IMG/VR virus record: IMGVR_UViG_3300018421_007524
Location: 1 to 41,914 of that record
Direction: 5' to 3' (one strand)
Source of the DNA: a virus
Length of the DNA: 41,914 nucleotides
The stretch's first letter is position 1; each line of letters opens with the position of its first letter. A program made the position numbers and the translations under genes. This document shows, one piece after another, positions 1 to 41,914 of this stretch. The notes under the pieces are model-generated. The model had not been told where the DNA came from. It saw only the letters and a list, made by a program, of their open reading frames with translations, and did no database searches.

Positions 1-1
1 A

Positions 2-3000
2 AATCAAGAAAACTTAGCAGTGAGTGGATCATTTGTAGATGATGTAGTAGTGCCTTTTGATGATATTAGTTTTGACGAATATCCGTTTAGTGAAGCATTA
101 GGATTTCCTAGCACAAAAGATTATATTCTTATCAATAGGGGATCACAAGATGGTAATTTATGGAGTAGGTACAATAGGTGGTTTCATAAAGATGTTGTTG
201 AGCAATCAATAAAACTAACAAAGCAAGAAAAAACTATAGACCAAACATCTAGAGCTTCAAGACCTATTATAGAATTTGAGAAAGGTTTAAAATTATTTAA
301 TTTTGGTACTGCTAATAAAAAAAATATAGATCTTATTGATAATTTTACAAAAGACATATTTTCTAATATAGAAGGAACAACAGGATATAATATAGATGGC
401 ATCGATCTAAGTGAAGGTATGAGAGTGCTTTTTGCTGCAGATACAGATGTAAATGTAAAAGGAAAAATATATACAATTAATTTTGTAACAATTAATAACG
501 TAAAACAAATTACGTTAAGAGAACCAGCAGATTCCAGTCCATTGCAAGACGAAACAGTTCTTGTAAGATTTGGAAATACGTATAGAGGTAAGTTTTTTTA
601 TTTTACAAATAATACATGGAAGGAATGCCAAGAAAAAGTAAAGGTAAATCAAGCCCCATTATTTGCAATGTTTGATGAGACGGATCAACCTTTAGAAGAC
701 TTAAATTATTATCCTTCAAGTCAGTTTACAGGAAATAAAATATTTTCTTATTTAGAAAGTACAGGTACAGTTGATAATGAACTCGGTATTGCATTGAGTT
801 ATCAAAGTATTGAGAATGTAGGTGATATAACATTTAGATTTGACCTAGTAAATGATTCTTTTTATTATACTAATTCTGCTAATCAAGTGTTACAGTATTT
901 TACAAAATTTGGACTATTAAGGAAATATTTAGATAGAACAACATATGAGTATTTAAATGGTTATGAAAAACATGTAGGAGATAGTAAACAATTTGTAATG
1001 AGACAATATGTTGCAAATGGTATTTCTTCGCAATTTGAAGTAGATGTTTATTCTAATGCTAGATTTATTAATGATGTAAAAGTAAAAGTTTTCTTAAATA
1101 ATAAATTTTTGCAAGAAAACGTAGATTATATGCTTGAAATTGTTAATAATGAAAAATTATTTGTTAACTTAAACAGTGTTCCTACTAAAGATTCAGTAAT
1201 AGTTTTAAAAACACATAGTTCTGTAGTTAAAAATAATAGGCAAGGATTTTATGAAATTCCGTATAATTTGGAAAGAAATCCAAATAACGATTTGCTAGAA
1301 AACTTTACGTTAGGAGAAATTAATGAACACATTAGTTCTATTATTGAAAATTTACCAAATTTTCGAGGAGATTTTCCTGGTATAAGTAATTTAAGAGATT
1401 TAGGAAAGGTTGTCCAATTTGGAACAAAGTTTATTACACATACTGCTCCTACTAATTTTTACTTGTATCATATATTAGATGATGATAATAATGTTTTTAA
1501 AGCAATAGATTATGCTAGGCAAGAGTATGGAAAATTCAAGCGTAATTTTTTAGAAACTGCTGAGTCTTTAGGATTTGAAGGAAATGATAGAATTCACCTT
1601 GATAAAATACTTGCTGCAATAGCTATTGATAAAGGAAAAGAAACTGTTTGGACAATAAGTGATACTTTACCTTTTTTAAACAGCATAGTTTCTACGTTTG
1701 TTATTGAAGACCCTGATCAAACTTATTTTGCTCTACGGCAACCATATGATTTAAATACAGACAGTTTACGTGCAGTAAATGTTTATATAAATTATAAACA
1801 GCTTTTATATGGTATTGATTATACTTTTAATGATGAGGGATTTTTAGTTTTAACTGCAACAAAAGAAGTTGATGATATAGTAGAAGTAGTAGAATATGAT
1901 ACTACAATAGGAAATTTTGTTCCTCCTACGCCTACAAAATTAGGTTTATATCCTAGTTTTATACCTGAATTTTTATTGGATTATAAAGAAAATACTGCAG
2001 AAAAAGTTGGACCGTATAAGGTATATGGGACTATTGCAAATCAACCAACACAAAATCAAAAACTAGGCTGGTTTTATCCAGTTTTTACTAGTAAAGAAAA
2101 AGCAGATGCATACAATTTAGAAAACAATGGAATTAGTTCTTCTTTATTACTAGAGTTAAAAGGAAATAGTTTACCTTTATTTGTTCCAAATAATTTTGTA
2201 AATGCAGGGCAAGATACAATAGAGTATGAAGAATTTACACTTGGTAACGCATATATTCAAGGTCATGACGGTAGTAAAACTATAGTTTTTAAAGATTATA
2301 GAGATAATTTAATCATAGAACTTGAAAGACGGATTTATAATAATTTAAAAATTAATTATGACGAAGAACTTTTTAATATACATGATTTTATTCCTGGATT
2401 ATTTCGTACTACAGGCATTACAAAAGCTCAATTAAATAAATCTCTGTTGCCTAGTTTTTTAGAATGGGTTAGGCTTGTTGGTTTAGATTACACTGAAAAT
2501 ACCTATTTAGATATCAATAATACATTTACGTTTAATTATAATTTTTCAAATTACCTAAATAATACTAGAATAGAAATTGGTTATTGGAGGGAACTTTATA
2601 AATTTGTTTTTGACACAGACAAACCGCATATTGCTCCTTGGGAAATGCTAGGCATTTATAAAAAACCTAGCTGGTGGGATCAGCAGTATGGTCCTGGACC
2701 TTATACAAAAAATAATACTATTTTATGGAGTGATTTGGAACAAGGGATTGTTAGAAATCCAAAATTTGTTGTAAAGACGAAATATATCCGGCCTGGTTTA
2801 CAAAATATGATTCCGGTTGATGAGTTTGGTAATTTGCTTAGTCCTAATGATTCAAAAGTTGCGCTTAATATACAAGGTATTAATGTAAGGAATAGTTTTA
2901 AATTTGGAGATGGAGGGCCTATTGAATCTTCCTGGAAAAATACTAGTGATTATATTTTTGCTTTAATGAAAGCTTTTATATTATGCAAACCAGCAAAATT

Positions 3001-6000
3001 CTTTGGGACAGGATTTGACCGATCTAAACAGAAAAAAAATCTTTTAGGCCAAATTATTTATAGTCAAAACACAATAGGTAACTTCATTCAATTAGGATCA
3101 GTAGAGCTACCTACGAAAGAAAATTTAAGTAAAGGCATTTTAAATTATATAATTGCTTATATAGAGCAAACCTATAAGTCTATTACCCAATACCAATACA
3201 ATATACAAAATTTAAAAAACCAATTATCTTTTAAAGTAGGCGGTTATACAGAAAAAGAAAAATTTAAATTATTGTTAGATAGTAGAACTCCGTTAAATCA
3301 AGGTAATGTTTTCATTCCAGAAGAAAATTATAACGTTATTTTAAATAAAAGTTTTCCAATTGATGAAATTAAGTATAGTGGAGTAATTGTAGAAAAACGA
3401 GTTGCTGGTTATTTAATTAAAGGATATGATTTAACATCTCCTTATTTTACTTACTATCAAAGCTACAGTTTAAGTAATGATCCTAGCGTAAATGTAGGAG
3501 GAGTTAGCGAATCTTATGCAATATGGGATTCAAATACACAATATGCTCAAGGGTCTATAATTAGCTATCAGAATGTTTACTATAGAGTTTTAGAGACTCA
3601 TGTGACTAATACTACATTTAATTTAGAATTGTATCAAAAATTACCATCATTACCAGCAAAAGGTGGTATAAATGCATTTTTTAGAAATAAATTTAGAGAA
3701 TACCCTACAACAGTAGAATATGGGGTTATATTTTCAAATTATCAAGAGGTAGTCGATTTCTTGTTAGGATATGGAAAATATTTAGAAGAATTAGGCTTTG
3801 TTTATAATTATTTTGATACTAACGAATACAATGTGTATGATTGGTCAAACATGGCTAAAAAGTTCTTATTTTGGGTAACACAAAATTGGGATTATAATTC
3901 TTTTATAACTTTGAGCCCGTCGGCAAAACAATTACAGTTTAATGCAAAAGATAAAACAGTTGATAACATTTTTAATACTTTTGGTGGTATTAGTATATTT
4001 GGTGCTAATGGAAAAATTTTGTCAGCTACTGATTTGCGAATTAATAAATCAACAGATAATATTTTTACTATAGAATCTACATTAGACAGCAATGGCATAT
4101 ATGCATTGCGTATACCATTAATTACATACGAACATGCAGTCATTATTGATAATAAAACAGTATTTAATGATATAATTTATGATCCTGCACCTGGATATCG
4201 GCAAGAAAGAATTAAAGTATTAGGATATAAAACAGCTAATTGGGCAGGTTCTTTAGTTATACCAGGATTCTTATATGATGATGCAACTATAAATGATTGG
4301 ACACAATATAAAGATTACAATTTAGGTGATATTGTAAAATATAAAGAGTACTATTATGCAGCTAACAATAAAATAGTTGGAACAGATGTTTTTGTTTTTA
4401 CTGACTGGAAAAAATTAGATAACAAACCTGCAGCAGGGTTGTATCCTAATTTTGACTACCAAATTAATCAATTTGCAGATTTTTATGATTTAGATAGTGA
4501 TAATTTTGACTCAAATAAACAGAAATTAGCGCAGCATTTAATCGGTTACCAAAAAAGAAAATATTTAGAAAATATTATTAATGACGATGTTTCTCAGTAT
4601 AAATTTTATCAAGGGATGATTTTAGAAAAAGGCTCAAAAAATTCATTAAACAAACTATTTGATTCTTTAGCAAGCTCTAACAAAGATAGTTTAGAATTTT
4701 ATGAAGAATGGGGAATTCAAGATGGGCAGTATGGTTTATCATCGGGATTTGATGAAATAGAAGTTATTTTAGATGAAACAAAATTCAAATTAACTCCGCA
4801 GCCTATATTATTAACAGACAAAATAGCCGGTAATGAAACAGATTTTATTTATAGAATAAAATCTGGAGATATTTACGTCAAGCCTGCTGACTATAATAAC
4901 AATCCATTTCCTGTTAAAAAATTTACTACAGGTTATGTAAAAAATGCAGGTTATGTTAACCCAGCGGATGTAGACAACCTTTTTGGAACTTATGACGGAT
5001 TGTTAGATTTAGATATAACAGATATTAAAGAAGATTCTTTTATATGGATCGGAAATTTTAATAAAGACTGGAGTGTTTTTCAGTATACTCAAGTTGAAAA
5101 TGAATTAACAGGATATACTGTAGACGATAAAAATGTAACAGTTATATTAACATTTCAAAAAACGGTAGTAGGTATTTCTAAAGATGATATAATTGGAATT
5201 TATAAAATACAAAAAGAATTGTTTGATGTTGAAGATTCTTCTAGATTAGTTACGATTGAAGAATCGCAACTAAATGGATTTTTTAAGGTAGTTGATGTTT
5301 ATCTAAACAGGGTTATTGTAAAAATATCTGAGAGTTTATTAGGTGTGATTGCTAGCGAAAAATACGAAAATTGCTTTGGTATAGTTACAGAATTTAAACA
5401 AGTTAGAGTTAAGTCACCTAATGAAATTAATAACGTTAGTAATGAATTTGTTAGTTTAGGTCAAAAGTTTTGGATTGATAACATACAAGATGATAATTGG
5501 GGTGTAGTTGTTAAGGAAAATAATTATGATGTCGGTAGTGTTATATCTAACTTAGAACCTGGAGTACAATATTTTGAATTTTTAGCAACTGTAGATTTTA
5601 CTTATACATTTGCTTGGTCTGCTGATAAACTTGTTTTAGGCTCTATTTTTATAGATGATACTGCTACATCTGGAATACAAACTTTAAGCCCAATTACAAC
5701 GCAATCTGGAGAATATATAATTGGAGGAATATTTTCTAAAATTTATGTAAGATTAGCTAGTGCATCTAAAATCTTAAGATTTTCTATTAAACGTAGTGAT
5801 TTTGTTGGAACTATACCAGATTATGATTATGTAGCAAAAGGGGGAAGAGACAAAAAAACTGCAATTAATGTTAATTTTAATAAAATGTATATAGTTGACA
5901 ATGAGCTTAATTTCGGATATTCATTGTCAGCAGATTTTAGAAATACATTTTTAGCAGTAGGGGCTCCAAATGACGGAGACGGAAAAGTTTATATATATTC

Positions 6001-9000
6001 AAGAGGATCTGAAACTGGGCAGTTTCAATTATTAGATACTATAGAACCACCTGATGGATATGCTGATACAGGGCAAAAATTTGGTTCAAGTGTTTCTTTT
6101 TCAGAAGATAGTAAGTACTTAATTGTAGGAGCACCGAATGCAACAAATGTTAGAACATTGTATAAAGGTGATTATTCTATATATCAAGATTATGCTATTG
6201 GAAATGTAGCCTCTTATAACGGGGCTTATTGGGAAGCATCAGTAGAAATTAAAGGTACTGCTGAAGGATCATTATTTGACAGCTTTACAAATTACAATGA
6301 TTTATTATATTCACTAAATTTAGATGAGTATGGTAGCGAAGAAATACCATTTTTAATAGCAGGAAATTATCCTTTTACTCAAATTACAACAGATCATTTT
6401 CTAGTAAGGGTAACATTTGATGTTTATCAAGGTATAGCACCTGGAGATGGAATATATTTGCATTGGAATACTTTAACAAATGCTAATCAAACTCAAATAC
6501 AACTCGTAGATAGGCAACCATTTAATGGCACGATTCCTTACTTAAATAAAACTTATTTAGATCAAGAACATGTTGTATATGAGAAAGTTCAGTTGATTTT
6601 GTACGTAAGTACAACTACTAATATTCCACAAGTAGGAGATGTAGTTACTACAGGATCTGGTTCTGCTACTGTTGTATATTCTTTGTTTGTAGATGGAGCT
6701 ACAACTATATATGTGAATTTAGTAAGTGGTCAATTTGTAGATGATGACAGTTTGTTTATAGATGGCATAGATTTTGTAGGAGAATTTGTTCTATTAGCAA
6801 CTAACGATGATACTAATACAACTGGTATTTTAGGCGGGTTGGTAATGATCCAAACAGCAACTGATTATTTTGTTGGAGATACTAACGAGGATACTGGTAG
6901 GGGTCTTGTTGTAAGAGACGTTATTAATACTCCAACTGGAAATAATAGCTTTTACTATAATATTTTAGATTATAAAACTAGTGTTACAGATTCAAATAAT
7001 ACGGATCATAGTTTGATTGGCCAGTTAAGTCAGCAAGGATTTCCAGGACCGGGTGGGTCAACAGCGGCTATTTTATCAAATTTTTATTATGTTAGAGCTC
7101 CTAAATCTCTAACTGATACTTTAAATTCTGGAGATTTAGTTTCAGTATATTTTAACAATCTAAAAGACACTGTTACTACATTAGTAACAAATAATTTAAT
7201 TACAGTCTTAACTGGAGAAGTTTTAACACAGCAAAATACAGGCGCTACGCTCATAGTATTTGAAGGAGTAATTAATTCAAACCAGATTAAAGTCACAAAT
7301 GTAATAGGAACATTTAATACAAACGATATTTTGATAGGAAGCCAAAGTGGAAATTTAGGAGCTAGACCTAACTCAACATTAATATTAGATAATCTAGTTG
7401 AACCTACTGATATTGAAATACCTTATTCTTTAATAAACCGATCTGCACCAGTATATGATTTATGGGATGGTTATATTGAATATATAAACACATTTTTCCT
7501 AGGAGGTAATCCATTTGAGCCATTGCCTAGATATAGGTATAATCCTACCTTAGGCACAATAGCTGATTACAACCAAGGGCAAATTGTTGAAGATGTTACA
7601 ACCGGTGCTCAAGCAGAGGTTATGTATTATCAACGTAATTTAAATAATGTTCGAATATATGTAAAAAATATTACTGGCAATTGGAGTAAAGGAGATTTAT
7701 TTGGTAACAATGCTGAAATAAAAATGTTAGAAGTAGATAATCCACCCCAGTATGATGCATATGGAAGAGCAGATATTTACACTGTGCAAAGGATATTAGG
7801 ACAAGTACAAGCTATTAGTTTAGGTTATGCTCCGGCTGATATTGGAAAATTAATAGTGTTCGAAAGCGGTGGAAATCTAGCAGTTCCAAGCAATCCGTAT
7901 TTAAAAGGAGAGGAATATTGGATATTTTCAAATGAAGATGTACAAGGTATTCCTACGTCTACACTACCGCCTAGTGCAACAAATTTAGATTGGCAAGAAA
8001 TATTTAAACTAGAAGCCAATTCTACAGGTGCTGCATCTGGATTTTATAACGAAGGATTGACCTATATTTATAGAAGATTTGGAACAAATGTAGAATTCAT
8101 ACATGCTTTATTAGATCCTAATAGAACAAATCAAGGAAAGTTTGGAAGTAATGTTAAGGTAACCTACCAAAATGATTTGTATAGATTATTTTCTTCTACA
8201 AAAAGATACAATAAATTGTGGACGCAACCAGCAGGGGACTTTCAAAATGTAATTCCTATTGCCACAGGAATACAAATTTATAGGACATACGATAACGGAT
8301 TATTAGTTGATGTTAATTTAATATGGAATAAAGATAGTGTAACGATTTTTAGTATTACAGGTATTGATAATATTGATAATACGTTTTTTACAAGCATAGG
8401 TATCGATGGCAATACATCTAGCTTAGAAACATACATAAAAACTGTAGGTATAAAGCTTACAGAATCTGACGAAATAATTCAATATTATGCAGGAGATTTT
8501 AAGGGTGAATTTTCTTATTCTTCAGTTGGTGATCAAAGTTTTACTGACTCGTGGTTTGAAATTCTAAAAGAAGCATATGGAAAAATTATATTTGTCAAAT
8601 ATGGCGTAGAAAATAATTTGCAATATAGTTGGGATTATGCAAAAAATCAATTATTTAAAGGTTCGTTTGTTGCAGAAAATGATTACAGATATGGAGATAT
8701 TGTATATCTAGTTACAAATGGGTTAGGAACATTATATCAGGCTATAACTAACGTAGAAAGCGGCCAATTTAATATAAACCAATGGACTAAATTAGACTCC
8801 TTAATTGACTATACTGGCCAAATCCCAAATGACACAGTTTTTAAAGTTTTAGATGATATTAATGCTGATAGTGCTATTCCAGATATTGATATTTTAACTG
8901 GATTTGGAAAACGATTTGATGTTTCGGATAATGGTGAAGTTTTAATTACAACTGCAGAATATTTAAATGAGCCAAATGTTGTTTCTATTTATAGAAACAA

Positions 9001-12000
9001 TAATGGGTTCTATCAATGGTCACAAAATATAGTTGCTCCTGATGAAGAAATAGAGTTTGGTAAGTCTATATCTATTAACGAAGATGGAAGTATAATAGTA
9101 ATAGGAGCACCATTAGATGATAGGAAAAGGATTAATCAGGGTATTGTTTTTGTTTATCATCAATTGAACGGAAAATTTGAACTTTTAACAGAATTGTACA
9201 GTCCACAAAATGAATACGGTGAGTTGTATGGAACAACTGTTTGTGTAAGTGGAAATAGTTTGATTGTTGGAGCTGTAAATGCTGAAGCTTATGAATATGT
9301 AGATATAGACAATGGGAATACAATTTTTGATAACGGATTTACTAGGTTTAAAACACTTTATCAAGAAGGAGTTGATGCAGATAATCAATTCTTTAAATTT
9401 GAAGTTACTAATACTGGTGTAGTTTACACGTATGAAAAAATAGGCAATTTCTATGTTTTTGCAGATACGTTACGGTATGAAACTTCGTTTAGTCCTGTAA
9501 TTGAATTTTCTAAGTATGTTATTTGTAAGAATAATCACGTTTACACTGGCCTGCCTTTAGTAGCAAGTAATCCAAATTATTTTGGTACTGTTATAAGTTA
9601 TAGAAAAAGCAGTGATATTTATAAACGGATTAGACAGCAAAAATCTACTGTAGATTTGCAAAAAATTAAAAAAATGTTTTTGTATAATAAGAAAACCAAT
9701 AGAAAGCTAGTTGATTTAGATTATATAGATCCATTACAAGGAAAAATACCAGGACCTGCTGAGGAAAATTTAAAATTTAAAACTTATTATGATCCTGCAA
9801 ATTATAATGTGACAGATGGTAGAACAAATGTAGTTTTAAATCCAAATGAAGTTTGGACTACTAAGAATGTAGGACAATTATGGTGGGATTTAACAAATGC
9901 AAAATTTTATTATCCTTATCAAGAAGACATAACGTATTCTACAAACTTTTGGTCAGCAATCTTTCTAACTAATACGATTGACGTATATGAATGGGTTTCA
10001 TCTGAGCTTAGTCCTACACAATGGGATGCTTTAGCTGGTACAGAAGAAGGAATTACTTTAGGAATATCAGGAAAAAGTAGGTATGGAAATGCTGTATATT
10101 CTTATTCTCGAGTTTATGATTCAATAAAACAAAATTTTAAAAACAAATACTTCTTTTGGGTCAAAGATAAAAGAATTGTTCCTAATATTGATAGCAGAAC
10201 ATTATCAGCATATGATGTATCTAAACTAATTGCCAATCCTAAGAATGAAGGTTATAAATTTGTTGCTTTAGTTACATCTGATAGTTTTACAGTATATAAT
10301 TGTGATAATTTGTTAAATGATAAAGATGTTGTCCTCAATATACAATGGTATAAAGATGTAAATCAAAACTTAAATCTACATACACAATATCAAATAATTA
10401 CTGATGGTTTAGAAACTAGTATTCCTAATCTTAATATAGAATCTAAATGGATAGATAGTTTAGTAGGTTATGATATTGCTGGTAGAGCTGTTCCTGATAT
10501 AAAAGTTTCTGAAAAGTATAGATATGGAATCTTGAATAGTCCAAGACAAAGTTTTTTTAAAAATAGAGAAGAAGCATTAAAACAATTTTTTGTTAGAATT
10601 AATAGAATTTGTAAAGAAAATTTAATAGCTGATTTAAAAAATTTGTATAGATTGGCATCGCAAGAAAATTATCCTAGCACAGTTACAAGACTTTATGATA
10701 CTGCGGTTGATACTGCTTTAGAATTAAATTTGTTAGGAGTTGCAAAAGCTTCTCAAGCAGTTTTAGATATAGTTGTTAGAGACGGAGTTGTAATTAACAT
10801 AATTGTAGCCAATCCTGGTAGAGGGTATTTAGTTCCACCTACATTTACCATTTATGGCGGAGGACAAGATTTAGAACTAGAAATACAATTGAATGCAGTA
10901 GGAACAATAAACGCTGTTAATATAATAAATGGGGGTAGCGGGTTTACATCAAACTCATATATTGAAGTAAGAAAATTTACAGTATTAGTTATTACGGATG
11001 AGACTATACAAGGAAAATGGGCTTTATATGAGAGAAATTCAAATGCATCTAGATGGGACAGGATAAGAAGTCAAGCGTATAATACAAATTTGTATTGGGA
11101 TTATATAGATTGGTACGCTACTGGTTACAGTTCTAATACCTTTGTTAATTATACTGTTGACTACGTTTATGAGATTGAAACTAAGGATCCTGTAATAGGA
11201 GAAATAGTCAAAGTAAATTTTGTAGGAGCAGGAAACTGGGTATTGTATAAAAAAGTATCAAACGATAAAGATTTTTTGCTAGATAATTATACTATTGTGG
11301 CAAAACAAAATGGTACGATACAATTTGGTAGCGGATTATACAGTACTACAAATGAATTATCAAGTTTTGACGGCGAAACTTACGATGCTAAATTTTATGA
11401 CAGTATTCCGTCTACTGAAACAAGGATAATTATTAGTACGATTAAAAATGATATTTTCATCGACGAACTACTTGTTGAATGGAACAAATTATTCTTTGCT
11501 AGTTTAAGGTATATTTTGACTGAACAATCTAGAGTTGATTGGTTATTCAAAACAAGTTTTGTCAAAGCTAAACATAATGCAGGAGAATTAAGAGAAGACA
11601 TAACATTTAACAACGACAATCTAAGTAGTTACGAAGATTATTTTAACGAAGTAAAGCCTTTTAAAGCTAAAATTAGAGAATATGTTAGTAGTTATGAAAA
11701 ATTAGAGGCTATACCAGGTTTAGTAGGCGATTTTGATTTATCTCCTAAAATTAATAAAGTTACAAACAGGATCGACACTTATAAAGTTACAGTTTTTAAT
11801 AATAATATAATTGGAGCAGGAAATATTTTAACTTACCCAGATAGAATGTGGATAGACACAATAGGGTTTGAATTAATGAGTGTCACTATCGCAGATCCAG
11901 GTAAGGGTTATGAAAGCGCACCTAAATTAAGTGTTGTTGGCGGAGGCGGTTCGGGTGCAGAGGTTGAAGCACGTTTAGGCATCGAAGGTAAGATCGCAGC

Positions 12001-15000
12001 TATAGTTGTAATTAACCCTGGAAAAGGATATATCAGTCCGCCTACAATAGTAATATCAGGTACACTCGGTGAAAGTGGTACTGATGCTAGACTATTAGCA
12101 GTTATAGGCAATGGATTGCCTAGGTCAATTAAAACAGCAATAAAATTTGATAGATACACAAGATATAATAGTAGTCTTAATCGCAATAGAACAGAAACAT
12201 TTATTGGGTCAGGTTCTAAGTATATTTTTGATTTAAAATGGCCAATTAATTTAGATACAACAACGCTGTCAATTAAAATTAATAATGTAGAACTTTTAAG
12301 AAGTGAATATGAATATGAAAATATCGAAGAAAAAACAGAGGAGTACGTAAGGAAAATTGGACGAATTATTTTAGTAGAAGCAGCCGAGATAAATTCTACT
12401 GTAATAATTAGTTATCAAATTGATTTGGCTTTATTTAATGCAGTTGACAGGATAAACTATGGATATACTGCTTCTGCAACAGGTTTTGGTAGAGAATTAA
12501 ATCAATTAATGGACGGAATAGATTATGGCGGAGTTGAAGTAAAAAGTTTTGACTTTGGAGCTGCTTCGGGCTGGGACATTGACCCTTACGCAACAGGATA
12601 TTATGATATTTATGATACAACTTTTGATGATGTAATTATAAACACAGATGGCTCTACAACTGTTATTGAATTAGATAAACCACTCGAAACTGACATTGTA
12701 TATAATTTGTATAAAAATGGTGTTAGATTAGATGATCCGAATTTTGAATCAAATCCTGAACTTGTAAAAAATCCAAATGCTGTAATAGAAAGTATTATCG
12801 GCGACGGAGAAACTAAAGAATTATTTTTACAAGATTGGGGAATTTTTGTAGATGATGATGACCAGATTATTTTAAGAAAAGCTACAAGCGATGGTAGTTT
12901 TGTTCCTAGTAATGTGCAGTTAGATACAGAATTAATAGGAGGAAATTTAAATTATTCAAATGCAAAAGGAATTGCAGCAGATGATATTAATGTAGACGGC
13001 GATGGGTTTTTTACTCTTGCAAATTCTAAAGGCCCTGAAGAATTATTGCCTGGATTAGTATTAGATACATTAGACATAAAAGTTTTTGAAAGAAGCGTTG
13101 GTGGGTTGGGTAAAATTTCCTCAAGAAATTATTTTGGAGATGGAATACTTGACACATTTGCAATAGGAGAAGATTTTAGATCAGTAAATGAAATTTTTGT
13201 AAAAGTAAATAATTTATCTAATTACATAAATTTAGATTATAAAATTCAAGATGGTAATGTAATATTTAATACACCGCCTATTAATAAATCTTTTATAAGC
13301 ATAATAGGGTTTGATTTATCTGGACAAAATATTTTAGATTACGATACTATAATTGGCAACGGAATAGATACTGAATTTAATTTAAACATAATATGGTCAG
13401 AGAACATTAATTCAATGGCAGTAGTTGATTATGTGGACGTTGATCATGTAATTACACAAGGTGATAATAACCAAGTTGTATTAAAATTAGGAAGTGCTAT
13501 TCCTAATGGTAAAATCTTAAAATATGCATTATTTATTGGACAAAACAAGCTGTATAGTTCAGTTTTTGTAGATGAATTTATAAAAGGGGATGAAAATACA
13601 TTCCAACTAACACAAACACCATTTTTCTTAGAACCTTTAGAATGGTTTACAATTGTGTCAGTAAATGACGAAGTCTTAACTAGCGGATATTCAGAAAAGT
13701 TTTATGTAACAGCTCAACGAGAATATAGACTTAAATTGTATCAAGTACCAGTTACTTCTTTAAAAAGAGAACATATAAGAGTATTTTTAAACAATAAAGA
13801 ACTTACCTTTTTACAACAATGGAATTTATTGTCAACAGGTTTATTTGTAGAAGAAGGATCCGAATATGATCAAATAGGAAGTTTAATAACGCTAGTTGAT
13901 GGTGTAGGTAATGTTGGAGATCAATTAGATGTTTATATTGTTGGTTTGAAGTCTGATACTGTATCAGGAGGTGAATATAGATTTGGTTATTTTGATAACA
14001 ATGAATTTATTAAAACACCAGACACCTTATATATTGACAGGGTTTTAAATCCAAACGATGTAGTTAGGGTAATTCAATTTAGTAATCACGATTTGTTAAA
14101 CATGCGGAAAAGTACTTTTGATGTTGTAGAAAGAACACCATTGAGTCAAGGAAACATACCAAGTGAAATTGTGATCATAGTAGATGGTATAACAACTGTT
14201 TTTGAATTAACAGCAGAATTGGAACTAGGAGAAAAATATAAAGTAATCTTAAATAATATTAGAATTGATGATCCTGTTTTCAATACTATACTACCAACAA
14301 CTAATCCTAATGCAAAAGTAAAGACAATTGAAGGATCAGGGCAGACACAAATTAATATCAATGATTTTAATATAGAATTAGAAATAGGCGATGTAATAAA
14401 AATATCAAATGTAAATGCTGTAATTGAATTTGATGGAAATACAGCAGATTGGTATGAATATAGAATGTTGAAATTAGGCTTAGTACCGTTAGCATCAAAA
14501 GCAATTGATGATCAATACACTTGGGTTGTAAAAAACAATACTTTGTTAACTCCTAGTATAGATTATAAATTAAATGATGCAAGAGATAAAGTAAAGATAA
14601 TTAGTGGATTACAAGAAAATGATCGTGTTGAAGTAATACATTTTGGTAATAATAATTTCCAAGATAAATTTGGATTTAGACAATTTAAGGATATATTAAA
14701 CAGAACGCAATATCATGTATTGGCTAATTCAAATACATTGAAACTAACTCAAGAACTGAATTGGTTTGATAAAGATATTTATATTTCCGATCAAAACCTA
14801 TTACCGACTCCTGCAGTTCAAAATATTGTACCAGGCGTTATGTTTATTGATAATGAAAGAATAGAATATTTTATTAAACAAGATAATAAAATTACACAGG
14901 TAAGAAGAGGAACTTTAGGTACTGGAGTAAAAGATACGTATCCTGTAGGAACAAAAATTACAAATCAAAGTAAAGATACTGTTATACCTTATAAAGATGA

Positions 15001-15400
15001 GATTGTAACATCTACATATATTGGAGATGGTTCTTCAAATCAATTTATACTTGATTTTGTAGCTAATTCAGTAAATGAATTTGAAGTTTTTGTTGCAGGC
15101 AGAAGATTAAGGAAAACAACATTGCAATCCTACCAACTTGAAACTGAAAATAGAGATAAGTATGCTAGTATAGGAGAAGAAGTTAGCCAAGACTCTAATG
15201 AAGGAGACATAACGTTACCAGCAGAATTTGTTTTAGATAATAATACTTTAGTATTATTAGATACTCCATTAGAGCAGCAAAAAATATTTGTTGTTCGCAG
15301 GTTAGGAAAAATTTGGAATGATGAAGGCAAAACGCTTGCAGAAAGCGAAAATGGTTTAGCAAAATTTATTAGAGCGTTTACGGTAGAATTACCAAGATAA
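2..15400 (+). CDS. Giant mosaic virion structural protein (5' end outside window)
   Basis: The frame is open from base 2. The first in-window start is a GTG at 20, but no stop separates it from the edge, so the true start probably lies upstream; from that GTG the protein is 5126 aa. It is a mosaic of small beta-rich modules. Units of the type V-x-V-N..L....DY recur (about nt 1080-1210, 1780-1900, 13195-13310, 14527-14650). CBM5/12-like W..Y..GdiV.Y...Y segments lie near nt 3520-3640, 4290-4420, 6165-6260 and 8660-8800. FG-GAP-like segments with VGAP motifs lie near nt 5910-6140 and 8900-9260. Two NPGxGY..PP glycine-rich segments lie near nt 10770-10975 and 11877-12110. A DGsTTV.EL unit occurs at about nt 12640-12900 and again at 14176-14420. 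The order before three fibre genes suggests a baseplate or tail-fibre-associated virion component. No enzyme motif or transmembrane segment was recognised. The structural role is inferred from composition and context. Confidence 0.85.
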   Translation, partial: NQENLAVSGSFVDDVVVPFDDISFDEYPFSEALGFPSTKDYILINRGSQDGNLWSRYNRWFHKDVVEQSIKLTKQEKTIDQTSRASRPIIEFEKGLKLFNFGTANKKNIDLIDNFTKDIFSNIEGTTGYNIDGIDLSEGMRVLFAADTDVNVKGKIYTINFVTINNVKQITLREPADSSPLQDETVLVRFGNTYRGKFFYFTNNTWKECQEKVKVNQAPLFAMFDETDQPLEDLNYYPSSQFTGNKIFSYLESTGTVDNELGIALSYQSIENVGDITFRFDLVNDSFYYTNSANQVLQYFTKFGLLRKYLDRTTYEYLNGYEKHVGDSKQFVMRQYVANGISSQFEVDVYSNARFINDVKVKVFLNNKFLQENVDYMLEIVNNEKLFVNLNSVPTKDSVIVLKTHSSVVKNNRQGFYEIPYNLERNPNNDLLENFTLGEINEHISSIIENLPNFRGDFPGISNLRDLGKVVQFGTKFITHTAPTNFYLYHILDDDNNVFKAIDYARQEYGKFKRNFLETAESLGFEGNDRIHLDKILAAIAIDKGKETVWTISDTLPFLNSIVSTFVIEDPDQTYFALRQPYDLNTDSLRAVNVYINYKQLLYGIDYTFNDEGFLVLTATKEVDDIVEVVEYDTTIGNFVPPTPTKLGLYPSFIPEFLLDYKENTAEKVGPYKVYGTIANQPTQNQKLGWFYPVFTSKEKADAYNLENNGISSSLLLELKGNSLPLFVPNNFVNAGQDTIEYEEFTLGNAYIQGHDGSKTIVFKDYRDNLIIELERRIYNNLKINYDEELFNIHDFIPGLFRTTGITKAQLNKSLLPSFLEWVRLVGLDYTENTYLDINNTFTFNYNFSNYLNNTRIEIGYWRELYKFVFDTDKPHIAPWEMLGIYKKPSWWDQQYGPGPYTKNNTILWSDLEQGIVRNPKFVVKTKYIRPGLQNMIPVDEFGNLLSPNDSKVALNIQGINVRNSFKFGDGGPIESSWKNTSDYIFALMKAFILCKPAKFFGTGFDRSKQKKNLLGQIIYSQNTIGNFIQLGSVELPTKENLSKGILNYIIAYIEQTYKSITQYQYNIQNLKNQLSFKVGGYTEKEKFKLLLDSRTPLNQGNVFIPEENYNVILNKSFPIDEIKYSGVIVEKRVAGYLIKGYDLTSPYFTYYQSYSLSNDPSVNVGGVSESYAIWDSNTQYAQGSIISYQNVYYRVLETHVTNTTFNLELYQKLPSLPAKGGINAFFRNKFREYPTTVEYGVIFSNYQEVVDFLLGYGKYLEELGFVYNYFDTNEYNVYDWSNMAKKFLFWVTQNWDYNSFITLSPSAKQLQFNAKDKTVDNIFNTFGGISIFGANGKILSATDLRINKSTDNIFTIESTLDSNGIYALRIPLITYEHAVIIDNKTVFNDIIYDPAPGYRQERIKVLGYKTANWAGSLVIPGFLYDDATINDWTQYKDYNLGDIVKYKEYYYAANNKIVGTDVFVFTDWKKLDNKPAAGLYPNFDYQINQFADFYDLDSDNFDSNKQKLAQHLIGYQKRKYLENIINDDVSQYKFYQGMILEKGSKNSLNKLFDSLASSNKDSLEFYEEWGIQDGQYGLSSGFDEIEVILDETKFKLTPQPILLTDKIAGNETDFIYRIKSGDIYVKPADYNNNPFPVKKFTTGYVKNAGYVNPADVDNLFGTYDGLLDLDITDIKEDSFIWIGNFNKDWSVFQYTQVENELTGYTVDDKNVTVILTFQKTVVGISKDDIIGIYKIQKELFDVEDSSRLVTIEESQLNGFFKVVDVYLNRVIVKISESLLGVIASEKYENCFGIVTEFKQVRVKSPNEINNVSNEFVSLGQKFWIDNIQDDNWGVVVKENNYDVGSVISNLEPGVQYFEFLATVDFTYTFAWSADKLVLGSIFIDDTATSGIQTLSPITTQSGEYIIGGIFSKIYVRLASASKILRFSIKRSDFVGTIPDYDYVAKGGRDKKTAINVNFNKMYIVDNELNFGYSLSADFRNTFLAVGAPNDGDGKVYIYSRGSETGQFQLLDTIEPPDGYADTGQKFGSSVSFSEDSKYLIVGAPNATNVRTLYKGDYSIYQDYAIGNVASYNGAYWEASVEIKGTAEGSLFDSFTNYNDLLYSLNLDEYGSEEIPFLIAGNYPFTQITTDHFLVRVTFDVYQGIAPGDGIYLHWNTLTNANQTQIQLVDRQPFNGTIPYLNKTYLDQEHVVYEKVQLILYVSTTTNIPQVGDVVTTGSGSATVVYSLFVDGATTIYVNLVSGQFVDDDSLFIDGIDFVGEFVLLATNDDTNTTGILGGLVMIQTATDYFVGDTNEDTGRGLVVRDVINTPTGNNSFYYNILDYKTSVTDSNNTDHSLIGQLSQQGFPGPGGSTAAILSNFYYVRAPKSLTDTLNSGDLVSVYFNNLKDTVTTLVTNNLITVLTGEVLTQQNTGATLIVFEGVINSNQIKVTNVIGTFNTNDILIGSQSGNLGARPNSTLILDNLVEPTDIEIPYSLINRSAPVYDLWDGYIEYINTFFLGGNPFEPLPRYRYNPTLGTIADYNQGQIVEDVTTGAQAEVMYYQRNLNNVRIYVKNITGNWSKGDLFGNNAEIKMLEVDNPPQYDAYGRADIYTVQRILGQVQAISLGYAPADIGKLIVFESGGNLAVPSNPYLKGEEYWIFSNEDVQGIPTSTLPPSATNLDWQEIFKLEANSTGAASGFYNEGLTYIYRRFGTNVEFIHALLDPNRTNQGKFGSNVKVTYQNDLYRLFSSTKRYNKLWTQPAGDFQNVIPIATGIQIYRTYDNGLLVDVNLIWNKDSVTIFSITGIDNIDNTFFTSIGIDGNTSSLETYIKTVGIKLTESDEIIQYYAGDFKGEFSYSSVGDQSFTDSWFEILKEAYGKIIFVKYGVENNLQYSWDYAKNQLFKGSFVAENDYRYGDIVYLVTNGLGTLYQAITNVESGQFNINQWTKLDSLIDYTGQIPNDTVFKVLDDINADSAIPDIDILTGFGKRFDVSDNGEVLITTAEYLNEPNVVSIYRNNNGFYQWSQNIVAPDEEIEFGKSISINEDGSIIVIGAPLDDRKRINQGIVFVYHQLNGKFELLTELYSPQNEYGELYGTTVCVSGNSLIVGAVNAEAYEYVDIDNGNTIFDNGFTRFKTLYQEGVDADNQFFKFEVTNTGVVYTYEKIGNFYVFADTLRYETSFSPVIEFSKYVICKNNHVYTGLPLVASNPNYFGTVISYRKSSDIYKRIRQQKSTVDLQKIKKMFLYNKKTNRKLVDLDYIDPLQGKIPGPAEENLKFKTYYDPANYNVTDGRTNVVLNPNEVWTTKNVGQLWWDLTNAKFYYPYQEDITYSTNFWSAIFLTNTIDVYEWVSSELSPTQWDALAGTEEGITLGISGKSRYGNAVYSYSRVYDSIKQNFKNKYFFWVKDKRIVPNIDSRTLSAYDVSKLIANPKNEGYKFVALVTSDSFTVYNCDNLLNDKDVVLNIQWYKDVNQNLNLHTQYQIITDGLETSIPNLNIESKWIDSLVGYDIAGRAVPDIKVSEKYRYGILNSPRQSFFKNREEALKQFFVRINRICKENLIADLKNLYRLASQENYPSTVTRLYDTAVDTALELNLLGVAKASQAVLDIVVRDGVVINIIVANPGRGYLVPPTFTIYGGGQDLELEIQLNAVGTINAVNIINGGSGFTSNSYIEVRKFTVLVITDETIQGKWALYERNSNASRWDRIRSQAYNTNLYWDYIDWYATGYSSNTFVNYTVDYVYEIETKDPVIGEIVKVNFVGAGNWVLYKKVSNDKDFLLDNYTIVAKQNGTIQFGSGLYSTTNELSSFDGETYDAKFYDSIPSTETRIIISTIKNDIFIDELLVEWNKLFFASLRYILTEQSRVDWLFKTSFVKAKHNAGELREDITFNNDNLSSYEDYFNEVKPFKAKIREYVSSYEKLEAIPGLVGDFDLSPKINKVTNRIDTYKVTVFNNNIIGAGNILTYPDRMWIDTIGFELMSVTIADPGKGYESAPKLSVVGGGGSGAEVEARLGIEGKIAAIVVINPGKGYISPPTIVISGTLGESGTDARLLAVIGNGLPRSIKTAIKFDRYTRYNSSLNRNRTETFIGSGSKYIFDLKWPINLDTTTLSIKINNVELLRSEYEYENIEEKTEEYVRKIGRIILVEAAEINSTVIISYQIDLALFNAVDRINYGYTASATGFGRELNQLMDGIDYGGVEVKSFDFGAASGWDIDPYATGYYDIYDTTFDDVIINTDGSTTVIELDKPLETDIVYNLYKNGVRLDDPNFESNPELVKNPNAVIESIIGDGETKELFLQDWGIFVDDDDQIILRKATSDGSFVPSNVQLDTELIGGNLNYSNAKGIAADDINVDGDGFFTLANSKGPEELLPGLVLDTLDIKVFERSVGGLGKISSRNYFGDGILDTFAIGEDFRSVNEIFVKVNNLSNYINLDYKIQDGNVIFNTPPINKSFISIIGFDLSGQNILDYDTIIGNGIDTEFNLNIIWSENINSMAVVDYVDVDHVITQGDNNQVVLKLGSAIPNGKILKYALFIGQNKLYSSVFVDEFIKGDENTFQLTQTPFFLEPLEWFTIVSVNDEVLTSGYSEKFYVTAQREYRLKLYQVPVTSLKREHIRVFLNNKELTFLQQWNLLSTGLFVEEGSEYDQIGSLITLVDGVGNVGDQLDVYIVGLKSDTVSGGEYRFGYFDNNEFIKTPDTLYIDRVLNPNDVVRVIQFSNHDLLNMRKSTFDVVERTPLSQGNIPSEIVIIVDGITTVFELTAELELGEKYKVILNNIRIDDPVFNTILPTTNPNAKVKTIEGSGQTQININDFNIELEIGDVIKISNVNAVIEFDGNTADWYEYRMLKLGLVPLASKAIDDQYTWVVKNNTLLTPSIDYKLNDARDKVKIISGLQENDRVEVIHFGNNNFQDKFGFRQFKDILNRTQYHVLANSNTLKLTQELNWFDKDIYISDQNLLPTPAVQNIVPGVMFIDNERIEYFIKQDNKITQVRRGTLGTGVKDTYPVGTKITNQSKDTVIPYKDEIVTSTYIGDGSSNQFILDFVANSVNEFEVFVAGRRLRKTTLQSYQLETENRDKYASIGEEVSQDSNEGDITLPAEFVLDNNTLVLLDTPLEQQKIFVVRRLGKIWNDEGKTLAESENGLAKFIRAFTVELPR

Positions 15401-15403
15401 ATA
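15396..15403 (+). promoter_or_regulatory. Late-promoter-like element GATAAATA
   Basis: GATAAATA overlaps the stop codon of the giant gene and lies 15 bp before the ATG at 15419. It matches the NATAAATA form known for late promoters of T4-like phages. A start about 6-8 bases downstream would leave a very short leader, as is common for T4 late genes. A single 8-mer in A+T-rich DNA is weak evidence. Confidence 0.35.
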
Positions 15404-15418
15404 TATTTGGGATATAAA

Positions 15419-16033
15419 ATGACAGATAAAATACAAGATAAAAACGGTGTGCTAATACAAGGGTTTATTAAAATTTTTGACCCTGAGTCAAATGATATAT
15501 TTGTAGAAAAAAGAAATGCAATTCATTATGAGAATATGAGTGTTGCACTGGCAAAGAGTATTGGTAATGCAGGCAATGGATGGATTTATGAAATGGATTT
15601 TGGTAATGGGGGTACAATTGTTGATCCTACAGGAATAATTACTTACTTGACTCCTAATAATGTTGGTACTAACGCAGCATTATACAATAAAACTTACTCA
15701 AAAGTAGTTGATGATAGAAGTATTAATAATACCGATCCAATAAGAAACAAACTTGAAATTAGACACGTAAGTGGCACGAATTATTCAGATGTTCTAATAA
15801 CTTGTTTATTAGATTATGGAGAACCTTCTAATCAAGATGCATTTGATACAGCATCAGATGCTAATAGTTTATATGTTTTTGATGAGTTAGGTTTGAAAAG
15901 TTGGGACTCAAATGGCGAAGGTAAACTTTTAACGCATGTAGTCTTCCATCCAGTTCAAAAAAGCTTAAATAGATTAATACAGATAGATTACACTGTAAGA
16001 GTTCAAAGTTTATCTGGAATAATAGAAGGATAA
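15419..16033 (+). CDS. Virion-associated protein of unknown function
   Basis: The product is 204 aa from ATG 15419 (MTDKIQDKNG). A TTG four codons upstream (15407) is also in frame, but ATG is preferred because it follows the late-promoter-like site by a normal short leader. The protein has no signal peptide, membrane segment or known catalytic motif. It is acidic and Asn/Asp-rich, with a compact beta-like pattern (GFIKIFDPESNDIFVEKRNA near the N-terminus) and a C-terminal run containing HVVFHPVQKSLNRLIQIDY. It lies between the giant virion protein and the fibre genes, so it is likely a small baseplate or fibre-attachment component. That role rests on position alone. Confidence 0.7.
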   Translation: MTDKIQDKNGVLIQGFIKIFDPESNDIFVEKRNAIHYENMSVALAKSIGNAGNGWIYEMDFGNGGTIVDPTGIITYLTPNNVGTNAALYNKTYSKVVDDRSINNTDPIRNKLEIRHVSGTNYSDVLITCLLDYGEPSNQDAFDTASDANSLYVFDELGLKSWDSNGEGKLLTHVVFHPVQKSLNRLIQIDYTVRVQSLSGIIEG

Positions 16034-16036
16034 TAA

Positions 16037-18052
16037 ATGGCATATACAATACCTTACACGGACGAAGCTAATAAAGGCACAATTAACGTTGAAGACAATA
16101 CAATTAATCAACAAACCAGTGTCAAATTGCCAGGAAGAAACACAACTGCGTATGGTACAGCAATTGCAGAAAATTTTTTACATTTATTAGAAAATTTTTC
16201 TGCAACATCAGCGCCTTCGAATCCAGTTGAAGGACAGTTATGGTATGATTCTACTTTAGGAGTAGAACAATTAAAAGTATTTGATGGAACAAATTGGGTT
16301 TCAGCTGGAGGATTAAAGAAAGCACAAACTGCACCTGAAGCAAATCAAAGTTTATTAGGCGATTTATGGGTAGATACTGATAATCAACAGCTTTATCTAT
16401 TCAGCGGAAGCGGTTGGGTTTTAGTAGGCCCAGAATTCAGCCAAGGACTTGTTACAGGTGTTACTGCAGATATTGTTGTAGGAACTGATGATCAAAATTA
16501 CAGTATTTTGTTAGTACAAATTGCTGCAAATACAATGGCAATAGTTAGTACAAATTCTTTTACTCCTAAAATAAAAATTCCTGGGTTTACAGTAATTAAT
16601 CCAGGTTTTAATTTAAGCGCAAACAACATTTCAGGTTCAGGTGTTTCTAAATATTATGGTATTGCTGAAAAAGCTGAAAATTTGATTGTTAATAATAACA
16701 CTGTTGCTGCAGGAAATTTTTTAAGAGGTGACACAACTAGTAATACAAGTTATCCAATTAATATTAGGAATAACGTAGGAATAAACTATGGTATTAATGC
16801 AGAATTAAATATCGGAGTTTCGGGTAATACCGGGGTTATACAACACAATGTGGCAGGGTCAAGTATTGATGTAAAAGTTAAAAATGATGGATTGTCTCAG
16901 ACTGTTATAAGAATAGATAGTGATTTACAAGTTGGAATTAATAATTTAGCTCCTGCAGAAGCATTGGATGTAACAGGAAATATACTATCCAGTGGAACTG
17001 TTTCGTCAAATAGTACAGAAAATGCAATTAGTTTAAATTCAGGAGCAATAAAAACATTAGGAGGTCTTTCTGTAAGTCAAGATGTATATATTGGAGGTAA
17101 ATTAACTGTTTTAGCAGAAACAAAAACTAATAATGTAGTACCTGATCAAAGTAATTTTAGAGATGTAGGAGCAAAAACTTTACCATATGCAAATATATAT
17201 GCAACAAAATTTGTAGGAAATTTAGAAGGTAATGTAAGCGGAACAGTAAGTGGAAGGGCCGGATCTGCTGACAAGCTTACTTCTCCTACTACTTTTAGGA
17301 TAACCGGAGATGTAAGTGCAGATGATATTGTTTTTGATGGGCAAACTGGCACCAGTATAAAAAACTTTCAAACTACAATATCAAATGAAATTGTTGCAAC
17401 TAAGCCTAATATTTTAGTTTCTCAAGCAGATGACGAATTTTTGTTTAACAGAGTTACTGGTAATACTGGATTAAAAAAGATTTCAAGACAAAATTTATTA
17501 GCAGCCGTTCCAATACTGCCAGTAGGTTCTATTGTACCATATGCTGGATTATCTGCTCCTGTTAATTGGTTGTTGTGTGATGGTGCGGAAGTTTTAATTT
17601 CTGATTATACTGCTTTATTTGACATAATTGGAAGAACATATAAGGCTATACCGCAAACAGGGTACTTTGCTTTACCTGATTTGAGAGGTAGATTTGCTTT
17701 AGGTGCTGACAATATGGGAGGTAATAGTGCAAATATTAATACCACAATAGCAGCAGATACAATTGGTGCAGTTGGCGGAGCTTCGTCAGTTACACTTCAA
17801 AAAAATAACTTACCAGACCATAAACATAATTTACGAGGTGATAGTGGAGATCAGTATTATGCTGTAAGAGATTTGCCAGGTACTCCTAATGATTTAGAAG
17901 CTGTATTGTATGATGCACCTACAGCAACTGGTGCAGGGCAAGCTTTGCCAAATAGTGGTAGTATTTTGACGGATACTGCTTTAGCTCAACCGTTTGATGT
18001 AATCAACCCGTTTTTAACAATGAATTACATAATTTATGCTGGACAAGGATAA
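16037..18052 (+). CDS. Tail fibre-like protein with C-terminal phage tail-collar domain
   Basis: The product is 671 aa. The start at ATG 16037 follows AGAAGGA at 16024-16030 and lies 3 bp after the previous stop. Residues about 1-140 form a domain shared with the next two genes: ENFLHLLENF, then GQLWYD...LKVFDGT.W, then GDLWVD....LYLFSG.GWVLVGP. The middle is a low-complexity beta-rich stalk typical of fibres, with NVSGTVSGRAGSADKL. From about residue 494, PVGSIVPYAGLSAP..WLLCDG followed by YFALPDLRGRFALG matches the phage tail-collar domain (Pfam PF07484), and the later HKHN fits the His-rich tip seen in such fibres. The likely role is receptor contact or baseplate-attached fibre in the virion. 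The collar assignment is strong, but the exact fibre type is not determined. Confidence 0.88.
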   Translation: MAYTIPYTDEANKGTINVEDNTINQQTSVKLPGRNTTAYGTAIAENFLHLLENFSATSAPSNPVEGQLWYDSTLGVEQLKVFDGTNWVSAGGLKKAQTAPEANQSLLGDLWVDTDNQQLYLFSGSGWVLVGPEFSQGLVTGVTADIVVGTDDQNYSILLVQIAANTMAIVSTNSFTPKIKIPGFTVINPGFNLSANNISGSGVSKYYGIAEKAENLIVNNNTVAAGNFLRGDTTSNTSYPINIRNNVGINYGINAELNIGVSGNTGVIQHNVAGSSIDVKVKNDGLSQTVIRIDSDLQVGINNLAPAEALDVTGNILSSGTVSSNSTENAISLNSGAIKTLGGLSVSQDVYIGGKLTVLAETKTNNVVPDQSNFRDVGAKTLPYANIYATKFVGNLEGNVSGTVSGRAGSADKLTSPTTFRITGDVSADDIVFDGQTGTSIKNFQTTISNEIVATKPNILVSQADDEFLFNRVTGNTGLKKISRQNLLAAVPILPVGSIVPYAGLSAPVNWLLCDGAEVLISDYTALFDIIGRTYKAIPQTGYFALPDLRGRFALGADNMGGNSANINTTIAADTIGAVGGASSVTLQKNNLPDHKHNLRGDSGDQYYAVRDLPGTPNDLEAVLYDAPTATGAGQALPNSGSILTDTALAQPFDVINPFLTMNYIIYAGQG

Positions 18053-18055
18053 TCA

Positions 18056-19978
18056 ATGAGTTATAGGATAAACAGAACTGATGGCGAATTAATTGTTGAC
18101 TTAACAGATGGTATTGTTGATGAAACAACAACAGATTTGACATTAATTGGAAAAAATTACAAAGGCTTTGGAGAATTTTTAAATGAAAATTTTGTAAAAT
18201 TACTAGAAAATTTTGCATCAACTTCTAATCCTACAAATCCTCTTACAGGTCAATTATGGTATGACAAACAAGATCAAAAATTGAAAGTTTTTGACGGAAC
18301 ACAATTTCGCTCAGCTAGCGGAACAATAGTAAATAGTTCGCAACCTACAAATTTAATTGCAGGAGATATTTGGATTGATAATGAAAATAATAGATTATAT
18401 CTCTTTGATGGAACGGATTTAACTTTAGTAGGGCCAACATATAATGCAGGGCAAGGGAAAACTGGTTTTGAAACTGATACACAAGTTGATACTAATAATA
18501 TAACGCATGTTATTTTAAAACTCTTTATAGGTGGTCAACTTTATGGTGTATATTCCCCCGAGACATTTATTGTTCCTATAAATTTTGCAATACCAGGGTA
18601 TTCTACTGATCCTGATGATATAGAATTTCCACCAAGACAAAAATTGTATAAAGGATTTAATGTTGCACGTGGCAGCGATGAATCAGGCACTTCTGGATTT
18701 TGGTATAACGGCACTGCTACAAGTGCAAAAGGCTTAATAGACGATGTTGGTAATATTAAAACTGCTGAAAATTTTATGGCAAGCGACGGAAATGCTACTA
18801 CAATCGGAAGTCTTAAAATTAAAAATAGTGCAGGGTTAAGTGTAGGTGTTGGAGACAGTGAATATGTGGTTTTAAAAGTAACTGGTAACACAAGTATTTT
18901 AGAATGTCAACAAATAAATGCTGATTTTGCCTTAAGAGTAAGGCAAGGTAGTTCATTTATTAATCCAATTTATGTTGATGCATCGTCTGGAAATATGGGT
19001 GTGTATACAACTGCTCCTACGCATACTTTGGATGTAAATGGAGATATGCAAGTAAGAGGATCATTATATGTCCAAGGTGATTCTGCATTTATTAACACAA
19101 CCACATTGCGAGTATTAGATAAAAATATTGAATTGGGCTTGTTAGACGATAGCACAGAAGGTGACGATGTAACTGCAGACGGTGGCGGAATTATTTTAAG
19201 AAGTAGTAATTCATCTAAAGATTTAATATGGAACAGAAGTTATGCTGCATGGTCTAGTAATCAAAACTTTAATTTAACAACTACTCCAGTTAACAGTCAG
19301 CCATGCTTTATGATAGACGGAACTAAAATTTTAGATAAAGATGAGCTTAATGTAAGATACGCTTTTAGTTTAGAAAGAGTCGGTGTACTGTCAGAATTAA
19401 CAATTGATGATTTATATTTTGACGGTAATAGTATACAAAGAATAAATGGCACCGGACTTTATATAAATGTAGGAGGTCCTGTAACACTTAATAATTTAAA
19501 TATAACCGGACTTGCAACCCCAGTAGATTTAACTGATGCCACACATAAGGATTATGTAGATACTTTAGTAAATTCACAACAGTTAACTTTTCAAATAGAT
19601 GCAACGGGTTTAACCGATCCTAATGATATATCAATTGGTGATGGACCAATTAATTCTATTAGAAGTTTGATTGAATTGTTAAGACCTGCTAGTACTGTAG
19701 AAGCTGGAACTGTAGCAAAAATACTAGTTACATCATATGATTCGGCTACAGTTCAAAATATACCAGTTACCGTAGCAACTAATAATACAGGAACTTTACA
19801 AATTAGTTATATTCCAGTTAGAGACCAATTAGGAACTGGAATTGAAGCAGTTGTCCAAGATATTGCAGCAAATAGTGATACTTCAGGGACTGTGCAATTA
19901 ATCGTGGTTCGTTATATATATGAATTTAACGCACAAGCAAACATTTGGACGTATGTAACAAGGACAATATTTAATTAA
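18056..19978 (+). CDS. Tail fibre-like protein, paralog 2
   Basis: The product is 640 aa. The ATG at 18056 is 3 bp after the previous stop, with GGACAAGGA upstream inside the preceding gene. The N-terminal domain of about 140 aa is clearly related to its neighbours: NENFVKLLENF, GQLWYD...LKVFDGT, GDIWIDNENNRLYLFDG, LVGP. A beta-rich shaft follows, with VNGDMQVRGSLYVQGDSAFI and then DKNIELGL, a pattern common in marine T4-like fibre proteins. DATHKDYVD near residue 500 is another recurrent fibre motif. There is no collar domain and no recognisable intramolecular chaperone at the C-terminus. It is probably a different segment or alternative fibre, built on the same attachment domain as the upstream protein. 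Confidence 0.82.
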   Translation: MSYRINRTDGELIVDLTDGIVDETTTDLTLIGKNYKGFGEFLNENFVKLLENFASTSNPTNPLTGQLWYDKQDQKLKVFDGTQFRSASGTIVNSSQPTNLIAGDIWIDNENNRLYLFDGTDLTLVGPTYNAGQGKTGFETDTQVDTNNITHVILKLFIGGQLYGVYSPETFIVPINFAIPGYSTDPDDIEFPPRQKLYKGFNVARGSDESGTSGFWYNGTATSAKGLIDDVGNIKTAENFMASDGNATTIGSLKIKNSAGLSVGVGDSEYVVLKVTGNTSILECQQINADFALRVRQGSSFINPIYVDASSGNMGVYTTAPTHTLDVNGDMQVRGSLYVQGDSAFINTTTLRVLDKNIELGLLDDSTEGDDVTADGGGIILRSSNSSKDLIWNRSYAAWSSNQNFNLTTTPVNSQPCFMIDGTKILDKDELNVRYAFSLERVGVLSELTIDDLYFDGNSIQRINGTGLYINVGGPVTLNNLNITGLATPVDLTDATHKDYVDTLVNSQQLTFQIDATGLTDPNDISIGDGPINSIRSLIELLRPASTVEAGTVAKILVTSYDSATVQNIPVTVATNNTGTLQISYIPVRDQLGTGIEAVVQDIAANSDTSGTVQLIVVRYIYEFNAQANIWTYVTRTIFN

Positions 19979-19993
19979 AGGAGAGGTGTCAAA

Positions 19994-21511
19994 ATGGCTT
20001 ACATAATTAATAAATTTAATTCGGCCCAGTTAACTGTAGTTGAGGACGGAACTGTAGATCAAACTACTGATATTAAGTTAGTTGGAAAAAATTATGCAGG
20101 ATATGGAGAAATACAAAATGAAAATTTTATATTTCTATTAGAAAACTTTGCAGGAGGCAATGAACCTCCAAAAGCTATTGCAGGTCAAATTTGGTTCGAT
20201 AGTACAAATAGTAAATTAAAGTTTTATGACGGAACAAAATGGCGAACTACTGGTGGTGCGGAAATAAATAACTCTGCTCCAGCAGGGTTAGCAGAAGGAG
20301 ATTTTTGGTGGGATAACAATAATGAACAATTGTATGCATACAATGGTACTAGTTTTGTTTTAGTAGGGCCACAAGGTGTAGGAGATTCTGTAACTAGATT
20401 TCAAAGTAGGACAATTCTAGATACAAACGGTACTCCAAAAGCTGTAATTGTTTCTATTGTAGAAGATGAAATCATTCATATAATCAGCTCAAATGAATTT
20501 ACAATAGGCGGTCAAGATTCTCCTGATTATCCAGGATTTGATGTAGTTAGACAAGGCATAACTCTTAAAAATACTGTAAATGCAAATAATGGTGTAACTA
20601 GCACAGGACACAGATTCCATGGTACAGCAAGTAATGCAGAAAAATTAGGAGGAGTAGCAGCAGATCAGTTTATTAAATCTGGAGAGGCTAATTTTTCAGA
20701 CTCAGTTGAATTTGCAGATACAGGATTCACAATTGGTGCTTCAAATGATATTGTAATTAGAGTAGTAAATGATGATAAAGCATTAATTTCTAATCAACAA
20801 GGTACAGAAATGTACTTTCAAGTTAATAATGTTTTGTCTCAGCAAAAAATGCCATTGCGATTGAATGCAAATGTTGTATTGCCCGGCTATGCAGATGTTA
20901 ACAATCTTACCGGTGTAAACACTGTTGATATTGGATCCGAATCGGCTTCTTTTGGAAATGTTTACGCAACTGATTTTAAAGGTAGAGCAACTTCAGCAGG
21001 TTCTTTAGAACTTAATGGTATAGCAGTAACAGCAACTACCGGAAATGTTGCTAGCACTATTGTTGCAAGAGATGCTAGCAGGAATATCGAAGCCAATTAT
21101 TTTATTGGAACAGCAACTCAAGCTCAGTATGCTGACTTAGCTGAAAAATATTTGCCAGATCAAATGTATGATCCTGGCTATGTTTTAGTATTTGGTGGAG
21201 AAAAAGAAGTTACTACTACTACAATTAATTGTGATTATAAATTAGCAGGAGTAGTATCAACAGATCCTGCATATTTAATGAATAGTGCTCTTATGGGTGT
21301 AGCTATAGCATTAAAAGGAAGAGTTCCATGTAATGTTGTTGGTCCAGTACATAAGGGAGATATTTTAGTAACCTCAACTACAGCCGGTGCGGCTACAGTT
21401 TGGCCAGTTACTAGTTCTGCACAACTACCTCATGCAATGTGTATTGTTGGAACTGCTTTAGAAACAAATGAAGACGAAGGTGTCAAGAAAGTAGAAATCT
21501 TTGTTCAATAA
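19994..21511 (+). CDS. Tail fibre-like protein, paralog 3, with possible self-processing-type C-terminus
   Basis: The product is 505 aa with a strong ribosome-binding site, AAGGAGAGG at 19978-19986, before ATG 19994. The N-terminal domain matches the two upstream genes (NENFIFLLENF, GQIWFD...LKFYDGTKW, GDFWWDNNNEQLYAYNG, LVGP). The shaft contains SASFGNVYATDFKGRATSAG. The C-terminal 140 or so residues start at QYADLAEKYLPDQMYDPG and include VLVFGGEKEVT and HKGDILVTST. This resembles C-terminal domains of cyanophage fibre proteins and, distantly, the YAE..EW...DRVG..V pattern of peptidase G2-type autocleaving fibre domains. The autocleavage idea is tentative and no catalytic residue was identified. 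The fibre assignment is firmer. Confidence 0.82.
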   Translation: MAYIINKFNSAQLTVVEDGTVDQTTDIKLVGKNYAGYGEIQNENFIFLLENFAGGNEPPKAIAGQIWFDSTNSKLKFYDGTKWRTTGGAEINNSAPAGLAEGDFWWDNNNEQLYAYNGTSFVLVGPQGVGDSVTRFQSRTILDTNGTPKAVIVSIVEDEIIHIISSNEFTIGGQDSPDYPGFDVVRQGITLKNTVNANNGVTSTGHRFHGTASNAEKLGGVAADQFIKSGEANFSDSVEFADTGFTIGASNDIVIRVVNDDKALISNQQGTEMYFQVNNVLSQQKMPLRLNANVVLPGYADVNNLTGVNTVDIGSESASFGNVYATDFKGRATSAGSLELNGIAVTATTGNVASTIVARDASRNIEANYFIGTATQAQYADLAEKYLPDQMYDPGYVLVFGGEKEVTTTTINCDYKLAGVVSTDPAYLMNSALMGVAIALKGRVPCNVVGPVHKGDILVTSTTAGAATVWPVTSSAQLPHAMCIVGTALETNEDEGVKKVEIFVQ

Positions 21512-21513
21512 GA

Positions 21514-21521
21514 ACTAAATA
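21514..21521 (+). promoter_or_regulatory. Late-promoter-like element ACTAAATA
   Basis: ACTAAATA lies directly after the stop codon of the third fibre gene and 22 bp before ATG 21544, with the ribosome-binding site AAGGAAAT in between. It shares TAAATA with the T4-type late element NATAAATA. The position is right for a separate late transcript of the next gene, but the match is imperfect. Confidence 0.3.
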
Positions 21522-21543
21522 TAAAAAATTAAGGAAATAAAAT

Positions 21544-22455
21544 ATGGCGTTTATTAATGCATTTACAGGTAAAGAAATAACAGCCTCTGATTATAATCTG
21601 CTGCAAGGGCAGATTGAAACAGTAATGGGTGTAGGAAGTGGCAGCAGTGGTTATGGACAAACATTAACTAGTAGTGTAGTATCAATTGGTAATACCATCC
21701 AAGCAGTCCATCTAAATAATTTATTTTCTGACATGCGTAAAGCACATTTGCACATTTTTGATACTTCACCGTCACTGACAGATATTGTAGCAGATAATGA
21801 AGGTAACTATCCTATTATTGATGCCGGTACAAAGCAAACTCCAGTTGGATGGATGGATTATGATGCAATTATGTCTACTATTGTAAATAATAGAGATGTA
21901 GCTAATGATAATCAAATGGAAAGTGTTGTACAAACTAGCTTAACAAGCACAAAAACGGGTTGGAATGCAAATATATATCATGAAATTAGTATAACATTTG
22001 CGAATGAAAATGCAAGAAGATATTTTTTTAATACAGGCGGACAAATTTGGTTTTATGCATCAATAACAGGCGCAACTGAACAGAAAAGTTTAGATTGGAA
22101 TACTATGTTTACTGCTGTAGGTACAACAAAATTTACAGCAAGTACAACAACTAAAACTGGATCTTCTGGAACAGTATACGACATTGGTAATTATGATTTA
22201 GGCGTAAATTATCAAGATATTATGTCTAAACTTGGAAGTGGAGTTTATGCTGCAAATAATTATAAAATTAGAGCAAAACGAGAAGGAACTAATAAACTTT
22301 GGTTTAGAATTGAATACAATGACGAAGCTGGTGTGAATCCTAATTTTGACGAGGCTAATAATGGAACTTTGTCTAGCTATATAAGAGTTAGGCGAGCAGT
22401 AGGTTCTAATGTTTCAGTGCCTGCTCCTACCTATAATTTAGAATCTAATCTATAA
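21544..22455 (+). CDS. Probable virion protein, unknown family
   Basis: The product is 303 aa. ATG 21544 is preceded by AAGGAAAT at 21531-21538. The N-terminus (FTGKEITASDYNLLQGQIETVMG) is followed by a Gly/Ser-rich linker and a helical segment around HLNNLFSDMRKAHLHIF. The rest is rich in Thr, Ser, Asn and Gly in a beta-like pattern, including ARRYFFNTGGQIWFYASITG and YKIRAKREGTNKLWFRIEY. There is no signal peptide, membrane segment or enzyme motif. Position as the last gene of the structural block, and composition like the fibre genes, suggest a virion or fibre-associated protein. I do not recognise a named family. Whether it belongs to tail, neck or capsid decoration is not shown by the sequence. 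Confidence 0.75.
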   Translation: MAFINAFTGKEITASDYNLLQGQIETVMGVGSGSSGYGQTLTSSVVSIGNTIQAVHLNNLFSDMRKAHLHIFDTSPSLTDIVADNEGNYPIIDAGTKQTPVGWMDYDAIMSTIVNNRDVANDNQMESVVQTSLTSTKTGWNANIYHEISITFANENARRYFFNTGGQIWFYASITGATEQKSLDWNTMFTAVGTTKFTASTTTKTGSSGTVYDIGNYDLGVNYQDIMSKLGSGVYAANNYKIRAKREGTNKLWFRIEYNDEAGVNPNFDEANNGTLSSYIRVRRAVGSNVSVPAPTYNLESNL

Positions 22456-22459
22456 AATC

Positions 22460-22488
22460 TTGACGATTAATCTATTATACTATATACT
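22460..22488 (+). promoter_or_regulatory. Sigma70-type promoter at the head of the accessory operon
   Basis: TTGACG (22460-22465) and TATACT (22483-22488) are separated by exactly 17 bp, close to the bacterial sigma70 consensus TTGACA/TATAAT. Transcription would begin near 22495, just before the ribosome-binding site AAGGAG (22499-22504) and the start codon at 22514. This form differs from the late-type elements upstream. It predicts that the accessory operon is read by unmodified host RNA polymerase, perhaps early in infection or independently of late factors. Confidence 0.7.
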
Positions 22489-22513
22489 AATGTAGTATAA
22501 GGAGATTAATCTA
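22465..22513 (+). repeat. Paired GATTAATCTA repeats and -10 inverted repeat (operator-like)
   Basis: GATTAATCTA occurs at 22465-22474, between the -35 and -10 boxes, and again at 22504-22513, directly against the start codon. Its first eight bases, GATTAATC, are a perfect palindrome. The copies are 39 bp apart. Between them TATACTA (22483-22489) and TAGTATA (22493-22499) form an inverted repeat with a 3-base loop that covers the -10 box. The arrangement looks like paired operator sites around a promoter. No candidate repressor gene was identified in the window. Confidence 0.5.
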
Positions 22514-22867
22514 ATGGATGAAAGACTAAAAAAAGCACTTGAATTTTCTAATTATATGGTTACTCTTAATAACCAAAAGAAAATTCTTATCGAACAATAT
22601 TATCAAAATATTATTTTTTATTTTGCTGGCGGACAATTCACAGTCACCCAAAATTTAATTTGTTTTTGTGCAACCATGTTACAAAAAAATCAAGAAGATT
22701 TAGTACTAATTGATGATAATAAAATTCCTATTTTAATCGAAAATTTAGAAAAATTTTACAATGATATTTTAGACTTATATTTCAATGCAAGTAATAAATT
22801 TCTAAATGAATATAATTTATTAAAGGTTAAAAGATCAACTGGTAAATTAGTAGGAACGGATGTCTAA
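22514..22867 (+). CDS. Small helical protein of unknown function, first gene of accessory operon
   Basis: The product is 117 aa. The start at ATG 22514 is set by AAGGAG at 22499-22504. The predicted character is largely alpha-helical: an N-terminal amphipathic stretch (DERLKKALEFSNYMVTLNNQ), a hydrophobic helix around NIIFYFAGGQFTVTQNLICF that is too polar to call a membrane segment with confidence, and a C-terminal helix ending in a basic tail (LLKVKRSTGKL). There is no known motif. The stop overlaps the next start by 8 bp (ATGTCTAA), so the two are probably translationally coupled. It directly follows the promoter and is the first product of the operon. It could be a regulator, scaffold or carrier, but the sequence does not say. 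Confidence 0.7.
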   Translation: MDERLKKALEFSNYMVTLNNQKKILIEQYYQNIIFYFAGGQFTVTQNLICFCATMLQKNQEDLVLIDDNKIPILIENLEKFYNDILDLYFNASNKFLNEYNLLKVKRSTGKLVGTDV

Positions 22868-23762
22868 AGGTATTTTATTATTTGCTAGAAATAATTCTCA
22901 TGTTGATTATGTAAAACAAGCTTATTTTTTAGCAAAGCAAGCTAAAACACATTTAAATCTTCCTACTAGTATTGTAACTGATAGCATTTTTTACTTAGAA
23001 TGTACTTTTCCAGATGCAAAAAAAGTTTTTGATAATATTATACAAATTGTGTGGGACGAAAAGGATTTAACAGATAGTACAACACTGAGTAAATCTGAAG
23101 ATCATTGCATTAGAACGTATTTTGATGGGGCTATGTCAAAAAGGCGTTTACAGTTTAAAAATGAAACTAGAACTTTAGCATACGATGTATCTCCATACGA
23201 CGAAACACTACTAATAGATACAGATATTTTAATAATTAATGATTTATATAAACATTGTTTTACTCAAGATAATGATTTTTTAATATATGATACAGCATAT
23301 GATTTGGCTAATTTTAGAGATTACTCAGAATTTAAATATTTAAGTGATTGCAGTGTAAAATTTTATTGGGCAACTGTAGTATTTTTTAGGAAAACAAAAA
23401 TAAACAAGATTTTTTTTAATTTACTGCAACATATCCAAGAAAATTGGAATCATTATAGATCAATTTTTCAAATATACAGTTCTATATATAGAAATGATCA
23501 TGCTTTCAGTATTGCTATTCATATTATGAATGGATATACTGCAGGTAATTTTTCCTATCCAATGCCTGGCAAATTATTTTACACTACTGATAAAGATATC
23601 TGCTGGAATATTAACATTAAAAACAAAGAAATATTATTTTTAGTTGAAAAAGAAAATTATCATGGTGAATATACACCTATAATGTGGAAAGATCATAATA
23701 TTCATATTATGAATAAATTTAGCTATAACAGATGTTTATGTGAGATATTAGATGGCAAGTAA
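22860..23762 (+). CDS. GT-A-type glycosyltransferase-like protein
   Basis: The product is 300 aa. The N-terminus (SKGILLFARNNSHVDYVKQA) and a DTD motif at residues 120-122, in the context PYDETLLIDTDILIIND, are typical of nucleotide-sugar-dependent GT-A glycosyltransferases. There the DxD holds the metal and the sugar nucleotide. The C-terminal part is rich in aromatic residues and ends in HNIHIMNKFS. The next gene has the same layout, so the two are probably paralogs. There is no signal peptide or membrane segment, so it should act in the cytoplasm. The start overlaps the previous stop by 8 bp, and the stop overlaps the next start by 11 bp. Donor and acceptor are unknown. The fold assignment is fairly firm, the reaction inferred. 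Confidence 0.78.
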   Translation: MSKGILLFARNNSHVDYVKQAYFLAKQAKTHLNLPTSIVTDSIFYLECTFPDAKKVFDNIIQIVWDEKDLTDSTTLSKSEDHCIRTYFDGAMSKRRLQFKNETRTLAYDVSPYDETLLIDTDILIINDLYKHCFTQDNDFLIYDTAYDLANFRDYSEFKYLSDCSVKFYWATVVFFRKTKINKIFFNLLQHIQENWNHYRSIFQIYSSIYRNDHAFSIAIHIMNGYTAGNFSYPMPGKLFYTTDKDICWNINIKNKEILFLVEKENYHGEYTPIMWKDHNIHIMNKFSYNRCLCEILDGK

Positions 23763-24585
23763 AGGATTTTTATTTTATGCGAAAGGTGAAGAATTTGTTA
23801 AACAAGCAATTCTTTCTGCCATGAGTATTAGAGTTACAAATAAAGATATCTTAATATCTATCATGACAAATGATGATGTTGATCCTAAGTTTAATTCTTT
23901 ATTTGATAATATAATACCTGTACCTTGGGTCGACAACGATAATACATTTTATCAAATTAATAACAGATGGAAAACATATCATGCAACACCTTATGATCAA
24001 ACTATTGTGTTAGACACTGATACTTTAGTTCTTCAAAATATAGATATGTGGTGGAAGTTTTTAAACAATTATGATTTATTCTTTTTAACAAAAGCTTATT
24101 CATATAGAAAAGAAGTTATTACAAGCAATTATTATAGAAAAGCATTTGAAAAAAACAATCTTCCTAACATTTATACAGGATTTCATTTTATTAAAAAATC
24201 AGATTTTAGTCATGAGTTTTTTAAATGGTTAGAGTTAGTGACTCATAACTGGGAGTTATTTTATGGATCTTTTTGCAAAGAATATTATCCAAAATATCCC
24301 AGTTATGACTTATCTGTAGCAATTGTAAACAAAATTTTAAATTGTACAGAACTAACAACAAATTTAAAAACAGACTTATTTGAATTTGTTCATATGAAAC
24401 CTCATGTGCAAGGATGGAAATACCCGGGTAAATGTTGGATTAATCAAGTTGGTTCTTATCTTACTGATGATTTAAATTTATTAATTGGAAATTATAAGCA
24501 AACAGGCGTTTTCCATTATACCGAAAATGATTTTGTTACAGATCAAATATTAAGTAAATATGAAAGATATTTAGGATATGAGTGA
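23752..24585 (+). CDS. GT-A-type glycosyltransferase-like protein, second copy
   Basis: The product is 277 aa. It opens with SKGFLFYAKGEEFVKQAILS, parallel to the upstream protein, and has a DTD motif at residues 88-90 in HATPYDQTIVLDTDTLVLQN. A Trp/Tyr-rich middle (MWWKFLNNYDLFFLTKAYSY) and HMKPHVQGWKYPG near the C-terminus fit a nucleotide-sugar transferase with a C-terminal His that could complete the metal site. It overlaps the preceding gene by 11 bp and the next by 8 bp (ATGAGTGA). It is soluble by sequence. It probably transfers a sugar in the same pathway as its neighbour, and two different linkages are possible. Specificity cannot be read from the sequence. Confidence 0.78.
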   Translation: MASKGFLFYAKGEEFVKQAILSAMSIRVTNKDILISIMTNDDVDPKFNSLFDNIIPVPWVDNDNTFYQINNRWKTYHATPYDQTIVLDTDTLVLQNIDMWWKFLNNYDLFFLTKAYSYRKEVITSNYYRKAFEKNNLPNIYTGFHFIKKSDFSHEFFKWLELVTHNWELFYGSFCKEYYPKYPSYDLSVAIVNKILNCTELTTNLKTDLFEFVHMKPHVQGWKYPGKCWINQVGSYLTDDLNLLIGNYKQTGVFHYTENDFVTDQILSKYERYLGYE

Positions 24586-25138
24586 ACTATTTGTTTGTTA
24601 TGATGATAACGGTGATATTTTAAAAATTACCCCCGAGCAGCCAGATATATCAGAAAAATATATATTAGTTGATCAGGAAGATGTTAAAGTTTTATTAACT
24701 GGAGAAGAATTAATATTTAAATGGATGGTCGGATTTAATTTAAAAACTAAAGTTAATGAATTAATTCCTAAAGGATTGTATGATGAAAGAGATTTTAAAA
24801 TAAACGAGCTTATCTATGAAGTTCCTTTTGGTAATAAAGATGCAGAAATTGTTATTGTTTATGATAAAGATAATACTTGTTGGAAATTTTTAATAAGTTC
24901 AGAGTTAGAAATATTTTTGTATAATAATAATATTTCATTAAATGATTCATTTTTACATTTTAGTGTTTGCGAACACAATAATCCTAACATTCTTTTTAAA
25001 ACTTTAACAGTAAGTTTAGACCAATTAGTAAAAAATCATTATTTTATACTTCCTTTTATCTATGAATGGGAGGCTAATTTAAAAGAGTTTAGTATATACA
25101 CAAATAAAAGGTTTAATACCTATAGTTTTATGAGATAA
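24578..25138 (+). CDS. Unknown protein between glycosyltransferase-like genes
   Basis: The product is 186 aa. The start is ATG 24578 within the 8-bp overlap ATGAGTGA. I do not recognise the family. The protein is acidic and apparently of mixed alpha/beta type: an N-terminal strand-rich segment (ELFVCYDDNGDILKITPEQP), a central EIVIVYDKDNTCWKFLISSE, and a C-terminal ANLKEFSIYTNKRFNTYSF. There is no signal peptide, no membrane segment and no obvious cofactor motif. Four bases separate its stop from the next start. Its tight position among glycosyltransferase-like genes suggests an accessory subunit or a modified substrate. Neither is shown by the sequence. Confidence 0.68.
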   Translation: MSELFVCYDDNGDILKITPEQPDISEKYILVDQEDVKVLLTGEELIFKWMVGFNLKTKVNELIPKGLYDERDFKINELIYEVPFGNKDAEIVIVYDKDNTCWKFLISSELEIFLYNNNISLNDSFLHFSVCEHNNPNILFKTLTVSLDQLVKNHYFILPFIYEWEANLKEFSIYTNKRFNTYSFMR

Positions 25139-25142
25139 TTAA

Positions 25143-26054
25143 ATGGCAGATATAATAAAAATAATAGATTGCGATATAGTTTTTTTGTCGTATGATGAGC
25201 CTAATGCAGAAAAAAATTATACAGATTTAATATCTAAAATTCCTTGGGCAAAAAGAGTTCATGGTGTAAAAGGATCAGATTCGGCGCATAAAGCTTGTGC
25301 AAACATCTCTGATACTGAATATTTTGTTACAGTTGATGCAGATAATATTATTAATCAAGATTTTTTACAAGTAGAAATCGATTTGCAAAAATTAAATCTA
25401 ACTCCTCAGCATGTTTTTAGTTGGTGTGGTAAAATTTATGTTAATAATCTAATGTACGGTAATGGTGGATTAAAATTATGGACAAAGACTTTTGTTAATA
25501 ACATGAAAACACACGAAAATGCTGTATCAACTGATGAAAAAGGGTTAGTAGAGTTTTGTTTTGACGAAAAATATTATCAATTCAACGAAAATTATTCAAT
25601 AAGCTACACAAATTTTACTCCTTATCAAGCATGGAGATCAGGTTTTAGAGAAGGAGTTAAGATGTCATTAGATCAAGGAGCAAAAGTTGTTAATATAAAT
25701 AAGGTTTGGTGGCAAAACTTTGATAGATTAATGATTTGGTGCATGGTAGGAGCAGATGTTGAAAATGGATTATGGACAATATATGGTGCACGGGAGGGTT
25801 TATATAAAACTTTGTGTACAGATTGGAATTATGTAAATGTTAGAGATTTTGATTATTTACAAAAGTTGTGGAACGAAGAATACGAAAGTATACAAGAAAT
25901 AAATTTACTAGATAAAATTAAAGAAACGGGCAGCCATCTTATTGAAGAATTATCAATCCCAATCGCTGAAAACCCGTTAGATAAAGATCAAAGTATTTTT
26001 TTTAAAAAAATGTATAGTAACTCTCCTAGAGTAATTAGGAGAGCTAGTGCTTGA
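25143..26054 (+). CDS. Glycosyltransferase-like protein (GT2-like) with DAD motif
   Basis: The product is 303 aa. DIVFLSYDEPNAEKNY near the N-terminus, followed by GVKGSDSAHKACA and then FVTVDADNIINQDF with the DAD motif at residues 65-67, matches the opening half of GT2-like GT-A enzymes. A conserved centre, YGNGGLKLW, and TPYQAWRSGFREGVKMS are shared with the C-terminal domain of the 628-aa protein at 33759, which has YGYGGVKLLPKK and DPFSTWKSAFRECAKLA. The two therefore belong to one family. It is soluble, with no transmembrane helix. The last 8 bp overlap the GTG start of the next gene. The transferase role is inferred from the fold motifs, and the acceptor is unknown. Confidence 0.75.
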   Translation: MADIIKIIDCDIVFLSYDEPNAEKNYTDLISKIPWAKRVHGVKGSDSAHKACANISDTEYFVTVDADNIINQDFLQVEIDLQKLNLTPQHVFSWCGKIYVNNLMYGNGGLKLWTKTFVNNMKTHENAVSTDEKGLVEFCFDEKYYQFNENYSISYTNFTPYQAWRSGFREGVKMSLDQGAKVVNINKVWWQNFDRLMIWCMVGADVENGLWTIYGAREGLYKTLCTDWNYVNVRDFDYLQKLWNEEYESIQEINLLDKIKETGSHLIEELSIPIAENPLDKDQSIFFKKMYSNSPRVIRRASA

Positions 26055-27465
26055 AGATATTAAAGGTGATAAAGTTAACCTTTACAAAGGCAAATACAAC
26101 AGTGAGTATTTTGAAAAAACAAAAAATATTTTAGATATTTTAAATAATGTAAGCCCAAGTTTTTGTTTAGCAAAATGGTATAACGTAAGTTTACACTTAC
26201 CTACGGGTAAAACTCATAGTTGTTATCATCCTCCGTCGCATAATATTCCTTTAGAAGAATTGAATAAAAATCCCTCTGCTCTTCATAATACAGCATACAA
26301 AAAAGAACAAAGAAAATTAATGTTAAAAGGTAAGCGACCAAATGAATGTTCTTTTTGTTGGGAAATCGAAGATCAAGGAAATATAAGTGATAGAGCATAT
26401 CGAAGTAAAGACGTATATGAGCCTAATTTAATAGATGATATTCTAAGTAAAGGCCCAACTGATAATCCTAACCCTAGATATTTAGAAGTTAATTTTAACC
26501 AAGCTTGCAATTTTAAATGTTCTTATTGTAGTCCGCATTTATCTACAGAATGGCATAAAGAAGTGCTAGAACATGGGGCTTACAAATTAATTGATTCAAA
26601 GCACAATGATCCTAGTTGGGTAGAAAGCTTAAAAATAGATAATTCTCCAGACAATCCATAAACACTTGCGTTTTGGCAATGGTTTCCAAATATATATAAT
26701 GATTTAAAAACTTTTAGGATGACTGGCGGAGAACCTTTAATGGATAAGAATACTTTTAAAGTGTTTGAATTTATAAAAAAACATCCGAAAGCCGATTTAA
26801 ATTTAAGTATTACCAGTAACTGTTGTCCACCAGGTCAGCAATGGTCAAAATTTTTACAAAGCTTAAAATATATTACAGAAAATAATTGTATAGATCATTT
26901 TATGTTGTTTTGTAGTTTAGACTCTTGGGGTAAACAAGCAGAATATATAAGGAATGGATTAGATTTTTCAGTTTTGCATAAAAATATTGTTGATTATCTA
27001 AAAACAGGAAAAAAGCATAGCCTTACATTTATTATTACTGCAAATATTTTATCTTTGCCTAACTGGTTAAATTTTATAAAAGAAATACTAAATTTACGGA
27101 TAGAATTAAATGATGATAGACAATTAATATGGTTTGACGTTCCTATGTTACATCATCCGTTATGGTTATCTATGAAATTAGCTCCTAGTTTTTTGCTTGA
27201 AGAATTGTCAAAAAGTATTAATTTTATGGAACAAAACCCTGAGACAAATAATAACAGATTTAAAGGATTTAAAGATTTTGAAGTTGATAAAATCAGAAGG
27301 CTTTACAACTGGGCAAAAGAGCCACTAAATATAGAACAAGAAAAAATAGCAAAGCAAAATTTTTATTTATTTTTTGAACAACATGATAATAGAAGAAATA
27401 CAGATATATTTTCTACGTTTCCTGAATTAAAAGAGTTTATTGAAGAATGCAAAAGGTTGATTTAA
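26047..27465 (+). pseudogene. Radical SAM protein with N-terminal twitch-like domain, interrupted by an in-frame ochre codon
   Basis: The start is GTG 26047 with AGGAGAG just upstream. The reading frame is 472 codons with TAA at 26659-26661 (codon 205). Both sides of the stop align with the next gene. The N-terminal cysteine domain has C40, C59 and the pair C101/C104 (CSFCW), and the radical SAM cluster motif is C154-x3-C158-x2-C161. After the stop the frame continues FWQWFP, then TGGEPLM, the SAM-binding region. In the paralog at 27447 the equivalent position reads NPYIEAFW, against NP*TLAFW here, so the stop replaces a Tyr codon by one base. Unless it is read through or is a sequencing error, the protein ends at 204 aa without its SAM site. 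A restart at ATG 26719 would lack the cluster cysteines. The enzyme function is therefore probably lost. Confidence 0.8.
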
Positions 27466-28814
27466 TAAAAAATACAAGAGATAGACTGAATAAAATTGGT
27501 AATGGTTTTTGTGCAATGAAGTGGCTTCATCAAACATTATATTTGCATACAGGTGATAATCATAGTTGTTATCATCCAAGACCACATCATATTAGCATAG
27601 ATGAAATAAAGGACAATCCTAGTGCGTTGCATAACACGTCTTGGAAAAAAGAGCAACGTAAAAAAATGCTAGAAGGTGAAAGGCCGGAAGAGTGTTATTA
27701 TTGTTGGAATATAGAAAATTTAGGTGGAGATCATATTAGCGATAGAATGATACATAGTTCAAGTGATTATGCAGTCGATGAAATAGAAAAGCTAGGAAAG
27801 ATGCCATGGGATGCCGATATAAATCCAAAATATCTTGAGGTAAGTTTTGGAAATGGATGTAATTATAGATGTGGTTACTGTTGTCCTCAAGCAAGCACGT
27901 TATGGATGGAAGAAATAGAAAAATATGGTAATTATGATTTAACTTATAACCAATATGGGATCGAATTTTTAGATTCAGGTAGATATTATCGACCTAAAGA
28001 TCATAATCCTTATATAGAAGCGTTTTGGAAATGGTGGCCTGAATTAAGAAAAGACCTTAGTACGCTAAGAATAACAGGAGGAGAGCCCCTAATGAATCCA
28101 GGTGCAATGCAATTTTTTGATTTGTTAGAAAAAGAACCAGCGCCGCAGTTAGATATAAGTCTTAATAGTAATTTAGGGGTAAGTAAACAAAAAATTAATA
28201 GATTGTACACAAGAATACAAAGCTTATTAGATAATAAAAAAATACGTTCTTTTTCCTTGTATACTAGTATTGAAGGATGGGGCGAGCAAGCAGAGTATAT
28301 GAGGACAGGTTTAAAAACAGAACATTGGGAAAATAATTTAAAAGAAGCTATTCGTAGAGATTTTAAAGTAGGTTTAATGTGTACTTTTAATGTTTTATGT
28401 GTTGCAACATTTAAGAATTTTTTAGAAAAAGTTATAGATTGGAGATCTAATTTAGGAATGAAAATTCCTATGCACCAGTTGCAATTTGATACGCCTTATT
28501 TAAAAGAACCACCACATTGGATGTTAAATATTTTGCCTAATGATTTTTTACAATCAAACATGGATGCTAATTTAGATTTTATAAAAGAAAATAAAAAATG
28601 GTTTACAGATGTAGAGTTTGAGAAAATGCGAAGAGTGCGAGATTATGCATTTGCTAACCCAGTGTCTGAGGAATTGATAAAAAGAGGTAGGAGAGATTTT
28701 TATGTATTTTTTACAGAAAATGATAAAAGATTAGGTACAAATTTACAAAAAACTTTTCCTGAATATACAGATTTTTATCTTTTATGTGAAAAGGTATATA
28801 AGAATTATGAGTGA
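27447..28814 (+). CDS. Radical SAM enzyme with N-terminal twitch-like cysteine domain
   Basis: The product is 455 aa. The N-terminal cysteine domain has C22, C41 and the pair C83/C86 in EECYYCW, a pattern of N-terminal twitch radical SAM proteins that probably holds an extra iron-sulfur cluster. The radical SAM core follows: C138-x3-C142-x2-C145 binds the 4Fe-4S cluster, and TGGEP at 210-214 contacts S-adenosylmethionine. It is closely related to the interrupted gene just upstream (shared SCYHP, NPSALHNT, KKEQRK), so the pair is a tandem duplication. The ATG lies 19 bp before the upstream stop. The product generates a 5'-deoxyadenosyl radical, but the substrate is unknown. The surrounding glycosyltransferases suggest a sugar or a glycosylated target. 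Confidence 0.87.
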   Translation: MQKVDLIKNTRDRLNKIGNGFCAMKWLHQTLYLHTGDNHSCYHPRPHHISIDEIKDNPSALHNTSWKKEQRKKMLEGERPEECYYCWNIENLGGDHISDRMIHSSSDYAVDEIEKLGKMPWDADINPKYLEVSFGNGCNYRCGYCCPQASTLWMEEIEKYGNYDLTYNQYGIEFLDSGRYYRPKDHNPYIEAFWKWWPELRKDLSTLRITGGEPLMNPGAMQFFDLLEKEPAPQLDISLNSNLGVSKQKINRLYTRIQSLLDNKKIRSFSLYTSIEGWGEQAEYMRTGLKTEHWENNLKEAIRRDFKVGLMCTFNVLCVATFKNFLEKVIDWRSNLGMKIPMHQLQFDTPYLKEPPHWMLNILPNDFLQSNMDANLDFIKENKKWFTDVEFEKMRRVRDYAFANPVSEELIKRGRRDFYVFFTENDKRLGTNLQKTFPEYTDFYLLCEKVYKNYE

Positions 28815-30021
28815 TACAAAATGTGTTAATGCGTATATGAATTTAAGTATTCATCCTAGCGGTGCTATACGTCCTTGTTGTTTAACAGACAAATACTTAA
28901 CAACAAATGAAGGCCATACACGTCTGAATGAAGCAAGTATAAAAGATTTTTGGTTTAGTAATTCTAGAAAAGATTTTGCTGATCAATTAGAAAAAGGTAT
29001 GAGAATACCAGAATGTATTACTTGTTGGAAAGAAGAGGATGCAGGTAAAGAAAGTAAACGGATACGTGATAATAAGAAATATCAAGAAAGAGAGTTAGAT
29101 TTATCTTTTAAATCTTTGCCAATTGTTTTAGATTTAAGCATGGGCAATTTATGTAATATCAAATGTAGAATTTGTGCGCCTACGCATAGTACACCGTGGT
29201 TACAAGAAGAAGCTGAATTACAAAGTCCTAATGATGTAAAAGGCTTTATGAAGCAGGATAAGTTTAGAATTGGAACAGAAAGCTTCCATAAAGATAATAA
29301 ATTTGTTTGGGAAGATATTAAAGAATTATTAGAATATGCAGAACATTTTGATTTTGCAGGCGGAGAACCTTTTTATATAGAATCACATTGGAAAATTTTA
29401 AAGTATTGTGTAGATAATGGATACAGTCACAATCAAGTAGTTCATTATAATACAAATGGAACCATTTTCCCAGATAAACAGATTAATATTTTAAATAAAT
29501 TCAAAGTTATAGATATACAAGTTAGCTCTGACGGAGTAGGTCCTAAGTTTGAATATTTAAGACATGGGGCAAATTGGGATAAATCAGAAGAAGTTATAGA
29601 TAATTTTTTAAAAGAAAAAGAAAAAAATGAAACAGAATGGTTAGTAGGTGCCTGTCTTAGTTTAAGTGCATTTAATGCTTTCGATTTTTTTGAAACATAT
29701 GAGCACTATGCTGCAAAAGGTTTAAGGATGTATATTAATACAGTTCATGATCATAGAGGAGTTAGAATTCTTCCATGGGAAATTAAATCGCAATTAATTG
29801 AAAAAATTTCCCAAACAAAAAGTAAGTATGATCCTATGGATTGGAAAAAACAAAAAGATATGATTTGTGCTTTATTAAAAAATTCGAAAAACAGTTTTTG
29901 TAATATTGCATGGACAAATTGGTGTAAAGAAATAAAAATGCGAGATAAATTTAGAAATGAATCTTTTGAAAAAACATTTCCAGAATATTTTTATATGTTA
30001 AAGGATTATTTTAATGTTTAA
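28807..30021 (+). CDS. Radical SAM enzyme with N-terminal twitch-like cysteine domain
   Basis: The product is 404 aa from ATG 28807. A GTG seven codons upstream is in frame, but the ATG creates the 8-bp overlap ATGAGTGA seen elsewhere in this operon. The N-terminal cysteine domain contains C6, C24/C25 (RPCCLTD) and C70/C73 (CITCW). The radical SAM motif is C116-x3-C120-x2-C123 (GNLCNIKCRIC), followed by FDFAGGEPFYIE for SAM binding. NTNGT and VSSDG further on are usual for the core barrel. It is more distant from the two preceding radical SAM genes than they are from each other, and closest in layout to the gene at 31236. The reaction is unknown. Confidence 0.87.
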   Translation: MSDTKCVNAYMNLSIHPSGAIRPCCLTDKYLTTNEGHTRLNEASIKDFWFSNSRKDFADQLEKGMRIPECITCWKEEDAGKESKRIRDNKKYQERELDLSFKSLPIVLDLSMGNLCNIKCRICAPTHSTPWLQEEAELQSPNDVKGFMKQDKFRIGTESFHKDNKFVWEDIKELLEYAEHFDFAGGEPFYIESHWKILKYCVDNGYSHNQVVHYNTNGTIFPDKQINILNKFKVIDIQVSSDGVGPKFEYLRHGANWDKSEEVIDNFLKEKEKNETEWLVGACLSLSAFNAFDFFETYEHYAAKGLRMYINTVHDHRGVRILPWEIKSQLIEKISQTKSKYDPMDWKKQKDMICALLKNSKNSFCNIAWTNWCKEIKMRDKFRNESFEKTFPEYFYMLKDYFNV

Positions 30022-31246
30022 TGGTACAAAGTTTCAGGTTCACTGGGAACCTTCTGATAAATGTAATAGTAGATGTCCAATGTGTCCCAGATTTACTAGT
30101 GATGGATATGAATTAAAAACTCTTGCTAATACAGAGTGGACATTGGAAGGATTTATAAATTCTTGGCCTGAAGATTTTTTAAATAATAATTTAAAGAAAA
30201 TTTTAGCTTGTGGTAATTTTGGAGACCCTTGCGCTTGCAGAGAGTTTGTAGATATTTATGAGTATGTTAGAGAAATTTCTCCAACTATAGGCTTGGCTTG
30301 CAATACTAATGGTAGTTTAAGAACACCAGATTGGTGGCATAGACTAGGTAAAGTAATGCGTAGAGAACATAATTTAGGAAATTATTGCACCTTTAGTATT
30401 GACGGGTTAGCAGATACAAATCATTTATATCGACGGAAAACAGATTTTAACAAAATAATAGAAAATGCAAAAGCTTTTATTGATGGAGGTGGAGTAGCTC
30501 ATTGGGATTACATTGTTTTTAAACACAATGAGCATCAGGTACAAGAAGCCTATCAACTAGCTAAAGAGATGGGATTTCGAAATTTCAATGTAAAGAGAAC
30601 AACAAGATGGCAAAGATATGATAATAATCAAGGAAGCTATCAAGTTTTTGAAAATGGAAAATATTTGTATGATTTACAACAGCCATTAGACAGTGTCTTT
30701 AAACATAATTTTGAGGATGCAACTTATTTTAAAAATCAAGATAAGCAAAGTATAACTATTGATGATTTTAGGAATTTACAAGGACATATTCAAAATGATT
30801 TACGATGGGTAAAAGATAAGTGGGAACAAATTCCATTAAATTCTCTTAATATAAAATGTAGAAGTATTGCTAAAGTAAGAGATAATATAAATTTTAATGA
30901 AATTTTTATTAGCGCAAATGGGTTTGTTGCGCCTTGTTGTTTTTTAGGATCCGAACCGTTTCAAGATCAAAAGGAAAGGAGTGCGGATGAAAATTATTTA
31001 AAAATGTTAGAGTTAGATGGAGGAGTTGATGAATTTAATATTCATAAAAATAATTTATGGGATATATTAAAAAAAGATACTTTTCAAAAATTTTTGCCTG
31101 ATACTTGGGATAATGAAAGAGGAAATACATCTATGCGTCCTTATAAATGTGGACAATGCTGTGGAGTAGAATGGAACGGATTAGACTTTGGTGAATTAGG
31201 AAATAAGCGTAATAGTTACATTGGAAAGGATGATAGTGTTAAGTAA
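30014..31246 (+). CDS. Radical SAM enzyme with C-terminal SPASM-like cysteines
   Basis: The product is 410 aa, and the start overlaps the previous stop by 8 bp (ATGTTTAA). The radical SAM motif is at the N-terminus: C17-x3-C21-x2-C24 in DKCNSRCPMCPRF. The usual GGEP position reads CGNFGDP. The C-terminal region carries further cysteines (KCRSIAKV, APCCFLG and CGQCCG), consistent with a SPASM or twitch domain with auxiliary clusters. The block ADTNHLYR..TDFNKIIENA is nearly identical in the gene at 40667, showing paralogy. The SPASM class modifies peptides, proteins or sugars; which applies here is not visible. The product is soluble. Confidence 0.87.
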   Translation: MFNGTKFQVHWEPSDKCNSRCPMCPRFTSDGYELKTLANTEWTLEGFINSWPEDFLNNNLKKILACGNFGDPCACREFVDIYEYVREISPTIGLACNTNGSLRTPDWWHRLGKVMRREHNLGNYCTFSIDGLADTNHLYRRKTDFNKIIENAKAFIDGGGVAHWDYIVFKHNEHQVQEAYQLAKEMGFRNFNVKRTTRWQRYDNNQGSYQVFENGKYLYDLQQPLDSVFKHNFEDATYFKNQDKQSITIDDFRNLQGHIQNDLRWVKDKWEQIPLNSLNIKCRSIAKVRDNINFNEIFISANGFVAPCCFLGSEPFQDQKERSADENYLKMLELDGGVDEFNIHKNNLWDILKKDTFQKFLPDTWDNERGNTSMRPYKCGQCCGVEWNGLDFGELGNKRNSYIGKDDSVK

Positions 31247-32426
31247 CTATTGTGTATTACCATTTAATAGTGTAAGCTTAGGATCTAATGGTGAGATTAG
31301 GGTTTGTTGCAATGCTGGATATATACCAACAGGATTGAATATAGATTCGTTAAATGTAGATGAAATAATTAATAATGATTACATTTATGGTATTAGAGAA
31401 ACTTTTATAGAAAATAAAAAACATAATTTTTGTAATCGTTGTTGGCAAATGGAAAGTGCAGGTACTAGAAGTTTTAGAGATGTTGCAAATAAAAATAAAT
31501 TTTATGGATATACTGTAAGTAACTTAAATTTGAAAAAAGTAATAGATTTTTCGGATATAAGATATTTAGATATAGGATTAGGGAATAAATGCAATCTTGC
31601 ATGTAGAATGTGTAATTGGTCTAGCAGTAGTTTATTGGCTAAACAATTAGCAGAAATAGAAGGTAGAGAGATACCAAATGATATCGAATTAAGTAGAGAC
31701 AATAAAGATAAAGTTTTAGAATTAATTTATAGAGCAAAAAATTTAGCATGTATTTACATGTTAGGTGGAGAACCTTTAATAAATGATTTCCATGATGAAA
31801 TATTAGATGTAATTATAAAAAATAATAGAGCAAATCAAATAGCTATAAATTATAGTACAAATTTACAGGTAAACAAAATTGAAGATTTTATAGATAGATG
31901 GAATAATTTTGCAGAAATTAATTTACAAGTTAGCATAGATGGGGAAGAAGAAGTTTACGAATATATTAGATGGCCAGGAAAATGGGACAAAGTTTATAAG
32001 AATTTAAATATTATTCAGCAAAAAATTAAAAATGAAAAAGTACAAATAAGCATAGCTACAACAATACAGAATATAAATGCATTATCTATTCCAAAACTTC
32101 TAAAAAAATGTTGTGTTATGCATAATAAAGTGGTACCGTTTTTCTTTATTCCTGTTGTAGGGACACCTATATTGAATAATTGTCCTAATATAATAATTGA
32201 AAAAGGTTTGCAAAAATTAGCAGAGTTACCAGTTTATAGACATATACCTATTAATGATTTAATTTCTCAATATAAACAAGCTTTGACAATAAAAAAAGAT
32301 AAAGATAAAATTATAGATTTTTTTAAAGAGCAAAAAAAATTTGATAGTAAAAGAAATCAAAACTTGTTTCAAACAGTTCCATATTTTAATGATTTAGCAG
32401 AAGAATACAAGATAGAAAAATGGTAG
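31236..32426 (+). CDS. Radical SAM enzyme with N-terminal twitch-like cysteine domain
   Basis: The chosen start is GTG 31236 (396 aa), because GGAAAGG at 31223-31229 is well spaced for it. TTG 31221 and ATG 31230 are alternatives that would overlap or abut that site. It overlaps the previous stop by 11 bp. The N-terminal cysteine domain has C6, C24/C25 (IRVCCNAG) and C66/C69 (CNRCW). The radical SAM motif is C119-x3-C123-x2-C126 (NKCNLACRMC), then YMLGGEPLIND for SAM binding and VSIDG. The architecture equals that of the gene at 28807. Its stop overlaps the start of the oxygenase-like gene by 7 bp, suggesting that the two products act on the same substrate series. Confidence 0.85.
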   Translation: MLSNYCVLPFNSVSLGSNGEIRVCCNAGYIPTGLNIDSLNVDEIINNDYIYGIRETFIENKKHNFCNRCWQMESAGTRSFRDVANKNKFYGYTVSNLNLKKVIDFSDIRYLDIGLGNKCNLACRMCNWSSSSLLAKQLAEIEGREIPNDIELSRDNKDKVLELIYRAKNLACIYMLGGEPLINDFHDEILDVIIKNNRANQIAINYSTNLQVNKIEDFIDRWNNFAEINLQVSIDGEEEVYEYIRWPGKWDKVYKNLNIIQQKIKNEKVQISIATTIQNINALSIPKLLKKCCVMHNKVVPFFFIPVVGTPILNNCPNIIIEKGLQKLAELPVYRHIPINDLISQYKQALTIKKDKDKIIDFFKEQKKFDSKRNQNLFQTVPYFNDLAEEYKIEKW

Positions 32427-33055
32427 ATAGAATTAAAAGTTATAAAGTTATTCAGAATGAGCCTCCTATAATAGAATGTACATTCCATCCTGTTCATTCT
32501 GATATTTTAAGTAAGTATAAAACAATAGATAAATTAGAACAACTATCCTTTGAAAATTTAATAGTCTACAAAGGCAGGCAACAAGTAAAAAAAGAATATC
32601 GTGAAGAATCAGAATATTTATTAATTCAGCATCATTTTAAAGTTTATAAAGAAGTAACTAAAATTTTTTTAGAGTTAGATAAAATTAGATATCCTATTCA
32701 TTATGGTTTCGATGATTGGTGGCGCGAAAATAATCTCGATCATTGGTCTAAACAAGCATATATGCTTATATCTGATTTTAAAGATTGGTCTCAACCGTGG
32801 CACTTAGATAATAGGTTTTCTTTTTGGGCAGGATCTATAAATTTACAAGATAATCATACAACTACTATTTTTTCTCATGAAAACCATAATTGGGAAGATG
32901 AAGGTACTGATGCTTCTAAATATTATTACAAAGCTAACGGAACAGCATTTACTGGAACTTTTTGGACTAACACCGAAAAAACTTATCATGCAGTTCCTAA
33001 AGTATTAGATGCACAAAGATATACTGCTTTATTAGGAATGTACTTAGCTGGATAA
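32420..33055 (+). CDS. 2-oxoglutarate/Fe(II) oxygenase-like protein
   Basis: The product is 211 aa. The double-stranded beta-helix iron site is visible as H128-x-D130 (PWHLDN) and distal H190 (TYHAV), with R200 ten residues later in place to bind the 2-oxoglutarate carboxylate. WAGSINLQDN and TTTIFSHENHN between them fit the strands of this fold. Such enzymes hydroxylate or oxidise free small molecules or protein side chains; the substrate here is unknown. It is translationally coupled to the upstream radical SAM gene (7-bp overlap). The 3' end overlaps the convergent minus-strand gene by 12 bp. There is no secretion signal, so action in the infected cell's cytoplasm is expected. Confidence 0.72.
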   Translation: MVDRIKSYKVIQNEPPIIECTFHPVHSDILSKYKTIDKLEQLSFENLIVYKGRQQVKKEYREESEYLLIQHHFKVYKEVTKIFLELDKIRYPIHYGFDDWWRENNLDHWSKQAYMLISDFKDWSQPWHLDNRFSFWAGSINLQDNHTTTIFSHENHNWEDEGTDASKYYYKANGTAFTGTFWTNTEKTYHAVPKVLDAQRYTALLGMYLAG

Positions 33056-33694
33056 TTCCCATTCTCTTTTATCTTTAAAATACATTCTACCATTGCTTTC
33101 TGCAGTTAAGGATTGTATTAGATTATATATTAGTTCTGCATCATTTTGTTCTTGCCCTTCAGGAAACCAAAAAGGATTGATTCCTGTAAAAATTCCAGGA
33201 TGTGAATTAGCAAAACCTTTTAGCATATGTACATTAAAAGATTTGACTGCTCCGTACCCTGAATATTGCCAAAGGTCTGGATCTTTGCCATCTATTAAGC
33301 CTGTAAGCATCCAACAAATTTTTGTATTAGGAGTAATGTAGTCAGTTAGTTCTTTAATTAGTATGTAAGGTAAATAACAATTAACAAACAAGTGTTGATT
33401 GAAATCGGCTAAACCAGTCATAGTACCTCTTCTAAAACCAGATTCACCAAACGGACCACCGGTATTTTGATTGAAAAAAACTATATCATAAGGATCGATT
33501 CTTAAAGATGGTATGATAGATTGCACCATAGGTAAATCTAAGCTATACCAATTTACCTTATGACAAGTAACATTTTCGGTAGATGGATAGTCTGAGCTTG
33601 TAATTAAGTCTATGTTGTAATTATGGGTGTTAGCTAATAAATTTGTAAAATATTCTCCCCATTTAGATCCTGTTCCTATTAGTAATGCTTTCAC
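33044..33694 (-). CDS. Short-chain dehydrogenase/reductase-like protein (only minus-strand gene)
   Basis: The product is 216 aa with start GTG at 33692-33694, supported by AAGGAG five bases upstream (plus-strand 33700-33705). The N-terminal Rossmann motif is GTGSKWG at residues 7-13 and a first acidic residue follows at D29. NQNTGG (75-80) takes the place of the NNAG motif. Y147-G-A-V-K151 is the YxxxK catalytic pair of classical SDRs, with T131 near the usual Ser position. The length is slightly below the usual 240-260. It probably oxidises or reduces an alcohol or ketone with NAD(P). It is the only gene opposed to the operon, with its own late-promoter-like element and a 12-bp tail-to-tail overlap with the oxygenase gene. 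Confidence 0.72.
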   Translation of the reverse strand: MKALLIGTGSKWGEYFTNLLANTHNYNIDLITSSDYPSTENVTCHKVNWYSLDLPMVQSIIPSLRIDPYDIVFFNQNTGGPFGESGFRRGTMTGLADFNQHLFVNCYLPYILIKELTDYITPNTKICWMLTGLIDGKDPDLWQYSGYGAVKSFNVHMLKGFANSHPGIFTGINPFWFPEGQEQNDAELIYNLIQSLTAESNGRMYFKDKREWELSS

Positions 33695-33714
33695 GTTATC
33701 TCCTTATTTACAGA

Positions 33715-33722
33715 TATTTATT
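33715..33722 (-). promoter_or_regulatory. Late-promoter-like element AATAAATA (minus strand)
   Basis: Read on the minus strand the sequence is AATAAATA, an exact match to the T4-like late form NATAAATA. It lies 20 bp before the GTG start of the SDR gene, and AAGGAG follows between the two. Spacing is as expected for a short late leader. It would place this one gene under late control while the plus-strand operon uses another signal. Confidence 0.4.
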
Positions 33723-33744
33723 ATGTAATGTGTATAAGTAATTT

Positions 33745-33750
33745 TATAAT
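33745..33750 (+). promoter_or_regulatory. Possible -10 box TATAAT before the second operon arm
   Basis: A consensus TATAAT lies 8 bp before ATG 33759. No convincing -35 box is seen 16-18 bp upstream, where the sequence is TTATGTA-like. A transcript from here would begin almost at the ATG, and no clear ribosome-binding site precedes that codon, so a leaderless message is possible. In such A+T-rich DNA a chance match is quite likely. Confidence 0.3.
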
Positions 33751-33758
33751 GAGTTTTT

Positions 33759-35645
33759 ATGTACGATATCTTTTTTATTGGTCAAGATAAAATATTTAAA
33801 ATTTACAAGAAGTATTTTTTAACATTAAAAAAAGCGTCTAGCATTTCAGAAGCAAAAGATAAATCAGTTACAAAGTTTTTTTGGATTTTATGGGACAATT
33901 TAATCATTAAAGATGATGTCATTTTAGATTTTAAAATAAATGAACATGATGAAAAATATATTCATGTCTTTAAAAACGGAAAATATTTTGATGGTGTAAT
34001 TTTATTAAGTAAAGATACTTTGTTGTCAGAGAAAGAATGCAATTATAGATTTTTTGTAAACAAAAAAGAAATTGATATTGTTGCAAGCGTGCCTAAAGAT
34101 TATGAATCATATACTTGTAAAACGTATGATGATTATTTACGAGCAAGAGAAATTTGTACAACAGATTTTTTTTACATAATATGGGATAATTTAGATGTAA
34201 AATTTAATTTTAATTATCAGGTTCCGTACTACGAAAAAGATTTAGTTCATGTTTTTAAAAATAAAGATTATTTTGATGGAATAATAATTGTACATAAAGA
34301 TATTTTGTTATCCAAAAAAGAATTTGAATATAGATTTTTTGCAAATAAAAAAGAAATTGATATTGTTGCAAGCTTGCCTAAGAAATATGATAAATTTGTT
34401 TGTAATACTTATTATGATTTCTTAGAAGCAAAGCAGAGTTGTAAAACAGATTTTTTTTATCTAATTAACTCTGATGTAATAGTAAATATAGAGTTAGAAC
34501 AACAAGTTCCTTATTACGAAAAGGATTTAGTACATGTTTTTAAACATGGAGAGTATTATGATGGTATATCAATTTGTCATAAAGATTCAAGAATAACTGA
34601 GAGAGAGTTTAATTACAGATTTTATTTAAAAAATAAAAAAATAGAAATATCAGCATCTTTTCCAAAACAGTATGATATAATTACATATAAAAACTATAAT
34701 GATTTAATGCATAAAAGAGATAAAGTTACTACAGATTTTTATTATGCTATATCAGAAGATTTAGATGTTAAATTAAATTTTTCTTATCAAATTCCATATA
34801 ATGAAAAAGATTTAGTTCATATTTTTAAAAATGAAAAATATTTTGACGGAGTAATTTGTTTAAACAAAAATAAGCAAATTTATGAAAAAGAGTTAGAATA
34901 TAAATTTTTTGCAAACAAAAAAGAAATTAATTTTAACATAAGTTCTCCTAAAAAATTTGATATTGTTTACATATCATATTTTGAACTAAATGCAGATGAA
35001 AATTTTCAAATGTTAGAAGAAAGATTTAAAGATTATGTAATTCACAGGGTTGAAAATGTTAAAGGAATCCATAATGCTCATATTGCTGCTGCAAAAAAAG
35101 TTAATACAAATATGTTTTGGGTAGTAGATGCTGATGCTCATATTGTGCATGACTTTGATTTTTCTTATCAAGTTGCTAAATGGGATCAAGATGCTGTTCA
35201 TGTTTGGAGAAGTTCAAATCCTATAAATGGTTTGGTATATGGATACGGTGGTGTTAAATTATTACCAAAGAAATTAACTATAAATATGGATCGTAATTCT
35301 ACAGATATGACCACAAGTATTAGTAGTAAGTTTAAATTAGTAGATGCTATATCAAATATAACAGTATTTAATACAGACCCATTTAGTACATGGAAAAGTG
35401 CATTTAGAGAATGTGCAAAACTTGCAAGTAAAGTAATTGATCGGCAAGAAAATGAGGAGTCAGAAGAAAGATTAAACATTTGGTGTTCTGACATAGGGTT
35501 AGACAAAAAGTATGGTAATTATGCCAAAAGTGGTGCGTTACTAGGAAGAGAATTTGGAAGCAAATTTAAAACAGACAAAGACAAATTGAAGTTAATAAAT
35601 GATTTTCAATGGTTAAATGAGCAATTTTCAAAGTATACCGTTTGA
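33759..35645 (+). CDS. Repeat-containing GT2-like protein with degenerate N-terminal copies
   Basis: The product is 628 aa. The C-terminal domain (about 399-628) is homologous to the 303-aa protein at 25143: FDIVYISYFELNADENF, NVKGIHNAH, FWVVDADAH with DAD at 457-459, then YGYGGVKLLPKK and STWKSAFRECAKLA. The N-terminal part is built of near-regular units of 95 aa starting at residues 114, 209 and 304, plus a more divergent first unit (about 40-113). Each unit reads T-D-F-F-Y...Q.PY.EKDLVHVFK...FDG and aligns with the TNMFWVV...SYQVAKWDQDAVHVW segment of the catalytic domain, but has lost the DxD. The protein thus looks like one active GT domain preceded by four inactive copies. No ribosome-binding site is evident before the ATG. 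Confidence 0.78.
   Translation: MYDIFFIGQDKIFKIYKKYFLTLKKASSISEAKDKSVTKFFWILWDNLIIKDDVILDFKINEHDEKYIHVFKNGKYFDGVILLSKDTLLSEKECNYRFFVNKKEIDIVASVPKDYESYTCKTYDDYLRAREICTTDFFYIIWDNLDVKFNFNYQVPYYEKDLVHVFKNKDYFDGIIIVHKDILLSKKEFEYRFFANKKEIDIVASLPKKYDKFVCNTYYDFLEAKQSCKTDFFYLINSDVIVNIELEQQVPYYEKDLVHVFKHGEYYDGISICHKDSRITEREFNYRFYLKNKKIEISASFPKQYDIITYKNYNDLMHKRDKVTTDFYYAISEDLDVKLNFSYQIPYNEKDLVHIFKNEKYFDGVICLNKNKQIYEKELEYKFFANKKEINFNISSPKKFDIVYISYFELNADENFQMLEERFKDYVIHRVENVKGIHNAHIAAAKKVNTNMFWVVDADAHIVHDFDFSYQVAKWDQDAVHVWRSSNPINGLVYGYGGVKLLPKKLTINMDRNSTDMTTSISSKFKLVDAISNITVFNTDPFSTWKSAFRECAKLASKVIDRQENEESEERLNIWCSDIGLDKKYGNYAKSGALLGREFGSKFKTDKDKLKLINDFQWLNEQFSKYTV
34098..34952 (+). repeat. Three in-frame 285-bp coding repeats
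   Basis: Units at 34098-34382, 34383-34667 and 34668-34952 encode 95 residues each with no length change. The preceding partial unit ends at 34097. A 27-bp identical stretch at 34062-34088 and 34347-34373 is exactly 285 bp apart, which points to relatively recent duplication of the first two units. The last two units are more diverged. Confidence 0.8.
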
Positions 35646-36597
35646 TAATATTATCAAACTTGGGCAATCTACATTATTAGAAACAGATTTATTTACAGTG
35701 TCTTGGATTTTAGGCAGATTTTGTAATTATAATTGTTCATATTGTTGGCCTTACGCTAGAAGTGATATTGTAGACTACCGGGAGCTAAAAATTTATATTG
35801 ATGCAATTACTAACATAAAAAAACAAGCAAATGAAAATGGTTTTAATAATTTCCATTTTAGTTTTAGTGGAGGAGAGCCTACTGCTTACAAAAATTTACT
35901 CAAGTTAATAGATTTTTATCAGTCTGATTCAACTCCTAACTATCAAAGTTTACACTTAACTACTAATTTATCTCCTGCAATAAAATGGTGGAATAAATTT
36001 GTAAAAAATACAAACAACTTGCATAGAATTAGCATAACGGCTAGTTTTCATGCAGAATTTGCTAATGAAGATGAATTTGCTGATAAATGTTTGTATCTTA
36101 TAGATAATAATATATTTGTTACAATAAATCAAGTAATGGTTCCAGAACAATTTGATTCCCTTTACGAAAGATGTGAAAGATTTTTTAAATTAGGGATAAA
36201 TGTAACTTTAAAGCCGCAATCAAATACTACAGCAACACAGATTGTTTCTGGATACACTGCTGATAATATTAAAAAAATGCAAACAGGATTTGTTCAACAA
36301 TGGAAAGGCTTAGAAATATCACAATTACATTTATATGATAAAGAAAATAAAAAATATTTGTTAGATCAAGCAGAACGGTTAAATACTTTTGGATTTAATA
36401 AATTTAAAGGTTGGAAATGTAATGCAGGTTATCAAGGAATTATAATCAAAAATACCGAAGTTAAAAGAAGTTATAGTTGCAAAGAACAAAATCTCGGCGA
36501 TATTGTAACAGGATTTAAAATAAATAATCGGCCAAATATATGTATTACAGATACTTGTGTAAGTAGTGCAGATAGTAAAATACCTAAAGAAAAATAA
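35617..36597 (+). CDS. Radical SAM enzyme
   Basis: The product is 326 aa. The cluster motif is C36-x3-C40-x2-C43 (RFCNYNCSYC), followed by FSFSGGEPTAYKN for SAM binding and HLTTNLS. Late cysteines (WKCNAGYQG, SYSCKEQ, ICITDTCV) are spaced like an auxiliary cluster site, perhaps a reduced SPASM or twitch domain. It lacks the N-terminal cysteine domain of the genes at 27447, 28807 and 31236. The start lies 29 bp inside the previous gene, and the stop shares one base with the next ATG (TAATG), so coupling is expected on both sides. The substrate is unknown. It opens the part of the operon with the SGNH-like, methyltransferase and peroxidase genes. Confidence 0.85.
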   Translation: MSNFQSIPFDNIIKLGQSTLLETDLFTVSWILGRFCNYNCSYCWPYARSDIVDYRELKIYIDAITNIKKQANENGFNNFHFSFSGGEPTAYKNLLKLIDFYQSDSTPNYQSLHLTTNLSPAIKWWNKFVKNTNNLHRISITASFHAEFANEDEFADKCLYLIDNNIFVTINQVMVPEQFDSLYERCERFFKLGINVTLKPQSNTTATQIVSGYTADNIKKMQTGFVQQWKGLEISQLHLYDKENKKYLLDQAERLNTFGFNKFKGWKCNAGYQGIIIKNTEVKRSYSCKEQNLGDIVTGFKINNRPNICITDTCVSSADSKIPKEK

Positions 36598-37394
36598 TGT
36601 TAACTAACAAACTTAAATTTCCTCTTATAGGACAGAAAACAAATAAGGATATATATACACCAAGACGCAACGAGCGAAAAATGGAAGGCATGAAAGATTT
36701 GTTAATAGTAGGTGACAGTTTTTGTTTATATAGAGAGAATGAGGATCATTGGCCATTTATAGTTGCTAAACAAGTTGCCCTAGATGAAGGAATAAAAGTC
36801 TCCAATTATAAAGAACTTATTCCAAGAGGTACGGGTTTACCAGGTAGAGCCTGGTGGGCTGTTAGAGAGCATTTATTAAAAGAGATAAAAATACATACTC
36901 CTAAAATTCTTATTATCTGTCATACCGATTTAAATCGATTAGCAAATGAAAAGAACTTGCCATTATCGCCTATAGAAGTTATAGATTATCTTAATACACG
37001 AAAGCAACATATTTACAAAGATGTTGATTTGAATTGGCTGCAAGCAGCAGGAAACTATTATAAGTATCTTTTTTCACCAGAATATCATCAATGGGCTGCT
37101 ATAAGATGGTATCTAGAATTAGATAACATATTGAAAACAACACCACGTATCGAAAAAATAATACATATCCATTGTTTTAATGCAGGTAGTGATTTTATTT
37201 GGCAGCATGGAATGACTATAAGAGATTCTTTGTGGCATTACTGCGAACAAGATCCTAAAATTGAAGTTAGTAATCATTTATCAATACAAGATAATAGATT
37301 GTTTGCAAGATTTATTTGTGATTTATTAAGCCCTTTTTCTTATCGCGACGGACATAATGTTTCAATGCGGTATCTTAGACCCTACCAGAAATAA
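36597..37394 (+). CDS. SGNH/GDSL hydrolase-like protein, copy 1
   Basis: The product is 265 aa from ATG 36597, which overlaps the previous stop by one base. Internal ATGs at 36681 and 36690 would better match the length of its paralog, so the first 28-31 residues may not be translated. LLIVGDSFCLYR holds the candidate nucleophile S41 in a GDS motif. PRGTGLPGRAWW and ICHTDLNRL follow where the Gly and Asn blocks of SGNH enzymes lie, and SNHLSIQDNRLFAR near the end may supply the His. The gene at 38467 repeats this pattern (VGDSFCAYR, GAGWW, HTDPNRL, NHFTISKNKRFAE). SGNH enzymes act as esterases or acyltransferases on glycans and lipids. The exact catalytic triad is not certain. Confidence 0.65.
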   Translation: MLTNKLKFPLIGQKTNKDIYTPRRNERKMEGMKDLLIVGDSFCLYRENEDHWPFIVAKQVALDEGIKVSNYKELIPRGTGLPGRAWWAVREHLLKEIKIHTPKILIICHTDLNRLANEKNLPLSPIEVIDYLNTRKQHIYKDVDLNWLQAAGNYYKYLFSPEYHQWAAIRWYLELDNILKTTPRIEKIIHIHCFNAGSDFIWQHGMTIRDSLWHYCEQDPKIEVSNHLSIQDNRLFARFICDLLSPFSYRDGHNVSMRYLRPYQK

Positions 37395-37999
37395 TGCAAA
37401 TCAAGATAGAAGATATATTATTTTGGATGGATGCTATTAGACAAAGCGATGATTGCTATAGAACTTTAGAATCTTTTTGGAAAGGACAAATTCGTAGTAA
37501 GATTTGGTTAATTGAAAATTTAAAGAAATATTGTAATAATACTCCACAAAATATTGTAATTTATGGCGGTTGGTATGGAGTTTTATCGTCTTTAATATTT
37601 AATAGTGACATAAATGTTAATAAGATTATAAGTGTAGATATTGATCCAGGTTGTAAAGATATAGCTACTTTAATGAATAAAAATTATGAAATAGAAGGTA
37701 GATTTGAAGCTGTAACAGCAGACATGGCTGTTTGCAATTATCCTGCAGATATTGTAATTAATACAAGTTGTGAACATATTAAACAAGATACTTACAATAC
37801 TTGGCTTAATTTGATAAGTAGTTCGTCTTTGATTGTTTTGCAAAGTAATAATTTTTTTAGTTTGGAAGAACACATAAGATGCTCTAAATCATTAAATGAA
37901 TTTGATAAAATATCTAACATATCAACTTTACTTAAAGATGAACTAGAAACAGAAAAATATACAAGATATATGATAATTGGTAAAAAAAATGTCTTTTGA
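37394..37999 (+). CDS. Class I SAM-dependent methyltransferase-like protein
   Basis: The product is 201 aa, and its start shares one base with the previous stop (TAATG). NIVIYGGWYGVLSSLIF is a motif I-like glycine loop, IISVDIDP is the motif II acidic strand end that would hold the ribose of SAM, and VTADMAV with DIVINTSCEHI follow as motifs III and IV. The small size and lack of extra domains fit a compact methyltransferase on a small molecule. It could alternatively be a non-catalytic Rossmann protein. It sits between an SGNH-like gene and a peroxidase-like gene, and the next start is 11 bp inside its end. No target-recognition domain of a DNA methylase is present. Confidence 0.7.
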   Translation: MQIKIEDILFWMDAIRQSDDCYRTLESFWKGQIRSKIWLIENLKKYCNNTPQNIVIYGGWYGVLSSLIFNSDINVNKIISVDIDPGCKDIATLMNKNYEIEGRFEAVTADMAVCNYPADIVINTSCEHIKQDTYNTWLNLISSSSLIVLQSNNFFSLEEHIRCSKSLNEFDKISNISTLLKDELETEKYTRYMIIGKKNVF

Positions 38000-38465
38000 A
38001 ACTTTTAAAAAAAATACATGGCAAGATAATAAAATTTTTGATACAGATATACCAAAATGTTTTGAAAAATACAATTTTTCGAATATATTGCTAGTAAATA
38101 CTGCAAGTAAGTGCGGGTTTACAAGACAATATGCTGATTTAGAAGCTTTGCATAATAATTACAAACAAAAAGATCTTTTAATAATAGCCCAGCCATCTAG
38201 TAATTTTAATAATCAAGAATTTGAAAATGATAGAGATATACAAGAGTTTTGTAAAACAACTTATAACATAACTTTTGAGATTTTGCCTAAGAAAAATGTA
38301 ATTGGATCTAATATTTCAGAATATTATCAGGAGATTTTTAATATTGTAAAAATTTCTCCTAAATGGAATTTCCATAAGTTTTTAATTAGGAAAAATGAAA
38401 ATAAAATTTATAGCTTTAACCATTTTACAGAAATATCAGAAATAGAAAAAATCTTAGAAAAATAA
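37989..38465 (+). CDS. Glutathione peroxidase-like thiol peroxidase
   Basis: The product is 158 aa from ATG 37989. A TTG four codons upstream is in frame but less likely. Family marks are VNTASKCGFTRQY, with peroxidatic C42, the segment AQPSSNFNNQEFEND, and the late KWNFHKFLI with Trp126-Asn127 of the catalytic set. In the usual form the second segment reads PSNQF or PCNQF. Here it is PSSNF, so the conserved Gln of the tetrad seems replaced by N72. C88 (EFCKT) is at the place where a resolving Cys is found in many thioredoxin-dependent members. It would reduce hydroperoxides in the infected cell. A phage copy inside a radical SAM operon is unusual, and protection of iron-sulfur enzymes is a possible reason. 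Confidence 0.82.
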   Translation: MSFETFKKNTWQDNKIFDTDIPKCFEKYNFSNILLVNTASKCGFTRQYADLEALHNNYKQKDLLIIAQPSSNFNNQEFENDRDIQEFCKTTYNITFEILPKKNVIGSNISEYYQEIFNIVKISPKWNFHKFLIRKNENKIYSFNHFTEISEIEKILEK

Positions 38466-38466
38466 T

Positions 38467-39129
38467 ATGAATAAAAACATATGTATTGTAGGCGACAGTT
38501 TTTGTGCTTATAGGAAAACAGAAAGACATTGGCCTTATTATTTAACAAAATTACTTTTCCCAGATGATAATGATCATGTACCTTTGGGCAATGGATTTTC
38601 AGGTGCAGGGTGGTGGTCTACAAGAAAGCAGTTAATTGACTGTTTAAATAACTACACTCCTAGTATTTTAATAATTATACATACTGATCCTAATAGATTA
38701 TGGAGTGATGAAAACTATCCTTTAAACAGTATGTCAACGTACGATGAGACTAAAAAATTTGCAAATAATATACCTCTAGGAGTATGGAATGCCACAAAAG
38801 ATTACTACAAACATTTATATTTTACTCCTTGGTGCGAATGGGCTGTAACACAATGGTATATAGAATTAGACGAAATAATTTCATCATATAAAACAATAGA
38901 AAAAGTTATACATTTTTATAGTTTTAAATATCCAACTAATAAAAAATTTCATACAGGCATCACAGTGTCCGAGGCATTATTTCAATTTGCCGATGACCAT
39001 CTTATAGGAGAAAATCAAATAGTGGAAAATCATTTTACTATATCAAAGAATAAACGGTTTGCTGAAAAAATTAAACTTTTACTCACAAATAAGTATGCAA
39101 CAAAAAAAGTAAGTGGTTTTCGATTATGA
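38467..39129 (+). CDS. SGNH/GDSL hydrolase-like protein, copy 2
   Basis: The product is 220 aa, starting one base after the previous stop. ICIVGDSFCAYR carries the candidate nucleophile S11. GNGFSGAGWW, IIHTDPNRLW, WYIELDEIISSYKTIEKVIHF and ENHFTISKNKRFAEKI align along the whole length with the protein at 36597, so the two are paralogs separated by two genes. It has no signal peptide and therefore acts in the cytoplasm unless carried in the virion. The probable role is ester formation or cleavage on the pathway product. The Asp of the triad is not obvious. Its stop overlaps the next ATG by 4 bp (ATGA). Confidence 0.65.
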   Translation: MNKNICIVGDSFCAYRKTERHWPYYLTKLLFPDDNDHVPLGNGFSGAGWWSTRKQLIDCLNNYTPSILIIIHTDPNRLWSDENYPLNSMSTYDETKKFANNIPLGVWNATKDYYKHLYFTPWCEWAVTQWYIELDEIISSYKTIEKVIHFYSFKYPTNKKFHTGITVSEALFQFADDHLIGENQIVENHFTISKNKRFAEKIKLLLTNKYATKKVSGFRL

Positions 39130-40667
39130 ATAAAATTATTTTTTTCTCTTTAACTGGTAAAAGATGGGAAAGAAATATTTGGTCTCATAGAGTGGCTACT
39201 TTTTTACGTACACAAGATTGGGATGCAGAAGTTGTTGATTTCACCTCATTTTGGCAAGAAGAGCAGTTACAGGCATTTGTAAAATCTAGAGTAAACAATA
39301 ATGTAGTAGCATTTGTATTTGCAACTTCATTTTTAAATCCTTATTCTGTTCATTTGAATCAATTTTTGTCTTGGTTAAAAACTACGTATCCAAACATCCC
39401 TATAGTAGTCGGTGGACAAAATGCACTTGTTACTTCTGCTGAACCTGTAGATTTTTGGATAGATAGTTATGGTGAAAATGCTCTGCTAAATTTATGCAGA
39501 TTTTTAATTGGAACAAAAACTACTCCGTTATTATTTGACACAAGAATAAAAGATAAAAAAGTTATAAGAGGCTTGCATGCTTATCCAAGTGCGCCATTAG
39601 AAAGTTATTTGATTGATTATGAAAAAAGAGATTTTTTAAAAGAATATGAGTGTCCGCAAGTAGAAACATCTAGAGGGTGTATGTTTCAATGCTCTTATTG
39701 TAATTTTCCAATATTAGGACAGGCGAAAGATGTAAGCATAAGTGCAGATGAATTTCAATTACAATTAAAATTGGGATACGACAAATGGGGTATTAAAAAT
39801 TGGAGATTTATAGATGAAACTTTTAATGATAGGCCTGAAAAAATAATAAAATATGCTGATGTAGTTGAAAAATTAAGTTTTACTCCTTGGTTTACAGGAT
39901 TTGCTAGAGGTGATTTAGTCGTTTTGCATAAGAAATATTGGGATGATTATTTAAGATTAGGCTTTTTAGGCCATTCTATGGGCATTGAAACATTTAGTAG
40001 TCCTGCTGGTAAATTAATTAGGAAAGGTATAGATCCTGATAGGTTAAAACAGGGGCTCTTAGACTTTCAAACATATACTGATAAGTATGCTCCTAGAAGG
40101 TATAGAGGACAAATAAATTTAATTTGTGGCTTGCCCTTAGAAACTGAAGAATCTTGGTATAACACATTAGAATGGCTTAATAGTAATTGGTTAAGACAAA
40201 GTTCAAGTGCATGGATTTTAGAAATATCCGAAGCAGGAATTGATCTTAGTAATGATAGTACATTTACAAGAGATTTAAAACACGCCGGAATAAAACAAAT
40301 GGAATCGAGTAGAGCTAATCCTGGATATGATGTTACTAGGAATGAAAAAGGACAAATTGTTTTCAAGAGTATTATAGGCGGCGGTGTAGGAACAACAAGG
40401 CTTGATAATATTGTTATTTGGGAACATAATGAAATGAATTGGTATAGAGCGCAAGAATTAGTAAAAGAATTTTATGATAAGAATAAAGGATTTAAAGGCA
40501 AACTTGCATGTAACCCTATACTTAGTGATAGATTATTTGTATACTATAAAACTACGGAATATGAAAGCATTTATGATAAATTAATAACAAAAATTGATAC
40601 GGCAGATGAAATTTTTATCAATTTTGTAAATGATTATATTGAAAATAAATTAAACTGGAAAGAATAA
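39126..40667 (+). CDS. Radical SAM enzyme with N-terminal B12-binding-type domain
   Basis: The product is 513 aa. Residues about 1-130 have the Rossmann-like pattern of cobalamin-binding radical SAM proteins: WSHRVATFLRTQDWDAEVVD, then IPIVVGGQNALV and VDFWIDSYGENALLNL. The radical SAM motif is C185-x3-C189-x2-C192 (SRGCMFQCSYC). RFIDETFN and GHSMGIETFS follow in positions usual for the class. A His that would bind cobalt from below is not obvious, so B12 dependence is inferred from the fold pattern only. Members of this class often methylate unreactive carbons or phosphinates. It overlaps the previous gene by 4 bp and the next by 1 bp. Confidence 0.82.
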   Translation: MNKIIFFSLTGKRWERNIWSHRVATFLRTQDWDAEVVDFTSFWQEEQLQAFVKSRVNNNVVAFVFATSFLNPYSVHLNQFLSWLKTTYPNIPIVVGGQNALVTSAEPVDFWIDSYGENALLNLCRFLIGTKTTPLLFDTRIKDKKVIRGLHAYPSAPLESYLIDYEKRDFLKEYECPQVETSRGCMFQCSYCNFPILGQAKDVSISADEFQLQLKLGYDKWGIKNWRFIDETFNDRPEKIIKYADVVEKLSFTPWFTGFARGDLVVLHKKYWDDYLRLGFLGHSMGIETFSSPAGKLIRKGIDPDRLKQGLLDFQTYTDKYAPRRYRGQINLICGLPLETEESWYNTLEWLNSNWLRQSSSAWILEISEAGIDLSNDSTFTRDLKHAGIKQMESSRANPGYDVTRNEKGQIVFKSIIGGGVGTTRLDNIVIWEHNEMNWYRAQELVKEFYDKNKGFKGKLACNPILSDRLFVYYKTTEYESIYDKLITKIDTADEIFINFVNDYIENKLNWKE

Positions 40668-41773
40668 TGTTTTCTTATGATAAATTAAAAATTGTAGAAT
40701 TAGAAATTACAAATAAATGTCAAGCTGCATGTCCGATGTGTCCACGGAATATTCATGGAGGAATAGAAAATAAAGAATTAAAATTGAATGATTGGTCTTT
40801 TAATGATTTTAAAGATATATTTACTAAAGATGTTGTAAATAAAATAGAAAATTTTACGTTTTGTGGTAATTTTGGAGATCCGTTGCTTAATACTGAATTA
40901 CTAGAAATTTTAGAATATATAAAAGAAAATAATCCCAGTACTTATGTTCATATTCATACAAACGGTAGTTTAAGAAATATTACTTGGTGGAAAAATTTAA
41001 TTTTATATTTACCTTATAATCATGATGTAACTTTCGCATTAGACGGCTTAGCTGATACAAATCATTTATATAGAGTAGATACTGATTTTAATAAAATAAT
41101 AGAAAATGCAAAGGCTTTTATAGCCTCAGGAGGTAATGCAAATTGGCAATTTATACTTTTTAAACACAATCAACATCAAATTGAACAAGCAGAATTGTTG
41201 TCAAAAAAAATTGGTTTTAAAAAATTTGTTTTAAAAAACACAAGAAGATTTACTACTAATAAATTTCCAGTGCTAGACAGGAAAGGTAATATTTCTCATT
41301 ATCTTGAACCTAATACTATTAATCCTATTCCTATTGTTACAAAAGATAATTTATTGTCTACAAAATTATTTTGGTCTACAATGCAAGAGTTGGATTGTTT
41401 TCCTATAAACACTAAAAGTATATTCATTGACGCTAATTTTACTGTTTTTCCGTGTTGCATATTAGCCAGCTGGGTATATACTAGTTTTGATGATAATATT
41501 TTTAAAAAATACAAAATTTATAACGAAAATACATCAGTAAATATTATAGGTCAAGAAATTAAAGACGAAGTGTTTGAATTAATAGAAAGTTTAGGAGGAT
41601 TTGATTTAATAAATTGTAAAAAAATGTCTTTAAAAAGTATAATCTCGTCTGAGACTTGGCAAAAATTATGGCACAATAAATGGAATTCAACAGGTATTAA
41701 ATCATGTAGTTTAATGTGCAATAAAAAAAGTCCTTTTATATCTTTAGAGGAACAAAAAGTAAAAAATGTTTAA
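40667..41773 (+). CDS. Radical SAM enzyme with C-terminal SPASM-like cysteines
   Basis: The product is 368 aa. The cluster motif is C18-x3-C22-x2-C25 (NKCQAACPMCPRN). CGNFGDP replaces GGEP as in the gene at 30014, and LADTNHLYR..TDFNKIIENA with FKHN.HQ is shared with it. C-terminal cysteines (DCFPIN, FPCCILAS, NCKKM, SCSLMC) suggest an auxiliary-cluster domain. The ATG shares one base with the previous stop, and the next gene begins 8 bp before its end with ATGTTTAA, the same junction as at 30014. The next gene repeats its N-terminus almost exactly (CPMCPRNIHGG), so this is the first of a tandem pair. The substrate is unknown. Confidence 0.87.
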   Translation: MFSYDKLKIVELEITNKCQAACPMCPRNIHGGIENKELKLNDWSFNDFKDIFTKDVVNKIENFTFCGNFGDPLLNTELLEILEYIKENNPSTYVHIHTNGSLRNITWWKNLILYLPYNHDVTFALDGLADTNHLYRVDTDFNKIIENAKAFIASGGNANWQFILFKHNQHQIEQAELLSKKIGFKKFVLKNTRRFTTNKFPVLDRKGNISHYLEPNTINPIPIVTKDNLLSTKLFWSTMQELDCFPINTKSIFIDANFTVFPCCILASWVYTSFDDNIFKKYKIYNENTSVNIIGQEIKDEVFELIESLGGFDLINCKKMSLKSIISSETWQKLWHNKWNSTGIKSCSLMCNKKSPFISLEEQKVKNV

Positions 41774-41914
41774 ATTTGCAGAATTAAAAAGTATACATAT
41801 TGAAATTTCAAATAATTGCCAAGCATCTTGCCCTATGTGTCCACGGAATATTCATGGAGGATTACCTAATAATAATATTAAAATACAAAATTGGACATTA
41901 TCTGAGTTTAAGAA
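41766..41914 (+). CDS. Radical SAM enzyme, N-terminal fragment (runs off window)
   Basis: The frame is open from ATG 41766 to the right edge, giving 49 complete codons. It begins MFKFAELKSIHIEIS and has the cluster motif NNCQASCPMCPRN followed by IHGG. This closely matches the start of the preceding gene, so it is a tandem paralog. Only the first part is in the window, and nothing can be said about its C-terminal domain. It shows that the radical SAM cluster extends further to the right. Confidence 0.82.
   Translation, partial: MFKFAELKSIHIEISNNCQASCPMCPRNIHGGLPNNNIKIQNWTLSEFK

Follow-up and report, generated by a model that had tools for sequence, protein, structure and literature searches.

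Phages carrying large sets of radical SAM (rSAM) genes have been described before. Campylobacter phages CP220 and CPt10 encode 11 and 12 rSAM proteins and each have an exchangeable cluster (12 and 10 genes, respectively) in which five genes are rSAM (excerpts of PMC2853527). The T4-like TARA_ERS488813_N000010 holds 12 rSAM genes at a density similar to that reported below (excerpts of PMC5332604), and Aeromonas phage 332-Vera carries eight among its structural genes (excerpts of PMC12390700). The excerpted texts call such sets "highly unusual" and go no further than suggesting a general metabolic role for them (PMC2853527, PMC12390700). In pelagimyophages, a hypervariable host recognition cluster next to a VrlC-type giant gene contains glycosyltransferases (GTs) and rSAM cassettes (excerpts of PMC7029224).

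Here we analysed 41,914 nucleotides of DNA from a large aquatic bacteriophage (IMG/VR record IMGVR_UViG_3300018421_007524, positions 1 to 41,914; hereafter the window), in which an rSAM-rich cassette is preceded by a giant open reading frame and fibre genes. Genes are named by their start coordinates.

2–15400, + strand: giant ORF of the tail region, open at the 5′ contig end (jumbo-phage relatives)
15407–16033, + strand: small tail-region protein, jumbo-phage homologue (sequence match, Phosso 55%)
16037–18052, + strand: tail fibre or collar-type protein (PHROGs tail families; homologue in L360)
18056–19978, + strand: fibre-type virion protein (homologues 5′ of the cassette in L357–L361)
19994–21511, + strand: fibre-type virion protein (homologues in L095, G002 and L357–L361)
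21544–22455, + strand: fibre-type protein with RxFFNxGGxIR-like motif, cassette neighbour and candidate acceptor (synteny)
22514–22867, + strand: small conserved cassette protein (recurrence in relatives)
22860–23762, + strand: GT8-like protein by eye, order conserved (motif, synteny)
23752–24585, + strand: GT8-like protein by eye, order conserved (motif, synteny)
24578–25138, + strand: small cassette protein, relative in L362 (no PHROG match)
25143–26054, + strand: GT-A-like protein by eye (VDAD(N) motif; relatives in phages and bacterial loci)
26047–27465, + strand: twitch-domain rSAM, its frame interrupted by a TAA that ends at 26661 (NF033640, sibling contigs)
27447–28814, + strand: twitch-domain rSAM, N_Twi_rSAM (NF033640)
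28786–30021, + strand: twitch-domain rSAM, N_Twi_rSAM, SPASM above cut-off (NF033640)
30014–31246, + strand: rSAM with C-terminal SPASM domain (Radical_SAM, SPASM)
31221–32426, + strand: twitch-domain rSAM, N_Twi_rSAM (NF033640)
32420–33055, + strand: 2OG/Fe(II) oxygenase-like protein, HxD...H by eye (motif)
33044–33694, − strand: SDR-like protein by eye (motif)
33759–35645, + strand: GT-A-like protein, C-terminal third like 25143, N-terminal repeats by eye (Glycos_transf_2 below cut-off)
35617–36597, + strand: rSAM2, core of the conserved block (Radical_SAM, recurrence)
36597–37394, + strand: SGNH-like protein, GDSF motif by eye, same family as 38467 (fam79)
37394–37999, + strand: class I SAM-methyltransferase-fold protein, regular partner of 35617-like genes (fold)
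37977–38465, + strand: glutathione peroxidase (PF00255)
38467–39129, + strand: SGNH-like protein, GDSF motif by eye
39126–40667, + strand: cobalamin-type rSAM by fold (Radical_SAM, fold comparison)
40667–41773, + strand: SPASM-like rSAM (Radical_SAM)
41766–41914, + strand: SPASM-like rSAM, truncated by the contig end (CxxxCxxC, identity to relatives)

A first-pass annotation, made from the sequence by eye, had viewed this cassette in the context of marine T4-like phages. The structural genes instead indicate a jumbo-phage lineage: they match Sinorhizobium phage Phosso, Agrobacterium phage Atu_ph07, Pectobacterium phage CBB and PA5oct, and the first third of the giant ORF is ~28% identical to jumbo-phage proteins. 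The giant ORF also has a relative in G002. An artificial join of the structural block and the cassette, raised as a concern in the same annotation, was ruled out by two sibling contigs (99.8%) that span the junction and by divergent phages (L095, G002, L357–L361) that retain the order fibre genes, 21544-like, 22514-like, 22860-like and 23752-like; the island is therefore genuine, with the cassette adjoining the tail genes. Further downstream, the order GT-like, 35617, 37394, 39126, 40667 is common to the window and G002 at 40–63% identity. In G003, the 39126 relative stands apart from the other core genes.

The nine rSAM genes originally proposed from CxxxCxxC all carry the motif (eight ORFs and the ninth fragment, 41766), and between 26047 and 41914 seven of them are complete, while 26047 is interrupted by a stop codon and 41766 is truncated at the contig end. 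The motif occurs in 8 of the 21 predicted proteins of the region, whereas 200 shuffles of the residues gave 0.07 on average and never more than 2. A PF04055 Radical_SAM profile search of the record gave eight matches, seven of them above the curated cut-off (27447, 28786, 30014, 31221, 35617, 39126 and 40667; the starts of 28786 and 31221 lie 21 and 15 bases from the 28807 and 31236 first given). Gene 30014 passed only with its frame neighbours counted (alone it scored 27.4 bits against a cut-off of 29.5), and its SPASM domain was above cut-off when it was scanned alone. The eighth match, 26047, scored below the cut-off and is interrupted by the TAA; its frame continues to 27465, with the stop read as X the N_Twi_rSAM match is nearly full length, and its homologue is a single open frame in one sibling contig and two pieces in another. 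Against N_Twi_rSAM (NF033640, cut-off 170 bits), 26047 read through scored 316.5 bits, 27447 scored 297.7, 28786 scored 274.4 and 31221 scored 263.5; 30014, 35617 and 40667 missed this cut-off in the profile search. The 49 residues of 41766 up to the contig end share 65–76% identity with SPASM-type rSAM genes in related phages, and because related phages extend the block past this point, nine is probably a lower bound.

The model of 39126 contains an N-terminal Rossmann domain and an rSAM barrel, the fold seen in solved cobalamin-dependent rSAM enzymes. TsrM (Z 19.9, rmsd 4.4, 430 aligned), OxsB (Z 19.7), CysS, AprD4 and TokK share this fold over most of the length of 39126 (Z 15.9–19.9) at an identity of just 10–16%, and RimO and MiaB are nearly level with the cobalamin enzymes (Z 17.3–18.1). 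The Pfam B12-binding domain scored below its cut-off (16.2 versus 32.1 bits). By fold, 39126 is classed as a cobalamin-type rSAM enzyme that may bind cobalamin.

The remaining labels fared unevenly. Glutathione peroxidase was borne out and is firm (37977, PF00255, E 1.4e-24). The methyltransferase-like gene also held, through the class I SAM-methyltransferase fold of the 37394 model (pLDDT 95.4, Z ~16–17.4 to many members) and without a sequence match in Pfam, PHROG or PDB. Nicotianamine synthase was its closest structure by Foldseek, and NodS and many others tied by VIA-align; no one substrate class stands out from the structure. Profiles do not confirm the four GT-like genes: 33759 fell just below the cut-off for Glycos_transf_2 (E 1.9e-4, 21.9 versus 23.3 bits), 22860, 23752 and 25143 had no GT match in Pfam, and the family of 25143 had none in a PDB search either. 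The SDR (33044), 2OG (32420) and two SGNH labels are names for motifs read by eye, since profile searches returned no family match for 33044 or 32420, no Pfam match for 36597 and no GDSL/SGNH match for 38467.

The 35617 rSAM has abundant relatives in viral sequences, occurring in at least 573 of 600 candidate stretches among the matches listed; at E 1e-5, neither 35617 nor 39126 had a match in the phage collection. Distinct sequences numbered 112 of 134 for rSAM2 and 71 of 88 for the B12-rSAM (39126-like) family. Co-occurrence was counted in 79 of 80 rSAM2 loci (L056, the window's own phage, was left out) and in 76 of 80 B12-rSAM loci (L011–L014 were left out as repeats), with flank limits chosen after the lists were viewed. 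A 37394-like methyltransferase lies within 5 kb in 32/32 rSAM2 loci that have over 3 kb per side, and fam3, 4, 5, 8 and 9 are all held by 41/41 B12-rSAM loci with more than 5 kb per side, so that the cassette genes travel together in related phages, the behaviour on which the idea of a single pathway had been made to depend. Because near-identical contigs remain in the set, locus counts are not independent events. Among rSAM2 loci for which over 5 kb of upstream sequence was available, 19/49 have a ThyX-type flank in place of GT-like or twitch genes. Median dN/dS values of 0.04–0.12 across 14 families indicate purifying selection.

Related loci contain up to 12 rSAM genes each, and the fuller relatives add several oxygenase-like genes to the core. 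HxD...H columns are at least 95% conserved in fam8, 10, 12, 14 and 22 of these clusters, and PF05118 and PF02668 were above cut-off for the oxygenase families fam22 and fam25. The bare pattern is weak evidence, as it arises in residue shuffles (27/78 for fam8, 35/74 for fam12). In PDB searches, oxygenase-like fam12 had no convincing match, fam16 (PLP-enzyme-like by eye) had none and fam17 had just a weak protein-kinase match.

Relatives of the cassette are also present on some Bdellovibrio-group chromosomes. Among 290 sampled Bdellovibrionota genomes, the methyltransferase was found in 17/17 with a strong rSAM match (E 1e-40, a limit picked after the lists were viewed) versus 10/273 others; at E 1e-20 it was found in 18/23 matching genomes versus 9/267 others. 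The seed genome G012, outside the sample, has a 41% rSAM2 relative and no methyltransferase match. In a tree of rSAM2 built by a quick method, 34 phage and 18 bacterial rows split with one change, with low support (79 and 0); recent transfer from the sampled Bdellovibrionota was rejected on this split, at that low branch support.

Recurrence in hundreds of viral sequences and on some Bdellovibrio-group chromosomes therefore argues for a real pathway. Co-occurrence, purifying selection, the sibling contigs and divergent synteny likewise support the dedicated biosynthetic route first proposed, and the conserved phage-borne multi-enzyme set is very probably a dedicated tailoring pathway. Its target is probably either the phage's own fibre protein or a sugar coat.

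The gene immediately before the 22514-like one encodes a 21544-like protein in L095, G002, L357, L358 (a near-identical pair with L357), L359, L360 and L361; the 22514-like gene itself was present in 7/7 contigs chosen for the query, as well as in L095, G002 and bacterial L269. On chromosome L269, the only one of 19 bacterial loci with a 21544-like protein by the cassette, this protein is flanked by rSAM2 and the 22514-like gene; no further tail genes were recognised around that cassette, and the genome's methyltransferase match is on a separate contig and covers 61 residues. A scan of viral sequences with 21544 found three loci, all 99–100% identical. The protein has no PHROG match, and 21544-like proteins show no obvious modification motif. 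This conserved virion-type neighbour makes modification of a virion protein a stronger option than the first-pass annotation could know, and from the sequence we infer that the 21544-like protein is the best candidate acceptor.

We tentatively favour, as a whole, a tailoring pathway with a fibre protein as its most likely acceptor; that the acceptor is the adjacent 21544 we regard as possible, somewhat short of likely. GT-like enzymes would assemble a sugar-type group or attach it, rSAM and 2OG enzymes would make C–H changes on this group or on the acceptor (dehydrogenation, epimerisation, hydroxylation), and methyl groups would come from the cobalamin-type rSAM and the SAM methyltransferase. 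With 21544 as the most likely acceptor, infected cells would then make an armoured or receptor-altering fibre.

The same slot in cultured Phosso and Atu_ph07 holds other rSAM genes and a protein with a Cys-rich C-terminal tail. It is conceivable, if doubtful, that the slot behind jumbo-phage fibre genes accepts interchangeable rSAM cassettes that rebuild the neighbouring fibre-tip protein as a modular decoration system. Such a system might target 21544-like proteins here and Cys-tail proteins in Phosso-type phages, perhaps with methyl, hydroxyl, sugar or cross-link groups, and Bdellovibrionota might conceivably have kept a chromosomal version. Kinship of the two protein types was not recovered: a profile found none among 4054 ORFs, and 21544 and the Phosso protein showed no similarity when compared directly. 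A scan of viral sequences found no relative of the Phosso Cys-tail protein.

The strongest alternative, which we consider rather unlikely, is that the enzymes act on sugars during infection and make or alter a surface glycan of the host (LPS or capsule), for instance to block superinfection. It draws on GT-like genes within 5 kb in 21/32 phage loci and, as 25143 relatives, in 9/19 bacterial loci, on bacterial locus L215, where epimerase-, AsnB-, GT2- and acyltransferase-like genes (by eye) adjoin the core, on AprD4, a radical SAM enzyme that acts on sugars and whose fold is among the nearest to that of 39126, and on the host O-chain modification proposed for pelagimyophage cluster GTs in excerpts of PMC7029224. 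However, profiles confirm no GT family, and no nucleotide-sugar pathway gene was recognised in the window. Less probable again is a diffusible small molecule, made by a phage-carried cluster of secondary-metabolite type. Fuller relatives contain a tryptophan halogenase (L049, PF04820, E 1.2e-85), AMP-binding enzymes, a QueC-like gene and HMPTM-type rSAM genes, and 39126 resembles TsrM, OxsB, CysS and TokK, but no carrier-protein or assembly-line gene was recognised, and the halogenase and AMP-binding genes are absent from the window and each occur in one or two of the loci examined.

We give very little credence to a loose set of auxiliary metabolic genes boosting host metabolism, as suggested for the rSAM genes of CP220 and CPt10 (excerpts of PMC2853527), because near-constant order and co-occurrence in divergent phages fit one pathway better. 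The modified peptide considered at first pass, a RiPP matured by rSAM enzymes from a small peptide encoded in the cassette, is highly improbable. The twitch/SPASM enzymes match many peptide maturase models, all far under cut-offs, and the related slot sets Cys-tail proteins beside rSAM genes; however, 1278 of 1425 gaps between adjacent core genes are zero or negative and 25 reach 60 bases, and no small ORF in core-family gaps recurs in more than three loci, those being identical in sequence, so a locally encoded precursor has no room between the core genes. Hypermodification of phage DNA or tRNA, to which a QueC-like gene in related clusters and the adjacent QueC-like and rSAM genes of KVP40 might point, is hardly credible, given that the QueC-like family occurs in only 19/41 full loci, that its members make weak matches (one of the two examined passes the Pfam cut-off, and NCBIfam gives no QueC match) and that no QueE, TGT or base hydroxymethylase was recognised in the window.

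Returning to a dedicated tailoring pathway, the known systems resemble it in part. In CP220, NDP-sugar-transferase-type genes adjoin the rSAM cluster, comparable to the GT-like genes of the window, whereas the similarity of 40667 to a CP220 rSAM is 33% identity over just 48%, and CP220 has an amidinotransferase-type gene and no methyltransferase/B12-rSAM block in the annotation shown. Pelagimyophages are a T4-like group, unlike the window phage with its jumbo-phage structural genes; Pelagibacter phage Mosig encodes a methyltransferase 29.5% identical to 37394 and has aminotransferases and nitroreductases instead of 35617 or 39126 relatives. TARA_ERS488813_N000010 and 332-Vera are alike in rSAM density, and the excerpted texts propose no single pathway for them. 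N_Twi_rSAM (NF033640), with four members in the window, is named by domain and described without a reaction. Searches of the open PMC library yielded precedents for rSAM density only, and no description of a conserved rSAM pathway of this kind. If virion proteins are targeted, rSAM enzymes would belong to phage host recognition, and were the modular decoration system real, receptor binding by phages would depend on a code of post-translational radical chemistry. Should the product be a glycan or metabolite, phages would carry their own large biosynthetic clusters. What was known is that rSAM-rich phages exist; what this analysis adds is a conserved block under selection with a near-constant core, its counterpart in Bdellovibrionota and a candidate acceptor, and the conserved block, the cellular counterpart and the named candidate together make the question testable.

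The linear virus contig IMGVR_UViG_3300018421_007524 (41,914 bases) carries a block of genes rich in radical SAM (rSAM) enzymes, here termed the cassette, on the far side of its tail and fibre genes:

2-15400: giant ORF at the contig start, ahead of a small tail-region gene and the fibre-type genes
22514 to contig end: cassette, downstream of the fibre-type genes

Twenty of the 21 cassette ORFs (named by start coordinate) lie on one strand, the sole minus-strand ORF being 33044, and 18 of 20 neighbouring pairs overlap or are at most 10 bases apart. CxxxCxxC occurs in 8/21 cassette proteins, against a mean of 0.07 and a maximum of 2 in residue shuffles. A Pfam profile search gave eight Radical_SAM matches in the window, seven above the cut-off (30014 only with frame neighbours counted). 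The eighth match (26047-27465) is broken by an in-frame TAA, and the ninth rSAM gene counted in the first-pass annotation (41766) is a 49-residue fragment truncated by the contig end. The counterpart of 26047 is a 476-codon open frame in one sibling contig and lies in two pieces in another; its stop is either strain variation or an assembly error. Four of these genes, broken 26047 included, score above the threshold for twitch-domain family NF033640. A SPASM domain is present in 30014, to which 40667 is related, and 35617 is a short rSAM.

The structural model of 39126 (mean pLDDT 83.8) aligned with TsrM, OxsB, CysS and AprD4 at Z 18.9-19.9 over 381-430 residues, and with RimO and MiaB at Z 17.3-18.1; as modelled, 39126 looks like a B12-type rSAM. 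Among the tailoring enzymes proposed at first pass, the methyltransferase was borne out by the model of 37394 (pLDDT 95.4), whose class I SAM-methyltransferase fold ties among numerous matches; the motif-based GT, SDR and SGNH labels gained no confirmation from profile searches. By eye, the N-terminal part of the protein encoded by the GT-like gene 33759-35645 contains a number of degenerate copies of a single repeat unit, and a full GT-A-like pattern is kept in the last third only.

A scan of viral contigs with the 35617 alignment as query returned at least 600 stretches, relatives being encoded by 573 of 600 among the matches listed; with the 39126 alignment it returned 240 stretches and 204 relatives. 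The best 80 loci per scan (of at least 573 and of 204, respectively) were analysed and the ORFs of kept loci clustered into families, all locus counts including near-identical contigs. A common order emerged, subject to gains, losses and moves between loci: GT-like, rSAM2 (35617-like), methyltransferase (37394-like), SPASM rSAM, twitch rSAM and rSAM7, then a divergent group (rSAM4, Twi5, QueC-like), oxygenase and B12-rSAM (39126-like), and finally kinase-like, oxygenase and HMPTM-type rSAM. Where an rSAM2 locus had over 3 kb of flanking sequence on each side (32 loci), a methyltransferase always lay within 5 kb, accompanied by a SPASM rSAM in 30, a twitch rSAM in 26 and a GT-like gene in 21. 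Among B12-rSAM loci flanked on each side by over 5 kb (41 loci), all 41 contained each of fam3, 4, 5, 8 and 9; fam1 was present in 40, fam10 in 38, fam0 and fam12 each in 37, and fam13 in 19. Loci of at least 15 kb contained a median of 9 (3-12, 45 loci) or 6.5 (4-12, 26 loci) rSAM genes, and a whole-record Pfam search found 12 rSAM matches in each of two viral records, G002 and G003. Median dN/dS was 0.04-0.12 across 14 families (10 to 25 pairs each). The co-occurrence in related phages expected of a single pathway was found; the cassette is a genuine phage pathway, both widespread and under selection.

The related clusters also encode an HMPTM zinc-ribbon rSAM (fam15), an Asp/Asn hydroxylase (fam22), TauD (fam25), AMP-binding enzymes and, within the G003 cluster, one tryptophan halogenase (L049:17943-19532, PF04820, E 1.2e-85). 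Of two members examined from the QueC-like PP-loop family fam13 (e.g. L142:8033-8764), one passed the Pfam cut-off; NCBIfam gave no QueC match. HxD...H columns are conserved in fam8, 10, 12, 14 and 22; as a mere pattern, irrespective of conservation, HxD...H is frequent in shuffled sequences. Separately, L153:2256-2474 (fam40, 11 loci), located in phage flanks, encodes a 72-residue protein that is IF-1-like by eye.

The window has three sibling contigs at 99.78-99.86% identity: one represented by two pieces, L051 and L052, then L053 and L054. The tail-cassette junction is crossed by the first two of these contigs, and L054 spans 34054-41914 only. Divergent phages keep the same order. In L095, at 25-63% identity to the window's proteins, fibre genes are followed by 21544-, 22514-, 22860- and 23752-like genes, a short gene, 25143- and 33759-like genes, a SPASM rSAM, 35617- and 37394-like genes and a further SPASM rSAM. 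In the 186-kb record G002, a giant-gene relative precedes 15407-like (61%), 19994-like (45%) and 21544-like (profile E 4e-31) genes, after which come 22514-, 22860- and 23752-like genes and a short gene; L357-L361 repeat this order (L357 and L358 near-identical). The 22514-like gene was present in 7/7 contigs chosen for query; upstream sequence is partial in two of these seven, L363, where the 21544-like match is weak, and L362, which gave none. The worry that structural block and cassette were joined artificially is dispelled by the junction-crossing siblings and this conserved order, which rule out an assembly artefact.

Counterparts of the small tail gene occur in Sinorhizobium phage Phosso (55% identity) and Agrobacterium phage Atu_ph07 (51%), and the first third of the giant ORF shares ~28% identity with proteins of the PA5oct type and of Atu_ph07. 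Because of these resemblances, the window phage is, judged by sequence, of a jumbo-phage lineage and not the marine T4-like cyanophage type in which the cassette had originally been framed.

A cellular counterpart was also found. A scan of 84,980 prokaryotic species with the 35617 alignment, using exact peptide patterns and so reaching close relatives only, returned eight relatives, all in Bdellovibrionota MAGs. The methyltransferase was present in seven of these eight seed genomes; G012, which has the most distant full-length rSAM2 (41%), gave no match. Across 290 sampled Bdellovibrionota genomes, the methyltransferase was matched in 17/17 whose rSAM2 match was strong (E < 1e-40) versus 10/273 others (Fisher p 6.7e-21; 1.8e-14 without six seeds), and in one of six further genomes with weak rSAM2 matches (E ~1e-22 to 1e-24). 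The 19 bacterial rSAM2 loci contained SPASM rSAM (16), twitch rSAM (16), methyltransferase (9) and GT-like genes (9), and in L215, L216 and L217 rSAM2, both rSAM types and the methyltransferase adjoin in the same direction. Phage and bacterial rSAM2 are split by one change on a tree with low branch support. Tandem-repeat ORFs with units of ~30 residues (by eye) lie beside the bacterial core at L215:10823-11275 and L216:4723-5562.

One bacterial locus of the 19, L269 on a Bdellovibrionota chromosome, pairs its cassette (L269:6361-18813) with a relative of the fibre-type protein 21544 (28% over 241 residues, pairwise E 6e-18). The order there runs twitch rSAM, GT-like (opposite strand), rSAM2, 21544-like, 22514-like, 22860-like, 23752-like, short gene, GT-like and, last, a second twitch-type rSAM. 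The upstream neighbours are housekeeping-like (RNase HII, TrmD, PheT, by eye), no other tail gene was seen at the locus, and the methyltransferase match in this genome is 61 residues on another contig.

Gaps between core genes are zero or negative in 1278/1425 cases, and no small ORF between them is shared by more than three loci, these being identical in sequence. A peptide encoded inside the block is therefore unlikely, although a modified peptide was among the products first envisaged, and the acceptor would be a protein encoded outside it, a glycan or a small molecule. We favour the 21544-like protein as candidate acceptor because it is the first cassette neighbour in tail-linked phages whose sequence reaches there and travels with the cassette in one bacterium. 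Against this, the flank is of ThyX type at 19/49 rSAM2 loci, and 21544 shows no visible modification motif; a host-surface glycan as acceptor and a small molecule as product both stay live beside the favoured 21544-like protein.

The cultured phages Phosso and Atu_ph07 carry different rSAM genes in the corresponding slot, next to a protein whose tail is Cys-rich. Phage proteins with CHxSCHxSCHxSRGRR-like C-terminal tails occur among L276-L348 (e.g. L276:10631-11203) and at L270:16330-17250 and L272:15062-15952, and the tail was read in both cultured phages. The motif fell inside an ORF in 40 of 73 pattern stretches and not in the other 33, and within 40 residues of the C-terminus in 38 of the 40 ORFs; 37 of these 40 shared their stretch with an rSAM-like ORF, less than 1.2 kb away centre to centre in 30. 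One linked rSAM is SPASM-type and nearest the ranthipeptide maturase PapB, far below the PapB cut-off, and relatives occur in Burkholderia phages FLC6, FLC8 and SURPRISE13 and a Pseudomonas phage. These pairs may constitute an undescribed rSAM-modified phage protein system. KVP40.0254 (L271:1176-1769), whose tail is a Ser/Thr-rich repeat, has a QueC-like gene and two rSAM genes nearby, possibly a small version of the same idea.

Searches of an open-access library gave no description of the conserved block. Genes for rSAM enzymes are known from Campylobacter phages CP220 and CPt10 (11 and 12 proteins, an exchangeable module; PMC2853527) and further Campylobacter phages (PMC12398825, PMC3322345), pelagimyophage host-recognition clusters, where rSAM cassettes accompany GTs (PMC7029224), a T4-like TARA genome (12 genes; PMC5332604), the structural cluster of Aeromonas phage 332-Vera (eight genes; PMC12390700), and lake and Baltic viruses (PMC7678222, PMC9301287); the passages on them describe no single pathway or product. 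The kind of pathway is partly known already; the gene content of the cassette is new, and with it come a counterpart in cells and a candidate acceptor that can be tested.
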